Source of the DNA: a virus
Direction: 5' to 3' (one strand)
Virus record (IMG/VR): IMGVR_UViG_3300017938_000007
Location: 44,010-108,009 of that record
DNA: 64,000 bases
In this document: positions 1-64,000 of the stretch, one piece after another
Position numbering within the stretch: the first letter of the stretch is position 1
How the letters are laid out: every line of letters begins with the position of its first letter
The notes under the pieces: model-generated
Told to the model about the DNA's origin: nothing
The model's input: only the letters and a program-made list of their open reading frames with translations
The model's database searches: none
Position numbers and translations under genes: made by a program

Positions 1-780
1 GAGTTCCGCTTCCGGGTAGGCGGCGTTGAGGCCGTCTTTGGTTTCGGCCCGTTCCAGAAACCGCAGGACGGCTTCTTTGTTGTCGGGATCGATTTCGCCG
101 CGCTCAAGGATGATGCGGCACATCTGCCGGTTTTCCATTGAGACTTTTGTCCAATTCCGGTGGTTGACAAGGCTGTAACCGTTCCGCAACGGTTGGCCGG
201 GGAAGAGCGGGTCTTCTTCGACCATTGTGTCGGGTTTGGCTCCGATAGGCCACAATTTGGCCAGCTTGCCGTCCACGGTGATGGTTTCCTGCTCCGGGTA
301 ATGCTGCTCCAGATCAGCGAGGTATTGCAGCGTTTCGGTCAGCGCCACGGTGCCGTCGTCTTTGAAGGCGATCAACGGTTTGTCGCCGAAGCGCTTTTTA
401 AGCGCGGTGCTGATTGGGTCAGCCGGTTTGTCCGGCAGGTAATACTTGAGCAGGATCGCCGGATCAGCGTCTTCGAGCCGGGTTTTGAAGCCCAGTGCTT
501 TGAGTTCCTGAATCCGGGGATCAGTGCCTTCGCCGCCCGGAGTTTGTTTGTCGGTGGATTTGCCGCCGCGCAGGGCTTTGAACACTTTGCGGAGCACCGG
601 CACCGGCAGTGACTTGTAGATTTCCCGGAAGTCTCCAAATTTGAACACGTCATCGTCGTCGATGTCTTCGACGGTGGTTATGCGTGTCAACCTTTTGAAT
701 TCCTCCTCGAATACAGCCGGGGTGAGGCCCAATACCGCAGCGGCAGCGGCCATGCGGTCGTTCCAGTTTGTTTCATTCAT
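1..780 (-). CDS. Hypothetical protein, N-terminal part, runs off window edge
   Basis: An uninterrupted minus-strand frame of 260 codons runs from an ATG at 780 to the window edge, so the C-terminus is missing. The protein begins MNETNWNDRMAAAAAVLG, followed by a short acidic run (DIDDDD, about residues 39-44), and looks soluble and mixed alpha/beta. I see no signal peptide, membrane segment or catalytic motif and do not recognise the family. It is divergent from the plus-strand gene at 923. Codon use and an even charge pattern support it over the antisense frame covering 160-612. Confidence 0.75.
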   Translation of the reverse strand, partial: MNETNWNDRMAAAAAVLGLTPAVFEEEFKRLTRITTVEDIDDDDVFKFGDFREIYKSLPVPVLRKVFKALRGGKSTDKQTPGGEGTDPRIQELKALGFKTRLEDADPAILLKYYLPDKPADPISTALKKRFGDKPLIAFKDDGTVALTETLQYLADLEQHYPEQETITVDGKLAKLWPIGAKPDTMVEEDPLFPGQPLRNGYSLVNHRNWTKVSMENRQMCRIILERGEIDPDNKEAVLRFLERAETKDGLNAAYPEAEL

Positions 781-922
781 GCTCTTTCAGTCTTTCATTC
801 TCGTCGATGTTTTTCTCAGCCGGGCGGCTCGACGGCGGCCACCCGCTGGTGTGCGCTTTGTGCGCGACGTAACTACAGAACTGGATTTTTTATTTTTACA
901 AGAAAATTTTCGTAATTAAATT

Positions 923-1345
923 GTGACCAGAGCCGAGCACATCGTAGACGCGTTGCTGGAAGACGACTCATTGGATTCGTTGGAAGGGGCCGAACCTTGG
1001 GATTATTCCCAAGTTTTCAAGCCCGGCAGCCCGCAGTATCAACGATACCAACTGCGTAACAACCCGCCCACGACCAAAGCGGAGGCTCACCGGTTGGGCG
1101 TTAACTGGTTTGTTCAGGGCGGGCGCAAATACGTGTTTCAACCGGCAGCGGAGGAGCCGCCCGGTTATCCCCGTAAATCACACACGCTGGCGACCAACCG
1201 GAATTTGCGCCGCCGGTCTTTTGGCGCGACCGATGTCTACAGCACGCGGGAACGTGACTGGCCCACGCCGAGCAGGCGTCTGTACTACAAGCACGCCGAC
1301 CGGGCGCTCAAACAGCGCGAGCAAAACATTGGAGGCGGCATTTAA
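923..1345 (+). CDS. Candidate packaged virion protein with capsid-targeting-like N-terminus
   Basis: A 140-residue basic protein starting at GTG. The start is chosen because TAATTA lies 4 nt upstream (913-918), the arrangement seen before many virion genes here. The N-terminus MTRAEHIVDALLED resembles the T4 internal-protein capsid-targeting peptide (MKTYQEFIAE), in which the prohead protease cuts after a hydrophobic-x-Glu triplet; LLE at residues 11-13 would be the site. The rest is rich in Arg, Tyr and Pro with no recognised domain. Packaging is inferred from the N-terminus only. Confidence 0.7.
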   Translation: MTRAEHIVDALLEDDSLDSLEGAEPWDYSQVFKPGSPQYQRYQLRNNPPTTKAEAHRLGVNWFVQGGRKYVFQPAAEEPPGYPRKSHTLATNRNLRRRSFGATDVYSTRERDWPTPSRRLYYKHADRALKQREQNIGGGI

Positions 1346-1376
1346 AAATGTTCCACGGGGAACAGTTCTACAAATC

Positions 1377-1598
1377 ATGGATTACCGGCTAACCAATCGT
1401 GAATTTTCCAGAGTGTGGCGGCGGAGCAAACGCTACTCGGATCACGAATTGAAATGGCTTTGCCGCCGTCGCGGGCTGGCCCTGCGCCGGGAGGGGAAGG
1501 ATTTGAAGGCGGTCGATCCGAAGACCAACAAAGTGGTGGTTCGTTTTGAACCAATTCCTGTGGCGATGCTCCCGGAACCGCCCCCCAAGCGCTATTAA
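1377..1598 (+). CDS. Small basic hypothetical protein (73 aa)
   Basis: Starts at the ATG at 1377, 31 nt after the preceding gene; a longer in-frame extension to 1110 only shadows that gene. The product is strongly basic, with clusters such as RVWRRSKR and RRRGLALRR, then a proline-rich tail ending PEPPPKRY. It could bind nucleic acid, but no known fold is recognisable. A short hairpin (1349-1364) sits just upstream. Confidence 0.6.
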   Translation: MDYRLTNREFSRVWRRSKRYSDHELKWLCRRRGLALRREGKDLKAVDPKTNKVVVRFEPIPVAMLPEPPPKRY

Positions 1599-1607
1599 AT
1601 TTTGCTA

Positions 1608-1633
1608 TTGACAAGTGGTGTTTTCGGTATACA
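1608..1633 (+). promoter_or_regulatory. Candidate sigma70-like promoter
   Basis: TTGACA at 1608-1613 is followed after 14 nt by TATACA (1628-1633), or after 16 nt by TACATT (1630-1635). The ATG of the ligase-like gene is only about 10 nt downstream, so the transcript would be nearly leaderless. The same TTGACA/TATACATT pairing recurs elsewhere in the window. Confidence 0.45.
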
Positions 1634-1643
1634 TTTTGGGTGT

Positions 1644-2225
1644 ATGCAGGAAAAGATTGTCATCGTTTCGGGCGTGGTGTTTCCTTTTCAGCCGGTGCGC
1701 CCCGCTACGGGCCGCACGCTGCGGGCTGTGCGTCTGATCGAGGACTTATACCAAGAAATCAGCAAACCGGGCTTGTGGTGCGCCCAGCCTCTGCTGGCCG
1801 GGGAACGGGCCTGTCTGGCGGTCGTCGACAAGAGGCTCTACGTTCAGGATGGCTTTGGCAAGTGGTACAAAAAGCCGCTCCAGCATACGCACGATTTTCT
1901 GAAATTGCCCAACCGGACGGTTTTTGACGGCGTGGTGTACGAAGAAGAATTTCACCCTTTTGACCTGTTGGCCCTTGACGGAAAATCTATGTTGTATCGG
2001 TCGGTGGACGAGCGGGAGGTCATGGCGTTCCAGATGGTCAGGTTCATCCAGCATCGCTGGATGTTCCCCAAACCGACCAGAGCGTGGCTGCTGCGCGGGG
2101 CCAGAAATCTCCCGATGTATGAAGGCATTGTTTTGAAAGACAACCGTTATCCGACGCATTATTATCCCATGGGCGGAACGCGGAAACGGACAACGCTGGC
2201 GTGGTTCACGCGGAAATGGTCTTGA
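1644..2225 (+). CDS. Degenerate ATP-dependent DNA/RNA ligase-like protein
   Basis: A 193-residue protein with the motif order of a nucleotidyltransferase ligase core. The motif III region is FDGVVYEEEFHPFDLLAL (94-111), motif IV is YEGIVLK (159-165), and a C-terminal W/K pair (187, 191) sits where motif V is expected. Motif I, normally KxDGxR with the adenylated lysine, reads LLAGER (50-55): the Lys is replaced by Leu50 and the Asp by Ala52. It lacks the OB domain of full ligases. It is therefore probably inactive as a ligase, or has another nucleotide- or end-binding role. Starting at 1644 places a good promoter just upstream. A strong terminator follows. Confidence 0.6.
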   Translation: MQEKIVIVSGVVFPFQPVRPATGRTLRAVRLIEDLYQEISKPGLWCAQPLLAGERACLAVVDKRLYVQDGFGKWYKKPLQHTHDFLKLPNRTVFDGVVYEEEFHPFDLLALDGKSMLYRSVDEREVMAFQMVRFIQHRWMFPKPTRAWLLRGARNLPMYEGIVLKDNRYPTHYYPMGGTRKRTTLAWFTRKWS

Positions 2226-2288
2226 CGATTTGGTAGGGCAGGCTTACCGTTTAAGTGTTTCATAGAGGGTTTGGTGGTTAGTCTGATT

Positions 2289-2328
2289 AACGGCGGTCGT
2301 AGTTGGAACGACCGCCGTTTTATTTTTT
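2289..2328 (+). terminator. Rho-independent terminator
   Basis: A perfect 12-bp stem (2289-2300 with 2308-2319) encloses a 7-nt loop and is followed by a T-rich tail (TTATTTTTT). It lies just after the ligase-like gene and closes that transcription unit. Confidence 0.85.
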
Positions 2329-2363
2329 CAATTTGCTCCTGCGAAAATACGTTCTTAAAAAGC

Positions 2364-3395
2364 ATGAGCAAAACTGTGCCCGCAACCGTGCCCACGACCA
2401 ACGTCGTCGGATATTACAACGGCAATAAATGGCCCATGCAATTGGTGATTTCCAAATTGAGCATCACGCTTTTTTTGCAGCCCGGCGAATATGTCCTCGA
2501 CCGGCAAGGACGAAAAATCAATGACCCGTTCTTCGAGCTTTACGCCAACAACAAGCAACTGCATCGGGAAATGTCCGATAAACCAGTACCCGTGATCCGG
2601 GTGCCCGTGGCCACCATGAACGTGGCTCCTCGAAGCGATGGCTTGTCCGTACACGCCGTGACGGAATTTACGCAGGACAAACACGGTGTCCGTCAGCCGG
2701 TGATGCCCAAGCCGAGAGACATACCGGAACAGGCGATCAATAAGCCCTCGGTCGTTGCTATGTCCATGGACGAGGCGCGGCGCGCCGGTTTGATCAAGAA
2801 GCCGAGGGAAGTGCCGGAGAATTACGGCGTGACGGATACAGATGGAACACCGCCGCGCTTGTCGGACGTGCCAATGATCAAGTATGCCATCGATTCCTCG
2901 ATGACCAAGCGTCCCGCCGACTTGCCCAAAGAATTACTCCAGATGCCGTCGGAGATTGCGACCCAGCGACAACCATTGCTGGCGCAACTCAAAAAGGCCG
3001 AGACCACCAACGCTCAACTCGACAGCGAGACAGGCTTTATGAATACCATCGTGCGCACGGCTCCCCCCAACGCGCCGGTGGTGGCGGGCAAACCGGCGGC
3101 CATAACCGAATCCGCCCCGCTACCTGAAGTTGCGGTTGTTGCGGAAGTGGTGCCCCTGCCGGAACCGGAACTGGACGAAGTGCCAGAAGGTGGAAGTCTG
3201 CCCCCGGTGCCCACGGATGAAACGCCGCCGGTTCCGCCGGATGAAGCGGCTCCCGCGCCAGAGACTGATCAGCCATTTGTGTGCTCGATCTGCCACATTG
3301 AACGCAAATTCCGGTCACAGCTTAAACAGCACGCGGAATCAAAGCATCCTGATCAGGTCGACGCCATCATGGCTCCATACCCGCTGACAACCTGA
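2364..3395 (+). CDS. C2H2 zinc-finger protein with proline-rich linker
   Basis: A 343-residue protein. Residues 1-80 form a small globular domain (GYYNGNKWPMQL, FLQPGEYVLDR). The middle holds three related short repeats: PKPRDIPEQ, KKPREVPEN and KRPADLPKE. A long Pro/Glu-rich acidic linker follows. The C-terminus has a textbook C2H2 finger, CSIC-x12-H-x4-H. The start at 2364 avoids including the terminator stem that lies inside the longer open frame. It precedes a neck gene, so a structural or DNA-contacting virion role is possible; the function is not known. Confidence 0.7.
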   Translation: MSKTVPATVPTTNVVGYYNGNKWPMQLVISKLSITLFLQPGEYVLDRQGRKINDPFFELYANNKQLHREMSDKPVPVIRVPVATMNVAPRSDGLSVHAVTEFTQDKHGVRQPVMPKPRDIPEQAINKPSVVAMSMDEARRAGLIKKPREVPENYGVTDTDGTPPRLSDVPMIKYAIDSSMTKRPADLPKELLQMPSEIATQRQPLLAQLKKAETTNAQLDSETGFMNTIVRTAPPNAPVVAGKPAAITESAPLPEVAVVAEVVPLPEPELDEVPEGGSLPPVPTDETPPVPPDEAAPAPETDQPFVCSICHIERKFRSQLKQHAESKHPDQVDAIMAPYPLTT

Positions 3396-3407
3396 AGTAG
3401 TTAGGGC

Positions 3408-4172
3408 ATGGCCACAAGCAATGCCAGTGAACCAGTCAAAACCAGTCAGGACAGCCCGGATACGCTGCCCCTTCGTGGCTATACGGTTGACCAGTTAAAA
3501 AATTACATCATCCGCAGTTTGGGCGGGCCGGTGTGGAATGTTGAGCTTACCAACCAGCAGATTCTGGATGCCATTCAGGATTCGATGTCGTTGTATTCTC
3601 AGTGGGTTCCCAAGATCAAAGTTGGCAACATCATCCTCGTCCGGGGTCAGTTCAAATATCTCCAAGGCGTTGATGTAGGACTGGGTGTTGCCAACGTCCA
3701 GTTTGTTGAACCCAACCCGGTGCCGACGGAAATCTTTTATGGCAACCTGATCAACCCGGCTCCGCTGTTCCGGCTGGGTCTCGATGAATACGACATCTTC
3801 CTACGCTGGCGCAAGACGTGGCAGCGAGTGACCAGTATTCGGCCCGACTGGTTTTATGATGAAATGGAGCAGGCACTGTACATCCACAATCCCATCGAGC
3901 GTTATCAAGCCGGTATATTTGCCTATTGGCCGCATACCCGGACAGAACAGCTTACCGCGACCGGGGCGGATTGGGTAAAACGCTACTCGTTGGCGCTGTC
4001 GCGGTTCAAGCTGGCCGACATCTGGATGAAGTTCAGCGGAGCCATTCCCGGCCCCCTTCAAAATTTACAGCTTGACACCGGGCGGCGGGATTCGGCACAA
4101 CAGGAACTGGACAAATTGATGGAACTGCTCAAAGGTATGGGCCGGATGGCTCCTGCCATGCTGGACGAATAA
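3408..4172 (+). CDS. Neck / head-completion protein, gp13-like
   Basis: A 254-residue protein. The N-terminal segment YTVDQLKNYIIRSLGGPVW and the C-terminal helix pattern ALSRFKLADIWMKFSG, then an LQLDTG segment and a helical tail, resemble T4 gp13-family neck proteins that close the head after packaging and join the tail. TAGTTA lies 4 nt before the ATG (3398-3403). It is followed after 1 nt by a small gene. The family assignment rests on overall pattern and size rather than a catalytic motif. Confidence 0.55.
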   Translation: MATSNASEPVKTSQDSPDTLPLRGYTVDQLKNYIIRSLGGPVWNVELTNQQILDAIQDSMSLYSQWVPKIKVGNIILVRGQFKYLQGVDVGLGVANVQFVEPNPVPTEIFYGNLINPAPLFRLGLDEYDIFLRWRKTWQRVTSIRPDWFYDEMEQALYIHNPIERYQAGIFAYWPHTRTEQLTATGADWVKRYSLALSRFKLADIWMKFSGAIPGPLQNLQLDTGRRDSAQQELDKLMELLKGMGRMAPAMLDE

Positions 4173-4173
4173 T

Positions 4174-4479
4174 ATGGCCAAACCTAAATTGCCAAAAGGC
4201 TGGAAGACGGTGCCGTTGGGAAGCATCCTTGATCAGGATCAGATCACCCAGACGCTCCAGATTATGCAGCGACCTGTTTCCGATATTGAAAAGACCAAGA
4301 TGCTCAAGGACTATTACGGGCAATTTCGCCAGCAACTTGAGGCCAAAGGTTTTGATCCCGATTTTCTGGCTTATGCCGTACCCTACTGGATCGGCCAAAC
4401 CGCCGAACAGGAAGCGGAGCACGAACAGCAGGAAAACGAAAAGTTTGCGCAGAATTTCATCCGGGATCGGCGCAATTAG
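4174..4479 (+). CDS. Hypothetical protein (101 aa)
   Basis: Follows the neck gene after 1 nt, so it is almost certainly cotranscribed. The protein is helical, with a Glu/Gln-rich C-terminal helix (QEAEHEQQENEKFAQ), and has no Cys cluster or membrane segment. It may be a virion assembly factor by position; the family is not recognised. Its 3' end overlaps the convergent small gene at 4457-4597. Confidence 0.65.
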   Translation: MAKPKLPKGWKTVPLGSILDQDQITQTLQIMQRPVSDIEKTKMLKDYYGQFRQQLEAKGFDPDFLAYAVPYWIGQTAEQEAEHEQQENEKFAQNFIRDRRN

Positions 4480-4597
4480 TTTTGAGGAGGACGGTCTTCC
4501 GCTTTTTGGCTTTGGAGACCGCAAGGGGCTTCATGTGGATATGGTTCCACAGGTAGGACAACGGATAGCTTTTTTGCGGTATGCGTGACTCGACCAT
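4457..4597 (-). CDS. Small basic ORF coupled to the phosphatase gene (46 aa)
   Basis: The ATG at 4597 overlaps the TGA of the upstream phosphatase gene in a TGATG arrangement typical of translational coupling. The product is Lys-rich (KAKKRK near residue 33) and has no recognisable domain. It overlaps the end of the convergent gene by 23 nt. Support is only the coupling and open frame. Confidence 0.4.
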   Translation of the reverse strand: MVESRIPQKSYPLSYLWNHIHMKPLAVSKAKKRKTVLLKTNCADPG

Positions 4598-4950
4598 CAG
4601 TGTTTGAACGTTCCTTTGTTTTGCTCCACGCCCTTGGCCTTGTCGTCCCAGAATTCGTCGATGTCGGGCGTCTTTTCGTGGGTTATCTTCAGATCGGGAA
4701 GATCGTGCTCCTTCAGCCACGCCTTGATAGGACGAATGTTGATCGGCTCCGCTGCGCGAGCGGTAAAGATGATGACTTCGTGGCCGCTTTCCAATGCCCG
4801 CCGGATTTTCCGCACCATTTCTGGAACCGGTTTGCCGATCTTTTCCCGGTCAAACTTGCCGGGCAGGCGGCGGGCTAATGTGCCGTCCAGATCAACGGCG
4901 ATGACTTTTTTGTCCTCCAGCAGGATGTCTACGAGTTGTTTTGCGCGCAT
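4597..4950 (-). CDS. HAD-superfamily phosphatase with capsid-targeting-like N-terminus
   Basis: A 117-residue compact HAD phosphatase. Motif I is DLDGTL (catalytic Asp20 and Asp22), motif II is the Thr in IIFTAR, followed by a Lys in IKAWLK and an acidic motif IV (EFWDD). The small size without a large cap suggests a nucleotide- or polynucleotide-phosphatase-like substrate. The first 13 residues (MRAKQLVDILLED) match the packaged-protein leader seen elsewhere and precede the core. The ATG at 4950 is preferred over an upstream TTG at 4962; TAGTTA lies 15 nt upstream. If the leader is real, this enzyme may be carried in the virion. Confidence 0.75.
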   Translation of the reverse strand: MRAKQLVDILLEDKKVIAVDLDGTLARRLPGKFDREKIGKPVPEMVRKIRRALESGHEVIIFTARAAEPINIRPIKAWLKEHDLPDLKITHEKTPDIDEFWDDKAKGVEQNKGTFKH

Positions 4951-4951
4951 A

Positions 4952-5206
4952 TTAACAGTCAAAGCTAACTAGCGCGGCTTCCTTCCTCTTTGCTTCCAAA
5001 TATACTCCCAGCCGACTTCCTCCCTTTTTACCTTCCGCCGGTGACACTTCTCGGCATTCCACCGGGATGCCATTCCATACCGGAGCTACCGACCGCCTGA
5101 TCCCAAGGGCCACCAGCGCCAACGGATGAATCACAATCCTTTCAGGCAGCCTGTGCTGGCGCTGTTGGTACTGCTCCACCATCTCGCTTAGGATTTTCTT
5201 TTTCAT
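4952..5206 (-). CDS. Hypothetical protein (84 aa)
   Basis: Lies directly upstream of the phosphatase with 1 nt between the genes and overlaps the preceding gene by 65 nt, forming one minus-strand operon. It starts MKKKILSEMVEQYQQRQ and continues as a basic alpha/beta protein with a central segment (ERIVIHPLALVALG). No signature was recognised. Confidence 0.55.
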   Translation of the reverse strand: MKKKILSEMVEQYQQRQHRLPERIVIHPLALVALGIRRSVAPVWNGIPVECREVSPAEGKKGGSRLGVYLEAKRKEAALVSFDC

Positions 5207-5369
5207 TCAAAGCCATCAGTAATTTTTCGTTGTGAGCCAGCAGTTGTTGCACCAATGCCCGATATTCCTGAATCAGTTCGGCGGCCAGCAGCAGGGCCAT
5301 GCCCCGGTTGCTGATGACATTGGCCTGAAACTTCAGGGCCAACTGCTCTTTTTCAAAGTCAGTGCGCAT
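5142..5369 (-). CDS. Hypothetical helical protein (75 aa)
   Basis: Starts at ATG 5369, 1 nt after the stop of the HNH-AP2 gene; an alternative ATG at 5381 would overlap that gene. The 11 nt around this start (TTAATATGCGC) are identical to those at 4950. The protein is a single long amphipathic helix (FEKEQLALKFQANVIS onward) with a disordered Ala/Pro tail. The function is unknown. Confidence 0.5.
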   Translation of the reverse strand: MRTDFEKEQLALKFQANVISNRGMALLLAAELIQEYRALVQQLLAHNEKLLMALNEKENPKRDGGAVPTAPAQAA

Positions 5370-5370
5370 A

Positions 5371-5829
5371 TTAAAATACATTTAGAAGTGCAAATTCTCC
5401 AAATTTTTCTAGTGCTATTTCGTTGTAAGCCGCAGCAGCTTCTAATTCTTCGTTAAAATAGCCGACGTGTTTACCTGCGACGGTTGTTCGCCATTTGGCA
5501 TGACGTGGATACCAAGAAACACCTTTAAACTTAGATGTAACAGCGTGGTTGTTGTAGGATTGTTGTTTCGCTGCATTGGCTTGATTTTGGCTGTTGGTTG
5601 CCGACCGAAGATTGTGCCGCCGATTATTCAAAGGATTTCTATCCTTGTGATCAACTCTTGCTTTTATCTTCACGCCAAAAATGAATCGGTGTAGATAAAG
5701 ATGTTCTGCTGAATTCGACATGACATATCCGTTTTTAAGCAAAAGCCAACGAAACTGGTTGACGCGCTCAAAGTCGGAGTCGTCAATCAGAGCTTTTTTA
5801 TCGGTATTTGTCAGGTCAATTTCGCGCAT
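5371..5829 (-). CDS. HNH homing endonuclease with C-terminal AP2 DNA-binding domain
   Basis: A 152-residue protein. The N-terminal part contains the HNH core VDHKDRNPLNNRRHNLR (about residues 59-75). The C-terminal part (about 100-150) is an AP2 domain: SKFKGVSWYPRHAKWR, then a YFNEELEAAAAYNEIA helix. It is divergent from the glycosyltransferase gene, with a 24-nt gap holding the short hairpin GTTCTT-TT-AAGAAC. Two paralogues lie at 37722 and 60416. The gene is AT-rich relative to its neighbours, consistent with mobility. Confidence 0.9.
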   Translation of the reverse strand: MREIDLTNTDKKALIDDSDFERVNQFRWLLLKNGYVMSNSAEHLYLHRFIFGVKIKARVDHKDRNPLNNRRHNLRSATNSQNQANAAKQQSYNNHAVTSKFKGVSWYPRHAKWRTTVAGKHVGYFNEELEAAAAYNEIALEKFGEFALLNVF

Positions 5830-5853
5830 TGCTGTTCTTTTAAGAACGAACTT

Positions 5854-7428
5854 ATGGCTGAGACAAGCGTCCCATTATTTTCTCTCGTATACACTTCGGT
5901 CAGACCGAAGGTGATCCCCCAAGTAATGGAGTTATGGAATTCGCGCTCCAAACTTCATGACATCGAATGGTGCGTGGCGGTGGACGATGGCGACATCGCT
6001 TCGTTGGCCGCTGCCAGTTCAGCCACCAATGCCGCCGTCCTGTCAGGAGCTTGTCGTTCGGCCAAAACCACAGTCAATAAAGGGCCGAAAAACTGCAATG
6101 CCGGGTGGAATGCGGCAGCGGAGATTTCCACCGGAAAGATTATCATTGCCGTGGCCGACGATTTCATGCCACCACCCAATTGGGACGAAGTCCTGCTGGC
6201 GCTCGAACCCAAGACGTGGCTGGACGAAGACCGGGTCATCCACATCAATGACGGTTATGTGCGCGATCTTTGCACCTTGGCCATTTTCACCCGCACCCGC
6301 TACGACAAATTTGGCTATCTCTGGTATCCGAAGTATCAGTCGATGTTCAACGACACCGAGTTTACCGAAGTCGCTTACCGCGACGGTGTGGTGATTGAAG
6401 CCATGCACCTGTTGTTTGAGCACATCCACCCGGATTGTGGCAAACGCGAGCGGGATGACGTGGATCGCGCTCACGCCTCCCAAGAGCGCTGGAATGCCGG
6501 GGAAATGCTTTTCAAATTTCGCAAAGCCAGAGGTTTTCCGCTGGATGACGGCCCCAAAGCGCCGGTGTATACAGCGGAAACGGAGGTCAAGCCCGAAGCT
6601 AAAAAGAATGATGAATTCGTGGCCTACATGCAAGTGACGCAGGATGACCTGTGCCTGCTGGAAGTTTGCAAGCGACTGGCCGAGGAAGGGGTTAAAATTT
6701 TCTTTTTTGCCCAGCCCAACGAGTACTGGTCGGGGGAGGCCATAGACACTGTATACACGGGTGAAGTCGACAAGGTGGCCGAGCAGGTTCGGGCGCTGGG
6801 CCTGACCGTGCATCAAAAGACTTTTGACGTTAAAAAATACCGGTTTACCGGCGATGATCGGCTGACGGTCGAAACCCGCGTGCGCAATGACAGTTTGGCT
6901 TGGGTGCGCAGCCTTGGTTATCACAACATTTTGATAGTCGACGGCGATGAACTTTGGATGCGGGGGACGTTGGAAATGCTTCAACCCTACATTGAACAGG
7001 GGCACACCGCGATCAGTACCTACATGATTCCGGTCATTGGTCTGCCCGGTTATCCCATTGAAATGGCGCAGGACTTGGCTGTCGTATACATCGGTGGTAC
7101 CATTATTTTCAAGTCCTGCCGCACGCCTACCGTCCGGCAGACGGTCATTCCTTTTCCTCGCATTTATCACTTCACCGGTACGCGCCGCACCATGGAGGAA
7201 ACCATCAGGAAACATCGGCGTTCCGGTCATTACGACGATCCTGATTACGATTTCGAGGGTTGGCTGAAAAACATCCTGCCCAACGTCAAGCCGGGCCTTA
7301 AGAACGCCCACATGTACAAGAAGTACCAGATTTGGCCAACCGTGCGCGACTGGCGCTCCGATGAAATTCAACAGCTTCCCGTGTCTTTGCATCCTTATCT
7401 TGGTTTGCCGGACAACATCACAAAGTAA
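5854..7428 (+). CDS. Tandem-domain GT-A type glycosyltransferase
   Basis: A 524-residue protein with two GT-A-like halves. The first half has WCVAVDDGD near residue 40, an NAGWNAAAE helix and IIIAVADDF as the likely DxD-type metal site. The second half has NILIVDGDELWM near residue 353 (DGD metal site) and a C-terminal GTRRTMEET segment. It would transfer sugars from nucleotide-sugars, to virion protein, modified DNA or host glycan. A GT9-type gene follows after 18 nt, suggesting a joint pathway. No membrane segment is seen. Confidence 0.75.
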   Translation: MAETSVPLFSLVYTSVRPKVIPQVMELWNSRSKLHDIEWCVAVDDGDIASLAAASSATNAAVLSGACRSAKTTVNKGPKNCNAGWNAAAEISTGKIIIAVADDFMPPPNWDEVLLALEPKTWLDEDRVIHINDGYVRDLCTLAIFTRTRYDKFGYLWYPKYQSMFNDTEFTEVAYRDGVVIEAMHLLFEHIHPDCGKRERDDVDRAHASQERWNAGEMLFKFRKARGFPLDDGPKAPVYTAETEVKPEAKKNDEFVAYMQVTQDDLCLLEVCKRLAEEGVKIFFFAQPNEYWSGEAIDTVYTGEVDKVAEQVRALGLTVHQKTFDVKKYRFTGDDRLTVETRVRNDSLAWVRSLGYHNILIVDGDELWMRGTLEMLQPYIEQGHTAISTYMIPVIGLPGYPIEMAQDLAVVYIGGTIIFKSCRTPTVRQTVIPFPRIYHFTGTRRTMEETIRKHRRSGHYDDPDYDFEGWLKNILPNVKPGLKNAHMYKKYQIWPTVRDWRSDEIQQLPVSLHPYLGLPDNITK

Positions 7429-7446
7429 TTCCGTTCTTTCACGACG

Positions 7447-8685
7447 ATGCAAGCATCCAAACTGCCGTCTAATTCGCATTATGTCATTGTCACGGTAAAT
7501 CAACCGATGCTTTGGCACCAGACCGAAGAGGAAACGTGGCTGTTGAACCCCAACCGCCGGTACATCATCAACGCAGCGCGCATTCCTTCCATCCACCAAT
7601 ATATTGAATCGGTTTCCGAATTTGACTCAGCCCCGCTGCACAATCAATTGCACGCGGGCCGGAACATCACCGGGGCCAAGATACTGGTCGAACGGTTTCG
7701 CGAACGGGGCATCGGCGATCTGCTCTTTCTCACCGGCCCGCTGGGCTATTTGAATCACGTTACCGGCGGCAATGTCAAGGTTGATCTCTATGCCTACAGC
7801 GACCGGGGCGCAGTCCTGTCGCATTCTCCCCTGTTGTACCACCGCACGGTGTTGTGCGGCCCGCTGGAGTACGACCATCTTAAATTTTACAACTACCACT
7901 GGCTGGTGGGATCGGTAACGGAGTGCGACGAGGAGCAGGATCAACTTAATGTATACGACGCGCTTTTCAAACAACTGGGTTTTGATTACGAGCAGATTGA
8001 TCCGCGCTGGAAACGGCCCTCGGCCACGGTTATCAGTGATGATTTTTTGAATCTGGACGCGGTGTTCAAAACCATCTTTGACCAGCGCAAAATTGACCTG
8101 CGGCGCATGGGTTACTACGTGGTGGCTCCCGTGGCCAATTCGTCCTTGCGCTGCATGAATTACAAGACATGGCTGGAGATCATCAAGCAACTTGGCCAGC
8201 GCAGGCCGACGTTGGTGGTGGGCAATTCAAAACTGCGTGTCCCGGACACGGACATGAGTTTCGGCTCGTTTCAAAATCATCTGGCCAATCTGGGGGGCGG
8301 CGTGATCAACGCCATTGACGCCACGCCCTTGCGCGTGTTGATGGCCCTGATCAAACAGGCAACCTGCGTGTTGTGCTTGGATTCCGCGCCGCTGTATATC
8401 GCACAGGCGCTCAATACTCCGGCGGTTTCGGTGTGGGGCAACCTTGATCCGGGGGTGCGCATCGGTTATGACAAAACTTACATGGATTTGGCGGTGTGGA
8501 ATGAGAACGATTGCAATCACGCGCCCTGTTTTGCCTACGCTGAATTTCCGCACCACAAATGTCCCCGCGCAGGCGGTCAAATAGTTTGCGAAGTTCTGGC
8601 CACGGTCGAACCAAAGCACGTTCTACAAAAGGTGGACATGGTCGAAAGCGCAAACGCCACCCTCGGCCAGTTCAAAGCCAAATGA
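7447..8685 (+). CDS. GT9 (heptosyltransferase-like) glycosyltransferase
   Basis: A 412-residue GT-B fold protein. The N-terminal half has RFRERGIGDLLFLTGPLGYL, the glycine-rich loop typical of GT9. The C-terminal half has CLDSAPLYIAQALNTPAVSV followed by WG, the donor-binding signature of heptosyltransferases. Downstream is a Cys/His cluster (NHAPCFAYAEFPHHKCPR) common after that domain. The stop overlaps the next ATG (ATGA). It probably acts with the preceding glycosyltransferase. Confidence 0.85.
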   Translation: MQASKLPSNSHYVIVTVNQPMLWHQTEEETWLLNPNRRYIINAARIPSIHQYIESVSEFDSAPLHNQLHAGRNITGAKILVERFRERGIGDLLFLTGPLGYLNHVTGGNVKVDLYAYSDRGAVLSHSPLLYHRTVLCGPLEYDHLKFYNYHWLVGSVTECDEEQDQLNVYDALFKQLGFDYEQIDPRWKRPSATVISDDFLNLDAVFKTIFDQRKIDLRRMGYYVVAPVANSSLRCMNYKTWLEIIKQLGQRRPTLVVGNSKLRVPDTDMSFGSFQNHLANLGGGVINAIDATPLRVLMALIKQATCVLCLDSAPLYIAQALNTPAVSVWGNLDPGVRIGYDKTYMDLAVWNENDCNHAPCFAYAEFPHHKCPRAGGQIVCEVLATVEPKHVLQKVDMVESANATLGQFKAK

Positions 8686-9179
8686 AAAAAATCGTCGTAC
8701 CCAAACTCAAAAATATCAAGGTCGGCAACGAGACGTTGGACATTGATTACTTGCTTAATTCCGAATTCGAGGATGTTCGAGAGGCTTCCGAACAGCTTCC
8801 CGCCGCCATTGCGTGGCTGGGTTTTCATCGGGGTTATGCCTACGAACGGCTGACCATTACCGAACAGGAATGGAACGAGACCGAGGCCCGCGTCTATTTC
8901 GAGTTGCGTAACGGCGGTTTCATTGAAAAAGGTTACGGCGACAAGATGACCGAAGAGGCGCTGAAGAAAGCCGTTCTTCTGGATCAGTCGGTTTCGCAGG
9001 CAGCGGCGGAGTATGCCTCGGCCAAGCGCTGGCTCGAAGTATACAACAGCGTGATCGAGGCGATAATCGCCAAATTGGATTTGGTACGTACGTCCGAGGC
9101 CACACGACGACGCTTGATTGAAGTGCCGCCGGATGTCCTCGAAAAATCAGCAACACCACCATCAACCAGACATACATAA
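8682..9179 (+). CDS. Putative UvsY-like recombination mediator
   Basis: A 165-residue helical protein starting at the ATG that overlaps the GT9 stop. It is immediately upstream of gp32-like and UvsX-like genes. Like UvsY it is small, soluble and built from amphipathic helices (EASEQLPAAIAWLGFHRGYA; LDQSVSQAAAEYASAKRWLE) ending in a long helix that could oligomerise. The assignment depends on context and general pattern, not on a motif. Confidence 0.4.
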   Translation: MKKIVVPKLKNIKVGNETLDIDYLLNSEFEDVREASEQLPAAIAWLGFHRGYAYERLTITEQEWNETEARVYFELRNGGFIEKGYGDKMTEEALKKAVLLDQSVSQAAAEYASAKRWLEVYNSVIEAIIAKLDLVRTSEATRRRLIEVPPDVLEKSATPPSTRHT

Positions 9180-9180
9180 A

Positions 9181-10482
9181 ATGAGCACAAATGTTAATCC
9201 CGACATCCTCGCAGCCTGTGACTACGAGGGACAATTTTTGCAGGCGCAATCCAACGCACGCCGTCGCATTAAAATGGAGCGTGGTAAAATGTGGTTAATC
9301 CGCTTTTTACCCGCCAAGCTGGGGCCGAAAGGTACGTGGTTCGCCCGCGTTGCCCAGCACTGGCTGTCCATGAAACCCATCATCTGTCCGCGCAATACAT
9401 CGCCGGATTTTGGCGGCGACCCGGATGCAGATTGCCCGTGCTGCGACGTGGCAGCGGCGCTCAACGAGAGTCCTGACCCGGATGTTTCCAAGTTTGGTTT
9501 CAAATCGTTCGGCCAGCCGCAGTGGTTGACCTATTGCGTGGTTTTTGAAAAGGACGGCGTGGCTCAAATGATGCGGGAAGTCTTGCTGCCGTACGAATTT
9601 GCCCACTACAAAAGCAGTTTCGAGGAATTGATGGCTTTTTACAAAGCCGGACTGCGGCGCAGCCCCGACAGCGTCTTCGATTACCGCATGGGCAACGACT
9701 TTGTTGTAACACGGACGGGTAAGGGCATGAAGCTCGACAAGCAGGACAGCGGCCCCATCTTTGATTTGAAAGAACCCAATTTCAAGTCTTACATCGAGAA
9801 GATCGAGGCCGGGATCAAGCTGCCCAAAGTTACGATTCCGACAAACGACCAACTTTACATCTTTTCGCAGAAAATTCAGGAATGGGCTGACAAACTGCAA
9901 GGCGGTGAAGCTCCTGAAGGCGGCGCACGCCGCCGCCGCACATCCGCCGCACCGGAAGAAGCCGAAGAGGGTGGTGAAGGTGGTTATCAGGAGCACGACG
10001 ACGAACCGGCTGCGCCGGTTACTCGTCCACGGGGGACAACAGCCAGTCCCGCCCGGCGGCCCACGTCGGCACCGGCGGCAGTTGATGAATCCACGGAAGC
10101 TCCGCCGGAAGACGATTCCAATCCCGAATTAAACCCGGAAAAGCCTGCTCCGCGCCGTCCAGCGGCTGCGGCGGCCCCGGCAGAAGTGGTTGAAGCTCCG
10201 GCTCCGCCAGTTCGTCGTTCGGTTCCGGCCCCGGCAACCAAGTTGGCTCCTTCACCCAATCGGACACGGGCCGTCGCTTCCGAAGCAACGGCTGCGCCGC
10301 CCGAAGAAGTGGGCGAAGAGGAAGATTTGCCGGAAGAGGCGACCGATCAAGCTCCGCCCGCCGACGCGCCGGTGGAGCAAGCTGATGCGGGCGCGCCAGA
10401 ACCACCCGCTGTTACCCGGCGAGGCGGTATGGGCACGCAAATCAAAGGCAAAATTGACAGCTTAACCAAGCGTGGCGCATGA
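9181..10482 (+). CDS. gp32-like single-stranded DNA-binding protein with long acidic tail
   Basis: A 433-residue protein. The N-terminal 235 residues resemble T4 gp32: basic Lys/Arg-rich start (ARRRIKMERGK), aromatic DNA-binding core, and a zinc site built from His60, Cys69 and a CPCC cluster at 85-88. The C-terminal 190 residues are low-complexity Pro/Ala/Glu-rich, much longer than the T4 acidic tail, and end with a basic patch (GTQIKGKIDSLTKRGA). It coats ssDNA during replication and recombination. The stop overlaps the UvsX-like ATG. Confidence 0.75.
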   Translation: MSTNVNPDILAACDYEGQFLQAQSNARRRIKMERGKMWLIRFLPAKLGPKGTWFARVAQHWLSMKPIICPRNTSPDFGGDPDADCPCCDVAAALNESPDPDVSKFGFKSFGQPQWLTYCVVFEKDGVAQMMREVLLPYEFAHYKSSFEELMAFYKAGLRRSPDSVFDYRMGNDFVVTRTGKGMKLDKQDSGPIFDLKEPNFKSYIEKIEAGIKLPKVTIPTNDQLYIFSQKIQEWADKLQGGEAPEGGARRRRTSAAPEEAEEGGEGGYQEHDDEPAAPVTRPRGTTASPARRPTSAPAAVDESTEAPPEDDSNPELNPEKPAPRRPAAAAAPAEVVEAPAPPVRRSVPAPATKLAPSPNRTRAVASEATAAPPEEVGEEEDLPEEATDQAPPADAPVEQADAGAPEPPAVTRRGGMGTQIKGKIDSLTKRGA

Positions 10483-11846
10483 GCAAAAAAGTACCAGCAG
10501 ATTTGCAGGACTTCGTGCTGGCCAGCATGAATCGACACGCCCCCAGCAGTGCTGAATGGGGCACGTACGAAGTGTCGGCCAGTAACAAACTCATTTTGTC
10601 GAAGATCAAGTATGTCCTGACCACGGGCATTGCGTCATTCGACGAAGTATCGGGCGGTTTTCCCTTTGGCCGGATTGTCGAATACATCGGACTGGAAAAC
10701 AGCGGCAAAACCGCGATGGCGATCCGCACGGCGATCCGTGCTCGTGAAGGTTGCATCAGTCAGGTCGTCCGGGATGAAAACGGCACTTTGAGCTACCACC
10801 CGCTGAACCCGGACGATTACGACGTGGCGGTGCTTTACATCGACAACGAAGGTTCCTTGGACGAGGACAACAAGCTCATTGTCGACGGCAAAAAACTGGA
10901 TGTCATCACGGGCCGCTGCGACACCATCGAAGGGGTTTTCAAGATGACCAACGATTTTCTGGATGGTGCCGAAGCAAGGGCCGACGCCAATGCCGACGCC
11001 GCCGAAAAATCAGGCAAGGAACCCAAACTGCAATTTCTCGTCATCATTGTTGACACGATTGCCAGCACCAGTTCCCGCGAAGAACTGGCGGCAGCGTGGG
11101 GCAAACGCGACTTCCCGCGTGTACCCGGAGAAATCAGCAAGGGCTTCAGCAAGATCGTCCGGCGCTTGAACGTGATGAACGCCTGCATGATCTGCACCAA
11201 TCAGGTGCGCACCAAATTTCAACAAGGCGCGCCGGTCACGGGCGGACGCAGCGGCAGTGGCGCGCCCCAAAGCTGGCAATTTTCGAGTCCGGGCGGTTAT
11301 GCTTTGAAGTTTTACAGCACGCACCGGATTTTTGTGCAAGCGCTGGCGTCTAAATACAAGCTGCTGCCCGACGCCAAGTTTCCGGCAGGGCTGCTCATTG
11401 CCTTTCATTCGGTCAAAAACCGGCTGCGTCCGCAGGACAGGGATGGCCGCATGGTTCTGCTTTACGACAAAGATCACGGCGGGTTGAACAACGAATTCAG
11501 CTTGCTGGAAAACCTGATCTTCACGGGCTTCATCGAAGTGAGCAAGGAAAAGGGCACGGATTTCACGTGTAAATTTGCCAAGAATGGCATCGTGCCCACG
11601 ACCTTTGGCGAGGCGCAGGTTAAAACCACGCTCGACGAAGACGACGACGCGGTCAAGCCCCGGCGGGCCAGCCGCAAAGACCCCGGTTTCAAGTACCGTT
11701 CCGAGTGGCCCAAGTTTTACGCGGAGCACAAGGACGACATTGAAAAACTCTGGCAAGCGGCTGTCGTCTATACGTTTAACACGCCCGGACTGGATGGGGC
11801 CGTCCTCGCGGATGATGATCTGGTGGAAGACATAGAGGAGACCTGA
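10479..11846 (+). CDS. uvsX: UvsX/RecA-family recombinase
   Basis: A 455-residue strand-exchange ATPase. Walker A is GLENSGKTA (about residues 71-79), Walker B is LVIIVDTI (about 188-195), and loop L2 is represented by QVRTKFQQGAPVTGGRSGSGAP. It would load on ssDNA with the upstream gp32- and UvsY-like proteins and catalyse strand invasion for recombination-dependent replication. ATGA overlap with the gp32-like gene shows coupling. It is longer than T4 UvsX (391 aa), mostly in a DDDAVKPRRASR linker and acidic tail. Confidence 0.9.
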   Translation: MSKKVPADLQDFVLASMNRHAPSSAEWGTYEVSASNKLILSKIKYVLTTGIASFDEVSGGFPFGRIVEYIGLENSGKTAMAIRTAIRAREGCISQVVRDENGTLSYHPLNPDDYDVAVLYIDNEGSLDEDNKLIVDGKKLDVITGRCDTIEGVFKMTNDFLDGAEARADANADAAEKSGKEPKLQFLVIIVDTIASTSSREELAAAWGKRDFPRVPGEISKGFSKIVRRLNVMNACMICTNQVRTKFQQGAPVTGGRSGSGAPQSWQFSSPGGYALKFYSTHRIFVQALASKYKLLPDAKFPAGLLIAFHSVKNRLRPQDRDGRMVLLYDKDHGGLNNEFSLLENLIFTGFIEVSKEKGTDFTCKFAKNGIVPTTFGEAQVKTTLDEDDDAVKPRRASRKDPGFKYRSEWPKFYAEHKDDIEKLWQAAVVYTFNTPGLDGAVLADDDLVEDIEET

Positions 11847-11849
11847 TTT

Positions 11850-12383
11850 ATGGCAAACATCGAATACGACATGGACAAGGAACTGGAACACGACGTGGCC
11901 AGCATGATCGAAGACGCGGCCCTCAGCGAATTTGAGGCTTTGCGGGAACTGAGCATCATTGTGCTGCCGTGTATGCGCATACGCATGGACAAGGATGGCG
12001 AAAGCCAACCGTGTACAGGTGAAGCGGTTTCGGTCAAGCGCATTGGGCCGGTGGAGCGTTTGTTCATGTCCAAGAAACCACATTTTATACTGGTCGTTGA
12101 TTATGGCGCATGGAGCGCCGCCGACGAACAGCGGCGCAAGATCATGTTGCACCGGGGATTGATGCGACTCGTGGCTGAAAAAGATGACGACGGCATTCAT
12201 CTGAGTACGCGCACGCCGGAAATCGTCGAATTTATTCGCACGGTGGAGCGCTTCGGTGCCTATACGGAGCAATTGCTTAATTTGCGTGAAGCTTTTCGCA
12301 ATTCAGTCAACCGCATTCTGCCGACGGTGGAGGCCGTGGAAGAGGTTGCGGAAGAGGCCGTGGATAACTCGGTGGACAATTAG
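11850..12383 (+). CDS. Degenerate phage metallopeptidase-like protein
   Basis: A 177-residue protein resembling the putative phage metallopeptidase family. It has KKPHFILVVDYGAW, then a helix that normally carries HExxH, then PEIVEFIRTVERFGAY, matching the family's downstream helix. The expected zinc-binding HELxH reads HRGLMR (residues 101-106), so the catalytic Glu and second His are absent. It is likely non-catalytic. It lies 3 nt after uvsX and could be a regulator or protein-binding relic. Confidence 0.5.
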   Translation: MANIEYDMDKELEHDVASMIEDAALSEFEALRELSIIVLPCMRIRMDKDGESQPCTGEAVSVKRIGPVERLFMSKKPHFILVVDYGAWSAADEQRRKIMLHRGLMRLVAEKDDDGIHLSTRTPEIVEFIRTVERFGAYTEQLLNLREAFRNSVNRILPTVEAVEEVAEEAVDNSVDN

Positions 12384-12486
12384 TAAATAGGTGTGGATAA
12401 ATTTGTCATGTATACGTCACGAAATTTCTTGAGAAAATTTTTAACCCAGTTACAAACGACAGTAACACTGTTGCAATAAATTTTTT

Positions 12487-13263
12487 ATGAGCGACGAGAC
12501 CAAACCCAACTTCATGCGATACCAGCGGGTGGCTGACGTGATCGCAACCGAACCTGCACTCAAAGCACGAATGGGCGGCAAAACCGAGGTAGTCCTGAAA
12601 CCCAATGGGGATAAAGTCGAGTTTCCGAAGGAAGTGGTGGACGTGACGGAGCGTATTCACGCCAACGGCCACGATGCCAGTTTCTATGGCAAGGACAAGA
12701 TCGTCCAACTGGCAATTGATATGATTCTTCACGGCGGCAACGGCAGTATGGCGGCACTTCCCAAGGCTGAGCCGAAAATTGAACCCGCCGCATCCAAGAC
12801 AAGAAAAAAACGGCGCAAAGTTGCAGTTCAAAAGCCTGCGGTTCAAAAGGCTGCCGTTCCAGAAACCACCGCTGCAAAACCAAAAAAGCCGGGAAGGAAA
12901 CGGCAGTCCGTGTCCAAAGTCGAGGTTCCCAAAACGGCACCGGTGGAGGCGGAAAAACCGAAAGTTGAGCCTGCGCCGCCAGCGCCCGCCGAGAAAAAAG
13001 CGCCAGCGGAACGCCCCAAGCGCCCCAAGCCACATCAGGCGGAGCCGATCATGGTGACGGTTGCTTCACCGCCCACGCAGGCGCAAAATAGCGTGGTGCC
13101 CTTTGCCGTTGGTTGCGCGGTCAACAGCAATTTGATCTGCGCGTCCCAGTTGCTTGAAATTCATGACCGGACACTCGAAGGTAAGGAGATCAAAGAACGG
13201 CTGGACAAAATTATCGATGAAATCAATCGTCGGACGGTGATTCCCAGCGCCAGCCGAGGTTAA
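12487..13263 (+). CDS. Histone-H1-like basic linker protein of unknown function
   Basis: A 258-residue protein in three parts: an N-terminal globular domain (1-85, with RYQRVADVIATEP and KDKIVQLAIDMILHGG), a 100-residue Lys/Pro/Ala-rich linker (KTRKKRRKVAVQKPAVQK and similar), and a C-terminal helical domain (LEIHDRTLEGKEIKERLD onward). The linker suggests DNA association. The 103-nt upstream gap is AT-rich with GTATAC at about 12410 and a short CAGT/ACTG repeat, possibly a promoter. It precedes the sigma-like genes. Confidence 0.6.
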   Translation: MSDETKPNFMRYQRVADVIATEPALKARMGGKTEVVLKPNGDKVEFPKEVVDVTERIHANGHDASFYGKDKIVQLAIDMILHGGNGSMAALPKAEPKIEPAASKTRKKRRKVAVQKPAVQKAAVPETTAAKPKKPGRKRQSVSKVEVPKTAPVEAEKPKVEPAPPAPAEKKAPAERPKRPKPHQAEPIMVTVASPPTQAQNSVVPFAVGCAVNSNLICASQLLEIHDRTLEGKEIKERLDKIIDEINRRTVIPSASRG

Positions 13264-13288
13264 CGCATCTGTAGCGGATGAAATCGAT

Positions 13289-14296
13289 ATGCCGAGGGTT
13301 AAAAAAGAAGCAGACGTAAACGAGCACATTTTTCCTGCCTCGCAATTAACGCCACTGGCGGTAAAGTGGAAGGAACTATCCGCCGCCGGGCGGCACAAGG
13401 AGGCCATGCTGGTCTTGGAGCAGATTGTGGAGGGTTCCACGGCCATGTTCGAGCGGTTGGCCCAGTACGAGGATTTTCATTACACCGTTGATTTGCCGAT
13501 CTTGGTGGGAGCCGCGCAGGAAAAAGTCGTCAAGTGGCTGATCAAGTGGCAGCCCAAAAAAGGACGGCTTTTTTCGTGGTTTAGCAAGTGTGCCAAAAAT
13601 GCCTTCCGCTCCGAACTGGTCAAGGTCAACCAGTATCGGAAACGTTTCCACGTCACCAGTGAGCATCTGGAAAAGTTTTATGGCGTCGAGGATCACGAGG
13701 TCGACAAGCATGATTTGGCCAAGGAAGTCCGGGACAAGATTGAAAACATGACCTGCCGCTGGGGTGATCCACAGGAGATCGGAGCCATTCGCTACCTGAT
13801 CGAGTGCGTAATTGACGACGACGAGCACGACAAGCACGCGGCCATTCGTTCAGCGGCCTACGCCTATGGCATTAGCCACGAATTGTCCAAATTCTTTTAT
13901 TCATGGGCGCTGTCGGCGTTGCGGCACGCCATGTACGACCGCATCCACATGCCATTTACGGAACAGGATTTGTTTGTGGCGGCGGAGAGTTACGATCACA
14001 TTGTTGACCTGCGGGAAATCCTCACGTGGGAGCAGATCAAGCAGTTGATCGCCATCTGGGGCGGCAAGCGCTTGAAGATTCCCACGATCAACCATCTGGC
14101 CAAGCTCAAGGAAAATTACGCGCTGTATCACGCTGTAGACAAGAGCGACCAAGACCCGGATGCCGTGGCGGAGATCGCCAAAAAATTCAAAAAGACGCCC
14201 CGGTCGGCGCAGCAAATTTTTGAAGAAATGGTGGACACGCTCGATCCCCGGCGTTATGGAGAGTACTCGATCTATGACGAGAATAATGACATCTGA
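13289..14296 (+). CDS. Putative gp55-like sigma factor 1
   Basis: A 335-residue protein. Residues about 80-125 (EKVVKWLIKWQPKKGRLFSW followed by FSKCAKNAFRSELVK) look like sigma region 2, in which a PxKGxxFxxW segment precedes the -10-binding helix; T4 gp55 has a comparable PHAYITQACFNAF. A second helical repeat, SKFFYSWALSALRHAMYDRI, lies near residue 205. It overlaps the next, also sigma-like, gene by 11 nt. It would direct host RNA polymerase to phage late promoters. No clear region 4 is visible, as in gp55. Confidence 0.5.
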   Translation: MPRVKKEADVNEHIFPASQLTPLAVKWKELSAAGRHKEAMLVLEQIVEGSTAMFERLAQYEDFHYTVDLPILVGAAQEKVVKWLIKWQPKKGRLFSWFSKCAKNAFRSELVKVNQYRKRFHVTSEHLEKFYGVEDHEVDKHDLAKEVRDKIENMTCRWGDPQEIGAIRYLIECVIDDDEHDKHAAIRSAAYAYGISHELSKFFYSWALSALRHAMYDRIHMPFTEQDLFVAAESYDHIVDLREILTWEQIKQLIAIWGGKRLKIPTINHLAKLKENYALYHAVDKSDQDPDAVAEIAKKFKKTPRSAQQIFEEMVDTLDPRRYGEYSIYDENNDI

Positions 14297-15743
14297 ACTT
14301 TTCGAGCAGATGCGGCCCAGTATCCGCCGATATTCGTTGATTTTTAAAGAATCCACGCTGCGACCGCCGGTGCTGGATGAAATGATGCCGGACATTTCGC
14401 GACTGATCGCCTCGGTCGCCCAGCGCTTTTCCGACCACACGTCACCCCACCTGCAATTTGACGAAATGGTGGGCGAGGGCCGGTTAAAGTTGGCCGAACT
14501 TTTGCATCGCGGCGAACTGGATCGCCAGCACAGTCGCGCCGACTTCTTCAAATTTTTCAAAGCGTCCATCAACAATCAGGCCCGTAGCCGGGTGCAAAAA
14601 TATCGGTTCACCGAAAAGCGCACTGGAGTCAAACCACCGCCACGGGGACAGCGCTTTCTGCCCAAGGTGGTCGATCCCGACGATGACGCCCCGCCGGTGC
14701 CGGAATACCACAAGAGCGTCGAACTGAGCCTCGACGATCCCGATTTGAATTTGCAGGTGCCTGACGAAGGCAGCCGCCCTCACGAAACGCTGCATGAGGT
14801 TGCCGATGAATATGCCGTCTTGCTGACCGAAGTAGAGAAATTGGTTTTTAAGCAATTGATTCAGGCCAACGATCTGGCCTACGGTTACGCGCTGCTGGAT
14901 GCCTACTTCCACAAGAAACCCGGAAAAACTTCGGTCAAGATCAAGCACGAGCACATGGCCAAGGGCATCGGTTTAGCGCCCGAACTTTTTGAAGAAGCTG
15001 TTCTATCCATACGAGTAAAAATCAACAATTACCGCAGTATGAGCGAAGAACAACACGAACAAAATTCCCGGCACAGCGCCATCCTCTCCCAATTGAAAGA
15101 AGTTTTTGGTCTGCAAATCCCGCCGGTGGCTGATGACATCTTGACGCGGCGGTTGCTGACTTTGGCGGCACGGGATCAGTATTTGAAGGTCAACAAGCAG
15201 GTGGCGGAGATGCTCGAAGAAGTGGGAGCCAAAATCCCGACCGTCCTCGGCCATGAACTTTCGTGCTACGGCGTGTTGTATCAGAAAAATCACCGCATCT
15301 GTAATTCGTGCGGTTTGCGTTTTAGCTGCGCCACCGAGGCGGCCAACGTCGGGCTGACCAAGATCACCATCAGCCCCAAGCTGCTGGGAGCGCGCCAGAT
15401 TCGGATACCGGCCATGTTGCCCGCCGTGGAAGGCGAGACGCCTGCGGCAGCCGATTCCAAAGACAGCGAAGTTATCGCCTACCTCGAAGAGACCTTCCGC
15501 AAAATTGTGTGGAAGGGCGAAACATGGTTCAGCCCGGTGGAGTCCGAGACCAAAGATCGGCATTTTATTTTTTGCACCGGCGCGCAGCCCGTACCGCTCA
15601 AGCTGCGGTTCTGCAATCCCAGCGAGGAACTGAAAACCAAATTGACAGCGGGCGGCAGGGGTTACTGGTTTGCCCCGGACAATCTGACCTTGCGCGAAAC
15701 ACTCGCTTTGGTTGACCAGCACGCTAAAGAAAGCTGTCAGTGA
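14286..15743 (+). CDS. Putative sigma-70-region-2 protein with Cys cluster, sigma factor 2
   Basis: A 485-residue protein with a clearer sigma region 2: HLQFDEMVGEGRLKLAELLH (about residues 56-75), then FFKFFKASINNQARSRVQKY and FTEKRTG. The C-terminal half has a CNSCGLRFSC cluster near residue 340 that could bind metal, and ends in a separate alpha/beta domain. It starts at ATG 14286 inside the end of the preceding sigma-like gene, so the two are made together. The roles may be late transcription or two temporal classes. Confidence 0.6.
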   Translation: MTSELFEQMRPSIRRYSLIFKESTLRPPVLDEMMPDISRLIASVAQRFSDHTSPHLQFDEMVGEGRLKLAELLHRGELDRQHSRADFFKFFKASINNQARSRVQKYRFTEKRTGVKPPPRGQRFLPKVVDPDDDAPPVPEYHKSVELSLDDPDLNLQVPDEGSRPHETLHEVADEYAVLLTEVEKLVFKQLIQANDLAYGYALLDAYFHKKPGKTSVKIKHEHMAKGIGLAPELFEEAVLSIRVKINNYRSMSEEQHEQNSRHSAILSQLKEVFGLQIPPVADDILTRRLLTLAARDQYLKVNKQVAEMLEEVGAKIPTVLGHELSCYGVLYQKNHRICNSCGLRFSCATEAANVGLTKITISPKLLGARQIRIPAMLPAVEGETPAAADSKDSEVIAYLEETFRKIVWKGETWFSPVESETKDRHFIFCTGAQPVPLKLRFCNPSEELKTKLTAGGRGYWFAPDNLTLRETLALVDQHAKESCQ

Positions 15744-15763
15744 CGCCCACGCGTGTAATTCTT

Positions 15764-16105
15764 ATGGCCAAGCCCATTGACCCCGTTCCAGAGGATGCCA
15801 ATCTGACCCGTTTTCAGGCCCAGATCAAATTGGGTCTGTTCGCGACGCACGATTGGATCATGTTTGCGTTGATTCTTTTCAGCTTGCTGGCCATCGGGGC
15901 GTTTGCCGTCACTGGGCAGTTGACGTGGATCAAGGCGGCGGTACTGCTCCTGTGCTCGTGCCTGTTTGCCTTGGCGTGGTTGATCGTGCTCGTTTACCGC
16001 TGCCTCGTCTTCATCTTGGACGCGCACTCCGACATCGGGCTTTTGCCAGAGGCGGCGGCGCGCATCGCTGTGGGTTATTTTGAAGGCCGCCCACCCAAAA
16101 CGTAA
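15764..16105 (+). CDS. Two-TM inner membrane protein
   Basis: A 113-residue protein with two strong hydrophobic helices, WIMFALILFSLLAIGAFAVT and, nearby, AAVLLLCSCLFALAWLIVLV, separated by a short loop. The termini carry few charges. Topology and size would suit a holin or superinfection-exclusion protein, but no lysis gene is adjacent, so this is only a possibility. An alternative GTG start at 15740 overlaps the sigma-like stop. Confidence 0.65.
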   Translation: MAKPIDPVPEDANLTRFQAQIKLGLFATHDWIMFALILFSLLAIGAFAVTGQLTWIKAAVLLLCSCLFALAWLIVLVYRCLVFILDAHSDIGLLPEAAARIAVGYFEGRPPKT

Positions 16106-16120
16106 GCTGTATACACCCGT

Positions 16121-16360
16121 ATGAAACTTAAAGTAGTTCAGCTTGAAACAGATTGGATGACGAACTTAAAACGTCCAGAATTGGGTAAGGAATGGGCGAT
16201 TATTGACGAAGACCACAACGATTGCCCGGTCGTCTGTGTGGCTGTTACAGCGATTTCAGATTATCCGATGGAAGCATTGGAGGATATTTTAACTGTAATG
16301 TGCGAAAGATTCAATGTTTTTGAACCGTCTGAAAAGGTTAAACTAATCTTTGAGCACTGA
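16121..16360 (+). CDS. Small acidic protein (79 aa)
   Basis: Begins 11 nt after a TGTATACA sequence (about 16108-16115). The product is acidic alpha/beta (MKLKVVQLETDWMTNLKRP), with no known domain. It overlaps the end of the convergent HNH gene by 18 nt. Codon use is more AT-rich than upstream. Confidence 0.5.
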   Translation: MKLKVVQLETDWMTNLKRPELGKEWAIIDEDHNDCPVVCVAVTAISDYPMEALEDILTVMCERFNVFEPSEKVKLIFEH

Positions 16361-16945
16361 AGACACGCGGTACTCGTACACTCTTTTTACCCATGTGTAA
16401 AATTCAAGTTGTGGCATTTGTCGTTTAGCGTAGTTGCAAGTTTTACAACAGGGAACGGAGTTATTGACTGCGTAACCCAGTGTGTTGTTGATCCGATCTA
16501 TCCCGTTGTGTTTTACAATGCCGTTAAAAACGTTGGGTCGGTTTAAACGGCTTTTGTTGTTTCCTTGAACAGGAGTCGCGCCGCAGTAAAAACAATTTTG
16601 CTGTGTAATTTTGCAGAAATCGTCAAAATTAAGCTCGAAATTTATGCCTCGTATTTTGGCATTCTTTTCGTAATAGCCGAAGACGTAGCGCATGTACGCC
16701 AAGCCTTCTGGCTTTCTGCCACGTGGTTTGCTCGACAAAGATTCAATGAATAAGCAGCCACAACTTTTGGTTCTTCCTTCTGTAAGATGCGCCGTCCTAA
16801 CTATTGTTTTATTGCCGCAATCGCAAATGCAATGCCACATTGTATACATACCTGTTTTGGTTCGGACAGACTGGCTGGGCTTTACTACGATCAATCGTCC
16901 AAATTTTTTGCCGATTAAATTTATGCGTTTCATTTGGTTTATCAT
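16343..16945 (-). CDS. HNH homing endonuclease with zinc-finger N-terminus
   Basis: A 200-residue free-standing nuclease. The N-terminal segment contains a zinc-binding module (CICDCGNK ... SCGCL) typical of phage HNH homing enzymes. The C-terminal core has CFYCGATP, then HNGIDRINNTLGYAVNN, and a closing CCKTCNYAK. It is paralogous to the enzyme at 50494, with the same order and motifs. The ATG at 16945 directly abuts a TAGTTA (minus strand, 16951-16946). The gene is AT-rich and opposes its neighbours, as expected of an insert. Confidence 0.9.
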   Translation of the reverse strand: MINQMKRINLIGKKFGRLIVVKPSQSVRTKTGMYTMWHCICDCGNKTIVRTAHLTEGRTKSCGCLFIESLSSKPRGRKPEGLAYMRYVFGYYEKNAKIRGINFELNFDDFCKITQQNCFYCGATPVQGNNKSRLNRPNVFNGIVKHNGIDRINNTLGYAVNNSVPCCKTCNYAKRQMPQLEFYTWVKRVYEYRVSSVLKD

Positions 16946-16960
16946 TAACTACACTGGTTT

Positions 16961-17890
16961 ATGACTTCTTGCGTTGGAATTTTAACATACAGACGTTTGG
17001 GCGCGCTTCAAACCATGATGGAAGGTTTGCAAAAACATTGCGCACAATATCCAACAGCTATTGCAGAAGACTGTGGTCAACGTGATGGAACCGCAGATTT
17101 TTTGCAAAAAGGCCGAAAACCGTCACCACGCAAAGACCTGTTGGCAACAGAGTACGTTGTGCCTGATGCTCCAATGGGCGTAAATTACCCGAATGTACGA
17201 GTATTCATGGGTGACAGGAACCTCGGTGTCACCGGAAATACTAATCGTATTATTCGATGGTTCATGGACGAAACGGATGCTGATCATCTGTGTCTGTGCA
17301 ACGACGATCTGTTTGTAGACGGCGACTTCGTGAAAGCCTACGCCAGTGCGCACAACGACCTGAGCGTCGGCCTTTTTTGTTTTTGTGATTTCGACAAAGC
17401 CTCACCCGCCATTTCCGGCAATCCTGAATCGTACAAGTGGACGACTTATCCGTGGCGCGGGTACAAGGTTAAATTGCTGCCTCGCTTTACGGGCATCATG
17501 CTGTCCATCACGCGTTCCTTGCTGAAAAAGGTGGGTTACTTTGACGCGGCTTTTGGCAAATTCGGCGAAGAGCACAGTGACTTTACCATCCGGTGCCGCT
17601 TGGCCGGAGGCATCAAGCTCGAAGGGCAGGACATGAACTGCCTTGACGTTGAGCACAAGCTATTGCGGCATCAGGATGTGGAAACTTCGGTTCAGGGCAC
17701 CGTGCGCAAGTGCGCCGACGAAGAAGCTGCCACCATTATGCGTCGTTGCACTGATGGTTACAAGTACCGGCACTACTATCGTCCCTATCTGCTCCTGCGG
17801 CCCAAATTTGCCAATGGTTACACCGGCGGCGGTATCTCCGTCGATGATTTGCTGGAGTCTGACTGCAAGTTGGTGACGGACTTGGTGTAG
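16961..17890 (+). CDS. GT2-family glycosyltransferase
   Basis: A 309-residue GT-A enzyme: N-terminal SCVGILTYRR, nucleotide-binding GVTGNTNRIIRW, and a DHLCLCNDDLFVDGDF segment containing the metal-binding DD. Later FGKFGEEHSDFTIRC gives the acceptor-site ED-type motif. It ends just before a TAGTTA-led virion gene. It may glycosylate a virion surface protein; the substrate cannot be read from sequence. Confidence 0.8.
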   Translation: MTSCVGILTYRRLGALQTMMEGLQKHCAQYPTAIAEDCGQRDGTADFLQKGRKPSPRKDLLATEYVVPDAPMGVNYPNVRVFMGDRNLGVTGNTNRIIRWFMDETDADHLCLCNDDLFVDGDFVKAYASAHNDLSVGLFCFCDFDKASPAISGNPESYKWTTYPWRGYKVKLLPRFTGIMLSITRSLLKKVGYFDAAFGKFGEEHSDFTIRCRLAGGIKLEGQDMNCLDVEHKLLRHQDVETSVQGTVRKCADEEAATIMRRCTDGYKYRHYYRPYLLLRPKFANGYTGGGISVDDLLESDCKLVTDLV

Positions 17891-17897
17891 TTATGGC

Positions 17898-18461
17898 ATG
17901 AAAAATAATTGGATCGGCAAAGTGCTCGGCGAAGACGCTACGCCAGCGCCGCCCGCGCCGGTAAAACCAGCCCCCTCGATTTTGCAGCAGGTGCTCGGCG
18001 AAGAAGAAGAAGAGGAAAAAACTGAGCCGAAGGAAAAACCCAAAGCCGAGGAAGCACCCAAAGCCGCCGAGGCGGAACCTGCGCCCGAAACCGATGCAGA
18101 CACGGCTGCCGCCGTTGCCGAACCCGGTGAGCCAGATCACGTCAGCGATCCCGTCCAAGTCCTCGCTTCCCTGTGGTCAAGCGGCGGCAAAATGGACGTG
18201 GCCATCAAGCTTTTGACCGAACCGGTCAGGTACACCGACTTTATTGGCTTGGTGCAGGCCATTGGCCCTGAAAGCGCCTTGGAACTGGGCCAAATACTGG
18301 ACGATCTGGTCGAGGGACAGGGCGGCGACGGCGCGCCACCGGCGGACAACATCTTGTCCCGCGTGGATGGTTTCAAAAAACAGCGTATCGGAGCCGAAGA
18401 CGGCGAAGTTCCTCAGCGCTCAGCCGGGGACGATCTGGCGGCAGTTACCCAAAGAGAATGA
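17898..18461 (+). CDS. Acidic candidate packaged/head-core protein
   Basis: A 187-residue protein. The N-terminus MKNNWIGKVLGED and an internal ILQQVLGEEEEEE are two copies of a related hydrophobic-GE motif that may be protease-cleavable head-targeting segments. Residues 40-75 are a charged Glu/Pro/Ala linker and the C-terminal half is helical (MDVAIKLLTEPVRYTDFIG). TAGTTA sits 4 nt before the ATG. It is upstream of the capsid assembly genes, so a role as an internal or core protein (like T4 gp67/68) is plausible. Confidence 0.6.
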   Translation: MKNNWIGKVLGEDATPAPPAPVKPAPSILQQVLGEEEEEEKTEPKEKPKAEEAPKAAEAEPAPETDADTAAAVAEPGEPDHVSDPVQVLASLWSSGGKMDVAIKLLTEPVRYTDFIGLVQAIGPESALELGQILDDLVEGQGGDGAPPADNILSRVDGFKKQRIGAEDGEVPQRSAGDDLAAVTQRE

Positions 18462-19189
18462 ATCCGTTTTTAGCCAAAGTCACAGGCCGGATACAGGAAG
18501 ACGACGCAGTGCCGGTACCGGCGGGCGCAGTCACCCGGCGCACGTATCGTGACCGCATGATCCAGCAGCGGCAGGGACGGCGGGCCGAGGACGAAGATTC
18601 CACCGCGCTCAAGCGGGTCGTTGGTGAAGCAAAGGACACCAGCATCATCCCGGACAATGCCGAGGAGATCAACGACATGGGTCTCTCCGTGCTGCCCAAA
18701 ACGATGAAACCGATCAAGGACGTGGTTCAGGAACCCTCGCATCCCAGCGGCGACCGCGAAAAGCTGATGACGCCTTACGCTGCGCTGACGGCCCCGGATG
18801 CCACGCCGGGGGCCATGACTCCGCTCGATCCTTCCAAAGTGCCCGGCAGTACCACCCAGAGCTTCACGGCAGCCGAACTGGAAAAAGCCGAGCCTGAACA
18901 AGAGGTTGCCCCGGAAGAAATTGAAGGGCCGGGCGTCGACAAGGCCACGCGGGCGATGGATGTGATCTTGGGCCGCACACGGGCCGGAAAACCCGCTGCT
19001 GACCGCGCTGAGGCCCAAAGAGCAGGCGCTATTACGTCTGAGGCTGCTGCGTACGCTGCTTTAAAGGTTGATCCGCCGGGCATGGCTGAAACTGTCGGGG
19101 CGGCCATGGTACCGGGGACACCGATGCCGGAACCAACGCCGGGTGATGGCAAGAGGATTTGCGAAGCTTTCCGGCACTTTATGGGCTGA
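18458..19189 (+). CDS. Candidate packaged/head-core protein
   Basis: A 243-residue protein overlapping the previous stop (ATGA). The N-terminus MNPFLAKVTGRIQEDD resembles the leader of the preceding gene. The rest is largely disordered, rich in Ala, Pro, Glu and Thr, with several hydrophobic-x-Glu sites (RVVGEA, ELEKAEPEQE). No enzyme domain is seen. By position and composition it may be an internal head protein or a scaffold component degraded during maturation. Confidence 0.55.
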   Translation: MNPFLAKVTGRIQEDDAVPVPAGAVTRRTYRDRMIQQRQGRRAEDEDSTALKRVVGEAKDTSIIPDNAEEINDMGLSVLPKTMKPIKDVVQEPSHPSGDREKLMTPYAALTAPDATPGAMTPLDPSKVPGSTTQSFTAAELEKAEPEQEVAPEEIEGPGVDKATRAMDVILGRTRAGKPAADRAEAQRAGAITSEAAAYAALKVDPPGMAETVGAAMVPGTPMPEPTPGDGKRICEAFRHFMG

Positions 19190-19205
19190 CGGCCCGCCTG
19201 CTGCT

Positions 19206-19487
19206 ATGCCAGAAACTGAAATTCCAACTCCTAAGCTGGACAGCAACCTGCACGTCGTGGTTACGCGTGAGCCGTTCATGGATTTTTACAACCTGACACT
19301 CGATGATGGCACCACGGAGGAACTTGAACTGGAAGAGTGTAAACAGTGGTTTAAGGAACGTGGGGCCAACATGGACAAGCTGGACAAGGTGATGGATCAC
19401 GTCTGGAATTTTTACCGGGCGGAGATCAATATCGTCAATCCCAAGGAACCGCCCCGTCCCAAATTGGCGCACGCCCCGAAGGTCTAA
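19206..19487 (+). CDS. Hypothetical protein (93 aa)
   Basis: Starts at ATG 19206; a longer frame to 19068 shadows the upstream gene. The protein is an acidic alpha/beta domain (DFYNLTLDDGTTEELELEE) ending in a Pro/Lys tail, with no recognised family. It is the last gene before a 219-nt gap ahead of the protease-scaffold. Confidence 0.6.
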   Translation: MPETEIPTPKLDSNLHVVVTREPFMDFYNLTLDDGTTEELELEECKQWFKERGANMDKLDKVMDHVWNFYRAEINIVNPKEPPRPKLAHAPKV

Positions 19488-19706
19488 AAAAGCATCCCCG
19501 CAACCTCGATTTGTATACGTAGTATAAGCCTGTTGTAATCAGTTAGTTATGCCAAGTATACTTCAATTTTGCTTTGTTTTTTGTGTCATCGGGATTTCAC
19601 GGTTTCAGTTAGTTTTCAAGTGTCTTAGATGCAGTTCCTCGATGTTTACACCGGCCAAGGAGCTTTATGCGTGTTTACAGCAAGCAGTTTTCTGCCGTAA
19701 CACGAC
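19488..19706 (+). promoter_or_regulatory. Intergenic leader before the capsid assembly genes
   Basis: This 219-nt AT-rich gap holds two GTATAC palindromes (about 19513 and 19556) and a TAGTTA followed directly by ATG (19544-19551). A 69-codon Cys/Phe-rich open frame (19549-19758) starts there and runs into the protease gene; it has low-complexity composition and I do not call it a gene. The region probably contains the promoter or leader for the protease-scaffold and capsid genes. Confidence 0.35.
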
Positions 19707-21422
19707 ATGCGACAATATCTTGTTGAAGGCGCGACCGGTGCTGTTCCTTTTTTTGTAGACAGGACAAAACCGTTTGTATTTGAGACCCGCACGGACGGCG
19801 CGTCCACGTCAAGAATTCCCGGTCGTTTTTCCATTTGTGATTGCGTCAACGGCAACAATCGGCGCTATTCCAAGAAGGTCTGGGAAAAGAACCTTCAAAA
19901 CGGTTCGGTGCTCCGGGAGTCGATGAAGCGCAATGCGGCCTTTGGCCTTCTGGAGCATCCCAAAGACGGCATCGTCACCCTGCTTTCCCCCATTTCCCAC
20001 CACGTTACTGAAGCTGACCTCAAAGAAACCAAAGACATCACGGGTAAAACGATCTACGAAGTCCACGGCACCATCGAACTTCTTGAAACCCCCGAAGGCG
20101 GCAAGCTACGGGCTTTGATCGAGGGCGGCTACAACCCGATGGTTTCCAGCCGGGGTTATGGCTCGCTCGAAAAAGGGACGGACGGCGTGGATAACGTGTG
20201 TGAGGACTACATTTGCGAAGGATGGGACGTGGTGATCAAGCCTTCCTTCGAGACAGCGGAACTCACCCCGGTACGCGATCAGCCAGTAGTCGCTGCGGAA
20301 TCCAGAAACAGTCTCAAGGCGAGCGATCAAACCGTACTGGCTGAAGCCGCCACTAAAATGAATTTGAAGGAATCTCCTTCAACTGGTGCAGAAATCACCC
20401 CTGCCGCCAGCGCACAAACAAAAACAAAACCTATGGAAATCAACGAAGTAAGAAGCCGTGTATCGGCGTTGCGGACGGCTGTGGAATCGTGCCCGTCTGA
20501 CCCGAATCGCATCAATGCGCTGCGGGAGGACATCGACTCAATCGGTCGGGAAGTTTCCCAGTATCGTGCCGCTGATCCGGCCAAAAATGATTGGGATGCA
20601 CAAAAGCTGCATCGCGAACTCGACAGCCTGAGCAACAAGCTGGGCGAGACTGCATCGGCTCCGGCCAAGCAAGCCAAGAGGCTGTCGGAGAACAACACCA
20701 AGCTGATGAAGGTCATCAATGCCGTCGCCCAGACGGCGCTGACGTACAAGAAAAAGCTTGGAGAGGCCCTCAAAACCGTCACCAGCAACACCAAGATGAT
20801 CGAGGAGTTGACCCGGCGCGGTCAGGGCTGGCAATCACTTGCCGAAACCCGCAAGCAAAAGTACGCCACGCTGGAGGATGATTTCAATACTTCCTGCGAG
20901 GCCCTTGACCTGATGCGGGATCGCTACCACGAAGATGTCACCGAACTGGGTCGGCGCATCATCGTGCTCGAATTCAAGGAAAAGGCGCAGACTCCCGAAA
21001 TCCAGAAGTCGTTGAAGGAAGCCACGCGCCTGCGTCACATCGCGGCCATTCGCGAGACCTTGGAAGGCAAAAAGCCGGTCACCGAGGAAGGTGACAAGGG
21101 CAAACTGGCTGGCGCGGGCCAGCCCAAGGAAGGCGAGGAAGCCACCACGGTCAAGAAAGAGGGCCAAGGCAAGGGCACCGGCGAAAAGGGCGATCTGGTC
21201 GCCAAGGAACCCGGCAATGTGGCACACGAATCCAAGGGCGGCCAACCGGCGACAGCGTCGGTGGCGGAGTCCAAGGATGCTCCAAAGGATTCAGCAACCG
21301 CTGATAAAGCCCCGGCTACTACGTCCGTGGCTGAGGCGAAAATTCTGCTCAGAGAACGTGACCCTCGTGGGATCACGGAGTCGTATGAGATGGTCAGACG
21401 GCTGAGCACAACCGCCAAGTAA
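19707..21422 (+). CDS. Prohead protease fused to scaffold (gp21-gp22-like)
   Basis: A 571-residue protein. Residues 35-190 match the T4 gp21-type serine protease: ICDCVNGNNRRYS, catalytic His84 in GLLEHPKDG, and Ser147/148 in NPMVSSRGYGSL followed by DYICEGWDVV. From about 240 it becomes a long coiled coil (SRVSALRTAVESC ... LGEALKTVTSNTK) and then a Lys/Glu/Gly-rich tail, like gp22 scaffold. The N-terminal RQYLVEG and the tail contain hydrophobic-x-Glu self-cleavage sites. It lies directly before the capsid gene. In T4 the protease and scaffold are separate genes. Confidence 0.85.
   Translation: MRQYLVEGATGAVPFFVDRTKPFVFETRTDGASTSRIPGRFSICDCVNGNNRRYSKKVWEKNLQNGSVLRESMKRNAAFGLLEHPKDGIVTLLSPISHHVTEADLKETKDITGKTIYEVHGTIELLETPEGGKLRALIEGGYNPMVSSRGYGSLEKGTDGVDNVCEDYICEGWDVVIKPSFETAELTPVRDQPVVAAESRNSLKASDQTVLAEAATKMNLKESPSTGAEITPAASAQTKTKPMEINEVRSRVSALRTAVESCPSDPNRINALREDIDSIGREVSQYRAADPAKNDWDAQKLHRELDSLSNKLGETASAPAKQAKRLSENNTKLMKVINAVAQTALTYKKKLGEALKTVTSNTKMIEELTRRGQGWQSLAETRKQKYATLEDDFNTSCEALDLMRDRYHEDVTELGRRIIVLEFKEKAQTPEIQKSLKEATRLRHIAAIRETLEGKKPVTEEGDKGKLAGAGQPKEGEEATTVKKEGQGKGTGEKGDLVAKEPGNVAHESKGGQPATASVAESKDAPKDSATADKAPATTSVAEAKILLRERDPRGITESYEMVRRLSTTAK
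20433..21422 (+). CDS. Probable internal-start scaffold protein within the protease gene
   Basis: An in-frame ATG at 20433 (codon 243) is preceded by ACAAAACCT, nearly identical to the AAAAACCT before the capsid-gene ATG at 21462. It falls exactly where the protease domain ends and the coiled coil begins (MEINEVRSRVSALRT). Translation here would give a 329-residue free scaffold, as lambda Nu3 is made inside gene C. Based on start-context identity and domain boundary; not proven. Confidence 0.5.
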   Translation: MEINEVRSRVSALRTAVESCPSDPNRINALREDIDSIGREVSQYRAADPAKNDWDAQKLHRELDSLSNKLGETASAPAKQAKRLSENNTKLMKVINAVAQTALTYKKKLGEALKTVTSNTKMIEELTRRGQGWQSLAETRKQKYATLEDDFNTSCEALDLMRDRYHEDVTELGRRIIVLEFKEKAQTPEIQKSLKEATRLRHIAAIRETLEGKKPVTEEGDKGKLAGAGQPKEGEEATTVKKEGQGKGTGEKGDLVAKEPGNVAHESKGGQPATASVAESKDAPKDSATADKAPATTSVAEAKILLRERDPRGITESYEMVRRLSTTAK

Positions 21423-21461
21423 AAACCACAACCATCAACAAAACAACAATAAGAAAAACCT

Positions 21462-22925
21462 ATGGTTATTCTAAATGAATCGGGAAGACCGATGTTGGCG
21501 TCGGATGGCGGTCACATCAGCCGCTTTACCGACATTCTTGAGTGGGGCTATCGACTGGCCGAAACGCCGGTCGGCGTCCCCGAAAAAAGTCCTCGCGGCC
21601 TCTGGGAGGCTCGCGGCTGGAAAGAGTTTGTCGCCCACATGCCGGAATACAAACGGCCTCTGGCGGCGATCATGCTCGAAAACTGCCGCAGCCGCTTTGG
21701 CCGGTTGGACGAAGTGACGCGCACGACCTCTCTCGGCACTTTCGATAAATGGATTTTTCCAATTATCGCGAACATGTCCGAGAACGACGTGATCGATCAA
21801 CTGGTTGCGTTGCAACCGATGGCTGGCCCGGTCAGCCAGATCGTCTACATGGACATCGTGACTGGCCGTCGCAAAGGCCGCACTCCGGCAGGCGCTCCGA
21901 TGTGGCGTGCTCTGCAAGGCGCAACTGACCGCGACGATGACGGTGACGAAATCGTTCAGGACGAGACGGGAACCAGCAATGGTTCCGGCGTCATTGTCTT
22001 GGAGTGGACGCCGATCCGCCCCGGTACTCTTACCGGCAGCGTCAGCACGACAAACATTGCTGACGATGGCAACGGCAACATCATCAACACGTCGACCAAC
22101 GCGACAATCGGTACGGTGGTTTATCAGGGTACCGGCGCGGGCACGGTCACGGTTAGCACGCTGACCTCGGCGAGCTACGACATCAACTACGCGTTCAACT
22201 CTGAAGGCAACCTTGCCATTCAGGATTATGAGATGAAGCTGTCGTCCACGCCGGTCACGGCCAAGGTGATGAAGCTCAAGACTCTCTGGTCGGAAGAAGC
22301 CGATCAGAACTTGCAAGCAATGTATAATATCAAGGCGGAGAGCGTCCTGCTCAATGCTTTGACGAATGCGTTGCAGTACCAGAAACACCGTCAGGTTATC
22401 TTCGACCTGCGCGCCAAGGCTGACGCTGGCTTCGTTGTGTGGGATGCGATTCCCCCGACGAGCGTCAACTACCAGACGCACAAGTTCTCGATCATCGACG
22501 CGTTTGAAACCGCGAGTAACTTCATCTTCGGCGCTACGAACATGGTGGCCGGTAACTGGTTACTGTTGGGCCTTCAGGCCGCGACGGTCGTTGCCACGCT
22601 GCCGCAGTTCGTACCCAAGAACAACCGGACACAGATGCAGGGTATCACCTACATCGGCGACCTTGGGAACAAGAAGGTTTTTGCTGATCCTCACTATCCC
22701 AACAACGAGTTCCTCGTTGGGCACAAGGGGGATCAATTTTTGACAACCGGTTATGTGCTCGCCGAGTATCAAAAATTGTACACAACGCCCGACATCGTCC
22801 TGCCGGACTTCATCCACCAGCGCGGGTTTGCGACCAGCTTCGCCCGGAAGATGGTGAATTCAAAAATGTACTGCCGTGGCCTGATTCAGAACAGTCCTAC
22901 TGCGTTTGGTCAGACCATTGGATAA
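21462..22925 (+). CDS. Major capsid protein, gp23-like
   Basis: A 487-residue HK97-fold capsid protein of the T4 type. It has RPLAAIMLENCRSRFGRLDE near the N-terminus, then PIIANMSENDVIDQLVALQP and VSQIVYMDIVTGRR, a Gly/Thr-rich insertion (about 175-245), and a conserved C-terminal half (WDAIPPTSVNYQTHKF, ATLPQFVPKN). The N-terminal arm would be removed by the upstream protease, perhaps after a hydrophobic-x-Glu such as RLAE (about residue 33). It is followed by a strong terminator. A partial paralogue of residues about 325-425 is encoded at 53420. Confidence 0.88.
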   Translation: MVILNESGRPMLASDGGHISRFTDILEWGYRLAETPVGVPEKSPRGLWEARGWKEFVAHMPEYKRPLAAIMLENCRSRFGRLDEVTRTTSLGTFDKWIFPIIANMSENDVIDQLVALQPMAGPVSQIVYMDIVTGRRKGRTPAGAPMWRALQGATDRDDDGDEIVQDETGTSNGSGVIVLEWTPIRPGTLTGSVSTTNIADDGNGNIINTSTNATIGTVVYQGTGAGTVTVSTLTSASYDINYAFNSEGNLAIQDYEMKLSSTPVTAKVMKLKTLWSEEADQNLQAMYNIKAESVLLNALTNALQYQKHRQVIFDLRAKADAGFVVWDAIPPTSVNYQTHKFSIIDAFETASNFIFGATNMVAGNWLLLGLQAATVVATLPQFVPKNNRTQMQGITYIGDLGNKKVFADPHYPNNEFLVGHKGDQFLTTGYVLAEYQKLYTTPDIVLPDFIHQRGFATSFARKMVNSKMYCRGLIQNSPTAFGQTIG

Positions 22926-22949
22926 CAGTTACTTACACAGTAATTTCAC

Positions 22950-22987
22950 CGAGGTCAACAATAAAATGTTGACCTCGTTTTGTTTTA
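22950..22987 (+). terminator. Rho-independent terminator after the capsid gene
   Basis: An 11-bp perfect stem (22950-22960 with 22967-22977) with a 6-nt loop is followed by TTTTGTTTT. It would end the highly expressed capsid transcript and lies just before the GIY-YIG gene. Confidence 0.9.
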
Positions 22988-23002
22988 TGTTATCCTTTGT
23001 TT

Positions 23003-23941
23003 ATGAAGAGCGAGTACACGAATGAACAGTTGATTGAACATGCCAAACAATTTGGAACCCGCGCTGATTGGCGGGCCGCAGGTGAAGTAGAACGTGGAGC
23101 AGGGCACCAAAGTCATTATGGCTGTGCAGTAAAGCGCGGCAGTGAATTTATACGCACATGCTGTGCGCACATGCCCAGTATGCGCGGTAAATTTACGCCT
23201 GTTCAGTATTCGGAAGAAGAAATTGCAGCGTCTGCTGCTAAGTTCAAACACCGTAATGACTGGAAAACTACGGAACCAAATTATTATCAAGCGGCGCATA
23301 GGCGGGGCCTTGTGGACAAGGTTGCAAGTCACATGGTGCCGCAGGCGCACCCCTATTCCGGCAGCTACATCGTTTATGCCTACGAATTTATTGACCGGCA
23401 CGTTTACGTCGGCCTGACCTTCCTGCCCAAAACCCGCCATGGCCAGCACATGCAGCGCGGCCCGGTTCACAATCACATGCAGGTCTGCGCCCAGTATACC
23501 TATAAAGTGATTCAGGACGCGCTTGGCAGCCCGCAGGAAGCCGTCCTGTGCGAGCGCCAGTGGATTACCCAGTACAAGGCCCAAAACTGGCAGATGCTCA
23601 ACGAAGCTGAAGGTGGAAGCCTTGGCACCGTCCAGATCACCAAGTGGACGAAAGAAGCTATCCTTGCCGAGGCCAAAAAGTACACTACCAAGCAGGAATG
23701 GATCGACAACAGCCAGATGTCCTACCGGCTGGCCAAGCGTGAAGGCTGGTTCAATGAAGCCGCAGCCCACATGCCCAAGCGGGTGTTGGGCATCGGTGCA
23801 GGCCGGATCGTATCAAAAGCTACCCGCCGTAAGCAGTGCGCTGCCAAGCTGGGCAAAAAGCTCACGCAGGCGCACAGGGAATCAATTTCAGAATCAATTA
23901 CCAATCACTGGAATCAAGTTCATGGCGGCGTGGTCGTTTAG
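23003..23941 (+). CDS. GIY-YIG homing endonuclease
   Basis: A 312-residue nuclease. Residues about 115-200 are the catalytic domain: SYIVYAYEFIDRHVYVGLTF is the GIY-YIG motif (variant VYA ... YVG), followed by the R of KTRHGQHMQR and a Glu in EAVLCERQWI. N-terminal and middle segments (SEYTNEQLIEHAKQF, WTKEAILAEAKKY) are repeated DNA-binding helices, and the C-terminus (RRKQCAAKLGKKLTQAHRE) resembles NUMOD3. It starts at ATG 23003 right after the capsid terminator. Typical free-standing homing gene beside a conserved target gene. Confidence 0.85.
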   Translation: MKSEYTNEQLIEHAKQFGTRADWRAAGEVERGAGHQSHYGCAVKRGSEFIRTCCAHMPSMRGKFTPVQYSEEEIAASAAKFKHRNDWKTTEPNYYQAAHRRGLVDKVASHMVPQAHPYSGSYIVYAYEFIDRHVYVGLTFLPKTRHGQHMQRGPVHNHMQVCAQYTYKVIQDALGSPQEAVLCERQWITQYKAQNWQMLNEAEGGSLGTVQITKWTKEAILAEAKKYTTKQEWIDNSQMSYRLAKREGWFNEAAAHMPKRVLGIGAGRIVSKATRRKQCAAKLGKKLTQAHRESISESITNHWNQVHGGVVV

Positions 23942-24551
23942 ATTTTTTTGTAAAACTCATGCCACGCAGATCGCACGTATCTTCACCGGTTAAGCGTCGT
24001 GCAATACTGATACCAATTCTGGTTATCCACCATGCAATACCGTCACGAATATGTTCGGGCACACCAAACGTTTCAAGTTCACTTTTATTTTCAGAGTAAT
24101 GAATTTCTTCGCTGAATTCAGCACAGATGGCTTCAGCTAAATGACCATGCTCTAATGCGTGGCAAATTCTACAAAGTGAAATTAGATCATCGGTAAATTG
24201 GTGCTCAAGACCGTGATGTTCGTAAGTTTTGTGATGCGTATCAAGTACGATTGGACGTTCTTGCTTACAGCGTGTGCAGGTATGTCCGTCGCGAGCATCA
24301 ACAAATTTTGACACTGTCGCCCAATAGGATGTATGCAGAAATTTAGTATAATCCATGCTACGTATACATTCTGACAAAACAGCTAAGTCTATGCCTTTAA
24401 CGTCCTGTTGAAGAAGTTCCCAGCTATTGCGCACCGTTATTTCCAAAGTCGGATTAAGCCACGCTGCAATAAAACGCTTGGTCAGGTGATCCGCGTGTGC
24501 GTACTTGGTAAGCGCTTCCTCGGCTGTTAATTTGAGATATTGTCGAGGCAT
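23898..24551 (-). CDS. HNH endonuclease
   Basis: A 217-residue protein. The central core is DGHTCTRCKQERPIVLDTHH followed by a second Cys pair and His (SLCRICHALEHG), an HNH/McrA-type zinc-supported nuclease fold. The N-terminal 80 residues are helical and the C-terminus is basic. It overlaps the end of the convergent GIY-YIG gene by 44 nt. It is AT-rich and at the end of a minus-strand group with a PLD nuclease, so it may be a homing enzyme or part of that accessory group. Confidence 0.8.
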   Translation of the reverse strand: MPRQYLKLTAEEALTKYAHADHLTKRFIAAWLNPTLEITVRNSWELLQQDVKGIDLAVLSECIRSMDYTKFLHTSYWATVSKFVDARDGHTCTRCKQERPIVLDTHHKTYEHHGLEHQFTDDLISLCRICHALEHGHLAEAICAEFSEEIHYSENKSELETFGVPEHIRDGIAWWITRIGISIARRLTGEDTCDLRGMSFTKKSKRPRRHELDSSDW

Positions 24552-24554
24552 AAG

Positions 24555-25319
24555 CTATGTTCCAATCCTCCATTCAGGTGCTACCCAGTTTGACTCGAAA
24601 TCCAGTGGTTCAGATAGGGAAAAAATGTGAATAAATTCGTTGTAAAAAGCGTCTATGATTACAGGATGTGTTTTGGCGTCCACGATCAATGCGTTTTCCA
24701 GTGAATGTCCGGCATTGACCGTCCAGTTATAGCTGCCTGTCCATAGAGTATGCGGTACAAATTCACTACTTTTGTGGTCAGCTTTGTGCTCCACTATATC
24801 ACCAAAAAGAGCAAATTTATGGTGCATTCGTGGAAAGGCAGCCTTGCGTGTTGAATTGTAATTGCCCATGCAACGGATGCCTCCGCCATCGCAACTACCG
24901 CAGACCGACAGTGTACGACCTACGCGGATAATCCAGCCCAAGTTACGGTCTTCAATTTGGCGATATAAGTCGGCCAGATGCTGTTTCCAGTCCGAGCGTT
25001 TGTGGCTGTCAATGTCTGGTCGCCACAAGTCTTCCTTTTGCACTACAATAGCAGTTTCCGGGCACAAAGCCAGCGCTTCAAGAATAGATTCATTGGTTAG
25101 CCACGCCACGCAGCCAATGACAGCTTTTGATTGGCTGATCATTTCGACCAGTCGATCTTCAAAGTTGTTAAATACTACTTCTATACCGTTGGCTTCCAGA
25201 AGTAGACCGTTGTGACGAATTTCGTCTCCTACAATCGGTATATCAGATCGATTTGGAGCTTCGGCGGGCCATAACTTATTGAGATTTTCGTAGGGCATAT
25301 AAACTGTTGATTTATTCAA
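24555..25319 (-). CDS. PLD-superfamily nuclease (single HKD)
   Basis: A 254-residue protein with one phospholipase-D-type catalytic motif near the C-terminus: MHHKFALFGD followed by LWTGSYNWTVNAG and ENALIV, giving HxK and GSxN. The N-terminal half has ANGIEVVFNN and SKAVIGCVAWLTN, typical of PLD-like nucleases that dimerise to form the active site. A CGSCDGGGIRC stretch near residue 138 may bind zinc. The ATG overlaps the upstream stop (ATGA). It could cleave host or competitor DNA or RNA; the role is not established. Confidence 0.8.
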   Translation of the reverse strand: MNKSTVYMPYENLNKLWPAEAPNRSDIPIVGDEIRHNGLLLEANGIEVVFNNFEDRLVEMISQSKAVIGCVAWLTNESILEALALCPETAIVVQKEDLWRPDIDSHKRSDWKQHLADLYRQIEDRNLGWIIRVGRTLSVCGSCDGGGIRCMGNYNSTRKAAFPRMHHKFALFGDIVEHKADHKSSEFVPHTLWTGSYNWTVNAGHSLENALIVDAKTHPVIIDAFYNEFIHIFSLSEPLDFESNWVAPEWRIGT

Positions 25320-25921
25320 TGGTTTTCATCGCCGGATACGCTTCCAGATCGTGGCCAGCATGATGGACACTGGCATTTTTCGTCTTTAAAGCCTCTGTTT
25401 TTTAATTCTTCCATTTTGCGCAGCATGTCGGTGTCAGGTAGGCCAAAGCCCAAACTTTCTAAAAGAACGTAGGTGGTGTCTTTTTCCAGTTTACATTCAA
25501 ATGTCAGCTTGTTTAGCTTAGCTTCGTAGCTGTTCTTGGCAGATGCTTGCAGTTTTTTCAGAGCAGCAACAGTAGCGTAATGCGGATAACAGCAGAGATA
25601 CTGGTCAATAAACTGGCCGAATGTCATTTCAAGAGCGTACAGTGCTCCTTCATCTGTATCTTTAAATTGCTCCAAGTACCTGTGAGCAGCAGTGTCTATC
25701 TCCTCCATCGTACCGCACAGGATCGGCACGGGTTCGCCGAGGATAGGATCAGGCAATCCAATTACATCAGGAATACTTGAGTCATAGAGCAGCCAACCAC
25801 AGATTACTTTGCGCTCTGAATCACGCTCCATAGCATATTGATAAAGTTGGCCTTGAACCGTATTCGTATCATGAAGATGGCCGCTCCTTTCCGTTAAATC
25901 AAAAGCTGACATTGTTTTCAT
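25316..25921 (-). CDS. Hypothetical protein (201 aa)
   Basis: Translationally coupled to the PLD gene by ATGA overlap, so the pair are probably made together. The protein is acidic alpha/beta (GWLLYDSSIPDVIGLPDPIL; FGQFIDQYLCCYPHYATVAA) and ends with a CQCPSCW cluster that may bind metal. I do not recognise the family. A promoter-like TATACA lies just upstream of its ATG. Confidence 0.6.
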   Translation of the reverse strand: MKTMSAFDLTERSGHLHDTNTVQGQLYQYAMERDSERKVICGWLLYDSSIPDVIGLPDPILGEPVPILCGTMEEIDTAAHRYLEQFKDTDEGALYALEMTFGQFIDQYLCCYPHYATVAALKKLQASAKNSYEAKLNKLTFECKLEKDTTYVLLESLGFGLPDTDMLRKMEELKNRGFKDEKCQCPSCWPRSGSVSGDENH

Positions 25922-25927
25922 ATAATG

Positions 25928-25957
25928 TGTATACAGCGCACAAAATGCTTATGTCTA
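25928..25957 (-). promoter_or_regulatory. Candidate promoter for the PLD operon
   Basis: On the minus strand TAGACA (25957-25952) is followed after 18 nt by TATACA (25933-25928), with the ATG at 25921. This is the same -10 form as other candidate promoters here, and again gives almost no leader. Confidence 0.35.
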
Positions 25958-25985
25958 TAAGAACATATTCACAAGCTGTCCACAG

Positions 25986-26153
25986 TTACTCCACAGGCGG
26001 CTTTGGTATTTTTATCCATGCCCCACACTTTGGGCAACCGATGGTCGTAGTGGCTTTCAGCCAGCCCGGATCACACTCGAACTCAAACCCGCATTTGGTG
26101 CATTTGACCTTGGGGCTGTCAGGATAGGGAATTTTGTCGGAATCAAGACCCAT
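25986..26153 (-). CDS. Small zinc-ribbon protein (55 aa)
   Basis: The ATG is at 26153. The product has two CxxC pairs, CTKC (about residue 18-21) and CPKC (about 39-42), separated by 17 residues, the pattern of a treble-clef/zinc ribbon. Its start overlaps the end of the membrane-protein gene. The role is unknown; small zinc ribbons often modulate nucleases or polymerases. Confidence 0.65.
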   Translation of the reverse strand: MGLDSDKIPYPDSPKVKCTKCGFEFECDPGWLKATTTIGCPKCGAWIKIPKPPVE

Positions 26154-26748
26154 GTGAAATTAAAATCCAAGCAGTAAATTTCCAGCAGAAAGCCATAACA
26201 GATACAATCACGGATATTTTGAGTAGTAACCGGTGCTGATTGTGCGCTTCGTCAGCTTTGGTAACGTCATTACCTATTTCTCTTGTATAAGACAGTGTAG
26301 TCGCTGTCAGAAGTTCTTCTGGTTTTGTTTTTATGGGACTGAGAAGCTCTTCTGAAGCTCTGATTGCTTTTATTCTATTTGAAATTATACCGCAAACAAT
26401 ATCCCAGCTTTGCAGTCCTTTCCATCCAGATAGCAGTGCCAAGAAACCAGATACCGCTTGTAAATAAAGGTGCATTGACATCCACGAATTAGCCGGAGAC
26501 AAAAGTGAGACATTGATCGTATATGCAAGGATTGCTCCAGCAATAACAATAGTAAGTCTATCTAATTTACTGCGAAATTTTAGATAGTCATTGGCTCGAT
26601 TGTATTCGTTCGCATTTAGAGTCAGTTGTTGCTCTGCGTATTGTTGTTGGCCGCTGATCATTCGTTGTTGTTGTGCTCGTGCTTCGTTTTCCAGCACAAC
26701 AACAACACGATGTTCGATTTCTTTGATTTGCTCAGGTGTAAATGGCAT
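26143..26748 (-). CDS. Membrane protein with coiled-coil N-terminus
   Basis: A 201-residue protein starting MPFTPEQIKEIEHRVVVVLE, then a Gln-rich helical stretch (about 20-60), and two or three membrane helices (LTIVIAGAILAYTINVSLL; YLQAVSGFLALLSG; LLLKISVIVSVMAFCWKFT at the C-terminus). A cytoplasmic helical stretch connects them. The ATG at 26748 is chosen because the longer frame overlaps the upstream gene. Possibly a membrane-anchored accessory or exclusion factor; no family recognised. Confidence 0.6.
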   Translation of the reverse strand: MPFTPEQIKEIEHRVVVVLENEARAQQQRMISGQQQYAEQQLTLNANEYNRANDYLKFRSKLDRLTIVIAGAILAYTINVSLLSPANSWMSMHLYLQAVSGFLALLSGWKGLQSWDIVCGIISNRIKAIRASEELLSPIKTKPEELLTATTLSYTREIGNDVTKADEAHNQHRLLLKISVIVSVMAFCWKFTAWILISHGS

Positions 26749-26752
26749 ATTC

Positions 26753-27193
26753 TTACCCACAAGTTTCAGGCAATTCTTTGTAGTTTTCCCTGCGCCAGAC
26801 CTGAAACAGCGTCTGCCTGCCATCCCACAGGTAGGGCATGAAAACCTGTGCCAATTCAGCCTGTTGCATCTCGACCAGACTCAGTTGAACCTCGATCCAA
26901 TCCTGCACCAGCTTCCATGCGGTGCGCTCGGCCTGCTCCCGGACTCTGGCTTCAGTGCCGGTTTGGGGCTTGTGGATTTTCTTCATCAAGGCTTCGTATA
27001 CAGCGTCCGTGTTGGCAGGCAGGCGGATCGTCACCAGTTTCTTGTTGGGCAGGTAGATGCCAAAGCACAGGGCGATCAGACGACCGTTATCGTAAGCTTT
27101 GGTGATGTCCGTCGCGTTGGCGCGGGCGATGATTTCTTCTATCCGGCTGATGGTTCGTGACACCGGGACATCGCTGGTGTAGTTCTTCAGCAT
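26753..27193 (-). CDS. Conserved phage protein of unknown function (146 aa)
   Basis: The N-terminal VPVSRTISRIEEIIARANAT and YDNGRLIALCFGI resemble a widespread family of small phage proteins for which no function is known to me. The C-terminal half is helical and rich in Glu/Gln, ending in an aromatic-rich segment (YLWDGRQTLFQVWRREN). It lies immediately upstream of the membrane-protein gene (4 nt). Confidence 0.65.
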   Translation of the reverse strand: MLKNYTSDVPVSRTISRIEEIIARANATDITKAYDNGRLIALCFGIYLPNKKLVTIRLPANTDAVYEALMKKIHKPQTGTEARVREQAERTAWKLVQDWIEVQLSLVEMQQAELAQVFMPYLWDGRQTLFQVWRRENYKELPETCG

Positions 27194-27230
27194 ATTTTAG
27201 TTTTAGTAGATTACACTGTGTACTTATTGC

Positions 27231-27794
27231 ATGAAAATCATTTGTACTGAATGCAAAGAACCTAAAAATCCAGAAGAACTGGTTAAGAATAGGAAAGTTT
27301 GTAAAGTTTGTCGCGTACGTAGAACTGTGCTTTGGCAACAGCGTAATAAGGAGAAGATTGGAGCAAAAGGTAAACGTTGGCGTGAAGAGCATAAGGAGCA
27401 AATTAAAGCGTATCACAAGCACTGGTATGCAACACATAAAGAAGCACATAAAGCGCGAGTGCAATCTGCTGCGCAGTTAAATCGCCAAAGATTTATAGCT
27501 TGGAAGGCTCAACAACACTGCTGTCGTTGTCCTGAAAATCACCCAGCTTGTTTGGAATTTCATCACCGTAACCCGGCACAAAAAGAAATGAACATTTCGC
27601 AAGCTTGGAGGCTAGGATATTCTTGGGAACACTTGATGCGTGAAATAGCAAAATGCGATATTTTATGCGCTAATTGTCATCGTAAGCTACATTACGAGGA
27701 AGGTCGAACAAATAAAAAGATTGCACGAGACTTTAAAAACGTAGACAGTTATCGCATTCTAAAAACCAATATAACCGCAGTACAACGTATTTAA
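27231..27794 (+). CDS. HNH endonuclease with N-terminal zinc finger
   Basis: A 187-residue protein. N-terminal Cys pairs (CTECKEPKN; CKVCRVRR) form a zinc module, followed by a very basic helix (KEKIGAKGKRWREEHKEQIK). The C-terminal HNH core has CRCPENHPACLEFHHRNPAQ, then ILCANCHRKLHYE. It is AT-rich. A likely free-standing homing nuclease at the edge of the 23-27.8 kb island. Confidence 0.85.
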   Translation: MKIICTECKEPKNPEELVKNRKVCKVCRVRRTVLWQQRNKEKIGAKGKRWREEHKEQIKAYHKHWYATHKEAHKARVQSAAQLNRQRFIAWKAQQHCCRCPENHPACLEFHHRNPAQKEMNISQAWRLGYSWEHLMREIAKCDILCANCHRKLHYEEGRTNKKIARDFKNVDSYRILKTNITAVQRI

Positions 27795-27797
27795 ACT

Positions 27798-28025
27798 GTG
27801 AAGGCCAGACAGTTAATCGAAGGCAGAGGCAGGCTCAAGACCATCCAGTGTGCCGATGGCTGGATTTTTTACTGGCCTGCCGACGTTATGGGCGAGCAGT
27901 ATTTTGTCACGGGTACGAAGCAGGGACAAAAGCGCATTGCCTCGTCCGACCTGTCGTTGTATTTGATGGAATTAAAGCGGGTGTTGGGCGGTCAGGTACG
28001 CTCCCGGCGGCCTGCTGGTATTTAG
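27798..28025 (+). CDS. Small candidate packaged protein (75 aa)
   Basis: Starts at GTG. The leader MKARQLIEG matches the recurring hydrophobic-x-Glu head-targeting-like motif and would be cleaved after LIE. The remainder is a small basic beta-rich domain (IQCADGWIFYWPADVMGEQY). It heads a run of small genes with overlapping stops and starts. Confidence 0.55.
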   Translation: MKARQLIEGRGRLKTIQCADGWIFYWPADVMGEQYFVTGTKQGQKRIASSDLSLYLMELKRVLGGQVRSRRPAGI

Positions 28026-28028
28026 AGT

Positions 28029-28307
28029 GTGGCAACACCCACACCATTTCAACTGGCCAGCCGGAAAGCGCCGCAGGTCGTCGTGACCAATGTATACACT
28101 TACGATCCGTATAATTTTCCGCAGCCGCCCGCCCGTCCCGGAGCCAGCACGACTCTTGCTTCCGGTCTCTGGCAAGGCATCCCGGCCTGCGGCCCCAATG
28201 CGGCTGGCGCGCCGCCACCAACGAAGTTTTTGGCAGTAGCCGAGACCGTGATCACAATTACCGGGAGTGCGACGCCGGACTACGGAAACAATCACGGCAA
28301 TCCATAA
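28029..28307 (+). CDS. Small Pro/Gly-rich protein, tandem paralogue A
   Basis: Starts at GTG. Product 92 aa starting MATPTPFQLASRKAPQ and containing a Gly/Ala/Pro-rich segment (CGPNAAGAPPPT). It pairs with the next gene, whose start shares the DNA stretch CCACACCATTTCAACTGGCC, showing a tandem duplication. Probably a small virion protein; no domain recognised. Confidence 0.55.
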   Translation: MATPTPFQLASRKAPQVVVTNVYTYDPYNFPQPPARPGASTTLASGLWQGIPACGPNAAGAPPPTKFLAVAETVITITGSATPDYGNNHGNP

Positions 28308-28570
28308 TGGCTTCCCCCACACCATTTCAACTGGCCCAGCCGCACCCGATGCCGCCACCGGTACGGCAACAGTTTGTGTTTGATCGATACAACTTCATCG
28401 TTGCACCCGTCACCAGCGGAAACAACGGGCCGAACGGCCTGCCCGGTTCCGGGGCCAATAGCGCCGGTGCGCCTATCCCGACATGCACAGCGGCGGTTGT
28501 GGTTGGCCCTTTGACGAGTGCCGGGTCAAATGCTTTGCTATTTAAGCCAGTGGAACCTATTTTTGGATGA
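28307..28570 (+). CDS. Small Pro/Gly-rich protein, tandem paralogue B
   Basis: Overlaps the previous stop (TAATG). Product 87 aa starting MASPTPFQLAQPHPMPPP with GANSAGAPIPT matching GPNAAGAPPPT of its neighbour. The shared ends and conserved spacing indicate duplication followed by divergence in the middle. Confidence 0.55.
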   Translation: MASPTPFQLAQPHPMPPPVRQQFVFDRYNFIVAPVTSGNNGPNGLPGSGANSAGAPIPTCTAAVVVGPLTSAGSNALLFKPVEPIFG

Positions 28571-28571
28571 T

Positions 28572-28880
28572 ATGAGTACTGCCAGAAGATTGATCGAACA
28601 AAAGCATCAGCCAAAGGATGATCCTGATGCTGTACGCGGCAAGGATTATCTGAAACAGATGCCCGATCCGAGAATCGTCAAAATGGAAGTCGTCTTCCGC
28701 TTTGGCGAACCGTTTGACGAAATGGGTATGCGCAATCTTATTGCGGATGTGTCAGAAGCTTTGTTGCAACATGCAAACAATGTCGGTTTTTCGCCGGAAG
28801 ACAACAGTGTAGCGGAGTGTACCGTAACTCCGATTCAACCGGCGCGGGGTACCCCGGCTGGTTGGGATTTGCTGGGCTGA
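28572..28880 (+). CDS. Candidate packaged protein (102 aa)
   Basis: Starts at ATG 28572, 1 nt after the previous stop. The leader MSTARRLIEQ fits the head-targeting-like family. The body has VVFRFGEPFDEMGMRNLIAD and a helix EALLQHANNVGFS, an alpha/beta domain I do not recognise. Confidence 0.6.
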   Translation: MSTARRLIEQKHQPKDDPDAVRGKDYLKQMPDPRIVKMEVVFRFGEPFDEMGMRNLIADVSEALLQHANNVGFSPEDNSVAECTVTPIQPARGTPAGWDLLG

Positions 28881-28918
28881 CGCGTGTAGTTATGTCAGGT
28901 TAAAAAACCGATAAAATT

Positions 28919-29161
28919 ATGGCATCGACGAATACAATCATTGACCTGAACACGCGCTATTGGCCCGGCCCGAACGCGGCGGGCATGGGCAAGCCGACCA
29001 TTCCTGATCCCACGCTCAGTATTTCATCGGCAGGCACGCTTGCCGGTGAGGACACGTACGGGACGCACCAGACCCTGTTCATGGGGCGTAATGGCCCCGG
29101 TGTTACCCGTGATTCGGTTGGCCCGAATGTGCAGGGCGCGCAGCGGCGGCCTGCCGATTAA
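28919..29161 (+). CDS. Small virion-like protein (80 aa)
   Basis: TAGTTA occurs 26 nt upstream (28887-28892). The product is Gly/Pro/Thr-rich (RYWPGPNAAGMGKPTIPDPT) with no predicted helices, similar in composition to the tandem pair just upstream, and shares an NAAG element. Possibly an extended surface or adaptor protein. Confidence 0.5.
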   Translation: MASTNTIIDLNTRYWPGPNAAGMGKPTIPDPTLSISSAGTLAGEDTYGTHQTLFMGRNGPGVTRDSVGPNVQGAQRRPAD

Positions 29162-29164
29162 CGA

Positions 29165-30628
29165 TCAGTAGTAATTTAACAATACGCGCAAATCGTGGTT
29201 GGGCTTCAACCTGCGTTTTGCGCGTGTTGCGGCTACGTACAACAGGTTTACTTCGTCCCGTGGAATTGTCTTTTTGTACCCCCGCCGGGCGTCTTCCTCC
29301 GGGTCGCCCGTGCTGACCGGCAACAGATTGTCCTCTTCGTCGTAAAGACTGGCAAAATCATTGGTCAGCATCACGTTATTCCATTCGAGGCCCTTGGCTT
29401 TGTGCGCGGTGACGATGAAAACCTTGGCCAGTCGCGCCGCCGTGATGTTTTTGCGGATGTTCTCGACGTGGTTGGGCACCGCGTCTTTGTACTCGTTGAT
29501 GATGTTGACGCGGGCCTGTAATTCCGGGTCAAGGCGGGCCTCAGCGAAAGCCTTCAGTTCGTTAAAGCTCTTGAAAAAGGAAATCTGCCGTTCCTTGATC
29601 TGGTCGTACAGCCCGGCGTACAGGTAAAAGACATCCATGATGGCTTCCAAAAAGGCATTGAAGCCGTCGCCACCGACCATGCACATGGGCGTCTGAGCCA
29701 CGGCACAGCGGAGAGCTTGCCGGAAAATTTCAACGTTGGTGCGGCAAATGATTGTATACGGTTCGTCGCTTGGCAGGGTGTCAGGCAGTTCATCAGTGAT
29801 GTCCGGGTGGCCCACTACTGGTTTTTCACAATTCAGACAGTCGATCAACAGCTTGTTGGCGGCCCCGGCGATCTTGTCACCAAAACGAAAACTCTGAGTC
29901 AGATACAGGGTGGGGGCGTCAATCATGTCCATGGCGTCAACGGCTCCCCTCCACGAATAAATTTGCTGAAATTTATCACCCACCAATATGACGCGGGTGC
30001 CGTTGGCCATCTGCTGGCGTACAATGTCCACCATTACCGGTGCCTGATCCTGTGCCTCGTCCAGCAGGATGGTTCTGGCGGGAATGACCGGCTTTGACAG
30101 TTGATACAGCTTTAAATAGCCGCTATGGGTCATGGGAAATGGGTCATTACCCCGCTTGACCTGTTCCCAGACTGCCCGTGCGCCGTCAATCAATTGACTT
30201 TCATAGCCCGCCTTGAATTTGCACAACAAGTCCGGGGCGACATGCTTGAGGCTGATCGCTTCGTCGGCGCTGTTGAGGTAGTTTTCGAGGGTTTTACAGA
30301 CGAGCGTCGCGGCGTATACGTCCGCTTTCAAAAACTTCATTACGGCATAATAGCGCAGATTGCCCAGATTTCGATAAGGTCGGCCATGCGTGGCATAAGC
30401 CAGCGCGTGCCATGTTTTAGGACGGACGTTGGGGCCGAATTTCTCCTTGGCTTCGATTTCAACCGACTTGTTGAAAGCCAGATACAGCATCGGATGGTCG
30501 TGGGCGTTGGCGTACTCGACAAGGGTTGAGGTTTTTCCGGTTCCCGCCAGCGCGATCACTTTAAGGGCTTCCCCCGGTTTGACTTCTTTGCTAATGACGG
30601 CTTCCTGTTCGTCAGTCAGTGTAATCAT
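29165..30628 (-). CDS. SF1 (UvrD/Dda-like) DNA helicase
   Basis: A 487-residue superfamily 1 helicase. Motifs in order: Q-motif-like LTDEQEAVI, Walker A ALAGTGKTSTL (about 27-37), motif Ia LAFNKS, motif II LLDEAQDQAP (about 188-197), motif III LVGDKFQQIYSWRGA, motif IV-V FIVTAHKAKGLEW and motif VI LLYVAATRAKRRL. It unwinds DNA at forks or recombination intermediates. The ATG overlaps the upstream HTH frame stop (ATGA). Confidence 0.92.
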   Translation of the reverse strand: MITLTDEQEAVISKEVKPGEALKVIALAGTGKTSTLVEYANAHDHPMLYLAFNKSVEIEAKEKFGPNVRPKTWHALAYATHGRPYRNLGNLRYYAVMKFLKADVYAATLVCKTLENYLNSADEAISLKHVAPDLLCKFKAGYESQLIDGARAVWEQVKRGNDPFPMTHSGYLKLYQLSKPVIPARTILLDEAQDQAPVMVDIVRQQMANGTRVILVGDKFQQIYSWRGAVDAMDMIDAPTLYLTQSFRFGDKIAGAANKLLIDCLNCEKPVVGHPDITDELPDTLPSDEPYTIICRTNVEIFRQALRCAVAQTPMCMVGGDGFNAFLEAIMDVFYLYAGLYDQIKERQISFFKSFNELKAFAEARLDPELQARVNIINEYKDAVPNHVENIRKNITAARLAKVFIVTAHKAKGLEWNNVMLTNDFASLYDEEDNLLPVSTGDPEEDARRGYKKTIPRDEVNLLYVAATRAKRRLKPNHDLRVLLNYY

Positions 30629-30849
30629 GTTTGGGTTAGAACGGCTTTTCGTCTACACCGCCGAATATGTTTTTGCCGGGGCACTTTGTAAATGAAATAT
30701 AATTGCCGGGTGCGCTCCTTGCCCAAGCCAAGTTTAGCGGCAGCCGCTTCCAGCGTCAGGTGCGCCAGCCGTTTTAATTGGCGGATGCGCAGTTTGGGCC
30801 GCTGAAGGTGTCCGAAGAGTCTCCTTTGCTGACGTTGGCGGCCATTAGT
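30625..30849 (-). CDS. Helix-turn-helix (sigma region 4-like) ORF lacking a start codon
   Basis: This frame encodes LTLEAAAAKLGLGKERTRQL, a clear helix-turn-helix like sigma region 4, and its TGA overlaps the helicase ATG, so it looks translated. No ATG, GTG or TTG begins it near the domain. It sits +1 relative to the upstream zinc gene, whose last codons before TAA are AAA AAC, a run of five A where a +1 slip would join the two. An upstream ATG in this frame (31008) lies inside the zinc gene and gives a shadow-like N-terminus. Confidence 0.45.
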   Translation of the reverse strand, partial: TNGRQRQQRRLFGHLQRPKLRIRQLKRLAHLTLEAAAAKLGLGKERTRQLYFIYKVPRQKHIRRCRRKAVLTQT

Positions 30850-31084
30850 TTTTGATGGTATCAGGAAGTGTCCGCCGGGCGACGGCAATGCGGGCGATTT
30901 CCTTTTGACATTCGGCACAGGCCACGAGAATTTCACCGGAGTCTTTGGTGTAGCTGACTTCGACTTTGCCCCGGAAGTGGCACTTGCCGTGCAGGAACAA
31001 GGTACCATGGTCTTTGTGGGTGCAGCCGGGGGTTTGGCAGCCGCTGGCGATCATCCGCTCCAAATCTTCGACGTAAGAGGCCAT
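30845..31084 (-). CDS. Small zinc-binding protein (79 aa)
   Basis: Starts at ATG 31084. Cys/His residues (CQTPGCTHKDHG, HGKCHF, CAECQKE) suggest one or two zinc sites. It is upstream of the HTH frame and may be the N-terminal half of a frameshift fusion with it. Together with the helicase it forms a minus-strand operon. Confidence 0.6.
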   Translation of the reverse strand: MASYVEDLERMIASGCQTPGCTHKDHGTLFLHGKCHFRGKVEVSYTKDSGEILVACAECQKEIARIAVARRTLPDTIKN

Positions 31085-31087
31085 GTT

Positions 31088-31120
31088 TAATAAAAAGGGG
31101 ATGCCCCAAGGCATCCCCCG
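31088..31120 (-). terminator. Rho-independent terminator (minus strand)
   Basis: A 9-bp GC-rich stem (31118-31110 with 31105-31097) and CCAA/TTGG loop is followed on the minus strand by TTTTTATT. It ends the DUF932 gene transcript before the zinc/helicase group. Confidence 0.9.
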
Positions 31121-31135
31121 GTGGTTCGTTCAGGG

Positions 31136-32254
31136 TTAGTTGGTTTCAGCCAGTTTCATCAGGTTACCGGCACGTTTTTCGAGATCGAACCGGCGGTCGA
31201 CATATTCGTATTCGCGAGCGGAGGCGGTCAGGCCCTGTACCATGTCCCACAGGGTTTCGCACTTGCCCTCTTCACGCTTGGCGTATTCAATGGCGTCGGT
31301 GACTTCGCCCACGGTGAAGCTGTACTTCTTGGCGAAGGTCTTCATCCAAGGCAGTTCGAGAACATTGGTGTCAGGTACATCGAGCACCTTGACTAGCGGC
31401 AGGCCCATGGCCTTATGTATGGCGTCTTCCATCGGTTTGGCGCTGGCGTTGCAGTATTCATCGAGAACCGGCATGATTTCGCGGTCGAACCGGGCAGGCG
31501 CGCCGCTGGTGTGCTTGATCAGAAGCTGCTGGACGTTGCTGGCACCCCAGATGATGTGGTTGCCACAAACGCCGTTGTGCAGGAATGTCATAATGCCCAG
31601 TGTCCGGTCGCCGACCTCGGAATTCCAGACAATGAAACCACGGTTGAGCTTGGCCCGTTCGCCACCTTCGAGGAAGGAGCCGCCGTCGATCATGAAAACG
31701 AAAATGTCGTGATCGGAGGCATAGAGACCACTAGGTTCAGTGGCACCGCTGCCACCTTTGACGTAAGCCAGTGGATTGTGAAACTTGCCGCTGCTGCGCT
31801 GTACAATGCGGCCAACCGCATCCACCACGTCGGCGTCCCAAATACGACCGTAGGTAGTGGAAGTCACCGCTTGCAAGGTGTTGATGCCGCCGTCCGGGTC
31901 TTTGATGGTCATCAGCTTGAACTGGGCTTTGGGAGCGCGAGCAATACTGTAATTGAGGTTGTCCGCTGCCAATTGTGGGGAGAGAGTGCGGAGATAGGAT
32001 GCCGGAGCTTTCGAGACGCCGCAAAGCTGGCCGAAGCTCCAGTGGGTAGGTTCGGTGGGCCGGATGGTGTCATTAAGCAGGAGGCGGTCACCTTCGACTT
32101 TGACGTGAAGCTTGTCGACGGGAGTGTCTACCGACGCCGAGATGCTGCGCCGATTGGTTACAGCGGCAGCGAGAGCAGCGAGGGTTTGATAACGTTGATC
32201 AGCAGGCCGAACGGCCCACTGGTTGTGAGCGACCATGAGGTTATTGTTTTTCAT
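31136..32254 (-). CDS. DUF932 family protein
   Basis: A 372-residue protein of the DUF932 type found in phages and plasmids. Family-like segments include LLLNDTIRPTEPTHWSFGQL, the SxAPASYLRTL stretch and STTYGRIWDADVVDAVGR. The biochemical function is unknown; members occur with recombination genes. It is a stand-alone transcription unit with its own promoter and terminator, suggesting early, high expression. Confidence 0.8.
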   Translation of the reverse strand: MKNNNLMVAHNQWAVRPADQRYQTLAALAAAVTNRRSISASVDTPVDKLHVKVEGDRLLLNDTIRPTEPTHWSFGQLCGVSKAPASYLRTLSPQLAADNLNYSIARAPKAQFKLMTIKDPDGGINTLQAVTSTTYGRIWDADVVDAVGRIVQRSSGKFHNPLAYVKGGSGATEPSGLYASDHDIFVFMIDGGSFLEGGERAKLNRGFIVWNSEVGDRTLGIMTFLHNGVCGNHIIWGASNVQQLLIKHTSGAPARFDREIMPVLDEYCNASAKPMEDAIHKAMGLPLVKVLDVPDTNVLELPWMKTFAKKYSFTVGEVTDAIEYAKREEGKCETLWDMVQGLTASAREYEYVDRRFDLEKRAGNLMKLAETN

Positions 32255-32335
32255 ATAACAGTGTTTATTTGTTGTCTGTTCATCCGGCTAACGGGCCGGT
32301 ACCGGCAGCGGTTCCGTTACCAACTGTACGTATAA

Positions 32336-32362
32336 TGTATACAGTGGGTAGGCAATTGTCAA
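32336..32362 (-). promoter_or_regulatory. Sigma70-like promoter for the DUF932 gene
   Basis: On the minus strand TTGACA (32362-32357) is followed after 15 nt by TATACA (32341-32336), or after 17 nt by TACATT. The leader to the ATG at 32254 is about 75 nt. Confidence 0.55.
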
Positions 32363-32435
32363 CAGTAAAATTTAACGTTTTTGGCCTTTTTTGAAAATCT
32401 GGTTCTTTTTACATAAACCATAATGTATTTAGTTT

Positions 32436-32900
32436 ATGATTAAAGCCGCTTACATGTGTAAAGAATGTAAGAAAACAAAGCCAATTTCTGAGTTTTATCT
32501 GGTCACACTCAAGACCGGCGCGCAGTATCCGCGATCACGTTGTAAACCATGCTATAATACCAATTCTTTAAAAGCATTCAGCCGACATCCTGAATGGTTG
32601 CGGCGAATGCACCAGAGGAAAAAAGAAAAACGAGCCGCATTACCATTTCGATTAGAAACGCTACGTGCGATGAACTTAACTATCGAAAAAGCTTTTGAAA
32701 TTTATACAGCACAGAAAGGCTTATGCGCTGTATGCCACAAGCCACCGGGAAAGCACAGATTAGCCTTAGACCACGATCATAAAACAGGAAAACCAAGACA
32801 ATTTCTTTGTGCTGGCTGCAACAGTGATCTTGCTGTGCTCGAAAGCGGGGAACACCTTAAAAAATTGCAGGATTATCTGGAAAAGCATCGGTGTAGTTAA
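32436..32900 (+). CDS. Recombination endonuclease VII-like protein
   Basis: A 154-residue protein. N-terminal Cys pairs (CKECKKTK; CKPCYN) form one zinc site. The C-terminal domain is the endonuclease VII/HNH fold: CAVCHKPPG, the catalytic LALDHDHKTGK, then LCAGCNSDLAVLE and a terminal helix. It may resolve branched DNA like T4 gp49, or act as a homing enzyme, as this fold does both. It is AT-rich and stands alone. Its stop overlaps the TAGTTA motif of the next gene. Confidence 0.85.
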   Translation: MIKAAYMCKECKKTKPISEFYLVTLKTGAQYPRSRCKPCYNTNSLKAFSRHPEWLRRMHQRKKEKRAALPFRLETLRAMNLTIEKAFEIYTAQKGLCAVCHKPPGKHRLALDHDHKTGKPRQFLCAGCNSDLAVLESGEHLKKLQDYLEKHRCS

Positions 32901-32911
32901 ATCAAGATTAT

Positions 32912-33496
32912 ATGCCAGCACTATCAAAATCACAGCAACAGGCGGCGGCCATTGCGTTGCACGCTCCAAAAAGTGAGCTTCGTGGAGCTTCAAAACAAAT
33001 GGCCACTTCGATGTCAAAAGGTGAATTGCGCAAATTCGCTAAAACTGAGCGAACAAGTCTGCCCAAGTACGTAAAAGACTCAGTCGAGCAAATCAAGGCA
33101 ATGATCAGCGAAGGTCGCCATAAGGTGGGTTGTACTTGCGGGTTTTGTAAGAACATGGGCAAAGGCTTTGGAAAGAAAAAAGAAGAAGTTGAGCCGGAGG
33201 AGCCGAAGGAATCGCCTATGAGCGAAGGGCAGGACGACATCGGCAAGCTCAACATGTCGCCGGAAGCAAAGCATTATGCCCGCCGGGGCGGTCTGGCCTC
33301 GATGAAACGCCAGCCCAAGGATTACGTCAACATGGTCGCGGCGGACACGAACCAAAAAGGCAAAAAGGCGGGCTTCAGGAATTTTGACGCCGCTGAAAAA
33401 CCAAGCGGGGGATCGATGGGAGCTTCACCGGGATTGACCAAAAAGAAAAACGAATCACTGGCGCAGGAAGTCGTCGACACAATGTTGAATGGCTGA
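32912..33496 (+). CDS. DUF3008-like protein with extended basic C-terminus
   Basis: A 194-residue protein. Residues 1-60 match DUF3008-type proteins (MPALSKSQQQAAAIAL ... LRGASKQMATSMS, then ELRKFAKTE and SLPKYV). A CTCGFC Cys cluster (about 74-79), an acidic stretch and a Lys/Gly-rich tail (YARRGGLASMKRQP) follow. TAGTTA sits 12 nt before the ATG. A small virion-associated or DNA-binding role is plausible by context only. Confidence 0.65.
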   Translation: MPALSKSQQQAAAIALHAPKSELRGASKQMATSMSKGELRKFAKTERTSLPKYVKDSVEQIKAMISEGRHKVGCTCGFCKNMGKGFGKKKEEVEPEEPKESPMSEGQDDIGKLNMSPEAKHYARRGGLASMKRQPKDYVNMVAADTNQKGKKAGFRNFDAAEKPSGGSMGASPGLTKKKNESLAQEVVDTMLNG

Positions 33497-33948
33497 TGAA
33501 CGCACGTCAAATAATTGCCAGTTTGCTGGATGAAGCCTTTGTACCGGATTATTCCGATCCAATGGGTCGTGATTATGCAGCCGAGCGTGGAGAAATAGCG
33601 CAGCAGTTGGCAATGCAGCACCAGAAACAACTACAAAGCCAAGAGCGTGAAGCTGGGCTGGAAACTGAACGTGAAATGGCCGAAGAGGAAAAACTTCGGC
33701 GTGAGCGTGAAGCTGCGGCTCGGAAAAAGGGTACCTTGCTCCACGGGACACGGTTAAAAGCACGGGATTACTTCCGCAGTCCTGAGCGCAAAACATGGCC
33801 GAAGATGCCGGAGATCGAAAGAACCGGCGAAGTACTTCCAACTGATTTCGGCACCAAAAAACAGGAACCAGAAATCCAGATAAAGGGTGCCCAAAAATAT
33901 CAACCGAAGCACTACATCATGCCCAAGCCATGGAAACACTGGCAGTAA
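33496..33948 (+). CDS. Candidate packaged protein with coiled coil
   Basis: A 150-residue protein coupled to the previous stop (TGATG). The leader MNARQIIASLLDEAF matches the head-targeting-like family. Residues 30-75 form a Glu/Gln/Arg-rich coiled coil (QLAMQHQKQLQSQEREAG), then a basic C-terminus rich in Lys/Pro. No enzymatic motif. Confidence 0.6.
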   Translation: MNARQIIASLLDEAFVPDYSDPMGRDYAAERGEIAQQLAMQHQKQLQSQEREAGLETEREMAEEEKLRREREAAARKKGTLLHGTRLKARDYFRSPERKTWPKMPEIERTGEVLPTDFGTKKQEPEIQIKGAQKYQPKHYIMPKPWKHWQ

Positions 33949-33951
33949 ATT

Positions 33952-34224
33952 TCAACATGGGGAGCGCCGCCCGGCGGCGGCAAAAGCCTTTCGGTATTTG
34001 GCCAATTCGATCCGTGCCTCGGCGGGGGCCGGTTCTTCACGATGCCCTGCGGAAGTGCGTACAGGGTCAAGACGCCGGTCACGGCAAACAGCCTGCAATT
34101 CTGGTTTTACACCGTACAGCATGTGATAGCGCACAGCTTGGGGCATCTGTGACTGTTCTGCTATGGAAATCTGTTTTCTCTGCCCCAGCCAGAGCGTTGC
34201 GAGAAGCAGTGTTACTAAATCCAT
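33952..34224 (-). CDS. Small protein with N-terminal hydrophobic anchor
   Basis: A 90-residue open frame starting MDLVTLLLATLWLG, a short membrane anchor or signal-like segment, then a basic region. It fills a 312-nt gap between plus-strand genes and has a well-formed promoter (TTGACT-N14-TATACATT) just upstream. No lipobox or lysis motif is evident. A rival plus-strand frame (33930-34226) has shadow-like composition. Confidence 0.4.
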   Translation of the reverse strand: MDLVTLLLATLWLGQRKQISIAEQSQMPQAVRYHMLYGVKPELQAVCRDRRLDPVRTSAGHREEPAPAEARIELAKYRKAFAAAGRRSPC

Positions 34225-34232
34225 GAGATGAA

Positions 34233-34258
34233 TGTATACGTTTTAATCTGAAAGTCAA
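34233..34258 (-). promoter_or_regulatory. Candidate promoter (minus strand)
   Basis: TTGACT (34258-34253), 14 nt spacer, TATACATT (34238-34231), then the ATG at 34224. Geometry is the same as the 1608 promoter on the other strand. It sits back to back with the tape-measure gene. Confidence 0.4.
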
Positions 34259-34260
34259 GT

Positions 34261-36822
34261 ATGCCTGAAGCTTCAACAGAATTCGGCAAAATTAAAGACC
34301 ATGTCCACAGCATTGCTCACGACATGGAAGCAAGCCAGTCAGCGTCGAAGCAGACTTCGGATGCACTTGGTAGCCTGTTGAAGACGTTGGTGGTGGTGGA
34401 TGTCACGCTCAGGGGTTTGGAAAAGGCATCCATTTTTTCACCCATGGCCCGCAACCTCAAGGAAGCGTTTACCACGCTGGGAAAAACACGAGATCAGCTT
34501 CAGGCGGTGCATTATCTTCAATTGAATGCGGCGCAGGAGGAATTCAAGGCAGGCAAGATAACGGAGGCCCAACTTGAGCGCATTGAAAATATAACCAGAG
34601 GTCGACTGCCGCTGTTGAACGCTCAGTTGAAGTTGGAACAGGAAATCAACAAGGTTGGTGCTTTGCGTTTTGGTATCCTAACGGCTACGGCGGCTGTTAT
34701 GGGGCGGCTGTTTTACATTAGTCAGGATTTCAACGAATCGGCCATCAAAGCCAATGCAGATTGGAGAAGCCGTCGTGATCTGTTTTACACCAATCTTCAG
34801 GTACAAAAGGAAACGGGCATTGTGTTTCGGTCGGTGGCTGATGCGCAGCGCGAATTGGTAAATTACGGATTTCAGACCCGACAGGATTATGCGGATGTGC
34901 TCAAGACGGCGGTCATGCTCCGCGAAGGTTTGGGCATGTCCGTCCACGCGGCTACTGATCTGGCTATCGTCACCGAGCGCCAAGTAAAAGTTTCCTTCAA
35001 ATCGACCGTGGATGTGGTGGCGCAATTGGTTGACCAGACTTCGTTGGCAGCAGATGAAGTGGAACGGATCGCTAAAACCTTGGGGCCACTGATTTTGGCC
35101 ATTCAACCAAGGGGAGCACCGGCGTTTCCTCAGATCGTGCAGGCGCTTGCTCAGTACGAAGATGCCATCAAGCGTTTGGGTGGCATGGGCGATGAATTTA
35201 CCCAGATGATCGCCAAGATGCTTACGCCTGAAGGCATATTGCAGGCTGGAATACTTGGTATACGCGATCCCGGACAACTTTTAAAGGCAACAGGTATCCA
35301 GCAGGCAATGGATGCGTTTAACCGCTATGCAGATCAAATGCTGGCGGGGAGTGCTGAAGGCTCGATGGAAAGAGCACAACGTATGCAGGCGCTTGCGGAC
35401 ATGTTCGGTACAACTTACACGCAGATGTCCTTGATGGTTGACGCGGCTAAAAACGCCAACGCTCAGTTAAATGGCCGAATCACACTGGAGGAGCGCTTTC
35501 ACAAGCAGATGCAAACAGCGGGCGAAGGTATTAAGCGCATATACAGTAGCGTTACTGCGTTGCTGGAACGCGCTTTGTATCCTGCTATTGTGGGCATCAA
35601 CCTGCTGACTAATTTCATTGCCAACATGCTGCAAACGATTTTGAAGTATAAGCCTGTGGCGGTGGCGGCAGCTATAGCTATAGATATTGCCATCGTGATG
35701 ACGGTGCTGAAGTTGCGGAGCGCGGCCAAGGCTTTTTATGAGGTTGTTTTGGCGGCTCAGATTGCAGCGATCAGCCTTAAAAATTATGCAAAAGAGCAAG
35801 TAGCTCAGACTGCGGCCACCAATCTTATGAAGGGAGTTGGCGGTTTAAAACAGGTGGAACAAAAAGTAATTCCAAACTTAATTCAAGGTGATTTATTCGC
35901 GCCAAAAACACTAAAACAAGGTGAATTTGCTTTGGAAATTGAAAAAAAGCTGGCTCCTTCCATCGGTCAGCAGTTTGGAAATGTGTGGAAGGAAAACTTC
36001 GGTGGTTGGTTAAAAAGGTGGGAAGGTATTTCGATTAGAAGCACCACTGAATTAGGAACTAAGGTAGGTTGGGTTGGTAGAAGTGTACAAGTATTGACAG
36101 CTACCATGAAAGCGGGCTGGGTCGGACTGGCACAGGGCTTTGGAGCACTTGGTCTTTTTTTTAAAACAGGCTTAATCAGTTTAATAGCAACTGTGGGACG
36201 CTTTTTACTAAGTGGTTTTACTTGGTTGTTGCGGGGTATTTCACTACTGCTTAGCCCATTAGGACTTATAGCTGCCGCACTGGGTGCTGTGACCTTCGTG
36301 TTAGTGAAAACGTGGCAGACCCAAACCAAAATGCTCGAAAATCAGATGCAGACGCATATCCGATTGGCGGATATGCGCCGTACATATTTGGATACTGCCA
36401 AAGCGCAAATTTACATGGCTACTCGTACAGGTGATAAAGCACGGGCGCAAGAAGTGATGGCCATGGCTTATCAGTATATTGATCGGCAAGTTAAACAGGG
36501 TATTTTGACCAAGCAGGAAGGAGGCATTGAAAAAGCTAAATTTAGTGAGCAATTGAAAACGGTGGTGGGGTTGGCCCAGTATACAGCCACCCAGTTTGGC
36601 AAGCTGAATCTGACCCCGGTGGAGCGAGAGGCTCAAACCAAGGACAATCTGGAATTTCAGCAGAAAATTGCCGATAACACCAAACGGTCGCTGGAAGAAG
36701 CGCGCAAAGCCATCGACGAAGAAAAACGTCAGGCTGAGGCTGACCAGCAGGCTCGCGAACTGCGCTACTTGCGCGATGGCGGTGCAGTAGGCCGGTATAA
36801 CTGGGCAGCAATAGTACCTTAA
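34261..36822 (+). CDS. Tail tape measure protein
   Basis: An 853-residue, mostly helical protein with coiled-coil segments near the N-terminus (HDMEASQSASKQTSDALGSL; QLKLEQEINKVGALR) and hydrophobic helices in the middle and C-terminal parts (VAVAAAIAIDIAIVMTVLKL; LLSPLGLIAAALGAVTFVLV) that would enter the host membrane at DNA ejection. This composition and its position before baseplate genes are typical of tape measures. It sets tail length. The final 60 residues are charged and helical. Confidence 0.8.
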   Translation: MPEASTEFGKIKDHVHSIAHDMEASQSASKQTSDALGSLLKTLVVVDVTLRGLEKASIFSPMARNLKEAFTTLGKTRDQLQAVHYLQLNAAQEEFKAGKITEAQLERIENITRGRLPLLNAQLKLEQEINKVGALRFGILTATAAVMGRLFYISQDFNESAIKANADWRSRRDLFYTNLQVQKETGIVFRSVADAQRELVNYGFQTRQDYADVLKTAVMLREGLGMSVHAATDLAIVTERQVKVSFKSTVDVVAQLVDQTSLAADEVERIAKTLGPLILAIQPRGAPAFPQIVQALAQYEDAIKRLGGMGDEFTQMIAKMLTPEGILQAGILGIRDPGQLLKATGIQQAMDAFNRYADQMLAGSAEGSMERAQRMQALADMFGTTYTQMSLMVDAAKNANAQLNGRITLEERFHKQMQTAGEGIKRIYSSVTALLERALYPAIVGINLLTNFIANMLQTILKYKPVAVAAAIAIDIAIVMTVLKLRSAAKAFYEVVLAAQIAAISLKNYAKEQVAQTAATNLMKGVGGLKQVEQKVIPNLIQGDLFAPKTLKQGEFALEIEKKLAPSIGQQFGNVWKENFGGWLKRWEGISIRSTTELGTKVGWVGRSVQVLTATMKAGWVGLAQGFGALGLFFKTGLISLIATVGRFLLSGFTWLLRGISLLLSPLGLIAAALGAVTFVLVKTWQTQTKMLENQMQTHIRLADMRRTYLDTAKAQIYMATRTGDKARAQEVMAMAYQYIDRQVKQGILTKQEGGIEKAKFSEQLKTVVGLAQYTATQFGKLNLTPVEREAQTKDNLEFQQKIADNTKRSLEEARKAIDEEKRQAEADQQARELRYLRDGGAVGRYNWAAIVP

Positions 36823-36838
36823 TCGACGTAAGTAAGTT

Positions 36839-37732
36839 ATGGCTGTTGAAACCATCATTGACCCCGTCATCCAGCGCGATGATACGCTGCTTTGCGGCAG
36901 GCTTGTTGCACTTTCAACCACACGTTCGCCGTTTCAAGTTAAAAACCCTTTGACCTCACAACCGTATCAAGACGCAGTTTCGATAGATTTTCCGGCTATG
37001 CCGGATACGATTGAGTTGATGCGCTCGGCGGAGTACAAAGTACTGACTAATATGGTTATGCCGGACGGCGTACACCAGTACATGAAGACCAACGTACTTG
37101 AAATCCCGCTTTCATTTCGACTACATGCCGAAGATTCGGATTTTTGTCCGCAAGGAGCTTTAACACTGCTCCAGTTAGCAGCACGTCTACACTCGTTTAT
37201 TTTGCCAATTAGCTTGGGAAATTCAAATACTTCTTGCGCGGCAGTTCCGGCCAGCGACACTCAACTTGTTGACGATACACCGCCGCAAAATGTGCCTGCC
37301 GAAATTCCAAAGAGTGGAACTACAGACGCAAATGCACAGGAAATAAAGGCAGGAAAGACGGCAGATGTACAAACACCTATAACCGGAGCCAGCAGTGTTT
37401 CTAACCCCGTTACTTGCTGGTTGCACTTGATGTTCATTGACGATAATCAACCCGGTATTTCGTGCATCGGTTACGTGAAGGAAGTTGGGGTAAAACTCAA
37501 TGGGCCGTGGCGGCGTAGCGCATCTGGTGGGTTCAATCTGCCCACGTCGGGGGATTTTTCCTTTACCTTTGTCCATCGTCCGGGTCATGGTAACAGCAAT
37601 ATCGCTTCACAAATTTTGGGCGGTCTTGCCATTGCCCAGCAGCCGCAGGCGTATGCAAATACTGTCAAAGATAAACTCTTCAACACTAGGAATTTAGTTG
37701 TGGCGGCTAATTATCGTGGTTTCAGCGATTAA
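36839..37732 (+). CDS. Probable baseplate / tail-tube-initiator protein
   Basis: A 297-residue protein directly after the tape measure. The N-terminal half has beta segments (AVSIDFPAMPDTIELMRSAE; VLEIPLSFRLHAED) and the C-terminal half LMFIDDNQPGISCIGYVKEV, a pattern seen in tail-tube-like baseplate proteins. A disordered Asp/Pro/Thr linker (about 135-185) separates them. It probably caps the tube at the baseplate. The family is inferred from position. Confidence 0.5.
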   Translation: MAVETIIDPVIQRDDTLLCGRLVALSTTRSPFQVKNPLTSQPYQDAVSIDFPAMPDTIELMRSAEYKVLTNMVMPDGVHQYMKTNVLEIPLSFRLHAEDSDFCPQGALTLLQLAARLHSFILPISLGNSNTSCAAVPASDTQLVDDTPPQNVPAEIPKSGTTDANAQEIKAGKTADVQTPITGASSVSNPVTCWLHLMFIDDNQPGISCIGYVKEVGVKLNGPWRRSASGGFNLPTSGDFSFTFVHRPGHGNSNIASQILGGLAIAQQPQAYANTVKDKLFNTRNLVVAANYRGFSD

Positions 37733-38219
37733 ATGAAAAATTTAAGCTGGCGTATTCACCCCAGTATTCCAGTGCTTTTTTATCGTAGGCCCGCGCTGCT
37801 TCTTCCTCTGTTGGGTGTCGTCCTATAAAAAGTGTTTTACCGTTTACTTTGATGGTGGCGCGCCAGCGGTTTCTTTTTGGATCATACCAAACACCCTTGA
37901 ATTTGGACTTCGGAGTCGTTCCTGCCTGCGTTTTCTGTTTTAATCTATTGGCTCCGTTTAGCTTACAGTTGGACTTCCTGAGTACTGATTTCCGATTATC
38001 CAGTGTATTATGAAAACGGTGATCGACATGCTCACTCGGTGCGGCGCGCATGACGACACGGTGCATTTTTTCCATGTGACGATGGCCGTCCGCATCGTAT
38101 ACATGTCTGACGGCGTAGCCTTTTGAATCGCATGACCATTTTGGGCCTGCAATGATTCGTTCGTAATCCTCGTCGTCAACGATTGCAACTTTCCCTCTGG
38201 ATAGTTCGATTATCGCCAT
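37722..38219 (-). CDS. HNH homing endonuclease with AP2 domain (paralogue 2)
   Basis: A 165-residue protein of the same design as that at 5371: an N-terminal beta-rich HNH_3-like part with HRVVMR and EHVDHRFHNTLDNRK, then an AP2 domain (SKFKGVWYDPKRNRWRATIK, EEEAARAYDKKALEYWG). It overlaps the end of the convergent baseplate gene and its ATG lies inside the end of the gp46-like gene. Confidence 0.92.
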   Translation of the reverse strand: MAIIELSRGKVAIVDDEDYERIIAGPKWSCDSKGYAVRHVYDADGHRHMEKMHRVVMRAAPSEHVDHRFHNTLDNRKSVLRKSNCKLNGANRLKQKTQAGTTPKSKFKGVWYDPKRNRWRATIKVNGKTLFIGRHPTEEEAARAYDKKALEYWGEYASLNFSFNR

Positions 38220-40168
38220 TTTACACTGGAAAATACGCGATTGTCTTCTCGACTTTTTTCGACAACGAGCATGTGATCGGCATAGTTAGCTGCTGTTGGG
38301 TTATGATCCACTAAAAATATCAAAATTCCAAGTTGGTTGGCAAGTTCACGAAGATGGGAATAGATGCTTTTACAAACAGTTTGATCTTGATGGGGCAAGA
38401 CTTCATCCAGCCATTTAAAACCGATCCGGCGCGATACCTGTCCCACTTCCGCCAGTGTTTCGGCGATGATCAAGTTGGTCAGGCCCGATTCGCCCTTGGA
38501 GCTTCCGGCCAGTTCCTTGCTGCCGAGGGTGTTGTTGACTTCGATGACCAGTTCCGCCTTTTCTTGGCCGCTGGCCAGTTCCCGGCGGGTGCCATAGACG
38601 ACCTCGATGGTGTTGCCGGTCATCATGCTCGACACCCGGCGCGCTTCGCGGTTCAACGGCTGGATGGCATCCTTGAGCACCATGTTGGGGATGCCGTAGG
38701 GACTGAAAGCCGTATTCCAGTAATCGAGCACGCGCATCGTGACCTGTGACTCCAACAAGGTTGTGGTCGAAGTTTCGACGGTTTTTCGGGCAAGACCCAG
38801 TACGCGCTCCCGCTCCCGCAAGGTGGCTTCCACGCTTCTGAGTTTTTCGTCCGATGCACCGCGTTTTAACTGTTCCCGGCGAAGTTCAGCCTGATGGATT
38901 GAATTGAGGATGTCGCGGATGCCGTCTTCAAAATCTTCGTAAGCTTTGCTCAGGGTGCGCACTTCTTTTTCGGTAGACAGGGCCTCCAGCTTTTCCGTTA
39001 TCTCGGCGTACAGCTTGGTCTGGGCTTTGATGGCTTCTTCGTTATCGTCGTACTCCGTCCGGGCGGCGCGCAACTGTTCATCCGCTTGCTGGAATTTTTG
39101 CTTGAGGGTTTCCAAGCGGGCAGGATCAATCTTGTTGGTCATCGGCTTGCCGCAGGTCGGGCAGTTTTTGGCTTTGCCGCTGTCCTCGTAATTTTGGTAC
39201 TGGCGTTTGGCGTTTAACTGGGTTTCCAGCGCTTGTTCCCGTTTGTCCAAGCGGGCGGTACGATGGCGCTCACAGTCATGTATACGCTCGGCGATTTCAT
39301 TGCGTTGAATTTCAAGATTGTGATAGTCCGTGGACTGGCGCTGCTCGATCTCTTTGAGCTTCCGGTTTATTTTTTCCTGCTCCTGCTGGTATTGCTTGAT
39401 GGTGCTGTGTTTTTGGTCAATACCGGTCTGGGCTTCGGTCAGCAAGCGCTCGTTTTCAGCTTTGCGCCGGGCATAGTCCTTTTGTTCGCGAGTCACGTCT
39501 TCCTTGGCGTCCAGACAGTCCTGCTCCGTCTCGCGGGCGCGTCGACTGGCCTCCTCGTGGGCTTTTTCGTCCTTGGCCAGCACCTGTTTGAATTTCCCGA
39601 CCGCCCGTTTGGACTGCTCGTGATATTCGTTCCACGGCGGTTGCCGCAGCGCTGTCATCACCAGTTCCACACAGTCGGCTTGCGACAGTTTGTTGAATTT
39701 CAGGTTTTCGCCGTCCACGAACACCGTCCACGTGGCCAGCAAAGGCGGTACGCCAATCAAGCGGGTCAATTCGGTACGAGTTTCGGCGATCAGCCCACGT
39801 TCGATGGTTTTGCCATCGTAATGAAAGCGGAGGGCTTCGCCGGTCTTGCTCATTTCCTCGCATTTGTATCCCAGTTCCACAACCAGCGGTTTGTCGTGGA
39901 GCAGGGCGTCAATGCGGACGTAGGTGTCACCTTGTTTGTCGGTGCTGAACTGTTTGACGTACTGAAAGCGACCCGGCACACCCAGCAGCGCCCGGCTGAT
40001 GGCTTCACCGACGCCGGTTTTGCCTGATCCCACGGACTGAAGCGAGCCGCCGGAAGCGCTGTTTAAGCCGGTGACCATTACAAGGCCACGGTCAGGGAAA
40101 TCGAGTTGAACGTTACCGAACTTCATCCAGTTTCGGAACGACGCTTTTTTGAGTTTCAGGTCGGCCAC
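38210..40168 (-). CDS. 46: SbcC/Rad50 family ATPase, gp46-like
   Basis: A 652-residue recombination nuclease subunit. The N-terminal Walker A is an expanded P-loop ending SVGSGKTGVG, two long coiled coils flank the zinc hook CPTCGKP, and the C-terminal half has the ABC signature GSSKGESGL, the D-loop region FKWLDEVLP and ILIFLVDHNP. It would work with the gp47-like nuclease at 61572 to resect DNA ends. The GTG at 40168 is chosen as the first start giving the conserved N-terminus; frames further upstream overlap the divergent gene. Confidence 0.88.
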   Translation of the reverse strand: MADLKLKKASFRNWMKFGNVQLDFPDRGLVMVTGLNSASGGSLQSVGSGKTGVGEAISRALLGVPGRFQYVKQFSTDKQGDTYVRIDALLHDKPLVVELGYKCEEMSKTGEALRFHYDGKTIERGLIAETRTELTRLIGVPPLLATWTVFVDGENLKFNKLSQADCVELVMTALRQPPWNEYHEQSKRAVGKFKQVLAKDEKAHEEASRRARETEQDCLDAKEDVTREQKDYARRKAENERLLTEAQTGIDQKHSTIKQYQQEQEKINRKLKEIEQRQSTDYHNLEIQRNEIAERIHDCERHRTARLDKREQALETQLNAKRQYQNYEDSGKAKNCPTCGKPMTNKIDPARLETLKQKFQQADEQLRAARTEYDDNEEAIKAQTKLYAEITEKLEALSTEKEVRTLSKAYEDFEDGIRDILNSIHQAELRREQLKRGASDEKLRSVEATLRERERVLGLARKTVETSTTTLLESQVTMRVLDYWNTAFSPYGIPNMVLKDAIQPLNREARRVSSMMTGNTIEVVYGTRRELASGQEKAELVIEVNNTLGSKELAGSSKGESGLTNLIIAETLAEVGQVSRRIGFKWLDEVLPHQDQTVCKSIYSHLRELANQLGILIFLVDHNPTAANYADHMLVVEKSREDNRVFSSVKWR

Positions 40169-40192
40169 ACCCAATAGAACGTAGTTAAGCTG

Positions 40193-41023
40193 ATGCGCGC
40201 AGAAACACTGGTATCCCTCATGCTTGAGGCCACTCCCAACGGGGCGGTCTTGGCGTTTGGCTACGGTGCTCCGGCCACCGGTTTTTACGGGAACCGGCTG
40301 GATGACGTGGTGACCAACTTCAAACAGTTGAATCTGGTGAGCAAGGATGCTCCCACGCTGCAAGCCGTCAACGATTTGATCCAGCAGCAGAATGCGGCTT
40401 TCGTGATTCAAAAGAATCCCAACGACATTCATGTATACAGCCGCTCGACGCCTTTAGCGCTGGATCGGGAGGGCAAGGAGCGCATCCAGACCTTGTTCGG
40501 CGTGAACACTGACAGCAGTAGCGTGGCATGGTCGCGGGACTTCGGGACAACGGCCCAGCAGAAACCCGCCAACGAAGTTTTCGGCACGGTCAAGGAGCGC
40601 CAGCAGCGGGAACTGGACAAACAGCACCAGCTACAACGCGAGTTAGTGACTCGCGCCGCCGGGGCCGCGCCCCCCACCGGGGGAACTCAGCCCGCGCCCA
40701 ATCCGGGTGGAGGAGGCTATCAGCCACGGGTGAAACTGGGCTTCGATTACGACACGGGCAGCACGGACGGCATTCGGATCGTGAAAGTCACTCCCAACAG
40801 CCCGGCGTCGAGAGCCGGGTTGGTCGCGGGAGACGTGCTGTATACGGTCGGCCCTTATACGTCATCCCTGTCGCCGCAGGGACAGGCCAGCCATTACCGT
40901 CTCAAAACGGCGGACGATTTGAAACACGTGCTGGGCGAACTTGATCCTGACGTTCCCGTGCCGTTGGGCGTTCTTCGAGGGGATGGCAGTATGAAGCTGG
41001 CTATGGTGCCGGAAAAGCAATGA
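40193..41023 (+). CDS. PDZ-domain candidate packaged protein
   Basis: A 276-residue protein. The leader MRAETLVSLMLEATP fits the head-targeting family, with TAGTTA 5 nt before the ATG. The middle is helical then Gln/Pro/Gly-rich. The C-terminal 100 residues are a PDZ domain: GIRIVKVTPNSPASRAGLVA followed by GDVLYTVG, a second helix DDLKHVLGEL and a final strand VPLGVLRGD. PDZ domains bind C-termini of proteins, often proteases. Its presence in a putative virion protein suggests docking to a partner. Coupled to the SWIM gene by ATGA. Confidence 0.75.
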   Translation: MRAETLVSLMLEATPNGAVLAFGYGAPATGFYGNRLDDVVTNFKQLNLVSKDAPTLQAVNDLIQQQNAAFVIQKNPNDIHVYSRSTPLALDREGKERIQTLFGVNTDSSSVAWSRDFGTTAQQKPANEVFGTVKERQQRELDKQHQLQRELVTRAAGAAPPTGGTQPAPNPGGGGYQPRVKLGFDYDTGSTDGIRIVKVTPNSPASRAGLVAGDVLYTVGPYTSSLSPQGQASHYRLKTADDLKHVLGELDPDVPVPLGVLRGDGSMKLAMVPEKQ

Positions 41024-42303
41024 GACTTTTTATCGCAGAGCGGTTGAGCTACGACAAACTCTTCAGGATTTCCGATCCTAAACGAGTGACACGCTCCTTG
41101 ACGGTACGCGGGCCGCCGCTGGAGATCGACAGCTATCAGGACGCGGTTTATTACGCGTTCAACTTCAAGAGTCATCCCAGCACGACGGGACTGCGCTGGC
41201 GCGGCTACGTCAAGTTCATCAAACCGAAGACGGGCCGTGATACGCCGCTCCAGCACGTGGATTGCGTTGTCGATTGCAGTTGCCCGGATTATCGGTACCG
41301 CTGGGCGTGGGCGAACAAGCAGCGCGGTTCCAGCCAAGTCGGGCCGCAGTCGCTCAATCAGGCGTGGAACCGTGCGCCGCGTAAAACCAATCCCAAAGGC
41401 AAGCCCGGTTTGTGCAAACACATTCTGGCGGCGCGCCAGTACATTTACGGATTGCTGGCGGCCTTCCCCAGTGACAAACCGGACACGGCGGACAAGCTGA
41501 ACAAGCTGACCAAATTCGCACAGAAGCGCTGGACGGATTTTCCGGGTCAGATGCGGGCCGCCAAGGAACGCGACGCCGAAACTCGTCGACGGCAGGCCCT
41601 GCGCAACGTTGTCGGCCCGGTGTTGCCCATACAGGCGGTTCCGGCGGATCGGCCCACCAGTGTTGCCGGTCGAACTCAAGTGCCGGAACCGGAAAAATCC
41701 ACTGCTGCGTTTACAGCGCTTCAGCCGCCGCCGTTACCCAAACCGATTTCCGGCAAACCGGCTAAACCGGCGAAACCAACCGTGCCGCCAAAACCAGCGG
41801 CAAAAATAAAACCGGCACCGCGAACAAAACCGTGGCCGCACGGCGCGTACGCGTTGCCGGATGATGCCAATAATCAAGATTTTAAAAATTATCTGATGGA
41901 GTGTGTAGTTAATGCAAATGGCGATTCTATGAGCACTACGTTAAACGAAGCAATCAAACTGGTCGAAGAAATGGAAGCCGACGAGTTGACCGCCGCGCCA
42001 GCCGCAGCCGCGCTGGATGATCCGGTGGACAGCGCAATGGAACCCAGTGAACCGCCCGTCAGTGACTCCGCCGTCGGAGCCGACACGGAGGAAGACACCG
42101 CGCTGGGGTTGCTGCGCCAGATGCGTGATTTTCTCGCCCAACTGGCAACCGCTTTGGCCCCGGAAGAAACTCCCGAAGCTCCCGAAGGTGAAGAAGTCCC
42201 CGGTGGCGAAGGAGCCATGCCCCCCGAACCTCCTGCCGACGAAAAAGAGGAGGACGAGGACGAGGAAGAAGAGCTTCCCGACCGGCGGCCTGTTGAAAAG
42301 TAA
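41020..42303 (+). CDS. SWIM zinc-finger protein with FIAE leader, candidate packaged protein
   Basis: A 427-residue protein. It starts MRLFIAERLS; the FIAE is identical to the T4 capsid-targeting cleavage site. Residues 86-134 form a SWIM zinc finger, CSC ... CKH, preceded by a beta-rich N-terminal domain. From about 200 the protein is a Pro/Lys-rich linker, then an acidic tail with a run EKEEDEDEEEELPD. SWIM fingers bind DNA or protein. An internal TAGTTA (41906) before ATGs at 41912-41930 may be an internal start. Confidence 0.7.
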   Translation: MRLFIAERLSYDKLFRISDPKRVTRSLTVRGPPLEIDSYQDAVYYAFNFKSHPSTTGLRWRGYVKFIKPKTGRDTPLQHVDCVVDCSCPDYRYRWAWANKQRGSSQVGPQSLNQAWNRAPRKTNPKGKPGLCKHILAARQYIYGLLAAFPSDKPDTADKLNKLTKFAQKRWTDFPGQMRAAKERDAETRRRQALRNVVGPVLPIQAVPADRPTSVAGRTQVPEPEKSTAAFTALQPPPLPKPISGKPAKPAKPTVPPKPAAKIKPAPRTKPWPHGAYALPDDANNQDFKNYLMECVVNANGDSMSTTLNEAIKLVEEMEADELTAAPAAAALDDPVDSAMEPSEPPVSDSAVGADTEEDTALGLLRQMRDFLAQLATALAPEETPEAPEGEEVPGGEGAMPPEPPADEKEEDEDEEEELPDRRPVEK

Positions 42304-42330
42304 CCCAATGACAATGTCCTAAAGGCCACT

Positions 42331-42786
42331 ATGTATCCCGGCGAATATGTACAGCCATTAGTCCGCAAGATGCTCGTTCAGGTGCCCGTCATTTCGGGCT
42401 ACGTGACCGCCCGCTTGCAGGCCCAAGATTATTTTCCGGCGGCCATTTCGGGTGTTCCGGCGACGAACATGCTGGTGACTTTGGAGAACACGGGGGTAAA
42501 TACCACCGCTGTTCTTTTGCAGGAAACCAGCGACCGCAGCATCTCCGGCACGCGTTATACCGTCATGAACGCGGTGACACTGGTGCCCGGCGGCCAGTCT
42601 GTCCAATACGTCAATCAAGGCTATCTGCCCTATCTGGAACTGTATTGCAGCGGCACCAACGGTGACAGCAACATTCGGATGCAGATTGACGCGCAGCGCC
42701 GCTGGACGGAGATGGGTTTCGACAAGTTCGATCCGTTTTACCCGCCGCAGCTTTTCCAAGCCAAAGAAGTTCCCGGCCCGCTCTAA
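42331..42786 (+). CDS. Decoration-like beta-sandwich protein 1
   Basis: A 151-residue protein. The core LVTLENTGVNTTAVLLQETS ... GGQSVQYVNQGYLPYLELYC is related to segments in the proteins at 52228 and 60963, giving a three-member family. Such short Ig-like or jelly-roll domains often decorate heads or tails; the role is inferred. It is convergent with the hub gene, with stops overlapping by 4 nt. Confidence 0.55.
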   Translation: MYPGEYVQPLVRKMLVQVPVISGYVTARLQAQDYFPAAISGVPATNMLVTLENTGVNTTAVLLQETSDRSISGTRYTVMNAVTLVPGGQSVQYVNQGYLPYLELYCSGTNGDSNIRMQIDAQRRWTEMGFDKFDPFYPPQLFQAKEVPGPL

Positions 42787-44096
42787 TCGAGCGGCGTGTT
42801 CGGGTTGGCCACGGTCGAAAAAAGCGAACTCGACGACTGACTGCCCGCGCCCTTGGTCAAAGACGAACTCTTGGCCTCTCCCACGTTGATGTCCTGCCCC
42901 GGCGCTTCGGTCTGGGGTACCAGTTGCCGGTCAGCCGCCTGAACGGACACATTGTTGAGATCGGGCTGGATTTCACCCCGGCGCAGGATCAGCTTCATGG
43001 TCACGGCGTTATTCAGCACTGTATACACCGTACCGGTCACAAAATACAAACCTGACCATGACGAGGTTTTTTCGGACTGCTGATTGACCACCAAGTTGAC
43101 GATGTCGCCCGTGCGGATGCTGATATTCTTGTCGAAGTCGACGTTGACCTCGAACGTATTCATCCGGGCGTTTTCGTAGGTGTTTTGGGCCAGCGCAATC
43201 GCTTCTTCGGGCCGGTTGGCGCTCAAGTGGTACATGATGCGCCGCCGTCCGCCGGTGACGCTGCTCAGTTGGTACAGTCCTTTGGCAAAGCGCAGGCTTT
43301 TGTTGGGATCATTGAGGATGTCCTTGGTTTCGCCGGTCAAGGGGTCGTATACAACGAGATGGGTGCCCGATACGCCTTCTTTCCACAACTGCTGGCTGCG
43401 ATCCAACTGAATCAACTGTCCGGCAGGTTGCTGGAAATACTGAAGCTCTTTGACGCTCGTCTGATAGTCCGGGCTGTGGAAATGGAGGACGTTGTCCAGA
43501 ATGAAAAACACATAGTTGCCCCGGCCTTTGGCGTTGACCGCCCGGCGCAGCAGCCGCTGGGTGATGAAGGATACGTCGTCTTCAAAACTCTGGATGTAAA
43601 GATACTCGCCGCTGGTGGGTTCGACCACGACATCCAGATTATTTTCGTTCGCGATGGTCTGGATCATGGAACTGATCGAGCCTTTGCGGGCGACCGTTTT
43701 CTTATCGCGGGAAATGATGTACAAGGCGTCCGAAGTGGTGATTTCCAGCCGGTGGCCCGCCGCCTTGCTGATGCCCTGCAAAACTGCGCCGTAATGGACG
43801 ATGTAGTGATTTTGCCACGGCAGCCAGATGGTCTGCTGGGGTTGGCCCAGTCCGAGACGAAAGCGAAAAGCCGGAGTGCCGCTCGTCATCGCCGTGCGCA
43901 GGACATCGTTGACAAAATCGGGCAGCAGGGTGGAAAAAGTGTGCCGGTATTCCTTCTTGCCGTACACGTCCTCCATCAAGTGGCTTTCGACATAGGTGAC
44001 CAACGCCGGAGTCAAGGGCAAGGTCGGCTGCTGCGGCAGGGTCAGTTCAAAATTGACGACTGCTTGACCGTCGACCTGTTGAATGGACGCAGCCAT
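42783..44096 (-). CDS. Baseplate hub protein (gpD/gp27-like)
   Basis: A 437-residue protein with the pattern of late-control D/hub proteins: an N-terminal beta domain with repeated strands, then SSMIQTIANENNLDVVVEP, the typical 'early-binding' helix followed by LYIQSFEDDVSFITQRLLRR, and a C-terminal tube-like beta domain (NISIRTGDIVNLVVNQQS). It would form the trimeric base for the spike at 55857. The tail is Ser/Gln-rich. The ATG follows a TATACAC on the minus strand. Confidence 0.7.
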   Translation of the reverse strand: MAASIQQVDGQAVVNFELTLPQQPTLPLTPALVTYVESHLMEDVYGKKEYRHTFSTLLPDFVNDVLRTAMTSGTPAFRFRLGLGQPQQTIWLPWQNHYIVHYGAVLQGISKAAGHRLEITTSDALYIISRDKKTVARKGSISSMIQTIANENNLDVVVEPTSGEYLYIQSFEDDVSFITQRLLRRAVNAKGRGNYVFFILDNVLHFHSPDYQTSVKELQYFQQPAGQLIQLDRSQQLWKEGVSGTHLVVYDPLTGETKDILNDPNKSLRFAKGLYQLSSVTGGRRRIMYHLSANRPEEAIALAQNTYENARMNTFEVNVDFDKNISIRTGDIVNLVVNQQSEKTSSWSGLYFVTGTVYTVLNNAVTMKLILRRGEIQPDLNNVSVQAADRQLVPQTEAPGQDINVGEAKSSSLTKGAGSQSSSSLFSTVANPNTPLD

Positions 44097-44107
44097 GTGT
44101 ATACGGG

Positions 44108-44422
44108 TTAGTCTTCTTCATCCACCGCCGCAAAAAGTCTTTCCAAAGCATCCAGTGCGTCGTTGGGCAATGTAATGCTGCACAGCACGACCGAGGCGGT
44201 GGGCGGGCTGCCCAGTGCTTCGTACAGGCGTTCCACAATCGACTCGTTGGCCAGCACCAATTCCGCTTCGGCTTGATTCAGGACAATGCCATCCGCGTCG
44301 TCAGCGGCCTGCTCGTTCGGGTAAATGACGACCTCCGAATTCTTGGTCGCTTCGACGGTGGAATCAATCGCTTCCCCCTGAAGTTCCTCGATCAATTGCA
44401 TCAGATTATTTGGCTTTTTCAT
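44108..44422 (-). CDS. Acidic hypothetical protein (104 aa)
   Basis: Directly upstream of the hub gene. An acidic protein: MKKPNNLMQLIEELQGEA, with LIEEL as a possible protease or targeting motif, then VILNQAEAELVLANES-like helices. No known family. It could be a chaperone or regulator for hub assembly by position only. Confidence 0.5.
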   Translation of the reverse strand: MKKPNNLMQLIEELQGEAIDSTVEATKNSEVVIYPNEQAADDADGIVLNQAEAELVLANESIVERLYEALGSPPTASVVLCSITLPNDALDALERLFAAVDEED

Positions 44423-44444
44423 TTTGCATCAACATAGTTACAGT

Positions 44445-44996
44445 GTGAAATATATCGAGCGTAAGCAGTTCCTGTACGATCCCGACATCTTCCGGTTGTC
44501 GGATACCCAGACTGCGCTCGGCATCCATGCGGAGGCGGTCAAAAAGTTCAGCCCCAATCCCCGGCCTAAATTCATGGAAGTGGATCGCCGGGCCACAAAG
44601 TATGACGCGCTTTGGCATGTTCCGTTGGACGACAGAACCGTATTTTCGCGGGTTTTGGACATTCCTGCCATCGTTACTAAAGAGCGTCCTGACTGGAGAT
44701 TAACGCGGGTGGGTATTGTGCCTCAGCAGAAGCACAAGTTTTGGGTGGCTAACCTGCTGCTTCAGCAGGTAGACTATTTTCCGGTGCGCGGCGACATGGT
44801 GTATTACGACGGGTACCGGCACATGATCATCAACACGGTTTTGGAACCCAACGCCTTTTGGCAGCAGACAAACGTATGGCTCGGCATGGTATGCGAGACA
44901 ATCATCCCGGCGGAAGGCGACGCCCGCCCGTTGGTCAACTTGGGCGCGGCGGCTCCGGCGGAGATCATCCAGACACGTCCATTGCCGGAAGCGTAG
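44445..44996 (+). CDS. Neck protein, gp14-like
   Basis: A 183-residue protein starting at GTG with TAGTTA 4 nt upstream (44435-44440). It has PRPKFMEVDRRATKYDALWH, then VDYFPVRGDMVYYDGYRHMI followed by an aromatic QQTNVWLGMVCET segment, a beta-barrel-type pattern seen in gp14/head-tail connector proteins. It is followed by tail-completion genes. Moderate confidence, from pattern and context. Confidence 0.5.
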   Translation: MKYIERKQFLYDPDIFRLSDTQTALGIHAEAVKKFSPNPRPKFMEVDRRATKYDALWHVPLDDRTVFSRVLDIPAIVTKERPDWRLTRVGIVPQQKHKFWVANLLLQQVDYFPVRGDMVYYDGYRHMIINTVLEPNAFWQQTNVWLGMVCETIIPAEGDARPLVNLGAAAPAEIIQTRPLPEA

Positions 44997-44998
44997 AC

Positions 44999-45382
44999 AT
45001 TGATGACCTGCGGGCTTACATCGATGTCCTGTGGCGCGAGCAAAAATATCCAACTATTCGGCGGTTGAAGAAGCTGGGATGCGAAGTGTGGATTGAATCC
45101 GGCGGTTATATCGCCGCGAGATACGTGGGCGCTTATCCGTTTGACAATGTGCCGACCTCAAACTGGCAGCGAAGCACCTGTTGGAAGCACCGGCTGTGGT
45201 TCGTGAACGATCACGACGATGAAGAGTCTACCATCAGTTTTTGGGCGAGGTACATGGCTGAGCGGATTGCCACTGTGTTGGGATTCAAAAATTGCGACGG
45301 TAATTTGGGAGTGGTGTTGCCCAAGATTTTATTGTCGGTCAAAGACGTGGTGTTCGTCATAAAAACTGACTGTATACGATGA
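44999..45382 (+). CDS. Hypothetical protein with no standard start codon
   Basis: A convincing coding frame (IDDLRAYIDVLWREQKYPTI, FWARYMAERIATVLGFKNCD) ends at 45382 with ATGA overlap to the next gene. No ATG, GTG or TTG precedes its first conserved-looking residues except in the part that shadows the neck gene (44858-44996). I mark a possible ATT at 44999. Alternatives are a -1 shift from the neck gene or a start further upstream. Probably a head-tail joining protein by position. Confidence 0.5.
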   Translation: MDDLRAYIDVLWREQKYPTIRRLKKLGCEVWIESGGYIAARYVGAYPFDNVPTSNWQRSTCWKHRLWFVNDHDDEESTISFWARYMAERIATVLGFKNCDGNLGVVLPKILLSVKDVVFVIKTDCIR

Positions 45383-45744
45383 TTGACCTATTCAAGCCCA
45401 TCTCCGGGGCCATGGAGGAGATATTCGAGCAGGAGTTCGATGACCGCAAAAAACGCGATCAAATCGTCGAACGGCTGATGGTGTGGCTCACCGGAGAAGC
45501 CCGCAAAAAGGAAATCCCCGACCTTGACAAACGCATTGAGGATATGCGGAAGCGGACGAAGGACATGGTGGAGGACATGAAAGTCGTAATTGAGGACGGG
45601 AAGCTCGTAGTTAAGGTTGCCGGTTCAGCAGAGCAAACGTGGCGGCTGTACCGTTTGGGCAGTAGCTGGTTTGAGCCGGATAAATACGCGATTGAACGAA
45701 TACTCGCCGGTCTTTTAGACGAAGCCGGTAGTTATCACAAATGA
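45379..45744 (+). CDS. Hypothetical protein (121 aa)
   Basis: Coupled to the previous gene (ATGA). N-terminal charged helix (AMEEIFEQEFDDRKKRDQIV) and a C-terminal beta segment (VIEDGKLVVKVAGSAEQTWR, LGSSWFEPDKYAIE). A possible tail-completion component. Coupled by ATGA to the next gene as well. Confidence 0.6.
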   Translation: MIDLFKPISGAMEEIFEQEFDDRKKRDQIVERLMVWLTGEARKKEIPDLDKRIEDMRKRTKDMVEDMKVVIEDGKLVVKVAGSAEQTWRLYRLGSSWFEPDKYAIERILAGLLDEAGSYHK

Positions 45745-46007
45745 AAGACATCAAGCAAATCGTAGCCGAGTCCGTGGAAAACGGAAACAAGAACTACATC
45801 AGCGAAGCCGTAAACATGCTGCTTGGCGGCGACGTGAAAAGCGGTGACACCGTAGCCGTCGTCGATGATCCGATTTACGGTTATTCTGGCGCGAAGGGCA
45901 AAGTGAAGGGTGAGTCGCGGCAGGGCAGCGGCTTCGTCGACGTGGAGCTTGAAAACGGCACCACGATGCCCATGCAGACCAGCCTGCTTGTCAACGTACG
46001 CACTTAA
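45741..46007 (+). CDS. Small SH3-like candidate head-core protein
   Basis: An 88-residue protein with leader MKDIKQIVAESVENGN, matching the head-targeting cleavage pattern (IVAE followed by Ser), then MLLGGDVKSGDTVAVVDDPI and a compact beta domain (GKVKGESRQGSGFVDVELEN) that looks like an SH3-type barrel. Confidence 0.6.
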   Translation: MKDIKQIVAESVENGNKNYISEAVNMLLGGDVKSGDTVAVVDDPIYGYSGAKGKVKGESRQGSGFVDVELENGTTMPMQTSLLVNVRT

Positions 46008-46031
46008 TTTTTCGTCGGCCATAGTTAAGGT

Positions 46032-47036
46032 ATGGCCGACGGCACACTAAACGTACAGGCAGGCGCGGTAGGTAGCACATCCATGCGCTACCATGAGCTT
46101 GCCGTTCAGGGCTGGCTCAACAATCTTTTCTTCGTCCGTGTCGGTTATCCCGTGCCGGTGGTCTTCGCGGCCCCGATGGACGCCTTCAGCCAGTTTCAGC
46201 AACTGTGGCAGCAGGACAACAACCCCTTCAAATACCTGTTTGACCTGAAGGACGCCAACGGCACACCGCTGTACGAGCCGTTCCCGTCCCCCATGCGGTA
46301 TCCCATCCTCTCTGTATACAGGAAGGGCTGGAAATACCGCGCCTATCAAAATTTCTCGATTCATCGCTGGCGGCAAATCAACTGGCCTACGGTCAGCGAC
46401 ACGGGCACGACCATTTACGGCATCACCCAGAATGGCACCGAGCTTGGCCGGTGTGATCTGGGCAACGTCACCACGTCCCGGATGCCCATGGCGTGGGATT
46501 ACCGTTTCCAGATCGATCACTTTTGCAACCGCCCGGACACGCAGGCGGTTTACATCGAGCAGTTGATGCGCGAATTCTGGCGCACCGGCGGGACGCCACA
46601 AACATGGATACGGGTGCATTATCCCGGTTGGGGGCCGCGTCTGGTGCGCCTGTACATCGACGGCGAAATCGAAAGCCTGACGCCGGAGGAACCGGAAGCG
46701 GACAAGTACGTTGAATTCCGCACGAGCTTCACGGTGGTTGTGGAAGGCTTCGATGTTGATCTCAACTATGAGATTTATCCGGCGGTGTGGGAATTGGTCT
46801 ACGGCCAGACCACCATCGATCCGGTTACGCTTCAGCGCAGTTTCATTTTCTTCGGCAGCGACGACCTGCGCCTTGGTGACAACAACCCCACGCTCAACGA
46901 ACGGACGAACGTGCCGCCGGACACTCGGTGTCAGGTGGAACTTAAAGCCAAGCGAAACCGGACGGCGCAAGACGTGGCCCTTTCCGGTCTGTCGAATGCA
47001 GACACGTTCGGCCAATTTTCAATCAGCACGGTGTAG
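46032..47036 (+). CDS. Tail completion / sheath stabiliser, gp15-like
   Basis: A 334-residue protein. RMPMAWDYRFQIDHFCNRPD and YIEQLMREFWRT, followed by VEFRTSFTVVVEGFDVDLNY, align in order with T4 gp15 (tail sheath stabiliser that joins tail to neck). It has TAGTTA 4 nt before the ATG and precedes the sheath gene, as gp15 and gp18 are close in T4-like phages. Confidence 0.6.
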   Translation: MADGTLNVQAGAVGSTSMRYHELAVQGWLNNLFFVRVGYPVPVVFAAPMDAFSQFQQLWQQDNNPFKYLFDLKDANGTPLYEPFPSPMRYPILSVYRKGWKYRAYQNFSIHRWRQINWPTVSDTGTTIYGITQNGTELGRCDLGNVTTSRMPMAWDYRFQIDHFCNRPDTQAVYIEQLMREFWRTGGTPQTWIRVHYPGWGPRLVRLYIDGEIESLTPEEPEADKYVEFRTSFTVVVEGFDVDLNYEIYPAVWELVYGQTTIDPVTLQRSFIFFGSDDLRLGDNNPTLNERTNVPPDTRCQVELKAKRNRTAQDVALSGLSNADTFGQFSISTV

Positions 47037-47162
47037 TTATTACAAATGCTCGAAGTAAAGCGCCACCGTATACGAGAACTGGGTGTGCTGGACAGCCGGA
47101 TCGCAAAAAGTATTTCGATGACCGCAGTAGTTAAAGCGAGTGAAATAGAACGCACTTTGACG

Positions 47163-47609
47163 ATGTCAAAATTAAACAAAGCAGTTAACTCGTTGATGCC
47201 GCTGGAAGCGGCATATCTTGCGGGCATCGTTGATGGTGAGGGGTGCATTACAGCTTATCTGCACAAAGGCTATGTAAACGGAAGTCTTCAAGTGGGAAGC
47301 GTGAACAAAGAATTTTTGGAATCACTGAGAAAATTGGTGGGTACTGGCAGTATGGCCAGTAAAGGTCGCAGGTCTAAAAAAGCGAAGATTTTGTACGTTT
47401 GGCAAGTGCAAATGAAATCTTTGCCAAAATTGTTACCACAAATAATTCCATATCTACGCCTTAAAAAGCGGCAAGCTGAGTTGATGCTTGGCTTGGCTGA
47501 GTATTCCGAGCATCCGACAGTTTTTAACGCCGAGGATGCTTTTCAATCCGACGTAATCAGCCAATTCAGACAGTTAAATCGGCGTGGCGAAGTATTACAA
47601 AGTAATTAG
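47163..47609 (+). CDS. LAGLIDADG homing endonuclease (single motif)
   Basis: A 148-residue protein with AAYLAGIVDGEGCITAYLHK, a clear LAGLIDADG helix with catalytic Asp/Glu. Only one motif is seen, so it would act as a dimer. It starts at ATG 47163, after a TAGTTA at 47128. It is inserted between the tail completion and sheath genes. Upstream in-frame residues to 47046 are less certain. Confidence 0.85.
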   Translation: MSKLNKAVNSLMPLEAAYLAGIVDGEGCITAYLHKGYVNGSLQVGSVNKEFLESLRKLVGTGSMASKGRRSKKAKILYVWQVQMKSLPKLLPQIIPYLRLKKRQAELMLGLAEYSEHPTVFNAEDAFQSDVISQFRQLNRRGEVLQSN

Positions 47610-47612
47610 TAT

Positions 47613-49877
47613 ATGGCCAACAATAATCTCACATTCCCCGGAGTATACACTACCGTCGTTGATCAGAGCTTTGTGCCCGTAACCACGAGTCCGTTTTTGC
47701 CGGGCTTGATCGGCGCAGCAACGAAAGGGCCGTTCGACACGCCCACGGTGGTTACTTCCCTGAAGGATTTTGTCAGCAAGTTTGGCAATCCGCTCACGAC
47801 GGCCTACAACGCCGAGGGCAATCCGGTAGGCAACGGTTTCTTTTTGGCGGATGCCGTGGCAACGGCTGCACCCTTCAGCAACTCGATCACCATCGTCCGC
47901 GTCGGCAACCAATATAATGCTCTGCCCGTGGCCAACGGCTCAGGCACAACGGGCAGCTACACGCTGCTCACGACCGTTGCGCAGTCCGAGCAGTTGAACC
48001 CGGTTTCGCCCACGGAAGTTTATATTCGCGTGCAGGAAGCGGGCAAAGCCAGCACCATCAACGCGCTGGTCGTTTCGGCGGGCGGTGGCACCGTTTCGCT
48101 CGATCCCACGGGCACGGCTTTGCAGGACACTTACGACGGGGCGGCGACCATCAGCTATTCCAATTTCGCCGACGCCGCCAACAAGGCCGAGAGCGTATTG
48201 AAAGCCTACACGTACGGAACCGATTCGACCAGCGTGTTTGACGCGGAGCTAACTCAGTTTGGTTCCATCACCGGCACCAAGAATCTGTTTCAGTTTACCG
48301 TTCAAAGTGCCGGTACGCAGATCGAGGTTGGCGCTGTCTACAAGATTCGCGAGGCTAACAAGGCTTCGACCGAGGAAATCAGAGTTAAACAGGTTGTCGG
48401 CAACATCGTGTATTTGGAAACGGCCAATCTCACGCGGGTCGGTTATCAGGCACTGCCGTTGCAGGACAATTACGACACTGGCGCGCTGTATGAAGCCACT
48501 GGCACTACTCCGTTCCTGTATTTGAATGCGACCGAAGCCGGTCAGTGGGCCAACGGAGTCAACAGCACTTTGGGCCTGTTTGTTCAAGTCAGCCCCGGCT
48601 CCGCCGCCAACAGCAAGAAATTCAACATTTACTGGAATTCGAGCTTGGTCGAGGTCTTCGACAATTTGTCCGACAACCCACTGCTGGCAGACAACGTCAC
48701 GGCCAATCCGCACTATTACACCAACGCCATCAACGGCATCAGCCAGTTTATCACCATCGTTGAAGTCAATGATCCGGGCAGCGGCCAATTGCTCCACGTG
48801 GCCAACACAGCGGCCCCATGGGATTCCGCCTACTACGGCCAAAATCCGTCGGCTTCGCCAGTGTCGATGCCTGAAGGCGCGGTCAACGTGGGTATCCTCA
48901 CCCTTCCGCCCAATACGACGGTTAACACCGGCGGTCAGTTTGTCAGCGGGGCGAACGGCGAAAATCCACAGGACAGCGACTTTGTGGGTACGATCAATCC
49001 GTTGGACGATGCCAATACTGGTTTGCAGGGATTCACCAACGATGATGTTATCGTCAACATCCTCGCCGCACCGATGAATGACATCAGCATCACGGTCGAG
49101 CAGGAACTTGCCCGTGTTGCGGGTGTGGCCAACGCCATCGCCCTCGCAGACGTGCCCGCTGGTTTGACGGCGCGTCAGGCGGTTGACTGGCACAACGGCA
49201 AGGGCGTTTATCAGGGCCGTGGCCGCATCGACAATTACCGGTTGGCCATCTACTGGAACTGGCTCACGATTCTCGACAACTTCACGGGGCTGGAAAAACT
49301 GGCTCCGCCGACCATCGGCGCGCTTCGGGCGCTGGGCTTCACGTTTACGGCGGACTTCCCGTGGTATGCCGCAGCAGGCATGACGCGAGGTTTGCTGCCC
49401 GACGTGGTCGACATCCAATACGGCAAGATCAGTTCGGATGTCAGACAGGCCATGTATGGCAATGGTAACTCAGTCAATCCGATCTTCCGCCAGAACGGCC
49501 AGATCATGGTGTGGGGCGACCGCACGATGCAGGTTGCTGAAAGCAAGCTGGTGGAAATCCATGCGGTCAACCTCGTCAACAACATCGTGGTTGGACTGGG
49601 CAACATCGGACGCCGGTTCGTGTTCGAGCCGAATGACAGCCAACTGTTGACTCTCATTAACCTGTCCTTTGGCCAGTTCTTGGACGGCATCAAAAACCAG
49701 CGCGGGCTGGAAGCCTATAAGCTGGTGGTTGACAGCACAAACAATACGCCCACGACGCGCAACAAGCACCAAGTCATCGTTGATTTGGCGATCATCCCGA
49801 CGGACGTAGCCGAGACGATCTTCATCAACGTGACGGTTAATGCTTCGGGCGCGCAGCTTAACACGGTTACGACATAA
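47613..49877 (+). CDS. Tail sheath protein, gp18-like
   Basis: A 754-residue contractile sheath protein. The N-terminus MANNNLTFPGVYTTVVDQSF with PFLPGLIGAATKGPFDTPTV is the classic sheath start (FPGVYxxE...). The C-terminal domain (AYKLVVDSTNNTPTTRNKHQ; LAIIPTDVAETIFINVTVNA) is the conserved sheath core. A large middle insertion makes it longer than T4 gp18 (659 aa). TAATTA sits 4 nt before the ATG (47603-47608). The tube gene follows after 5 nt. Confidence 0.93.
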   Translation: MANNNLTFPGVYTTVVDQSFVPVTTSPFLPGLIGAATKGPFDTPTVVTSLKDFVSKFGNPLTTAYNAEGNPVGNGFFLADAVATAAPFSNSITIVRVGNQYNALPVANGSGTTGSYTLLTTVAQSEQLNPVSPTEVYIRVQEAGKASTINALVVSAGGGTVSLDPTGTALQDTYDGAATISYSNFADAANKAESVLKAYTYGTDSTSVFDAELTQFGSITGTKNLFQFTVQSAGTQIEVGAVYKIREANKASTEEIRVKQVVGNIVYLETANLTRVGYQALPLQDNYDTGALYEATGTTPFLYLNATEAGQWANGVNSTLGLFVQVSPGSAANSKKFNIYWNSSLVEVFDNLSDNPLLADNVTANPHYYTNAINGISQFITIVEVNDPGSGQLLHVANTAAPWDSAYYGQNPSASPVSMPEGAVNVGILTLPPNTTVNTGGQFVSGANGENPQDSDFVGTINPLDDANTGLQGFTNDDVIVNILAAPMNDISITVEQELARVAGVANAIALADVPAGLTARQAVDWHNGKGVYQGRGRIDNYRLAIYWNWLTILDNFTGLEKLAPPTIGALRALGFTFTADFPWYAAAGMTRGLLPDVVDIQYGKISSDVRQAMYGNGNSVNPIFRQNGQIMVWGDRTMQVAESKLVEIHAVNLVNNIVVGLGNIGRRFVFEPNDSQLLTLINLSFGQFLDGIKNQRGLEAYKLVVDSTNNTPTTRNKHQVIVDLAIIPTDVAETIFINVTVNASGAQLNTVTT

Positions 49878-49882
49878 AGTTT

Positions 49883-50494
49883 ATGGCACGGATGAACTTC
49901 AATAACACGTTTGGTGCGCAGAACTCAAACTTGGATTTGCAGCGCGTCGACCTGTGGAAGGTCACGCTTGAACTTCCATCGGTGTTGGGCGGCAGTTCCG
50001 CGTGGAATGAAAACGTCGAATTCGCCCTTGAAAAGTTTCCTTTCCCGGAACGCAGTCGGGAAATGATTCAGATCAAGTACATGCAGCAGACCAACTACCT
50101 GATCGGCGGCGACACGCCGACTCCGGCCATTGAAATTCCCGTGCGGTACGCTTTTGCCCAGCGCACGGCGGAGATTCTGGAGAAATGGTTCTGGCTCGTC
50201 TCGAACCCGCTGACCGGCGGTGTTGGTTTGACCACGCAGGTCAAAGGCAAGGGCATCATGCGCTGGCAGGTGCCGAACATGGCCCAGTTGATCGCCGACA
50301 TGAACAGCGGCGCGCAGTCCAGCCAGAATACGATGAACGAGGGCCTGATTTACGCGCTGGAAGGCTGCATCATCAAGGGTCTGCGCTTCGCCGATGCCGA
50401 TATGACACAAAGCGGGGCCGTGAACCTGTTGTTCAATTTGCAAATCGACCGGTATTATCCTTTAAACGTTAACGATATGCAGGTTGTCGTATAA
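49883..50494 (+). CDS. Tail tube protein, gp19-like
   Basis: A 203-residue tube protein directly after the sheath. It has VDLWKVTLELPSVLGGSSAW, FALEKFPFPERSREMIQIKY, a conserved VRYAFAQRTAEILEKWFWLV segment and a final beta strand pair (AVNLLFNLQIDRYYPLNVND), typical of the gp19 fold. It forms the inner tube. Its stop overlaps the start of an HNH gene. Confidence 0.85.
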   Translation: MARMNFNNTFGAQNSNLDLQRVDLWKVTLELPSVLGGSSAWNENVEFALEKFPFPERSREMIQIKYMQQTNYLIGGDTPTPAIEIPVRYAFAQRTAEILEKWFWLVSNPLTGGVGLTTQVKGKGIMRWQVPNMAQLIADMNSGAQSSQNTMNEGLIYALEGCIIKGLRFADADMTQSGAVNLLFNLQIDRYYPLNVNDMQVVV

Positions 50495-51072
50495 TGACTA
50501 TCCCAATTGAAATTGGAAAACGCTTTAATCGCTTAACTATTGTTGCTGATGCTGGCAGTAAGCGTGTCGGTAAAAACGGGGAATCAAAGCGCATGGTTAA
50601 GGCCAAGTGTGATTGTGGAGTTACCTGCTTGAAACAATTTGGTTTAGTTCGGCGTGGCGTTGTAAAAAGTTGTGGTTGTTTGCAACGAGAATGGGTTTCC
50701 AAACACGCTTTGAGCAGGAGAAAACCGTTGGGTGAATCGTCATTTCATGCTTTTTACAAGGGTTATTACTATGGGGCTAAGAAGCGAAAACTGGAATTTT
50801 CGCTAACAAAGGAACAGTTCAGCTATTTGGTGCAGCAAAAGTGTGTTTATTGTGGTGTTGATCCGATGGACGTGTTTCAACCACAAGCTCGATACGGCGG
50901 TTACATACATAACGGTATCGACAGGGTTGACAACAGCAAAGGTTATACGCTTGACAATTCTGTAACTGCTTGTCGCACGTGTAATCTTGCAAAAGGCACT
51001 ATGACATCACGTGAATTTGAAGCGTGGATTAACCGGCTTGTAGCGTATCGGCAGCAACAGGTAGTGGTCTGA
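50494..51072 (+). CDS. HNH homing endonuclease with zinc-finger N-terminus (paralogue)
   Basis: A 192-residue nuclease related to that at 16343. The N-terminal zinc module is KCDCGVTCLKQ ... SCGCLQ. The catalytic part is KCVYCGVDP, then HNGIDRVDNSKGYTLDNS and ACRTCNLAKG. It is AT-rich relative to neighbours and begins on the last base of the tube stop, so it was inserted in or next to the tube gene. Confidence 0.92.
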   Translation: MTIPIEIGKRFNRLTIVADAGSKRVGKNGESKRMVKAKCDCGVTCLKQFGLVRRGVVKSCGCLQREWVSKHALSRRKPLGESSFHAFYKGYYYGAKKRKLEFSLTKEQFSYLVQQKCVYCGVDPMDVFQPQARYGGYIHNGIDRVDNSKGYTLDNSVTACRTCNLAKGTMTSREFEAWINRLVAYRQQQVVV

Positions 51073-51407
51073 TGAATCCCTACAAGCACGCGGTACTGAC
51101 CATCTGCACGCCGGTAGAACCGATCCCTTTGACCGAACCTCCGATGCCGGAGGCCGATGTAGGAGTGGCGGTCATCTGCCCGCAGTGCGGCAGCGTTGAT
51201 CCGGTGGTTCAGATGGTCGACAGCGCCAGTGTGGCCAAGTGCCCTGACTGCCAGCACGAGTTTACACCGACGGCGATGGAATCATGGGCCAAGCGAGTGG
51301 TGCGGATTTTGAACGAACGGCGACGCCAGCGGCACCGTGCCAAAATGATGCCGCCCCATGAACGGCGGGCAGTGGAACACGAAGCGTATAGGCTATTGGG
51401 TGTATGA
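51072..51407 (+). CDS. Zinc-ribbon protein (111 aa)
   Basis: Coupled to the HNH stop (TGATG). CPQCGSVDPVVQMVDSASVA then KCPDCQHEF form a four-Cys zinc ribbon (about residues 36-64), followed by a basic helical C-terminus (VRILNERRRQRHRAKM). It sits among tail genes; function unknown. Next ATG overlaps its TGA. Confidence 0.7.
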   Translation: MNPYKHAVLTICTPVEPIPLTEPPMPEADVGVAVICPQCGSVDPVVQMVDSASVAKCPDCQHEFTPTAMESWAKRVVRILNERRRQRHRAKMMPPHERRAVEHEAYRLLGV

Positions 51408-51940
51408 GACCTGAAGGATTACTCACAATTTCAAAGATCACGTTGGCCGACGGCACGGAAATTCCAACGTGGAAGGCCATTGATTATGGCTGGATCGCCC
51501 GGCCTGAAGGCCATCAGCCCCGTGGGTGGGGCCTTGAGCGGCATGAGGTTCCTCTGGGCAAAAATCTCTTCGTGGATCAAGGACGCCAACTGGTGGCGTA
51601 CGCTTTTGGTTTTCGCAGTCCCATTCAGGATTACGTCTGCCAGAAATTTGGGGTTGGCACCGGCACCACGGCGGCTCAGGTTACAGACGTAGCGCTGGAA
51701 GCGCCCATCACCTTGAGCAACAGCCAGACGACCAAAGACGTGGACACCATTGATTTTCTCAGTCCCTTTGTCGTGCGGGTTGGTTTTACGCTGGGAGTCG
51801 ACGACGCCAACGGCTACATCATTTCGGAGCAAGGTCTGTTTTCGGGAAACAACGCGCTGATCGCCCGAAAAATCCGTTCGGTCAGCATCAATAAAACCTC
51901 TGATTTTGCGTCCACCATGACGTGGCGCTTGCGCTTCTAA
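51404..51940 (+). CDS. Probable virion structural protein (178 aa)
   Basis: A beta-rich protein (GKNLFVDQGRQLVAYAFGFR; FLSPFVVRVGFTLGVDDANG; ends TMTWRLRF) resembling small tail or baseplate accessory proteins of many phages. It is coupled on both sides (ATGA and TAATG). No catalytic motif. Confidence 0.6.
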   Translation: MRPEGLLTISKITLADGTEIPTWKAIDYGWIARPEGHQPRGWGLERHEVPLGKNLFVDQGRQLVAYAFGFRSPIQDYVCQKFGVGTGTTAAQVTDVALEAPITLSNSQTTKDVDTIDFLSPFVVRVGFTLGVDDANGYIISEQGLFSGNNALIARKIRSVSINKTSDFASTMTWRLRF

Positions 51941-52218
51941 TGAACTCAATCATCCAAAAAGTAGTGGGCGAGGCACAGGGTTACGCCGGTACCGTTGACT
52001 TTAAAACGCCTCCGCCAGCGCCCGCCGGGGCACCGAGTGCGGTTGAAAAAGTAACCGGCGCTACTCCAGCCCACGCGGCGGCTGAAAGCCGGGAAGTCGC
52101 TATCGGGCGGGAGATACTGGCGGCGCTCGGACAAATGCTGCCCATGGCCCGCCGCGACCGAATGGTGCAGCAGATCGAAAAGCTGGCCCAAGAGTTGGTT
52201 CAAATGCACCGAGCGTAG
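51940..52218 (+). CDS. Small candidate packaged protein (92 aa)
   Basis: Starts at ATG 51940, which overlaps the previous TAA. The leader MNSIIQKVVGEAQG is similar to those at 17898 and 18458 (hydrophobic-GE). A Pro/Ala-rich middle (FKTPPPAPAGAPSAVEKVTG) and a C-terminal amphipathic helix follow. Confidence 0.55.
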   Translation: MNSIIQKVVGEAQGYAGTVDFKTPPPAPAGAPSAVEKVTGATPAHAAAESREVAIGREILAALGQMLPMARRDRMVQQIEKLAQELVQMHRA

Positions 52219-52227
52219 TTAGGCTAT

Positions 52228-52581
52228 ATGGTTATCAACGTCACAGATTCACAGGTCGTCGGCGAAACGCTTTCAACGCTGTTCACGATGCTCCAGACCG
52301 GCCCGGTCAACGCGCTGGTGATCCTGAAAAATTCCGGTGTCAACACCATGAATTACGATTTTCAGGAATACAACGGCACGGCATGGGTGGATTTGGGTGC
52401 TTCTGGCTCGGTGCTGAACACCACGTTGCAGGCCAATCAAGTGGTTGTGCTTCAGGTGCAGTCCAATTATCCGCAGGTGCAACTGGTGGGCAATGCCTCT
52501 GGCGGTGCTTTCTTGGAATTTACCGTTACCCGCTATTTCAATCGGACATCTGGCGGCGCGCTTCCCATTTTGAATCTCTAA
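52228..52581 (+). CDS. Decoration-like beta-sandwich protein 2
   Basis: A 117-residue protein, mostly one beta-sandwich: NALVILKNSGVNTMNYDFQE ... ANQVVVLQVQSNYPQVQLVG. The motif LKNSGVNT matches LENTGVNT at 42331 and FENTGPNQ at 60963. TAGTTA is 6 nt before the ATG. Its stop overlaps the end of the convergent nuclease gene. Confidence 0.6.
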   Translation: MVINVTDSQVVGETLSTLFTMLQTGPVNALVILKNSGVNTMNYDFQEYNGTAWVDLGASGSVLNTTLQANQVVVLQVQSNYPQVQLVGNASGGAFLEFTVTRYFNRTSGGALPILNL

Positions 52582-53399
52582 AAAGGTTCCACATTGTAAA
52601 TGTGGTAGACCTCGCGGTAGGCCCCTTGAAGGCTGGTCAAGCCCATTTCAGCCACTTCCTTTGGATCAACCAGCACCAGCGGGGCCGGTTCCGGCACGCC
52701 CGGCACGTCGGAGTTCAATAGCGTGCGTTCCAGTGATTCGTAAAACGAAGCTTTGTGCTCTTCGGGAATCTTGGCGTCGATGGCTTGCACGACGCTGCCA
52801 AAATCCATGTCGGGTGTGATGTCCTCGAACAGGCGCTGAACTTTTTTCGGCCCCCAGCCCCGGATGCCCTGAATGTTGTCGACCGGATCACCGATGATTG
52901 CCAGCGCCACCGAGATTTGGCTGGGCCGCTTGATGTGCCAGCGCTGGTTAATGAATGCTGTAGACAACACGGCTTTATTGTTCAGGCAGTAGTAATGGAT
53001 GCGCTCGTTGGTTTGCAACTGCATCAAATCTTTGTCACCGGAGACAATATAAATATGGTCGGCTTTGCTCGCGTATACAGCCGTTGCCACAAGGTCATCC
53101 CCTTCGTAATGAGGATGTTCCGCATGGGCGGTTCCCAGCAACAGCGTGAGAATTTCCTTCAGCACTTCTTTGGTCTGGTGATACTCCGGCGGTTTTTCCG
53201 AACGACCTTTATTGGGATTTTGCGCGCCGTCCCAGCAAAATAAAGTCCGGTCAAAGTGAGAGCCAATCCGATTAGTGTTGGGGTTGAGCAGGAGCAAGAT
53301 CGTGTTGATGGCCAGCCGGAGAGCCTGTGGCGGGTCAGGATCGACGCGCTGGGCGGCAAACCACGAGCGGGCATAAAGCGAGTTCGCGTCGATGATCAT
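52578..53399 (-). CDS. 5'-3' exonuclease (FEN family)
   Basis: A 273-residue FEN/PolA-5'-nuclease-like enzyme. N-terminal MIIDANSLYARSWFAA, acidic metal sites HYEGDDLVATAVY and IYIVSGDKDLMQLQ, and the helix-hairpin-helix AIIGDPVDNIQGIRGWGPKK. It removes RNA primers and flaps, as T4 RNase H does. ATG 53399 gives the conserved start; a GTG at 53411 adds four residues. Confidence 0.9.
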   Translation of the reverse strand: MIIDANSLYARSWFAAQRVDPDPPQALRLAINTILLLLNPNTNRIGSHFDRTLFCWDGAQNPNKGRSEKPPEYHQTKEVLKEILTLLLGTAHAEHPHYEGDDLVATAVYASKADHIYIVSGDKDLMQLQTNERIHYYCLNNKAVLSTAFINQRWHIKRPSQISVALAIIGDPVDNIQGIRGWGPKKVQRLFEDITPDMDFGSVVQAIDAKIPEEHKASFYESLERTLLNSDVPGVPEPAPLVLVDPKEVAEMGLTSLQGAYREVYHIYNVEPF

Positions 53400-53419
53400 G
53401 TCGGTGGGCACAGGTATGA

Positions 53420-53836
53420 TTAAGCTTCAAAGTTAATGACCTTGATCCATGCGCAGACAGGTTTTCCGTTTTGGAGACAGCCCTGAAAATCCATTGCTTT
53501 GTCCCTGTCGAGCAGGACTTTCCTGCGGCTTACTTCTCCCAGCAAAACGTAGTCTCCTCGTTTAGGGAGCAGGCCGTTTTTGGTGGCTTCGGGTATAAAA
53601 TGCGGGAGGGTGGCGAGGATACGGGCGAACTGGAATCCCACGATTAGTTCCTCCGTTTGCTCGCTCGGATCAGTGCGCAGGGCGGCGCTGCACCTTTCTA
53701 CGGCGTCCAAGATGGTGAACTTATGGGCCTGAAAACTTACGCCGGTCGGTGTTGGGGTGGCATCCCAAGTGACTTTGTAATCAGGTGTGACGCTGAGCAA
53801 ATAATCTTTGGGCTTTATGTCGTCCGCTGGATTCAT
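53420..53836 (-). CDS. Stand-alone homologue of part of the major capsid protein
   Basis: A 138-residue protein starting at ATG 53836 (ATGA overlap with the upstream frameshift ORF). Its middle aligns with capsid residues about 325-425: VTWDATPTPTGVSFQAHKFT against VVWDAIPPTSVNYQTHKFSI, and ARILATLPHFIPE against ATVVATLPQFVPK, then a GEVSRRKVLLD strand against GDLGNKKVFAD. It lacks the rest of the HK97 fold. It may be a minor capsid-lattice component, an assembly modulator, or an independently evolved domain. It sits between a gp26-like gene and a nuclease. Confidence 0.65.
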   Translation of the reverse strand: MNPADDIKPKDYLLSVTPDYKVTWDATPTPTGVSFQAHKFTILDAVERCSAALRTDPSEQTEELIVGFQFARILATLPHFIPEATKNGLLPKRGDYVLLGEVSRRKVLLDRDKAMDFQGCLQNGKPVCAWIKVINFEA

Positions 53837-54009
53837 CGTACTCTTATGCGCCGGTTTTCTTCTTCCACGTTCTCGTTGCGCCACGCTACAAACAGCTTGA
53901 GGATGTCATCCGGTATCCGACTCAAATCTAAAATGAGACCTTTGCCGTCCCATGCGAGGTCGAATAAAATTCGATACCGGGCCTCACGCGAGTTCAGCGC
54001 GGCCTCAAC
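53833..54009 (-). CDS. Putative +1 frameshift extension of the gp26-like protein
   Basis: A 58-codon coding frame (VEAALNSREARYRILFDLAW ... LKLFVAWRNENVEEENRR) has no ATG or GTG at its start. It begins at the end of the gp26-like gene where GAC TTT TTT CGT TGA allows a +1 slip (TTT C to GTT GAG) past the stop. Its end overlaps the next ATG. The W/R/E-rich helical sequence resembles the second half of tail assembly chaperones, which are commonly made by frameshifting. Confidence 0.55.
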   Translation of the reverse strand, partial: VEAALNSREARYRILFDLAWDGKGLILDLSRIPDDILKLFVAWRNENVEEENRRIRVR

Positions 54010-54751
54010 GAAAAAAGTCTTGGTCGAAGCTCAGCAAATGCGTGAACTCTTTGCCGCAGTCATCGCAGATGTGCGGCAGGTTGGTGTTCAGGTGCGGGGA
54101 AAGTCTTCTTTCCTCCTCTTCGATAAATTTCGCGTCCCGTGGGTGCAGCGCTTTGACGTACGCGATCAATTCGTCAATCGTGTCCGGTTTGGAATCGTTG
54201 ATGGTGACGATGGGCAGCAGTTGGCGCAGCCGGGTGTCCGAAATGCGCTGTTTTTGTTCGGGGGGACGATCTTCGATGATTTTTTCGTCCTTCACCAAGA
54301 GAGGCCGGATACGGAGGATGTCTTTGCATTCCGGCAGGGTGATGTCGTCATAGCCGGGATAGCCATCAGCTTTTTCCCCGGCCTTTTCGAGTTCGTCGGG
54401 TACTTTGATCTGCTCCAGCTTTTTGTGGGCGCAGAACGGGCATTGGGACGTGTAATGCACGATGCCTTCGGTGGACAGGGCGCGGGCGACCAGCAAAATG
54501 GTTTGAACTTCATCGGCCACGAAGTCGTCCACCTTGGCTCCATTCAGTTCGCAAAGTTTGGCGACCAGTCCGAAGACCATTTGCTGCCGGGAAGCTTTGC
54601 GGGCCGACTCCACGAGGTATTCGTCAACTTCGCTGTCCCACGGGTACACCGTTATTTTTCCGCCCGGCCACGCCGTGCGGTTGGAGAAGCCGTGGGAGAT
54701 CAGCGTGATTTCACGTTTGAACGCCTGCCGCCGGGGGGTCAGGCTCTTCAT
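54005..54751 (-). CDS. Baseplate hub assembly / tail-chaperone-like protein (gp26-like)
   Basis: A 248-residue protein starting MKSLTPRRQAFKREITLISH with PGGKITVYPWDSEVDEYLVE, then a helical part with AVQ-like repeats, and two Cys pairs, CPFCAHKK (about residue 126) and CDDCGKEF near the end. The order resembles the T4-type base plate (gp26) family. It ends with TTTTTTCGTTGA, where +1 frameshifting would append 58 residues. Start at 54751 is preferred to 54769. Tail assembly chaperone is the alternative or additional role. Confidence 0.5.
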   Translation of the reverse strand: MKSLTPRRQAFKREITLISHGFSNRTAWPGGKITVYPWDSEVDEYLVESARKASRQQMVFGLVAKLCELNGAKVDDFVADEVQTILLVARALSTEGIVHYTSQCPFCAHKKLEQIKVPDELEKAGEKADGYPGYDDITLPECKDILRIRPLLVKDEKIIEDRPPEQKQRISDTRLRQLLPIVTINDSKPDTIDELIAYVKALHPRDAKFIEEEERRLSPHLNTNLPHICDDCGKEFTHLLSFDQDFFR

Positions 54752-54758
54752 GTTTGTT

Positions 54759-55448
54759 TTAATCGACAAGGGATACCTCCATAATTTGGTTGGCTGTTTT
54801 TTGTTTTCGTTTTAAAGCAACGTTTGCATCTTTATAAAGGGTTTTTATGACGCAATAGGCGTTCCAACCGTTGCATTTCACAGTGAAGCAAAATTGACTT
54901 GAAGTTTTTGATATGGCATAGGTGCAGCCAGTCAGCTTTTTTACATAATTTTTGAATTGTTCCGCTAATTTAGAACACGCGCACAATTGAATGAAGGGTA
55001 CTTTTGTTTTTCCGCTACGACTTATGTAAACTGATCCGTTACCATCAATAATGCCACGCCAAAAATCGCGGTCAACGGCTAGTGAGTCATCAATTGAGCA
55101 ACCTTTTGATTTACGCGGCTTAACACCTAGATTGAGTAACCGGTGCCAAATAGAAGGACTGATAAAAGCAAACCTCGCTTGCGTTGTTCGGCCAAAGTTG
55201 GTATTGTAAGTATACACTGTGATTTTGTGTTTCGATTTTAAAAATTCTCGAAAGCGCCTAATATGGGCCACGTCTTTAACACTCAGGTTAAGCGCAATCA
55301 TCTTATAGAACACAGTTTTTCCGCTTTTCCGCGTGCGTTTTGCCAGTGTCAAGCAGCCGTCTGCCATCAAAAATCCCACCCAGTAACGGGCTTCCGATGT
55401 GAGGCTGTCGAAAGCTTCGTGATCAATAGGTAAAAATGTTGTTTTCAC
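54759..55448 (-). CDS. LAGLIDADG homing endonuclease (two motifs)
   Basis: A 229-residue monomeric LAGLIDADG enzyme. Motif 1 is ARYWVGFLMADGCLT (about residues 20-34) and motif 2 is DFWRGIIDGNGSVYI (about 128-142), each with the catalytic acidic residue. It is AT-rich, and its 3' end overlaps the longest possible gp26-like start. Typical free-standing homing gene between structural genes. Confidence 0.92.
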   Translation of the reverse strand: MKTTFLPIDHEAFDSLTSEARYWVGFLMADGCLTLAKRTRKSGKTVFYKMIALNLSVKDVAHIRRFREFLKSKHKITVYTYNTNFGRTTQARFAFISPSIWHRLLNLGVKPRKSKGCSIDDSLAVDRDFWRGIIDGNGSVYISRSGKTKVPFIQLCACSKLAEQFKNYVKKLTGCTYAISKTSSQFCFTVKCNGWNAYCVIKTLYKDANVALKRKQKTANQIMEVSLVD

Positions 55449-55470
55449 ACTTCTTAATTACATGCTAACT

Positions 55471-55500
55471 TTAACAAATGTGCCAAAATAAGTGTATACA
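55471..55500 (+). promoter_or_regulatory. Candidate promoter
   Basis: TTAACA (55471-55476), 18 nt spacer, TATACATT (55495-55502). It lies 5-45 nt before the start of the 55506 gene depending on the start used, and is divergent from the LAGLIDADG gene. Confidence 0.4.
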
Positions 55501-55505
55501 TTAGC

Positions 55506-55919
55506 TTGGCAGTTGACGCTGTAAAAGAACAGTTCTTGAATTATATGAGTATGATGCAGCTTTATTGGGTGTCGTGGACTGCATACCCAAGGGGTGAAGA
55601 CGACTTACCCCGTTCGGGCCAGTATGTATTCGAGCACGATGATTCAAATTGGTTGGCCGGATTTGTAGCGGAAGTCGACTATAACAAGGAAAAAAGTCTT
55701 CTATGCCTCTTTAAACCCACTGATCTTAATCTTCCACAGGCGGAAGTCGTGCGACAAAGCATTCCAGATAAAGAAGTGTATGACCGTTTAGCTACAGCAC
55801 TGAAAGCTAATCCGGCAATGAAGCGTGAGTGGATTGAAGCGTGTTATAGTGAAAAATCAAGCGCTGCCGAAGACGGTAGACGAAATAAGGAGGGGAATTT
55901 GTGGCGACAAGGAAGGTGA
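55506..55919 (+). CDS. Hypothetical protein (137 aa)
   Basis: The longest frame begins at TTG 55506; ATG at 55545 (MSMMQLYWVSWTAYP) is a plausible alternative, giving 124 aa, and fits better with the promoter just upstream. The product is acidic with an aromatic-rich N-terminus and a C-terminal helix (PDKEVYDRLATALKANPAMK). It overlaps the end of the convergent spike gene by 63 nt. No family recognised. Confidence 0.5.
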   Translation: MAVDAVKEQFLNYMSMMQLYWVSWTAYPRGEDDLPRSGQYVFEHDDSNWLAGFVAEVDYNKEKSLLCLFKPTDLNLPQAEVVRQSIPDKEVYDRLATALKANPAMKREWIEACYSEKSSAAEDGRRNKEGNLWRQGR

Positions 55920-56864
55920 TGATGGGGTGATTGGTGGCCCGGTGGGCGCGCCCAGATTACCGTCGCTGTGGGTATGACTGTCCAAATAGGTCAACAGGGC
56001 TTGGATAAAGATGGTCAATTGCAGCCCCAGCACGAAAGGTTCCACGGCGGCTGTGCCAAAAAGCATTGAGGCACAGTTCAAGGTGAAACTTTTGCTGGTC
56101 AGTGTCATGTCGCCTCCCGACGCGGAAATTGTCACGTCGCTGATGGCGTCGATGCCAAGGCTACCTGCCGTGGTGAAGTTGATGTCGCTGCTTGCCGTCA
56201 CATCAAACGAAGAGGCAGACGTAAAGGAGAAACCTTGGGAAGCGGAAGTCCAGCTAAAGCTGTCGGACTGCCCGATCAAGTCCGAACCAACGAGTAGATT
56301 GCAACCGGCATTGGTATTAAGAGTAGCCGAATTGTCAATGTCGTCCAGTTTCAGGAAGTTTCCAGCCGGTGTAGACAACAGGATGTTGCCGTCATTGGCT
56401 CCAACAACGCTGGCATCAGTCAGCACCAAACGGTATCCAGCGCGGGTGGTCTCGGCGAGAAGCGCTTGAGTGATCTCGATGCTGTGCCCGTAGCGTGTCC
56501 AGAAAGCACGGTTGGGCTTGCCTATCTGACCGTTGTTTTCGTCATAGGCGTGGAGCGTCAATCCCCCCAGATCAGACCGGCTTTGCATTCCCCACTCCCA
56601 AATCGGTTTCTCCGGCTCCCCGTCGAGGAAACGAACCCAGACTTTGTCGCCCTTTTCGGGCAACTGGGAGAAACCGCCCGACGCAGGCGAGCCTCCGGCA
56701 GGCATTCCAGCGGGGAGTGCCCACGGCAAGTCATTGGTGCCGATGTAACCCGACCCAGTTGTAGCGGCACCGTAAACGTGAGGTACCCGAACTTTGAGAC
56801 GACCAAGTTTTTCGCTGTCATTGTTGGCCTCCACGATCCCGGCGTATGTGCCGAAAAGTTTCAT
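55857..56864 (-). CDS. Baseplate spike protein (gp5/gpV-like)
   Basis: A 335-residue protein. The N-terminal OB-fold is KLFGTYAGIVEANNDSEKLG then LKVRVPHVYGA, GGFSQLPEKGDKVWVRFLDG and EPEKPIWEWG, as in gp5 and VgrG spikes. Residues about 150-260 are Ser/Thr/Ala-rich repeats (SFSWTSASQGFSFTSASSFD; DINFTTAGSLGIDAISDVTI) forming the triple beta-helix needle. The C-terminus is disordered Pro/Ser-rich. TAATTA lies 6 nt before the ATG on the minus strand. It fits the hub at 42783. Confidence 0.85.
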   Translation of the reverse strand: MKLFGTYAGIVEANNDSEKLGRLKVRVPHVYGAATTGSGYIGTNDLPWALPAGMPAGGSPASGGFSQLPEKGDKVWVRFLDGEPEKPIWEWGMQSRSDLGGLTLHAYDENNGQIGKPNRAFWTRYGHSIEITQALLAETTRAGYRLVLTDASVVGANDGNILLSTPAGNFLKLDDIDNSATLNTNAGCNLLVGSDLIGQSDSFSWTSASQGFSFTSASSFDVTASSDINFTTAGSLGIDAISDVTISASGGDMTLTSKSFTLNCASMLFGTAAVEPFVLGLQLTIFIQALLTYLDSHTHSDGNLGAPTGPPITPSSPSLSPQIPLLISSTVFGSA

Positions 56865-56907
56865 CTGATTTAATTACAGTTTCTGCTTGGCTGGCGGACA
56901 GTAGTTA

Positions 56908-57585
56908 ATGTGCATGTCACGGTTGATCAACGACTTTGTTAAACGGAACCTGTGGGGTTCGAGTTCCAACGCGCCGACGGGCGTGCTCGAACCGCAGCGT
57001 AGCGACCTCTGGTACGTTGATTTTACCAACGCCTTCAGCGGTGTGACTGACGTTTTTGACAGCGTCGTCAACTACATCCCGCCCCAAATGGTGCAGTCGG
57101 TGTCTTTACCTGAGAACAAGGTCAAAGTGGAACCGTTCCGCCGGGATTCGAGGGTGTACCAGATGCCTTCGTGGGACGAACCCTTGGAGACGGTGCGCAT
57201 GACCTTTTTGCTCGATACGTCCAGCGCCGGAGTTTCGGGCATTTACCAGTTTTTAAACAACTGGCTGGAGTTGTGCCGGGCCGGGCGCGGTTTCCGCAGT
57301 TCAGGGTACGGTTTGAATGCACGGGGCGAAGACCCGCTGTTGTTGGACGAAAATTTTCAATCCAATTATCGGTTCGACTGCGCGCTGTATTTCGTGCGGG
57401 GCAACAATCAAGGAGCCTCCGCCACGTCGTTGTTCAGCGATCTGGAAGTATGGCAGACGGTTATGTTGCAGCAGATGTGGATCGCCGGGCTTAAAATTTC
57501 CGACTTGAATTACACGACGAATGCGCTGACCACGGTGGAAGCCAGCTTTTATGTGGAAAGCATCGACTGGTTGACGCCGCCTTAA
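56908..57585 (+). CDS. Tail-tube-like / baseplate tube protein
   Basis: A 225-residue protein. Beta segments RSDLWYVDFTNAFSGVTDVF, VRMTFLLDTSSAGVSG and LKISDLNYTTNALTTVEASF resemble gp19/gp54 tube-fold proteins, and it is distinct from the tube at 49883. TAGTTA directly precedes the ATG (56902-56907). It may be a baseplate-proximal tube initiator. Its stop overlaps the small convergent gene. Confidence 0.55.
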   Translation: MCMSRLINDFVKRNLWGSSSNAPTGVLEPQRSDLWYVDFTNAFSGVTDVFDSVVNYIPPQMVQSVSLPENKVKVEPFRRDSRVYQMPSWDEPLETVRMTFLLDTSSAGVSGIYQFLNNWLELCRAGRGFRSSGYGLNARGEDPLLLDENFQSNYRFDCALYFVRGNNQGASATSLFSDLEVWQTVMLQQMWIAGLKISDLNYTTNALTTVEASFYVESIDWLTPP

Positions 57586-57761
57586 TTGGCGACCGGGATG
57601 ATCGGCACGAGGGTCTTGATAGGTTCCGGCGGCGGTTGGGATTCGAGCCTTTTGGCCCAGTCCAAACCCACGCGCATCTGCTCGGATTGATCTTTGACGG
57701 GCACTCCCTGTGGCGGCGCGGTAAACTTCGAGGCGATGTCGATTTGGTTGTTCAAATTCAT
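57582..57761 (-). CDS. Small protein with TAGTTA leader (59 aa)
   Basis: ATG 57761 with minus-strand TAGTTA 7 nt upstream. The product starts MNLNNQIDIASKFTAPPQGV and has a Pro-rich C-terminus (SQPPPEPIKTLVPIIPVAN). Its stop and that of the plus-strand gene share bases (57582-57585), a tight convergent pair. Likely a small virion accessory. Confidence 0.55.
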   Translation of the reverse strand: MNLNNQIDIASKFTAPPQGVPVKDQSEQMRVGLDWAKRLESQPPPEPIKTLVPIIPVAN

Positions 57762-57805
57762 GCTGATTTAACTACGCAGGCAAAAACAAACAGGTTCTTG
57801 AAGGT

Positions 57806-57979
57806 ATGAAACTTGATGAAGCCGAGATCAGGAAATTGGTTGCCAAGGCGGTTCAAAGAGGCTGGGCGACGTATCCTACTGATCCACCATTGAACGCCCA
57901 GCAGCCTCCGTCCTCCGAGGAGCAGGCTCCGGCTCCCGCCCCGCTACCGCCGCCCTCGCCCCCCGTCGTGCTTCCATGA
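57806..57979 (+). CDS. Small Pro-rich protein coupled to primase (57 aa)
   Basis: ATG 57806; the TGA overlaps the primase ATG (ATGA). An N-terminal helix (MKLDEAEIRKLVAKAVQRGW) is followed by a Pro/Ala-rich tail. Coupling suggests it is made with the primase and may bind it. Confidence 0.55.
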   Translation: MKLDEAEIRKLVAKAVQRGWATYPTDPPLNAQQPPSSEEQAPAPAPLPPPSPPVVLP

Positions 57980-59061
57980 TTGGTCTTCTTTTAAAGCAGG
58001 AAATCGAGCACACCTTTCAGGTTGTACCCCATAAGTCCAGCCACGAGGAACTGGTCTTTTTGTGCCCGGAGTGTGGAGACAAAACCGGGCACCGCTCCGT
58101 CAACCTGCGCACCGGCCAGACCTTTTGTTTCCGTTGCAACAAAGGCCAGCACAACAAGGGCAGTTTTCTGGCTTGGGCCACGGCACTGGGCTACACCTTC
58201 GCTAATGAGGTCGAGCTTTCCAGCATTCCTTTGCGCGACCTGCTGGCTCCGGTGCCGCCCAAGACGCTGATTCCGGTCATCAGCAAGGTTAAACTGCCAC
58301 GGGGCTTTACGCCGTTGACCAAGGAGCCTACGTCTGTATACACCAAGTTGATCACGGACATGGCGGTGCGTAAAAATCTGGATTATGACGCCTTTGTCGA
58401 AGCGGGTGTCGGCTTCACCCGGATTGAACCCAAGTGGGAGCCGTTCGCCATTTTTCCGGTGCGGGAATATAACTTGGACGTGTATTACCAAGGACGCACC
58501 TACATCGACGAACCGGAGGAATCGACCAAGCTTTTTCCCAGCCGTTCAGATGTGAAATACGGTGCAGCTTTTTGGGTATACAACCTTGATGAACTGCGCA
58601 ACTCGCGAGCCAGCGTCGCCGTGGTGGTGGAATCGATTTTGAACGTGCTTTCGTTGCGCCGGAAATTCCGCGAAGTTGGCTGTACCAACATGGTGCCGGT
58701 CTGCGTCTTCAAGCATCACGTCAGCAACGTGCAACTGGTGAAGCTGATCCGCTGCCCGGCCCTCAAGGAGATTTGCCTGCTGTTCGACCACGACGCCATT
58801 GAGGCGACGTGGCGGCTGGTCGGCTCTTTGACCAACCGTAAAATTGGCCTGACCGTGGCGGAGATGCCGTTGCTTGACGGCAATAAAAAGCTCGATCCCA
58901 ACGACAATGCCGATGCCGCTCTGGACGCGATCAATCAGCGTATACAGTACGATTACGGCATGGCGGTGATCAAGGAACGCGAAGATTTTTTTGCCCGGCA
59001 CGTGTTCAAAACCGCCGTCATGGACATGCGCGGGGTAAGCTTCTCAAAAGCGCGTTCTTAA
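57976..59061 (+). CDS. 61: DNA primase (gp61-like)
   Basis: A 361-residue DnaG-type primase. The N-terminal zinc domain is CPECGDKTGHRSV then CFRCNKG (C4-type). The TOPRIM region includes SVAVVVESILNVLS (conserved E) and LKEICLLFDHDA with its acidic pair. It synthesises RNA primers with a helicase not present in this window. It ends with a short C-terminal segment that could contact the helicase. The next ATG overlaps its stop. Confidence 0.85.
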   Translation: MIGLLLKQEIEHTFQVVPHKSSHEELVFLCPECGDKTGHRSVNLRTGQTFCFRCNKGQHNKGSFLAWATALGYTFANEVELSSIPLRDLLAPVPPKTLIPVISKVKLPRGFTPLTKEPTSVYTKLITDMAVRKNLDYDAFVEAGVGFTRIEPKWEPFAIFPVREYNLDVYYQGRTYIDEPEESTKLFPSRSDVKYGAAFWVYNLDELRNSRASVAVVVESILNVLSLRRKFREVGCTNMVPVCVFKHHVSNVQLVKLIRCPALKEICLLFDHDAIEATWRLVGSLTNRKIGLTVAEMPLLDGNKKLDPNDNADAALDAINQRIQYDYGMAVIKEREDFFARHVFKTAVMDMRGVSFSKARS

Positions 59062-59705
59062 TGGCCATGAGCATACAATTGTTTGGTCATCGCGTCCTGT
59101 TGAAATACGAAAAACTGAAAACCACCAGCATCGGCGGCATTTTGATTCCCGATGTGGCGGGCAAGCACGATTTGCACCGCACGGGCCGTATCCAGTTCCT
59201 CGGTAATGGCCGCGTCTTCGATCCCTACAAGAAACAAATCGACACTGTTCCTCCGTTGGTAAAGGTGGGTGATCTGGTCATGTTCCAGATCAACGACGTG
59301 ATGCGCTGGGCGCAGATTTACCGGCATCTGGAGGACGACATGCTGCACATGCTTCAGACCGAGTTGATCGCCCGGATCAATGGCGAGCAGGTCAATCTGG
59401 CCACCTTTGAAATCCTCGGTGATTACGTTTTGGTCAAGCCCGAAGTTCGCCAGCCCAAGAGCAAGATCGTGATGCCGGACACTATCAAGCAGGCGGAAAT
59501 GATTCACTACATTGCCGTCCAAAAGGGCAGCACCGTCGATTTGCCTTTTGAAGTGGATCAGGAAATCATCTGCAACCATGGCCGGGTCAACCCGATTTTT
59601 ATACCGGTGCATTTGCCAGACGGGACGGTCAAACAGGAAGAGTTCGGCTACGTTTTCAAAGACTTCGTTCACGGAGTGGTCGACGGCGATGCACTTCAAG
59701 CCTGA
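59061..59705 (+). CDS. 31: Tandem GroES-like co-chaperonin (gp31-like)
   Basis: A 214-residue protein with two GroES (cpn10) domains. Repeat 1 is LFGHRVLLKYEKLKTTSIGG followed by ILIPDVAGK, a mobile-loop-like stretch and VKVGDLVMFQIND. Repeat 2 is FEILGDYVLVKPEVRQPKSK, then IVMPD and a VDLPFEVDQEIICNHGR stretch. The single-domain T4 gp31 replaces GroES to fold gp23; this protein may do so with half as many chains per ring. Located after the primase. Confidence 0.75.
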   Translation: MAMSIQLFGHRVLLKYEKLKTTSIGGILIPDVAGKHDLHRTGRIQFLGNGRVFDPYKKQIDTVPPLVKVGDLVMFQINDVMRWAQIYRHLEDDMLHMLQTELIARINGEQVNLATFEILGDYVLVKPEVRQPKSKIVMPDTIKQAEMIHYIAVQKGSTVDLPFEVDQEIICNHGRVNPIFIPVHLPDGTVKQEEFGYVFKDFVHGVVDGDALQA

Positions 59706-59910
59706 CACAACGACCTATTGTCTTGGACAGTATCAGTGGGGCAAAACCAGAACACCGTGGCACCGGGAAATCCGGCGGGAATGCCCGGTCTGTGGCCGCC
59801 GCCAGCGCTGGATGCAGATAAAACGCGTCTGGCAATGGCAGGAATTTGAACCCGATCAGTTTCCCGGCAATCCTATATCAATGAACGCGTGGCTCTGGTC
59901 GCCGACCTGA
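59689..59910 (+). CDS. Small zinc-binding protein (73 aa)
   Basis: Starts at ATG 59689 inside the end of the GroES-like gene. It has CPVCGRRQRWMQIKRVWQWQ, one Cys pair with a Trp-rich basic segment, probably a partial zinc finger together with an upstream Cys/His. Its 3' end overlaps the convergent gene by 55 nt. Function unknown. Confidence 0.55.
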   Translation: MHFKPDTTTYCLGQYQWGKTRTPWHREIRRECPVCGRRQRWMQIKRVWQWQEFEPDQFPGNPISMNAWLWSPT

Positions 59911-60419
59911 TTCAAATCGATGCCGCTCAGTTCATGGCTGTGCCCGACCATTGTCTGCATCACCCGGATGACATTCACAAAGACGTACTGCGCGGGATCA
60001 GGCAACGCGTGTGGTAACGGGATGTATACAGGATTAGTGCTGGCCCCGGAGGCGCGGGAGCCGATGACTTGGATGACGCAATCACAGCCCATGACATCGG
60101 CGGCGGTGATGATCGTGGCATTGCGTTTTTCGGGATCATAGCCAATGTGGGACGTGACATAGGCGATTTGACCGGGTGCCTTCAAGGAGACATCAAACAT
60201 CAGCGGGCCGCGTTGCAGGCTGATGGCCGTGTTGGATTGCACAATGGAATTGCAGTAAAAACCGGCCTTGCTCAAAAGTTCCAGCACCTTGCTCAGGCCG
60301 ATACGGTACTGAGCGTTTCGCTCCGACCGGGTGATGGGCGGCGCAATTTTGGGTGGTTCATACTTCGTGACTGCGCCATCGGTGGCGACAATCCAGCCGA
60401 TCTGAGGCGGAGGATTCAT
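59856..60419 (-). CDS. Hypothetical protein (187 aa)
   Basis: Coupled to the upstream AP2-HNH gene by ATGA. The protein is beta-rich: QIGWIVATDGAVTKYEPPKI, FDVSLKAPGQIAYVTSHIGY and a conserved ADVMGCDCVIQVIGSR segment. The composition resembles small structural or adaptor proteins, but no family is recognised. Confidence 0.6.
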   Translation of the reverse strand: MNPPPQIGWIVATDGAVTKYEPPKIAPPITRSERNAQYRIGLSKVLELLSKAGFYCNSIVQSNTAISLQRGPLMFDVSLKAPGQIAYVTSHIGYDPEKRNATIITAADVMGCDCVIQVIGSRASGASTNPVYIPLPHALPDPAQYVFVNVIRVMQTMVGHSHELSGIDLNQVGDQSHAFIDIGLPGN

Positions 60420-60898
60420 ACTGCGTTGAGACGCGCAAAATCAGCCCCAAAATGTTCAATCGCGGCAGTGTTGTATGCCCGTGCAGCTTCTGTTTCGTCA
60501 ACAAAAACTCCCAAATGAAGTGTATTACGTGGGTGTGAAGTACGTAAGCTTGCTCTCCATTTTTGTGTAAACTTGTGCCAACTAACACCGCGAAATTTGG
60601 ATGTTTTACCGGTTTTATTCCAAATAGAATTACCGAGATTTTGAGTTTGTGTAGCTGGCCTCAGATTTTCTTTTCGACAATCAAGTTTGTTTCCAAATTT
60701 GTGGTCAATTCTTATGCCTTTGATAGCTCTCATCACGAGCCTATGCAGATAGGTTGCAGTGTATTTTCCATTTATGCTGCGGGTATTGACTACGTAGCCA
60801 TGATGAGCTAAACGCCAGCGTAAATTTACGGTTAACGGCAGGTCTTCGTCGTCTACTAGAGCCTGCTTATCCGAATTCCAAAGTTGCAAAAACGCCAT
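60416..60898 (-). CDS. HNH homing endonuclease with AP2 domain (paralogue 3)
   Basis: A 160-residue protein starting at ATG 60898 (MAFLQLWNSDKQALVDDEDL). HNH core: GIRIDHKFGNKLDCRKENLR. AP2 domain: SKFRGVSWHKFTQKWRASLR then ETEAARAYNTAAIEHFG. Third member of the family at 5371 and 37722, with the same design. A longer reading frame to 61309 is a shadow of the decoration-like gene. Confidence 0.92.
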   Translation of the reverse strand: MAFLQLWNSDKQALVDDEDLPLTVNLRWRLAHHGYVVNTRSINGKYTATYLHRLVMRAIKGIRIDHKFGNKLDCRKENLRPATQTQNLGNSIWNKTGKTSKFRGVSWHKFTQKWRASLRTSHPRNTLHLGVFVDETEAARAYNTAAIEHFGADFARLNAV

Positions 60899-60910
60899 AT
60901 CAACAAGAAC

Positions 60911-60942
60911 AAAAAGGCCGCTCGAAAATTCGAGCGGCCTTT
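60911..60942 (-). terminator. Rho-independent terminator (near-perfect palindrome)
   Basis: A 14-bp stem (60913-60926 with 60929-60942) has a 2-nt centre and a minus-strand T-run (from the A-run at 60911-60915). It ends transcription of the decoration-like gene at 60963-61457, just before the homing gene. Confidence 0.9.
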
Positions 60943-60962
60943 GGTGCTCACGGGAAAACGTT

Positions 60963-61457
60963 TTAGACGCCTTCCGCAGTGAAGTCGATGTTGCCCGAAC
61001 CGGCTTGGATGTTGCCAGAAGCCGTGGTGGCAGGCCCAGCGGGCGTGCCCCATTTCTTCTTGAGTTCGAGCTTGTTGAAGCCTTCGTCGTAGCCCCAGCC
61101 CCGACGACCAACCGCCACGATGTCGATCTGCGCGTTGCGCAGGTCGGCCTTGTTGCGAATGACAGCCGAGATGTTGACCGTGGTACTGCCAGAGCCGAAA
61201 AACGCCACCCGTTTGGAGAGCAGGACGTACGACTTGGTAATAACACCGCCGGGAACCACTGTAAAGGCCGAGCCGACCAAAGCGTAGCCGGAAGGGGAAG
61301 TCGAGCCATCGTACTGCATCAACTTGATATAAGCCTGATTAGGGCCTGTATTCTCGAAGACGAAGTCAATGTTCCCCAACTTGTCGTTCGCGGATTGCGC
61401 GTAACCAGCAAACACTTGTGCATCGGTGCCGAAGCCAATTGCAGATAGTTGGTTCAT
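60963..61457 (-). CDS. Decoration-like beta-sandwich protein 3
   Basis: A 164-residue protein. IDFVFENTGPNQAYIKLMQY ... GSAFTVVPGGVITKSYVLLS corresponds to the cores at 42331 and 52228. It has a longer C-terminal extension with WGYDEGFNKLELKKKWG and a Gly/Ser/Thr-rich end. It stands alone with a terminator, suggesting strong late expression, consistent with a capsid or tail decoration protein. Confidence 0.6.
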   Translation of the reverse strand: MNQLSAIGFGTDAQVFAGYAQSANDKLGNIDFVFENTGPNQAYIKLMQYDGSTSPSGYALVGSAFTVVPGGVITKSYVLLSKRVAFFGSGSTTVNISAVIRNKADLRNAQIDIVAVGRRGWGYDEGFNKLELKKKWGTPAGPATTASGNIQAGSGNIDFTAEGV

Positions 61458-61571
61458 AATGTTATCGTTGTTTGTTGCCGGTCACACGACCAGCGTTGTT
61501 CACGCATAACAACACACGTTTCACCAACAGTTTTTAACAGACTTGAAGATCAACTGTATTTGATGCAGTTT

Positions 61572-62609
61572 TCAAAATTTGCCGTTCGCGATGGACAAGC
61601 CGATTTCAAGCAGTTCCTGTTTTTCAAGCTCGATCCCGGATTTGTTGGGCGGCAGCGTCTCCATCCAGCGTTGGCAGACGCCTTCCAGTGACCAGTCTTT
61701 TTCCACGGTCGCTTCCGGGTTTTCCACTTCACTGTAGTTGTATACAGCAGGATGACGGCTGAAAAGCGGATGGTGATAATACTCCTCGGCTTCCTCGTGT
61801 GAGGCCAGCACCACCTTATAGCGGTGTTCTTCGTCAGCTTTGGCCATCTTTTTGAACTGTTCGAGGCTGACCTGCCGGTATTCCGGGTAGCCCGGCAGCG
61901 CGACCCACGTGATTTGTATGGGGTCGCTGGTGTCCAACACGGCGACGCGCTTTTGCTGGGCAGATTCGCCCCAGTTTTGCTGGAAAGGTGAGCCAATGTA
62001 GTGGATGTGATTACCGATGGTTTGGGGAAGATGTACGTGGCCCAACAGGCAAAGTTCAAAAGGTTTCAAAATGTCCGCTGGAATGCCCTGCAAGGCAATG
62101 CCGGTGGCCAGTGCGCATCCAGCCACCTGAAAGTGGCCAAAGAGGATTTTGCCGTCGTTGCGATACTGGTAGGCATACTTGGCTATCCAGCGCGCCAAAA
62201 CGTCGTGGCTGGCCGGGTACGAGCAAAAGAAAGCCCTCCAACCGTCGAAGTCGAAAATTTTGTTTTCGCTGATCACCGTGAATTTGTGGTCGAACAGCCG
62301 CCGAACGTTGACGGAAGCATTACGAAGATATTGCTCGTGATTCCCGATCAATTTAATGTTCCACGTGGAATCCGGTATAAGATCAAGGCCATTGCCCAGC
62401 ACTTCGATGGTGGGTACCGGAATCGAGGAGCGGTCACCGGTCATGTCGCCGAGGTCAATGACACCGTTGCACTCGTATTTGTCATAAATGGCCCGTAAAT
62501 CGCGAAAGAATTTTTCGACGCGATAGTGCTGGAGCGTGGTGGTCGGATGGGTAAAACTCAGTTCATCGCCATCGGTGGCGTGCAAATCCGCGTAGCAAAG
62601 CAACTTCAT
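61572..62609 (-). CDS. 47: SbcD/Mre11 family nuclease, gp47-like
   Basis: A 345-residue metallophosphoesterase. Metal-binding motifs: YADLHATDGDE (D and H), GVIDLGDMTGD, KLIGNHEQ, ILFGHFQVAG and LCLLGHVHLPQ. A cap domain follows. It would pair with the gp46-like ATPase at 38210 to process DNA ends. In T4 the two genes are adjacent; here they are about 21 kb apart. Confidence 0.9.
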   Translation of the reverse strand: MKLLCYADLHATDGDELSFTHPTTTLQHYRVEKFFRDLRAIYDKYECNGVIDLGDMTGDRSSIPVPTIEVLGNGLDLIPDSTWNIKLIGNHEQYLRNASVNVRRLFDHKFTVISENKIFDFDGWRAFFCSYPASHDVLARWIAKYAYQYRNDGKILFGHFQVAGCALATGIALQGIPADILKPFELCLLGHVHLPQTIGNHIHYIGSPFQQNWGESAQQKRVAVLDTSDPIQITWVALPGYPEYRQVSLEQFKKMAKADEEHRYKVVLASHEEAEEYYHHPLFSRHPAVYNYSEVENPEATVEKDWSLEGVCQRWMETLPPNKSGIELEKQELLEIGLSIANGKF

Positions 62610-62716
62610 GCTTTTAAGAACCCAAAGTTTTCACCAATTCAGTTATTTTCCAACTGTCTTGGCTGCAATTTGACGGAAAACGCAGTTTGGTTCTACAAGG
62701 TGTGCAACTTACACTG

Positions 62717-62905
62717 ATGACACGAATATACACGTTGGCGGTCAACGGCCAGACGCTTTTGGAAGTGGATGTGGACGCTCCCAGATGGCTGCCGATTGCG
62801 CCACAGGTGAATCATCGCTGGCTTCGGTCGTTCGTTGCCGTGACCCTTAAAAACTACTTCAGTCCGCGTACCAGCGCAGCGGTAGACCGCGTTTGTCTGA
62901 ATTGA
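62717..62905 (+). CDS. Small hypothetical protein (62 aa)
   Basis: ATG 62717. A small beta/alpha protein (MTRIYTLAVNGQTLLEVDVD) with basic C-terminus. It lies in the divergent region opposite the gp47-like gene; the 107-nt gap upstream is AT-rich but no promoter is obvious. Family unknown. Confidence 0.5.
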   Translation: MTRIYTLAVNGQTLLEVDVDAPRWLPIAPQVNHRWLRSFVAVTLKNYFSPRTSAAVDRVCLN

Positions 62906-62921
62906 CGCCGTAGTTAAGGTT

Positions 62922-63395
62922 GTGACAGAAGCACGAGCAGCACGATTTTTAATTGAAGACCTGCCTTCGGCGCTGGGCATTAGTGGACAACCATCAACCA
63001 GCGGCTCACCGGCGGGTAGTCGTATGCCTGCGGATGCGTCCATGGGGGGTCGTATGTCTGCGCGTAAATCATCCGGCGATCATCTGGATAAAAAGGTGAT
63101 GGTTTTGGCGACGCGCATGATGCTTCAGATTTTTTCAGTGCCTTCCTTGATGGCGTATCTCGCCGACGCGGCGGTTATACCCACCGGCAGACCGGACAAC
63201 AGCATCAAAATTCAACTGGATTTTATCAAGCTGCCCAAGGAAATTTTGCCTGAATTGGAGAAGCTTTTGTCTACGGATTACTTCAAGGATCACAATCTGT
63301 TGAAATACATCAAGAATGGACAGGCTCGCACCGGGCTGGAAATCGAAGTAACTCCCAAAGACCTGCCCGGCACCGCTTACGACTACGCTTACTGA
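62922..63395 (+). CDS. Candidate packaged protein (157 aa)
   Basis: GTG start with TAGTTA 5 nt upstream (62911-62916). The leader MTEARAARFLIEDLPSALG fits the head-targeting family (LIE). A disordered Ser/Gly/Met stretch (20-50) is followed by a helical domain (DKKVMVLATRMMLQIFSVPS; LPELEKLLSTDYFKDHNLLK). Coupled to the next gene by TGATG. Confidence 0.65.
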   Translation: MTEARAARFLIEDLPSALGISGQPSTSGSPAGSRMPADASMGGRMSARKSSGDHLDKKVMVLATRMMLQIFSVPSLMAYLADAAVIPTGRPDNSIKIQLDFIKLPKEILPELEKLLSTDYFKDHNLLKYIKNGQARTGLEIEVTPKDLPGTAYDYAY

Positions 63396-63715
63396 TGCCT
63401 TCGGAGATTGCCAAAAGAGTTGCCGGAACTTACGTGGGGGACGACGCCGCGCCCAACAGTGGGGTATTGGCGTGGATCACCGCCGAATGCCGGGAGGGGC
63501 AGTTTGAAGGGTGTGTCCGGCGCTTTTGTCAGGCGCAGGAAGAAATTCTCGATCCGGCGCTGGTCATTGTTGAGTCCGTCAGCGCGGAGCGTATACAGTG
63601 CAGCATTCCCTGTCGGCTATTTGATCACGAATCACCCGCAACCTTTTTATCCGAAGTAAAATTTACCCTCGATCCATCAAGCGGCGGCACCTGCCGTCTT
63701 CGGATACCGGTCTAA
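63395..63715 (+). CDS. Hypothetical protein (106 aa)
   Basis: Coupled to the previous stop. Alpha/beta protein with several Cys (ECREGQFEGCVRRFCQAQEE; CSIPCRLFD; TCRLRIPV). Possibly metal-binding; the family is not recognised. Its end overlaps the convergent RHH gene by 39 nt. Confidence 0.55.
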   Translation: MPSEIAKRVAGTYVGDDAAPNSGVLAWITAECREGQFEGCVRRFCQAQEEILDPALVIVESVSAERIQCSIPCRLFDHESPATFLSEVKFTLDPSSGGTCRLRIPV

Positions 63716-63934
63716 ATCGCATTCTTTGTCCGCCGGGTTTTCGTAGGACAGCCGCCCGGCAATATAATCCACCACGATTTTTCGACAAAGTTGTCGCGTG
63801 GAATGAACGCCGATGGCGGGAGAACGCTTTTGAATCTCGGTCAAAATTTTCTCCTGATCGTTGGTGATGCGGAACGAAATAACCGTTGGCTTGGTCGCCT
63901 TCTCTTTTGCTTTTGATGTTGGTTGTTTAGCCAT
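63677..63934 (-). CDS. Ribbon-helix-helix-like small DNA-binding protein
   Basis: An 85-residue protein starting at ATG 63934. After a Lys-rich start, residues 18-65 (TVISFRITNDQEKILTEIQK ... STRQLCRKIVVDYIAG) fit a beta-helix-helix RHH fold. It may be a transcriptional repressor. The last 57 nt of the window upstream of it hold no further gene that I can see. Confidence 0.6.
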   Translation of the reverse strand: MAKQPTSKAKEKATKPTVISFRITNDQEKILTEIQKRSPAIGVHSTRQLCRKIVVDYIAGRLSYENPADKECDLDRYPKTAGAAA

Positions 63935-64000
63935 GCCATTCAAGAACTGAATTTTTGTAAACTATGGCGGTGTAAAATGGTTCTTTTTATATGACTGCAT

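Follow-up and report, generated by a model that had tools for sequence, protein, structure and literature searches.

Prohead protease, core and capsid genes

The window, the whole 64,000-nucleotide stretch analysed here, covers part of the genome of an uncultured T4-type phage of about 200 kb; G001 is a fuller contig of the same virus, and the other G numbers denote relatives (positions in G002 are 22 lower than on its contig, the sequence being taken from base 23). Genes were called with a home-made caller that placed some starts wrongly, those at 33496, 40193 and 62922 being missed or shortened. No match to phages came from megablast with 24 kb of the window, and we set aside a Flavobacteriales host, since the best of three genome-collection matches (80% identity, in a contig binned as Flavobacteriales) is too weak for naming one.

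Encoded in the window is a prohead protease of the gp21 family joined to a scaffold (571 aa; 19707–21422, plus strand), which matches phrog_207 at 5.2e-30; the same family matches T4 gene 21 at 2.8e-79, in agreement with the first-pass annotation, which had recognised a T4-type protease here. Its own N-terminus, MRQYLVE followed by G, had been overlooked there, as had the element that lies beyond the Glu of many leaders and the long chains described below. A hydrophobic-x-E is present near this N-terminus in 14/14 aligned rows (13 distinct; the called start lies further upstream in G003, G007, G008, G013 and G014), and the scaffold ends with a site, ITE then S, whose form [ILV]xE[SA] recurs near the C-terminus in all 14 aligned rows.

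Adjoining the protease is an acidic protein (17898–18461, plus strand; N-terminus MKNNWIGKVLGE) that is prohead-core-like by position and composition, together with a second core-like protein (18458–19189, plus strand; N-terminus MNPFLAKVTGRIQE). The order in T4 is 67, 68, 21, and both look like prohead core proteins rather than delivered enzymes. Their N-termini had been grouped as GE variants with that of a 92-aa protein (51940–52218, plus strand; MNSIIQKVVGE). The grouping is supported for the first, as six of eight relatives share LGE (the exceptions are G002, with MGQ, and G012, unaligned there). It is weaker for 18458, where LGE occurs in only two of nine (G003 and G012; a Glu lies a few residues later in G002, G006, G009 and G010, and the others are unclear or unaligned at this point). 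The protein at 51940 is a candidate by its resemblance to similar GE-type N-termini in G002, G012 and G004; BLAST with 51940, under the settings used, matched nothing, its own G001 copy included.

The gp23-type major capsid protein (21462–22925, plus strand; phrog_138, 4.7e-26) has tblastn matches in 144 phage records. We considered GLWE before A as a universal cleavage site in it and rejected this, as G013 has GLWK; LDE or MDE before [VS]TRT is conserved, as is the whole protein.

Candidate leader proteins in the window

Twelve proteins of the window had been named as sharing a T4-like capsid-targeting N-terminus, and all twelve N-termini are present where they had been placed, that of 4950 on the minus strand. 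We scored them with a matrix trained on 15 leaders of G001, window sequences being left out; the best of the 53 other called genes scores 1.5, and scores of at least 9 arise in 3 of 1,710 internal windows. Three of the twelve (923, 4950 and 40193) score high and the other nine low, five of these (17898, 18458, 27798, 28572 and 51940) at -7.9 or less, although some of the nine are supported by relatives. Three leaders are strong by sequence alone, the case for others comes from conservation, and the SWIM-like member is doubtful.

The first of the strong candidates, a 140-aa protein with a GTG start (923–1345, plus strand), begins with MTRAEHIVDALLE (bases 923–961; score 22.0); this leader is found only in this virus, and a Pfam scan of the body gave no match. 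The second is a HAD-family phosphatase (4597–4950, minus strand; leader MRAKQLVDILLE, bases 4915–4950; score 22.4), an assignment that had been anticipated and is supported, as it matches phrog_1238 at 2.3e-17 (named phosphoheptose isomerase), two polynucleotide kinase families, and PF25109 at 3e-4, under the family cut-off. Its relatives carry a leader in G006 and probably in G010, and none in G004, G012 and G013; in a structural model made with five sequences (mean pLDDT 72.8), residues 1–10 fall below 50 and the first strand spans 16–20. The third (40193–41023, plus strand; leader MRAETLVSLMLE, bases 40193–40228; score 14.5) retains its leader in all four relatives found, in alignments of 24–28% identity; its designation as a PDZ protein is marginal, PDZ_2 matching at 6e-6, and PF13180 reaching 26.9 bits where its cut-off is 27.

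Among the remainder, the protein at 28572–28880 (plus strand) has MSTARRLIE followed by a second element, DDPDAVRGKDYLKQMP, which in the G001 copy scores 11.4 bits by the G001 profile for that element. The 88-aa protein at 45741–46007 (plus strand; MKDIKQIVAE then S; score 4.9) retains [IV]xE[SAT]V in nine of the ten sequences, G001 among them, G013 being different, and the 157-aa protein at 62922–63395 (plus strand; MTEARAARFLIE; GTG start; score -1.3) has an N-terminus ending LIE, LVE or IIE in 6/6 relatives, beyond which the sequences diverge (the G010 and G013 starts were taken from gene calls). Two members are plausible only: a short protein with a GTG start and the candidate short leader MKARQLIE (27798–28025, plus strand), whose body is weakly related to sequences in G006, G008 and G012 (E 1e-4 to 7e-4), those in G008 and G012 being leaderless; and a 150-aa protein (33496–33948, plus strand; MNARQIIASLLDE; score 6.7) for which BLAST found no relatives outside G001. 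The protein at 41020–42303 (plus strand; MRLFIAE then R; score 1.0) has [IL]xE ahead of a conserved body in 9 of the 10 relatives with an aligned N-terminus (it is missing in G015), and its membership is doubtful because the leader helix is missing. It is a SWIM-like protein with a CxC...CxH pattern and matches phrog_18980, a family of unknown function; the SWIM-finger label is weak, a Pfam scan giving no match at E 0.05. A further gene, at 44108 on the minus strand, has a similar N-terminus and was rejected as a leader protein, the Glu being lost in several relatives.

A shared leader across the genome

Of 32 candidate rows for G001, five (7121, 16817, 21368, 76438 and 94550) were removed as noise, leaving 27 accepted leaders, 18 of them in the matrix training set. 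The consensus is A-x-x-[LIVM]-V-x-x-L-L-E; 21 of the 27 fit it exactly, the rest being close variants, and 26 end in hydrophobic-x-Glu, the exception, 151084, ending LLD. The earlier proposal of about a dozen members was thus right that unrelated proteins have a leader in common, and understated their number.

One statistical test assumes no motif: similar N-termini were counted among pairs of proteins without BLAST homology (E<0.01), against three sets of internal windows per genome, and since homology was removed by BLAST alone, remote homologues may persist. G001 gave 130 similar pairs in 34,443, versus 16, 12 and 10 in internal windows, so that the shared leader is far above chance expectation. 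Little or no excess is seen in Listeria phage LIS04 (11 versus 7, 11 and 12), SP-15 (18 versus 11, 5 and 17), SPO1 (5 versus 4, 5 and 3) or phiLo (5 versus 3, 3 and 7); T4 gave 19 versus 10, 11 and 9, the excess in G010 is slight (15 versus 8, 7 and 12), and Motura stands out with 62 versus 9, 12 and 12.

At a score of 12 the G001 matrix matches 11 of 263 proteins in G012 (0.25 expected) and 11 of 149 in G004 (0.17 expected), two in G010, and none in G003, G006, G007, G008, G009, G013, G014 or G015. The exact G001 leader does not, on these sequences, carry over to distant relatives, which appear to use other versions, lineage-specific and identified by eye. When individual leader stretches were compared with phage records by tblastn, they gave 3 and 2 records at E 7–9, with no significant relative. 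One of 20 leader proteins scanned has a Pfam match above cut-off, and in searches of viral collections with three cargo proteins the virus itself accounted for 1/1, 1/2 and 1/3 loci; the cargo looks variable.

A second element and long chains

Many leaders run on, directly past the Glu, into a lineage-specific second element, which is also found inside long proteins, between unrelated segments and often after a hydrophobic-x-Glu. A G001 profile built from N-terminal seeds only gave 7 internal matches in three proteins (0, 1, 0, 1 and 0 in shuffles), and none in five of six control phages, with one in phiLo. Of four internal matches in G006, one (130741) may be a miscalled start. A profile from the N-terminal copies in G010 did not find internal copies, for which the highly acidic composition of the element may be the reason; a regular expression, written post hoc with copies already in view, gave 19 matches there, some N-terminal, versus 0.05 in shuffles. 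Similarity between G001 segments is confined to the first 24 residues of a segment, over 12–22 aa (11/11 rows; in chain 151084 the last cut was set at 378, ten residues beyond a VVE site at 368). Recurrent cleavage-like sites thus separate non-homologous segments in G001; elsewhere the statistics are weaker, an excess of [LIVMF]xE[SA] sites (p<=0.05) being seen in 4 of 10 chains, which were selected for carrying the element or shared domains.

One G001 chain (137741–138853) joins a NUDIX domain and a thymidylate kinase (its structure prediction, at pLDDT 36, was unusable); Pfam scans of other chains found nothing above cut-off apart from one NUDIX and one DUF6166. Two G010 chains contain HELVHH and HELTHK, noticed by eye as possible zincin-like metallopeptidase motifs, with no Pfam match.

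These observations raise the possibility that the head-maturation protease doubles as a polyprotein protease, such that modular chains, the longest with about nine units, would enter the prohead and be cut at lineage-specific tags, releasing tagged early-infection proteins, with units alternating between free and chained forms as viruses diverge. The competing account is that the chains are multidomain polyvalent proteins that remain uncut, the repeated element serving for spacing or docking and not as a cleavage site. Iyer et al. 2017 (PMC5512222) describe polyvalent proteins of phages and plasmids; those of phages have 2 to 15 domains, and some are carried uncut. The chains here may resemble them in combining unrelated activities and in being delivered with the DNA, as is proposed for polyvalent proteins, and would differ in that processing by zincin-like metallopeptidases was proposed for the latter, whereas the sites predicted here fit the head protease and come with a lineage-specific element. 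The uncut account also suits those junctions at which the hydrophobic P3 is missing, as at one in G001 that reads RNE then A. Against it, short proteins have the same element after the predicted cut site of their leader, hydrophobic-x-Glu precedes the element at many junctions, and one segment of the G006 chain at 149306–150061 has a free-standing counterpart in G001, a leader protein (36%, 5e-24). Because four of the ten chains examined have no leader (G010 72236, G012 24625, G001 140537 and G006 121121; inspection by eye of the upstream in-frame residues revealed none), we hold the polyprotein reading tentatively, at slightly under an even chance, and regard the uncut account as a serious though lesser possibility. 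Three of the other six chains have Asp at the Glu position, a change that in T4 stops processing and not targeting, according to PMC9026906.

Interpretation and rival explanations

Taken together, the sequences probably reflect a greatly enlarged T4-like system of capsid targeting and cleavage. In this group of large uncultured bacterial viruses, as many as some thirty unrelated proteins in a genome seem to carry a short start peptide that would take them into the head and be removed there. The leader helix would bind the prohead core and bring its protein into the prohead, where the protease would cleave behind the Glu and remove the leader; the mature protein, often retaining the second element, would stay with the DNA and enter the next host. 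Internal copies of the element may, less surely, also be cleaved, yielding several proteins per chain. The second element could be a tag that the mature protein keeps, or it could belong to the recognition region, and in leaderless chains it might itself target.

Alternatively, the helix could sort or dock proteins to a membrane, the replication compartment or some other assembly, staying uncut rather than acting as a capsid signal that the protease removes, as might be suspected from a second conserved element sitting past the Glu. We consider this unlikely, as the protease and the adjoining core-like protein have the same type of N-terminus, and the terminal Glu of nearly all G001 leaders fits the rule that T4 gp21 cleaves after L/I-X-E, as given in PMC9026906.

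Chance, that is, ordinary N-terminal helices among which a hydrophobic-x-Glu was picked from many genes, is most pertinent to the loose motif: [LIVFM]xE at residues 4–14 occurs in 82 of 279 G001 proteins (0.29) and in 0.187 of internal windows, and since enrichment depends on the genome and the pattern (none to about threefold), we rejected such counts as proof, being too weak alone. The low scores of nine of the twelve named genes and the lost Glu at 44108 point the same way, but the unbiased pair test, the held-out matrix and the control phages all speak against chance, which is ruled out for the leader overall and may still account for individual cases such as 41020 or 27798. Least credible of all is a DNA- or RNA-level repeat, such as a promoter or translation signal at gene starts translated by accident, for conserved residues use a wide range of synonymous codons (the leader Val is GTA in 11, GTT in 5, GTG in 3 and GTC in 3 of 22), which indicates that the constraint acts on the protein, and the second element recurs within genes.

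Comparison with known systems

The reading as capsid targeting and cleavage has its closest parallel in T4 IPI, IPII and IPIII, where a short N-terminal leader ending in hydrophobic-x-Glu is likewise carried by unrelated proteins alongside a gp21-family protease. MKTYQEFIAE opens two T4 genes, which we take to be ipII and ipIII; the leader sequence here differs and MKTYQEFIAE itself is not present, which lowers the case for membership in the T4 leader family and leaves that for a like function unaffected. About 27 leader proteins lie in one contig here, compared with three IPs plus Alt in T4, and the second element past the cut, its internal copies in long chains and the protease-scaffold fusion are further features that set this phage apart. 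PMC12373910 reports at least 10 IP types across related phages and three T4 internal proteins that block host restriction enzymes.

In phiKZ, 201phi2-1 and SPN3US, too, a gp21-like protease cuts many head proteins after x-x-Glu, with 19 processed proteins in 201phi2-1 (PMC9026906) and 14 sites in 9 substrates in SPN3US (PMC10052503). The N-terminal propeptides of SPN3US are mostly of 111–254 residues (two are of 20 and 24) and have no short common leader, and the term polyprotein is absent from PMC10052503. P1 DarB is alike in that its N-terminal 30 residues direct it into the head, and the Dar N-termini are unlike the leaders here in that the authors' BLAST gave no consensus (PMC9024508). No published description of such leader-tagged cargo was found in the literature searched.

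Whether the N-terminal site of the T4 protease (LIE-9) is itself a targeting leader is described as an open question in PMC9026906; in these relatives a comparable N-terminus is common to protease, core-like protein and cargo. If the reading is true, the leader would be a sequence address by which much of the head content of an uncultured virus, some thirty proteins in one phage, could be recognised by inspection, the handful of T4 internal proteins would be extended to large, variable arsenals, and phages may be suggested to make polyproteins for packaging.

The head protease and its neighborhood

The window covers bases 44,010–108,009 of an IMG/VR record (G000) 108 kb in length. A longer record of 199 kb (G001) has a capsid protein, protease and SWIM-like protein that are 100% identical to those of the window and represents the same virus. 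Our comparisons used G001, 12 relatives from IMG/VR, and six cultured phages. The first-pass annotation had proposed that the window encodes a T4-type prohead protease, and this is confirmed: the head maturation protease at 19707–21422 matches PHROG family phrog_207 (5.2e-30), as does T4 gene 21, and the major head protein lies at 21462–22925 (phrog_138, 4.7e-26). Further phrog_207 matches are present in Listeria LIS04, Bacillus SP-15, Pectobacterium CBB and Thermus phiLo phages, and the same search gave none in Motura, SPO1 or N4. A related capsid protein occurs in 144 cultured phage records, the best-ranked with 30% identity over 85%. A small ORF in the tail region (53420–53884, minus strand) is similar to a central piece of the major capsid protein (90 residues aligned at 38%, E 5e-11) and has no PHROG match; it resembles a partial major-capsid paralogue.

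T4 gp21 is described as cleaving after L/I-X-E and as having a similar site of its own at residue 9, the use of which is considered an open question (PMC9026906). In our alignment the N-terminal region of the protease contains hydrophobic-x-Glu in 14 of 14 rows (13 distinct), and its scaffold part has [ILV]xE[SA] close to the end in all 14.

Several genes among the structural genes look by eye like HNH/GIY-YIG-type homing endonucleases (27231–27794, 32436–32900, 37722–38219 on the minus strand, 50494–51072, and 22997–23941); the last, the only one scanned, matches phrog_20046 (2.3e-37) and the homing endonuclease family phrog_314 (3e-5). At 60416–61309 and 60963–61457, both on the minus strand, a two-frame ORF overlap appears by eye to set an endonuclease-like gene against or inside a structural gene.

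A leader shared by unrelated proteins

All 12 of the N-termini originally named as sharing a T4 capsid-targeting-like leader are present in the window. Because hydrophobic-x-Glu is not rare at N-termini (0.29 of G001 proteins have it close to the N-terminus, versus 0.187 of internal windows), we used a motif-free test that counts protein pairs lacking BLAST homology but with similar residues 2–15, with three internal windows as the baseline. G001 has 130 such pairs among 34,443, versus 16, 12 and 10 internally; there are 63 in G006 (10, 11, 10), 41 in G012 (7, 8, 14), 45 in G013 (9, 11, 7), 12 in G002 (2, 3, 2), 10 in G004 (3, 1, 4), five in G008 (1, 2, 1), five in G000 (0, 2, 1), 15 in G010 (8, 7, 12), and 0–2 in each of G003, G007, G009, G014 and G015. 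The controls gave 11 in LIS04 (7, 11, 12), 18 in SP-15 (11, 5, 17), five in SPO1 (4, 5, 3), five in phiLo (3, 3, 7) and 19 in T4 (10, 11, 9), where the genes with one partner include two starting MKTYQEFIAE, which we take to be ipII and ipIII. Motura is exceptional among the controls, with 62 pairs versus 9, 12 and 12.

The usual G001 leader has the form M-x(n)-A-x-x-[LIVM]-V-x-x-L-L-E. Scanning G001 irrespective of called starts gave 32 rows scoring at least 9, and 27 were accepted as leaders; 26 of these end in hydrophobic-x-Glu and 21 are exact matches to that form. The leader codons are varied, so it is the peptide that is under selection. With a matrix trained on 18 G001 leaders, a cut-off of 12 and expectations taken from internal positions, matches were found in 11 of 263 G012 proteins (0.25 expected), 11 of 149 in G004 (0.17) and five of 128 in G002 (0.07), some of which may be orthologous to the seeds, as with the PDZ protein. 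There are two matches among 253 G010 proteins and, at this cut-off, none in G003, G006, G007, G008, G009, G013, G014 or G015. Several relatives with few or no matches carry versions of their own: MSRARAILE in G006, MxARxxID(E) in G013, and MKATLAILKHLLE in G010.

A matrix made without window sequences recovers three clear window genes, those at 923, 4950 (minus strand; HAD phosphatase) and 40193 (PDZ protein), and the other nine proposed leaders score 6.7 or less. The PDZ protein keeps its leader in all four relatives in which it was found (G002, G003, G004 and G012; 24–28% identity). The gene at 62922 keeps it in G006, G008, G009, G010, G012 and G013 (two of these six starts being taken from gene calls), and the residues that follow differ. 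At 45741, [IV]xE[SAT]V is retained in nine of ten sequences, G013 having a Lys. Upstream of the protease, LGE is present in six of eight relatives for 17898 but in only two of nine for 18458; the order of these two genes and the protease is that of T4 genes 67, 68 and 21. The HAD phosphatase has a leader in the window virus, G006 and probably G010, and none in G004, G012 or G013; the leader thus behaves as an add-on. In a structure model of this protein residues 1–10 have pLDDT below 50, and the first strand begins at residue 16. Membership of the SWIM-like protein (41020) is doubtful: nine of ten relatives with an aligned N-terminus have [IL]xE, but there is no leader helix.

A second element and long chains

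Many G001 leaders run on after the Glu as [DG]PD[EV]xxPKxYLxxL; the second element is [AG]E[ST]PRxxxKxL in G006 and DDFDxKDL in G010. Using profiles built only from N-terminal copies and a threshold of 6 bits, we found seven internal copies in three G001 proteins, versus 0, 1, 0, 1 and 0 in five shuffles; five of the six control phages have none and phiLo has one. The G006 profile found four internal copies, one of them perhaps a miscalled start, and none in shuffles or controls at 6 bits; a separate shuffle set gave one match at 8 bits. A G010 profile made in this way found no internal copies; a regular expression written post hoc gave 19 copies in that genome, versus 0.05 in shuffles. Three chains, of 1,145, 1,190 and 1,509 residues, account for 14 of these, including one at an N-terminus; elsewhere the expression matched three times in one G008 protein, once in T4, and in no other genome. 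Mutual matches of the G001 segments between copies (12–22 aa) are confined to the first 24 residues of the segment in 11 of 11 rows, which argues that it is the element, not a domain, that recurs. Inspection by eye of two of the G010 chains (112251–115823 and 87573–91010) points to an ART-like stretch, FYHGTSAQLVPKILSEGL, and to HExxH motifs resembling those of zincins; neither chain has a Pfam match.

Ten chains, selected for the element or for shared domains, contain 56 [LIVMF]xE[SA] sites. An acidic stretch follows 20 of these, compared with 30 of 798 in the rest of those genomes. In four of the ten chains the sites outnumber those in shuffles at p<=0.05. A G012 chain of 1,367 residues has about eight such junctions by eye. 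Only six of the ten have a leader-like start, three with Asp replacing Glu (LLD, ILD, IID), and no leader was seen in the other four or in their upstream in-frame residues. This counts against the simple picture; those four would need another route into the head, perhaps through the second element, or would not be head cargo.

Some segments also occur as free proteins. The second segment of G006 149306–150061, after a predicted cut between VVE and AETPREFLKKHAP, aligns with G001 106966–107451 (36%, 140 aa, 5e-24), a free leader protein whose homologue in another virus (L216) has no leader by eye. A G002 segment after a predicted cut between PGE and EFDARDYIL aligns, from 57 residues into the segment, with another free leader protein, G006 175001–175795 (36%, 6e-28). 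There is one NUDIX match each in G001 (residues 21–125 of a 370-residue chain), G006 (186–295 of 713), G010 (1000–1120 of 1,509) and G012 (21–119 of 433); T4 and SP-15 each have one above the cut-off, so the domain is not special to these viruses. The G001 chain also contains a thymidylate kinase (residues 167–360), with a predicted cut between KIAE and S at residue 151 separating the two.

Known systems and a possible mechanism

The leader-tagged proteins have their closest known counterpart in the internal proteins (IPs) of T4 with their targeting sequence. The three T4 IPs are reported to have the leader alone in common, each blocking a different GmrSD restriction enzyme; T4 relatives are reported to have at least ten IP types (PMC12373910). 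Many head proteins undergo processing in phages of the phiKZ type, and those of SPN3US mostly have long propeptides (PMC5694885, PMC10052503); a 2026 review describes co-injected inner-body proteins and virion RNA polymerase (PMC13282480). For the long chains the closest idea is that of polyvalent proteins (PMC5512222); a term search of a jumbo-phage overview did not return the word 'polyprotein' (PMC7824862). Among the matches listed in the open-licence literature, titles and abstract openings contain no description of such a system.

Our observations establish the leader, its common ending, a gp21-family protease, the second element, its internal copies and some domain shuffling. By analogy with T4, the leader would target the prohead core and the protease would cut it after the Glu; in these viruses the internal sites of the chains may also be cut. 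The second element could serve as a retained tag, or in recognition or targeting; predicted scaffold sites lack it, which argues against a general need for it in cutting.

Motura, a cultured Achromobacter phage (L194–L204), carries MxIQAxxRLxA on 13 of its 318 called proteins, versus 0–1 in each other genome tested; their genes lie at 112–145 kb, with one at 177 kb. One of these proteins continues LYHGTT and looks by eye like an ADP-ribosyltransferase. A shared N-terminus in a phage with no phrog_207 match suggests that the principle may extend beyond the gp21 family.

Follow-up and report, generated by a model that had tools for sequence, protein, structure and literature searches.

A stand-alone homologue of the capsid A-domain region, apparently moved between loci in large gp23-type phages, is a candidate capsid mimic

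The locus raises the question of why a phage should carry, far from its major capsid gene, a small separate gene that matches only part of that capsid protein. The window (the whole 64,000-nt stretch analysed, belonging to a 108-kb viral record) contains an intact minus-strand ORF encoding a 138-aa protein, P0001 (Table 1). A preliminary description had claimed that this protein is homologous to a fragment of the capsid protein (residues about 325-425), that its gene lies 30 kb from the capsid gene and that it is not a simple broken copy. All three points hold: the homology is real, the distance is about 30 kb, and the gene is separate and intact, which sets it apart from a broken copy. BLASTP aligned P0001 residues 22-110 with residues 325-409 of the phage's own 487-aa capsid protein at 38% identity (55.1 bits, E = 1e-14 in this single comparison), while the best score of 2,000 shuffled controls was 24.6 bits. 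In a profile-profile comparison, the stand-alone proteins (P0001 and those described below) aligned to capsid residues 322-421 (E = 8e-22). The capsid protein itself scored 101.9 bits against Pfam Gp23; a Pfam search with the 138-aa protein gave no match and the profile of the segment gave no meaningful match to PDB sequences. The homology to gp23-type capsid proteins is significant, and on these alignments P0001 is solidly a paralogue of them. The aligned extent is about a quarter of the capsid protein and does not include the N-terminal arm, the E-loop or the P-domain, the regions that hold HK97-fold lattices together. P0001 is consequently not a functional major capsid protein, which would be full-length and have these three regions and the A-domain. 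From the homology and general knowledge of HK97-fold proteins, we infer that P0001 corresponds to the A-domain.

Table 1. Coordinates of the features discussed (window positions unless a locus is named).
Feature	Coordinates	Strand	Evidence or remark
Stand-alone gene, 138-aa protein homologous to the gp23-type capsid A-domain region	53420..53836	-	BLASTP, shuffles, profile comparison; start codon ATG from 53836, last base of the stop at 53420
Major capsid protein, gp23 type, 487 aa	21462..22925	+	Pfam Gp23, phrog_138, T4 gp23 PDB chains
Capsid segment homologous to P0001 (residues 322-421)	about 22425-22724		
Exonuclease gene (follows the stand-alone gene)	52578..53411	-	phrog_107
Extension of the gp26-like gene in another frame, entered at TTTTTTCG	53833..54016	-	Conserved frame without start codon, nine loci
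gp26-like baseplate gene (precedes the stand-alone gene)	54005..54769	-	phrog_150; Pfam T4_baseplate at its cut-off
HNH-type and LAGLIDADG endonuclease genes among tail genes	50494-51072; 54759-55448; L087 2173-3015	+; -; +	
Relatives' endonuclease-like genes by the capsid gene	L094 1722-5207; L099 2580-3398; L101 4582-7083; L103 4557-6053		
G013 stand-alone protein	L058 1384-1938	-	

Structure prediction pointed in the same direction, with differing strength in the two libraries compared. The AlphaFold2 model of P0001 had a moderate mean pLDDT of 68, with residues 61 to 110 at 82-88. Against predicted viral structures, major capsid proteins occupied ranks 1, 2, 3 and 5 (best E = 6e-5); against the PDB, the top rows were HK97-fold capsids including T4, with weak scores (E of 0.1 or worse). 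The order of helices and strands agreed with that of the predicted capsid segment (the capsid model was poor, pLDDT 42, and was set aside for superposition). The resemblance of the model to capsid proteins is thus clear among predicted viral structures and weak in the PDB; the lack of a shared fold, which the preliminary description had named as evidence against its claim, was not observed.

The same description had named absence of the ORF from all related phages as further evidence against it, but such a gene does occur in some of them. A search with the capsid protein brought up dozens of related records, and about 40 related records were examined for stand-alone proteins. The search with the 138-aa protein found two, in G011 (a 24.9-kb fragment) and G013 (230 kb), and a profile of these first stand-alone proteins found a fourth copy in G032 (225 kb). 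The three additional proteins are 145-175 aa long and cover the same capsid segment. A profile of all four revealed no further copy in the related records, and the capsid gene was the sole match in the remaining records with a match. Of the six genomes that reach about 200 kb, three carry a copy (the window and G001 counted as one) and no copy was found in G006, G010 and G012 at this search sensitivity, on which the absence calls depend; some records are incomplete. G001 is a 199-kb viral record (that of L004) of the same phage as the window, with 100% identity over the 19 kb compared; it stops near window position 47147 and adds sequence on the upstream side, so that both records jointly span at least about 216 kb, if collinear throughout. 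As it is the same phage and stops short of the locus, G001 was dropped as an empty-site control.

Outside these records, the annotated phage collection gave no stand-alone A-domain gene. The matches inspected there, in IME392, phiLo and Ab1-TPeters, were rejected as stand-alone copies, all being full-length capsid genes, and so was Erwinia phage Y3 gene 244 (125 aa, chosen by length), a jumbo-phage single-domain fold match without sequence relation. The stand-alone profile matched nothing in prokaryote genomes. In searches of open-access papers we found no description of a stand-alone single capsid domain or A-domain gene; capsid paralogues of full length, gp24 for example, are already known.

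The surroundings of the window copy were analysed in detail. Read along the minus strand, a baseplate hub gene is followed by a LAGLIDADG endonuclease gene, the gp26-like gene, its out-of-frame extension, the stand-alone gene and the exonuclease gene. In nine of nine loci (the window and L086-L093) the gp26-like gene terminates in an invariant TTTTTTCG, after which a conserved frame (+1 or -2) that has no start codon of its own continues for about 55 codons. A programmed frameshift at the end of the gp26-like gene is likely, and the frame preceding the stand-alone gene is no ordinary gene but seems to prolong the gp26-like gene through such a shift. The start of the stand-alone gene overlaps the stop of this frame (ATGA), which makes the translational coupling claimed earlier plausible. 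Since it is the extension stop that overlaps the next start, coupling would serve frameshifted ribosomes only. In six relatives the extension leads directly to the exonuclease gene, with a gap of 175-196 bp vs. 594 bp in the window, indicating that precisely the stand-alone gene is absent there. The same junction is occupied in G004 and G005 by an HNH-type gene in opposite orientation (Pfam HNH was below its cut-off). HNH-type and LAGLIDADG endonuclease genes are also scattered among the tail genes. Directly downstream of the capsid gene, several relatives have GIY-YIG-like or otherwise endonuclease-like genes (labels from sequence), a placement that would suit a capsid gene targeted by homing.

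The remaining three copies are each found at an unrelated place. The G011 copy, at a distance of about 5 kb from the capsid gene of that record, runs antisense to the genes around it, the G013 copy is located between HTH-like and holin-like genes (again labelled by sequence only), and the G032 copy is antisense to its neighbours. These copies sit in lineage-specific regions: the DNA around them had no match in relatives, and no empty sites were found. Absent at the junction in six relatives, and with stray, non-syntenic copies in three related phages, the stand-alone gene is an optional accessory gene and no conserved virion gene; its distribution is the one that a gene moving between loci would show.

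These positions bear on the possibility that P0001 is a minor virion protein, an A-domain module sitting at special capsid positions (e.g. at capsomer centres or close to the portal) or tuning the assembly of its own shell. Homology to the capsid protein would fit such a role, and so would the setting of the window copy, which lies in a baseplate operon with its start overlapping the stop of the gp26 extension. We nevertheless consider it unlikely, given that close relatives of the same capsid type do without the gene, that the other copies are outside structural clusters, in unrelated regions, and that the protein is devoid of the lattice-forming regions. The binding to special lattice positions, put forward as a possibility in the preliminary description, finds no support in view of the same observations. 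Of its other suggestions, a decoy role would fit the accessory pattern, and regulation of assembly, like competition with capsid subunits, is equally conjectural.

Next to their positions, we compared the extent and conservation of the four proteins. Each of them reaches from just ahead of the capsid W-D-A-x-P motif, or what corresponds to it, to beyond the strand bearing D110, and all keep the residues invariant in the capsid family (W24, H38, D44, G67, L77, P78, G100 and D110). They also have features in common that capsid proteins do not show: a turn one residue shorter and often acidic, replacing T...GNW, and about 4-10 additional residues ahead of the next strand. P0001 scored 68 bits against the G011 protein and at most 47 bits against any capsid protein. 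In the tree, which is subject to long branches, P0001 and the G011 and G013 proteins clustered apart from 33 capsid proteins (support 96/85 and 95/98); the branch of the G032 protein was very long and its placement not firm, and a clade of all four was not rejected (p-AU 0.745). Between stand-alone copies, codon positions 1 and 2 were better kept than position 3, although codons were paired via the protein alignment, which somewhat favours conservation of positions 1 and 2. Taken at the sequence level, there are signs of protein-level constraint on the family.

A capsid-gene segment that homing endonucleases or illegitimate recombination copied and spread, and that does little or nothing for the phage, might produce a similar distribution: in this group capsid genes have endonuclease genes beside them, endonuclease genes occur near the window locus, and the HNH-type gene in G004 and G005 sits at the very same junction. 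Such a passenger would hardly be expected to show four frames intact despite deep divergence, features common to the stand-alone proteins and absent from capsid proteins, and the codon pattern mentioned above (with its possible alignment bias), and we regard this explanation as improbable. Reuse of the A-domain fold for a task unrelated to the capsid, e.g. a host-takeover function, has in our opinion a similarly small chance, as the long branches, differing N-termini, varied neighbours and the opening of the G013 copy would suit it, but the four proteins retain one and the same extent along with the residues invariant in the capsid family, which suggests conservation of the fold, if not necessarily of the partner. 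The G013 protein starts MNRRDALKAFGFVAIATTADHV, a short hydrophobic stretch resembling a twin-arginine signal.

The combination of an optional, mobile and apparently constrained gene leads us to propose, tentatively, that P0001 is a single-domain capsid paralogue, moved between loci, that acts as a capsid mimic, i.e. as a decoy or competitor. Bacterial immunity is known to be triggered by capsid proteins, which satellites target as well, and a one-domain gene with signs of constraint, sporadic among close relatives, is a natural candidate for such a mimic. In the mechanism we propose as a whole, a small accessory family would have arisen long ago by a split from this phage group's capsid gene, and the stand-alone gene would then have moved between loci, leaving many relatives without it. 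The protein would work in the infected cell, presenting the A-domain surface without the parts needed for lattice building; such a surface would compete for something that binds capsid A-domains, which might be a host capsid sensor or the capsid subunits of a competitor. The broader notion that large gp23-type phages bear mobile, free-standing A-domains as soluble mimics, shielding them from host sensors or disturbing the assembly of competitors, is more doubtful. For finding the binders of capsid A-domains, the stand-alone protein would supply a ready-made soluble A-domain.

Finally, we compared the stand-alone protein with known systems. It is homologous to the gp23 family (Pfam PF07068) over capsid residues 322-421, with predicted helices and strands in the same order, but it has about a quarter of the length and is encoded by a separate, sporadic gene. 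Like the Gol peptide of gp23 and the CapRel and Thoeris triggers, it may concern a part of the capsid protein recognised by a host factor; those triggers are parts of the working capsid protein, whereas here the part has a gene of its own. Gol is located in the N-terminal part of gp23 and falls outside the capsid segment present in the stand-alone protein. The T4 vertex protein gp24 is likewise a capsid paralogue encoded by its own gene (PMC9958956), but it is a full-length HK97-fold protein at the vertices, while P0001 is a single segment of one domain and not a gp24-type vertex protein. Satellites redirect capsid assembly with small proteins, of which CpmB and Rcm resemble part of the scaffold (PMC12409344). 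These redirectors (CpmB, Rcm, Sid and TcaP) are also small separate proteins acting on phage capsid assembly, but they are scaffold-like or sequence-unrelated and satellite-borne, whereas the stand-alone protein is capsid-derived and phage-borne. CapRel touches the P-domain and an A-domain loop of the capsid protein, the capsid being the immune trigger (PMC9712102), and sensing of capsid hexamers has been proposed for Thoeris (PMC11312562). By analogy, CapRel, Thoeris and the satellites make a role as capsid mimic plausible.

Follow-up and report, generated by a model that had tools for sequence, protein, structure and literature searches.

A probable +1 frameshift at the end of a gp26-like gene, a candidate tail assembly chaperone gene, in an uncultured virus and its relatives

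The gp26-like gene and its out-of-frame extension

The 64,000-nucleotide stretch of DNA analyzed here (hereafter, the window) is a portion of a 108-kb uncultured virus record and carries on its minus strand a gp26-like gene (Table 1). Read directly from the sequence, this gene starts with TTG, encodes 254 amino acid residues, and ends with GAC TTT TTT CGT TGA, the protein terminating in FFR. By profile match, its product is a member of the T4 gp26 family: it hits PF12322 (T4_baseplate, T4 gp26) with a score of 24.5 bits, equal to the gathering cut-off of 24.5 (E = 2.5e-5), and phrog_150 (baseplate hub) with E = 2.5e-9; the relative from phage SP-15 matches PF12322 with E = 1.5e-29. The neighbors of the gene in the window are hub-like and exonuclease genes, and no recognized tape measure gene adjoins it. 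An ORF for a LAGLIDADG homing endonuclease (54759-55448, minus strand) overlaps with its end the TTG start of the gp26-like gene, and inspection of the sequence suggests possible free-standing homing endonuclease ORFs at 5371-5829, 16343-16945, 22997-23941, 27231-27794, 32436-32900, 37722-38219, 47046-47609, 50494-51072, and 60416-61309.

Past the two terminal Phe codons, the +1 frame remains open and translates as VEAALNSREARYRILFDLAWDGKGLILDLSRIPDDILKLFVAWRNENVEEENRRIRVR up to its stop codon. Joined to the upstream part of the gene product, this extension would give a fused protein of 311 residues (...DFF-VEAALN...RIRVR, the junction following the second Phe), and the match to phrog_21366 improves when the fused protein is the query. 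The preliminary description of this locus gave the gene end, the 58-codon +1 stretch, and the overlap of its stop with the next ATG correctly, both in coordinates and in sequence. It was also right about the absence of ATG or GTG near the beginning of the extension: the first possible start codon in the +1 frame is a TTG located 28 codons into it, so that no independent start lies near its beginning. Its characterization of the stretch as rich in Trp, Arg, and Glu is loose with respect to Trp, of which there are only two residues. An open stretch of this length is not very rare by chance alone, but chance is removed as an explanation by the conservation of the extension in relatives (see below).

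The ORF right after the extension (53420-53836, minus strand) shows 38% identity over 90 residues to the window's own capsid-like protein (residues 325-409 of the 21462-22925 product, E = 1e-14), a similarity that identifies it as a partial capsid protein paralogue. In the 35 other distinct relatives, the surroundings of gp26 contained no match to this ORF.

Table 1. Features of the gp26-like gene and its +1-frame extension in the window
Feature	Coordinates	Strand	Basis or remark
gp26-like gene; 0-frame product, the short form, TAC-N candidate	54005..54769	minus	PF12322, phrog_150, 50 relatives, AF2 model
0-frame stop TGA	54005..54007	minus	Position varies, 1-52 codons past FF in relatives
Slip site TTTTTTCG, 0-frame TTT TTT CGT	54009..54016	minus	Invariant in 36/36 distinct sequences and in L097
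Proposed P-site UUU, re-pairing +1 to UUC	UUU, 54013-54011; UUC, 54012-54010	minus	Within the slip site
+1-frame extension, 58 codons and TGA, TAC-C candidate	53833..54009	minus	pN/pS, profile similarity, two helices
ATGA overlap of extension stop and next ORF start	53833..53836	minus	Same layout in 21/36 distinct sequences, including the window

Conservation of the slip site and of the +1 frame

Direct IMG/VR searches with the window gp26-like protein or with the extension gave no matches, since the exact 8-residue patterns that they employ are too strict. Kin were instead collected via the capsid protein, gp26 was located inside those records, and an alignment search of IMG/VR then yielded 50 loci with gp26 identities of 31-61%. 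There are 37 distinct sequences in all; the statistics cover 36 of them, including the window, with locus L097 left out. In L097, around position 2215, a TAG interrupts the gp26-like gene after its last zinc-ribbon Cys and before the slip site, and both the slip site and the extension are intact despite this upstream TAG.

The eight nucleotides TTTTTTCG are invariant across the 50 related viral loci, and their flanks vary among the 36 distinct sequences. Both Phe codons of the site are TTT in every one of the 36 distinct genes; upstream in the same genes, TTT accounts for 37% of the Phe codons (100/272). The +1 frame is open for 53-65 codons in all 50 relatives. Thus, the comparison of the slip site and the frames among relatives that the preliminary description had proposed gave a strongly positive result. 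The same observations dispose of a sequencing or assembly indel in the T-run, which that description had also considered: homopolymers are indeed error-prone, but the same site and the same frame relation recur in 50 other loci, most of them differing in sequence (37 distinct sequences in all). This explanation is refuted, and its probability is negligible.

Within the extension, 93 pairwise comparisons gave a pN/pS ratio of 0.36 for the +1 frame, against 1.70 for the 0-frame and 1.16 for the −1 frame; since the sequences are related, these pairs are not statistically independent, but relatedness does not explain the contrast between the frames. These values indicate purifying selection on the +1 frame only, the other two frames being free of it. 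Among the relatives, the 0-frame stop is found anywhere from 1 to 52 codons past the two Phe codons, which means that the 0-frame tail is not conserved and that the gene continues in the +1 frame. The conserved protein pattern in that frame is F-x-LAW-x-x-x-G-L...VPD...WRNE, and conservation starts directly at the slip site (V-x-A-[AS]).

The closeness of the 0-frame stop and the extension in the window would fit a separate small protein, produced from an internal start or by re-initiation near that stop. Such an origin of the extension is very unlikely: no ATG, GTG, or TTG occurs in the first 28 extension codons of the window, conservation runs from the slip site itself, and the 0-frame stop can be as far as 52 codons away in relatives. 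It had been suggested at the outset that relatives could encode the extension from its own start codon; no conserved start codon for it was found in any relative group.

Direction of the shift in the wider family and the candidate function

Named relatives were reached through a remote match within a 484-kb phage record, and two further IMG/VR scans, counted together with the named phages, covered two more gp26-like groups. Among the named phages, the extension is in the +1 frame in Microcystis phage Mel-JY01, Flavobacterium phage immuto, Streptococcus phage SagM-GXN1, Listeria phage LIS04, Bacillus phage SP-15, and LR756508, and in the −1 frame, at T TTT TTC or T TTT TTT, in Agrobacterium phage Atu_ph07, Pseudomonas phage PA5oct, and Stenotrophomonas phage RAS14. 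The first of the two further groups includes at least 72 clear +1 loci, at least 5 loci with both frames open, at least 4 truncated loci, and at least 1 locus with a −1 arrangement; in the second, the extension is in the +1 frame in all 31 classifiable loci. The sites in these two groups are mostly TTT TTT TGG, TTT TTT TAC, or TTT TTT CGN (i.e., UUU_U or UUU_C); exceptions without the full T-run are TTC TTT CGT, TTC TTT TGG, and xxx TTT CTT, and a few members of the SP-15-type group have no clear UUU_Y site. In the single −1 locus (L181, around position 2226), a relative of the +1 group, the extension follows TTC TTT TGG CCC, which represents either a true direction switch or a sequence error. 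Four loci (L228, L231, L233, and L237) have a +1 extension near the gene end, with TTA or CTA followed by TTY AAT CCC AGT in place of UUU_C; in this subgroup, the shift may occur at CCC_A.

As judged from these sequences, +1 is the rule in three gp26-like groups, whereas −1 is used in the same family by the cyanophages and by several jumbo phages. The link to frameshifted tail chaperones drawn in the initial view is supported, and the +1 shift, which that view called unusual for such a protein, is not an isolated case.

The diversity of the sites also bears on two other ways of reaching the extension frame. In a −2 ribosomal frameshift, for which phage Mu provides a precedent (PMC5009743), the P-site UUU would move back two bases within the T6 run and enter the same frame with one extra Phe, so that the junction peptide would be DFFFVEAALNSR rather than the ...DFFVEAALNSR expected from a +1 slip. 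Perfect re-pairing is possible on T6, and this run is invariant in the window's group even though a single-tRNA +1 slip needs just UUU_C. However, with TTC TTT CGT, TTC TTT TGG, or AAC TTT C at the site, as in some relatives, a −2 slip would lead to mis-pairing, yet their extension frame is unchanged, and a −2 shift is unlikely. RNA polymerase slippage on T6, by which some mRNAs would be one U short or two U longer, is likewise compatible with the invariant run, but T6 is short for such slippage and relatives without a homopolymer run retain the arrangement, so that this mechanism is even less probable than the −2 shift. In the window itself, both retain a low probability; for the family as a whole, the relatives lacking the T-run disfavor both and leave +1 ribosomal slippage as the preferred explanation.

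Profile comparisons of the extensions gave probabilities of 97.5 for the first wide group against the SP-15 group, 95.6 for the first wide group against the −1 set that includes T4 gp51, and 84.0 for the window group against the first wide group (91.2 against all combined). The window-group and SP-15-type extensions produced no significant direct alignment (probability 1.8) and are joined only via the third group. With +1 and −1 extensions linked in this way, a single homologous domain, reached by various routes, is the most likely interpretation of the extension. A tblastn match in Halorubrum virus Serpecor1 was judged to be a chance CxxC match.

In the cyanophages S-PM2 and P-SSM2, which belong to the same family, the gp26 gene ends with T TTT TTC GCA (or GTA) TAA and is followed by a 61-codon extension in the −1 frame. 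The slip there is on two Phe codons and the same letters TTTTTTCG, but these are read in the other phase (xxT TTT TTC G..), so that the chaperone and extension frames are swapped relative to the window. Phage T4 has short and long forms that share the N-terminal part: gp26 and gp51 each match PF12322, and gp51 carries an additional C-terminus similar to the cyanophage extension. T4 encodes them in two genes (26, short; 51, long), unlike the window group, with its one gene and +1 shift. The T4 arrangement is in line with the use of two genes that Vladimirov, Gautam and Davidson (2022) reported for T4-like phages, as cited in PMC10885494 and PMC12846349; the polyT signals of such phages are cited as −1.

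The position of the gene in several relatives appears to be the classical one of a tail assembly chaperone gene: the tape measure gene comes next in immuto, LIS04, and SP-15 (loci L005, L008, and L010), and in Mel-JY01, LIS04, and SP-15 (L004, L008, and L010) the tail tube gene comes before it. As in the lambda G/GT type, the 3′ end of the short gene leads into a conserved C-terminal extension in another frame. The short form and the extension were modeled apart. With the short form modeled by AlphaFold2 (pLDDT 87), the best match among solved structures is YqbN (Z = 7.2 over 85 residues, 3.7 Å; weak, Z being below 8); the HK97 tail assembly chaperone follows with a weak Z of 4.9, tied with the Vibrio PICI protein 5ir0 (Z = 4.9), and the remaining matches have Z values near 2. 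Foldseek ranks the HK97 chaperone first, at a nonsignificant level. The extension is predicted to form two confident helices (pLDDT 90), and a fold search with the extension alone returned no usable match. Lambda gpG/gpGT and HK97 gp13 also exist in a short form and a frameshift-extended one, encoded near the tape measure gene as in several of the relatives here, but they use a −1 shift, belong to a different sequence family, and lack the zinc ribbon. The structural matches, the gene order in relatives, and the relation to T4 together make tail assembly chaperone activity of the lambda G/GT type the most plausible prediction of function.

Proposed mechanism and implications

The pattern of conservation makes it very probable that +1 slippage of tRNA-Phe yields short and long forms of a tail assembly chaperone; here, we infer the ribosomal +1 mechanism, the minority status of the long product, and the chaperone function. 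Most ribosomes would read TTT TTT CGT in frame and stop soon after, producing the short form. A minority would slip one base forward, with tRNA-Phe (anticodon GAA), bound to UUU by G-U wobble, re-pairing with the overlapping UUC and the preceding tRNA-Phe probably moving in tandem; decoding would then restart at GUU and add the 58-residue helical C-terminal domain. The change from UUU to UUC is a favorable forward re-pairing for this tRNA, and it is available to the P-site tRNA at the invariant site. If lambda gpG/gpGT serves as a guide, the part common to both forms would coat the tape measure protein, and tail tube subunits would be recruited by the extra domain.

A stop codon in the A-site is not needed, given the variable distance to the 0-frame stop; the frameshift proposed in the preliminary description is thus supported by the relatives, but the adjacent 0-frame TGA is not part of the signal. 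The A-site codon in the window group is CGY, with one CGA, and is not obviously slow. A Shine-Dalgarno-like CAGGAG directly precedes the site in 7 of the 36 sequences and may help slippage; across all 36, anti-SD pairing is strongest right beside the site and weak on average. No conserved 3′ RNA structure was found downstream of the site (mean fold z of about −1). That the first TTT never varies suggests a role for both Phe codons, in tandem slippage or otherwise in −2 or polymerase slippage.

Earlier work describes tail chaperones made by frameshifting, the gp26/gp51 pair of T4-like phages, and a +1 case in HSTV-2 (PMC5009743). In the latter, a haloarchaeal myovirus, a +1 shift in the tail assembly chaperone gene was considered very likely (PMC5009743), and its +1 frame can be entered at TCC TTT CGC (locus L127, around position 1490), the same UUU_CG as in the window, although this is an archaeal virus and its protein is apparently unrelated to the gp26 family. 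At the +1 sites of RF2 (prfB), Listeria phage PSA, and SPP1, the P-site tRNA also re-pairs +1 (PMC5009743, PMC6316719), but the codons at these sites are for Leu or Pro and adjoin a stop or come with a rare codon, in contrast to the Phe codons of the window, which need no nearby stop. In the literature consulted, which covers Vladimirov 2022 through the papers that cite it, no description was found of a large +1 group in the gp26 family, of an invariant UUUUUUCG site, or of a mirror-image use of one motif for −1 and +1 shifts.

A broader and more tentative proposal, which we consider somewhat short of probable, is that one family uses one motif, UUUUUUCG, in two phases, −1 in the cyanophages and +1 in the window group, with the frames exchanged and the direction reversed around a fixed motif. 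In the −1 phase, U UUU UUC would slip back to UUU UUU; in the +1 phase, UUU UUU C would slip forward to U UUU UUC, a tandem forward slip of two tRNA-Phe that mirrors the −1 heptamer. If this is true, UUU_Y would serve tailed viruses, HSTV-2 perhaps among them, as a general site of forward slippage. According to the PRFect paper, a general motif for forward frameshifts has yet to be identified (PMC10885494). The gp26-like genes provide a natural data set of well over 100 loci with a sharp candidate motif, UUU_C or UUU_U, most often placed after a first UUU. As sister groups use −1 at the same residues, what sets the direction of slippage becomes directly testable, as does the question of how a virus can switch direction and still maintain the proportion of short to long form. 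Annotation is corrected as well: in the annotated relatives examined, the extension is either missing from the gene table or given as a hypothetical gene. The apparent +1 shift, as opposed to the usual −1, would extend over a very large set of viruses, most of them uncultured.
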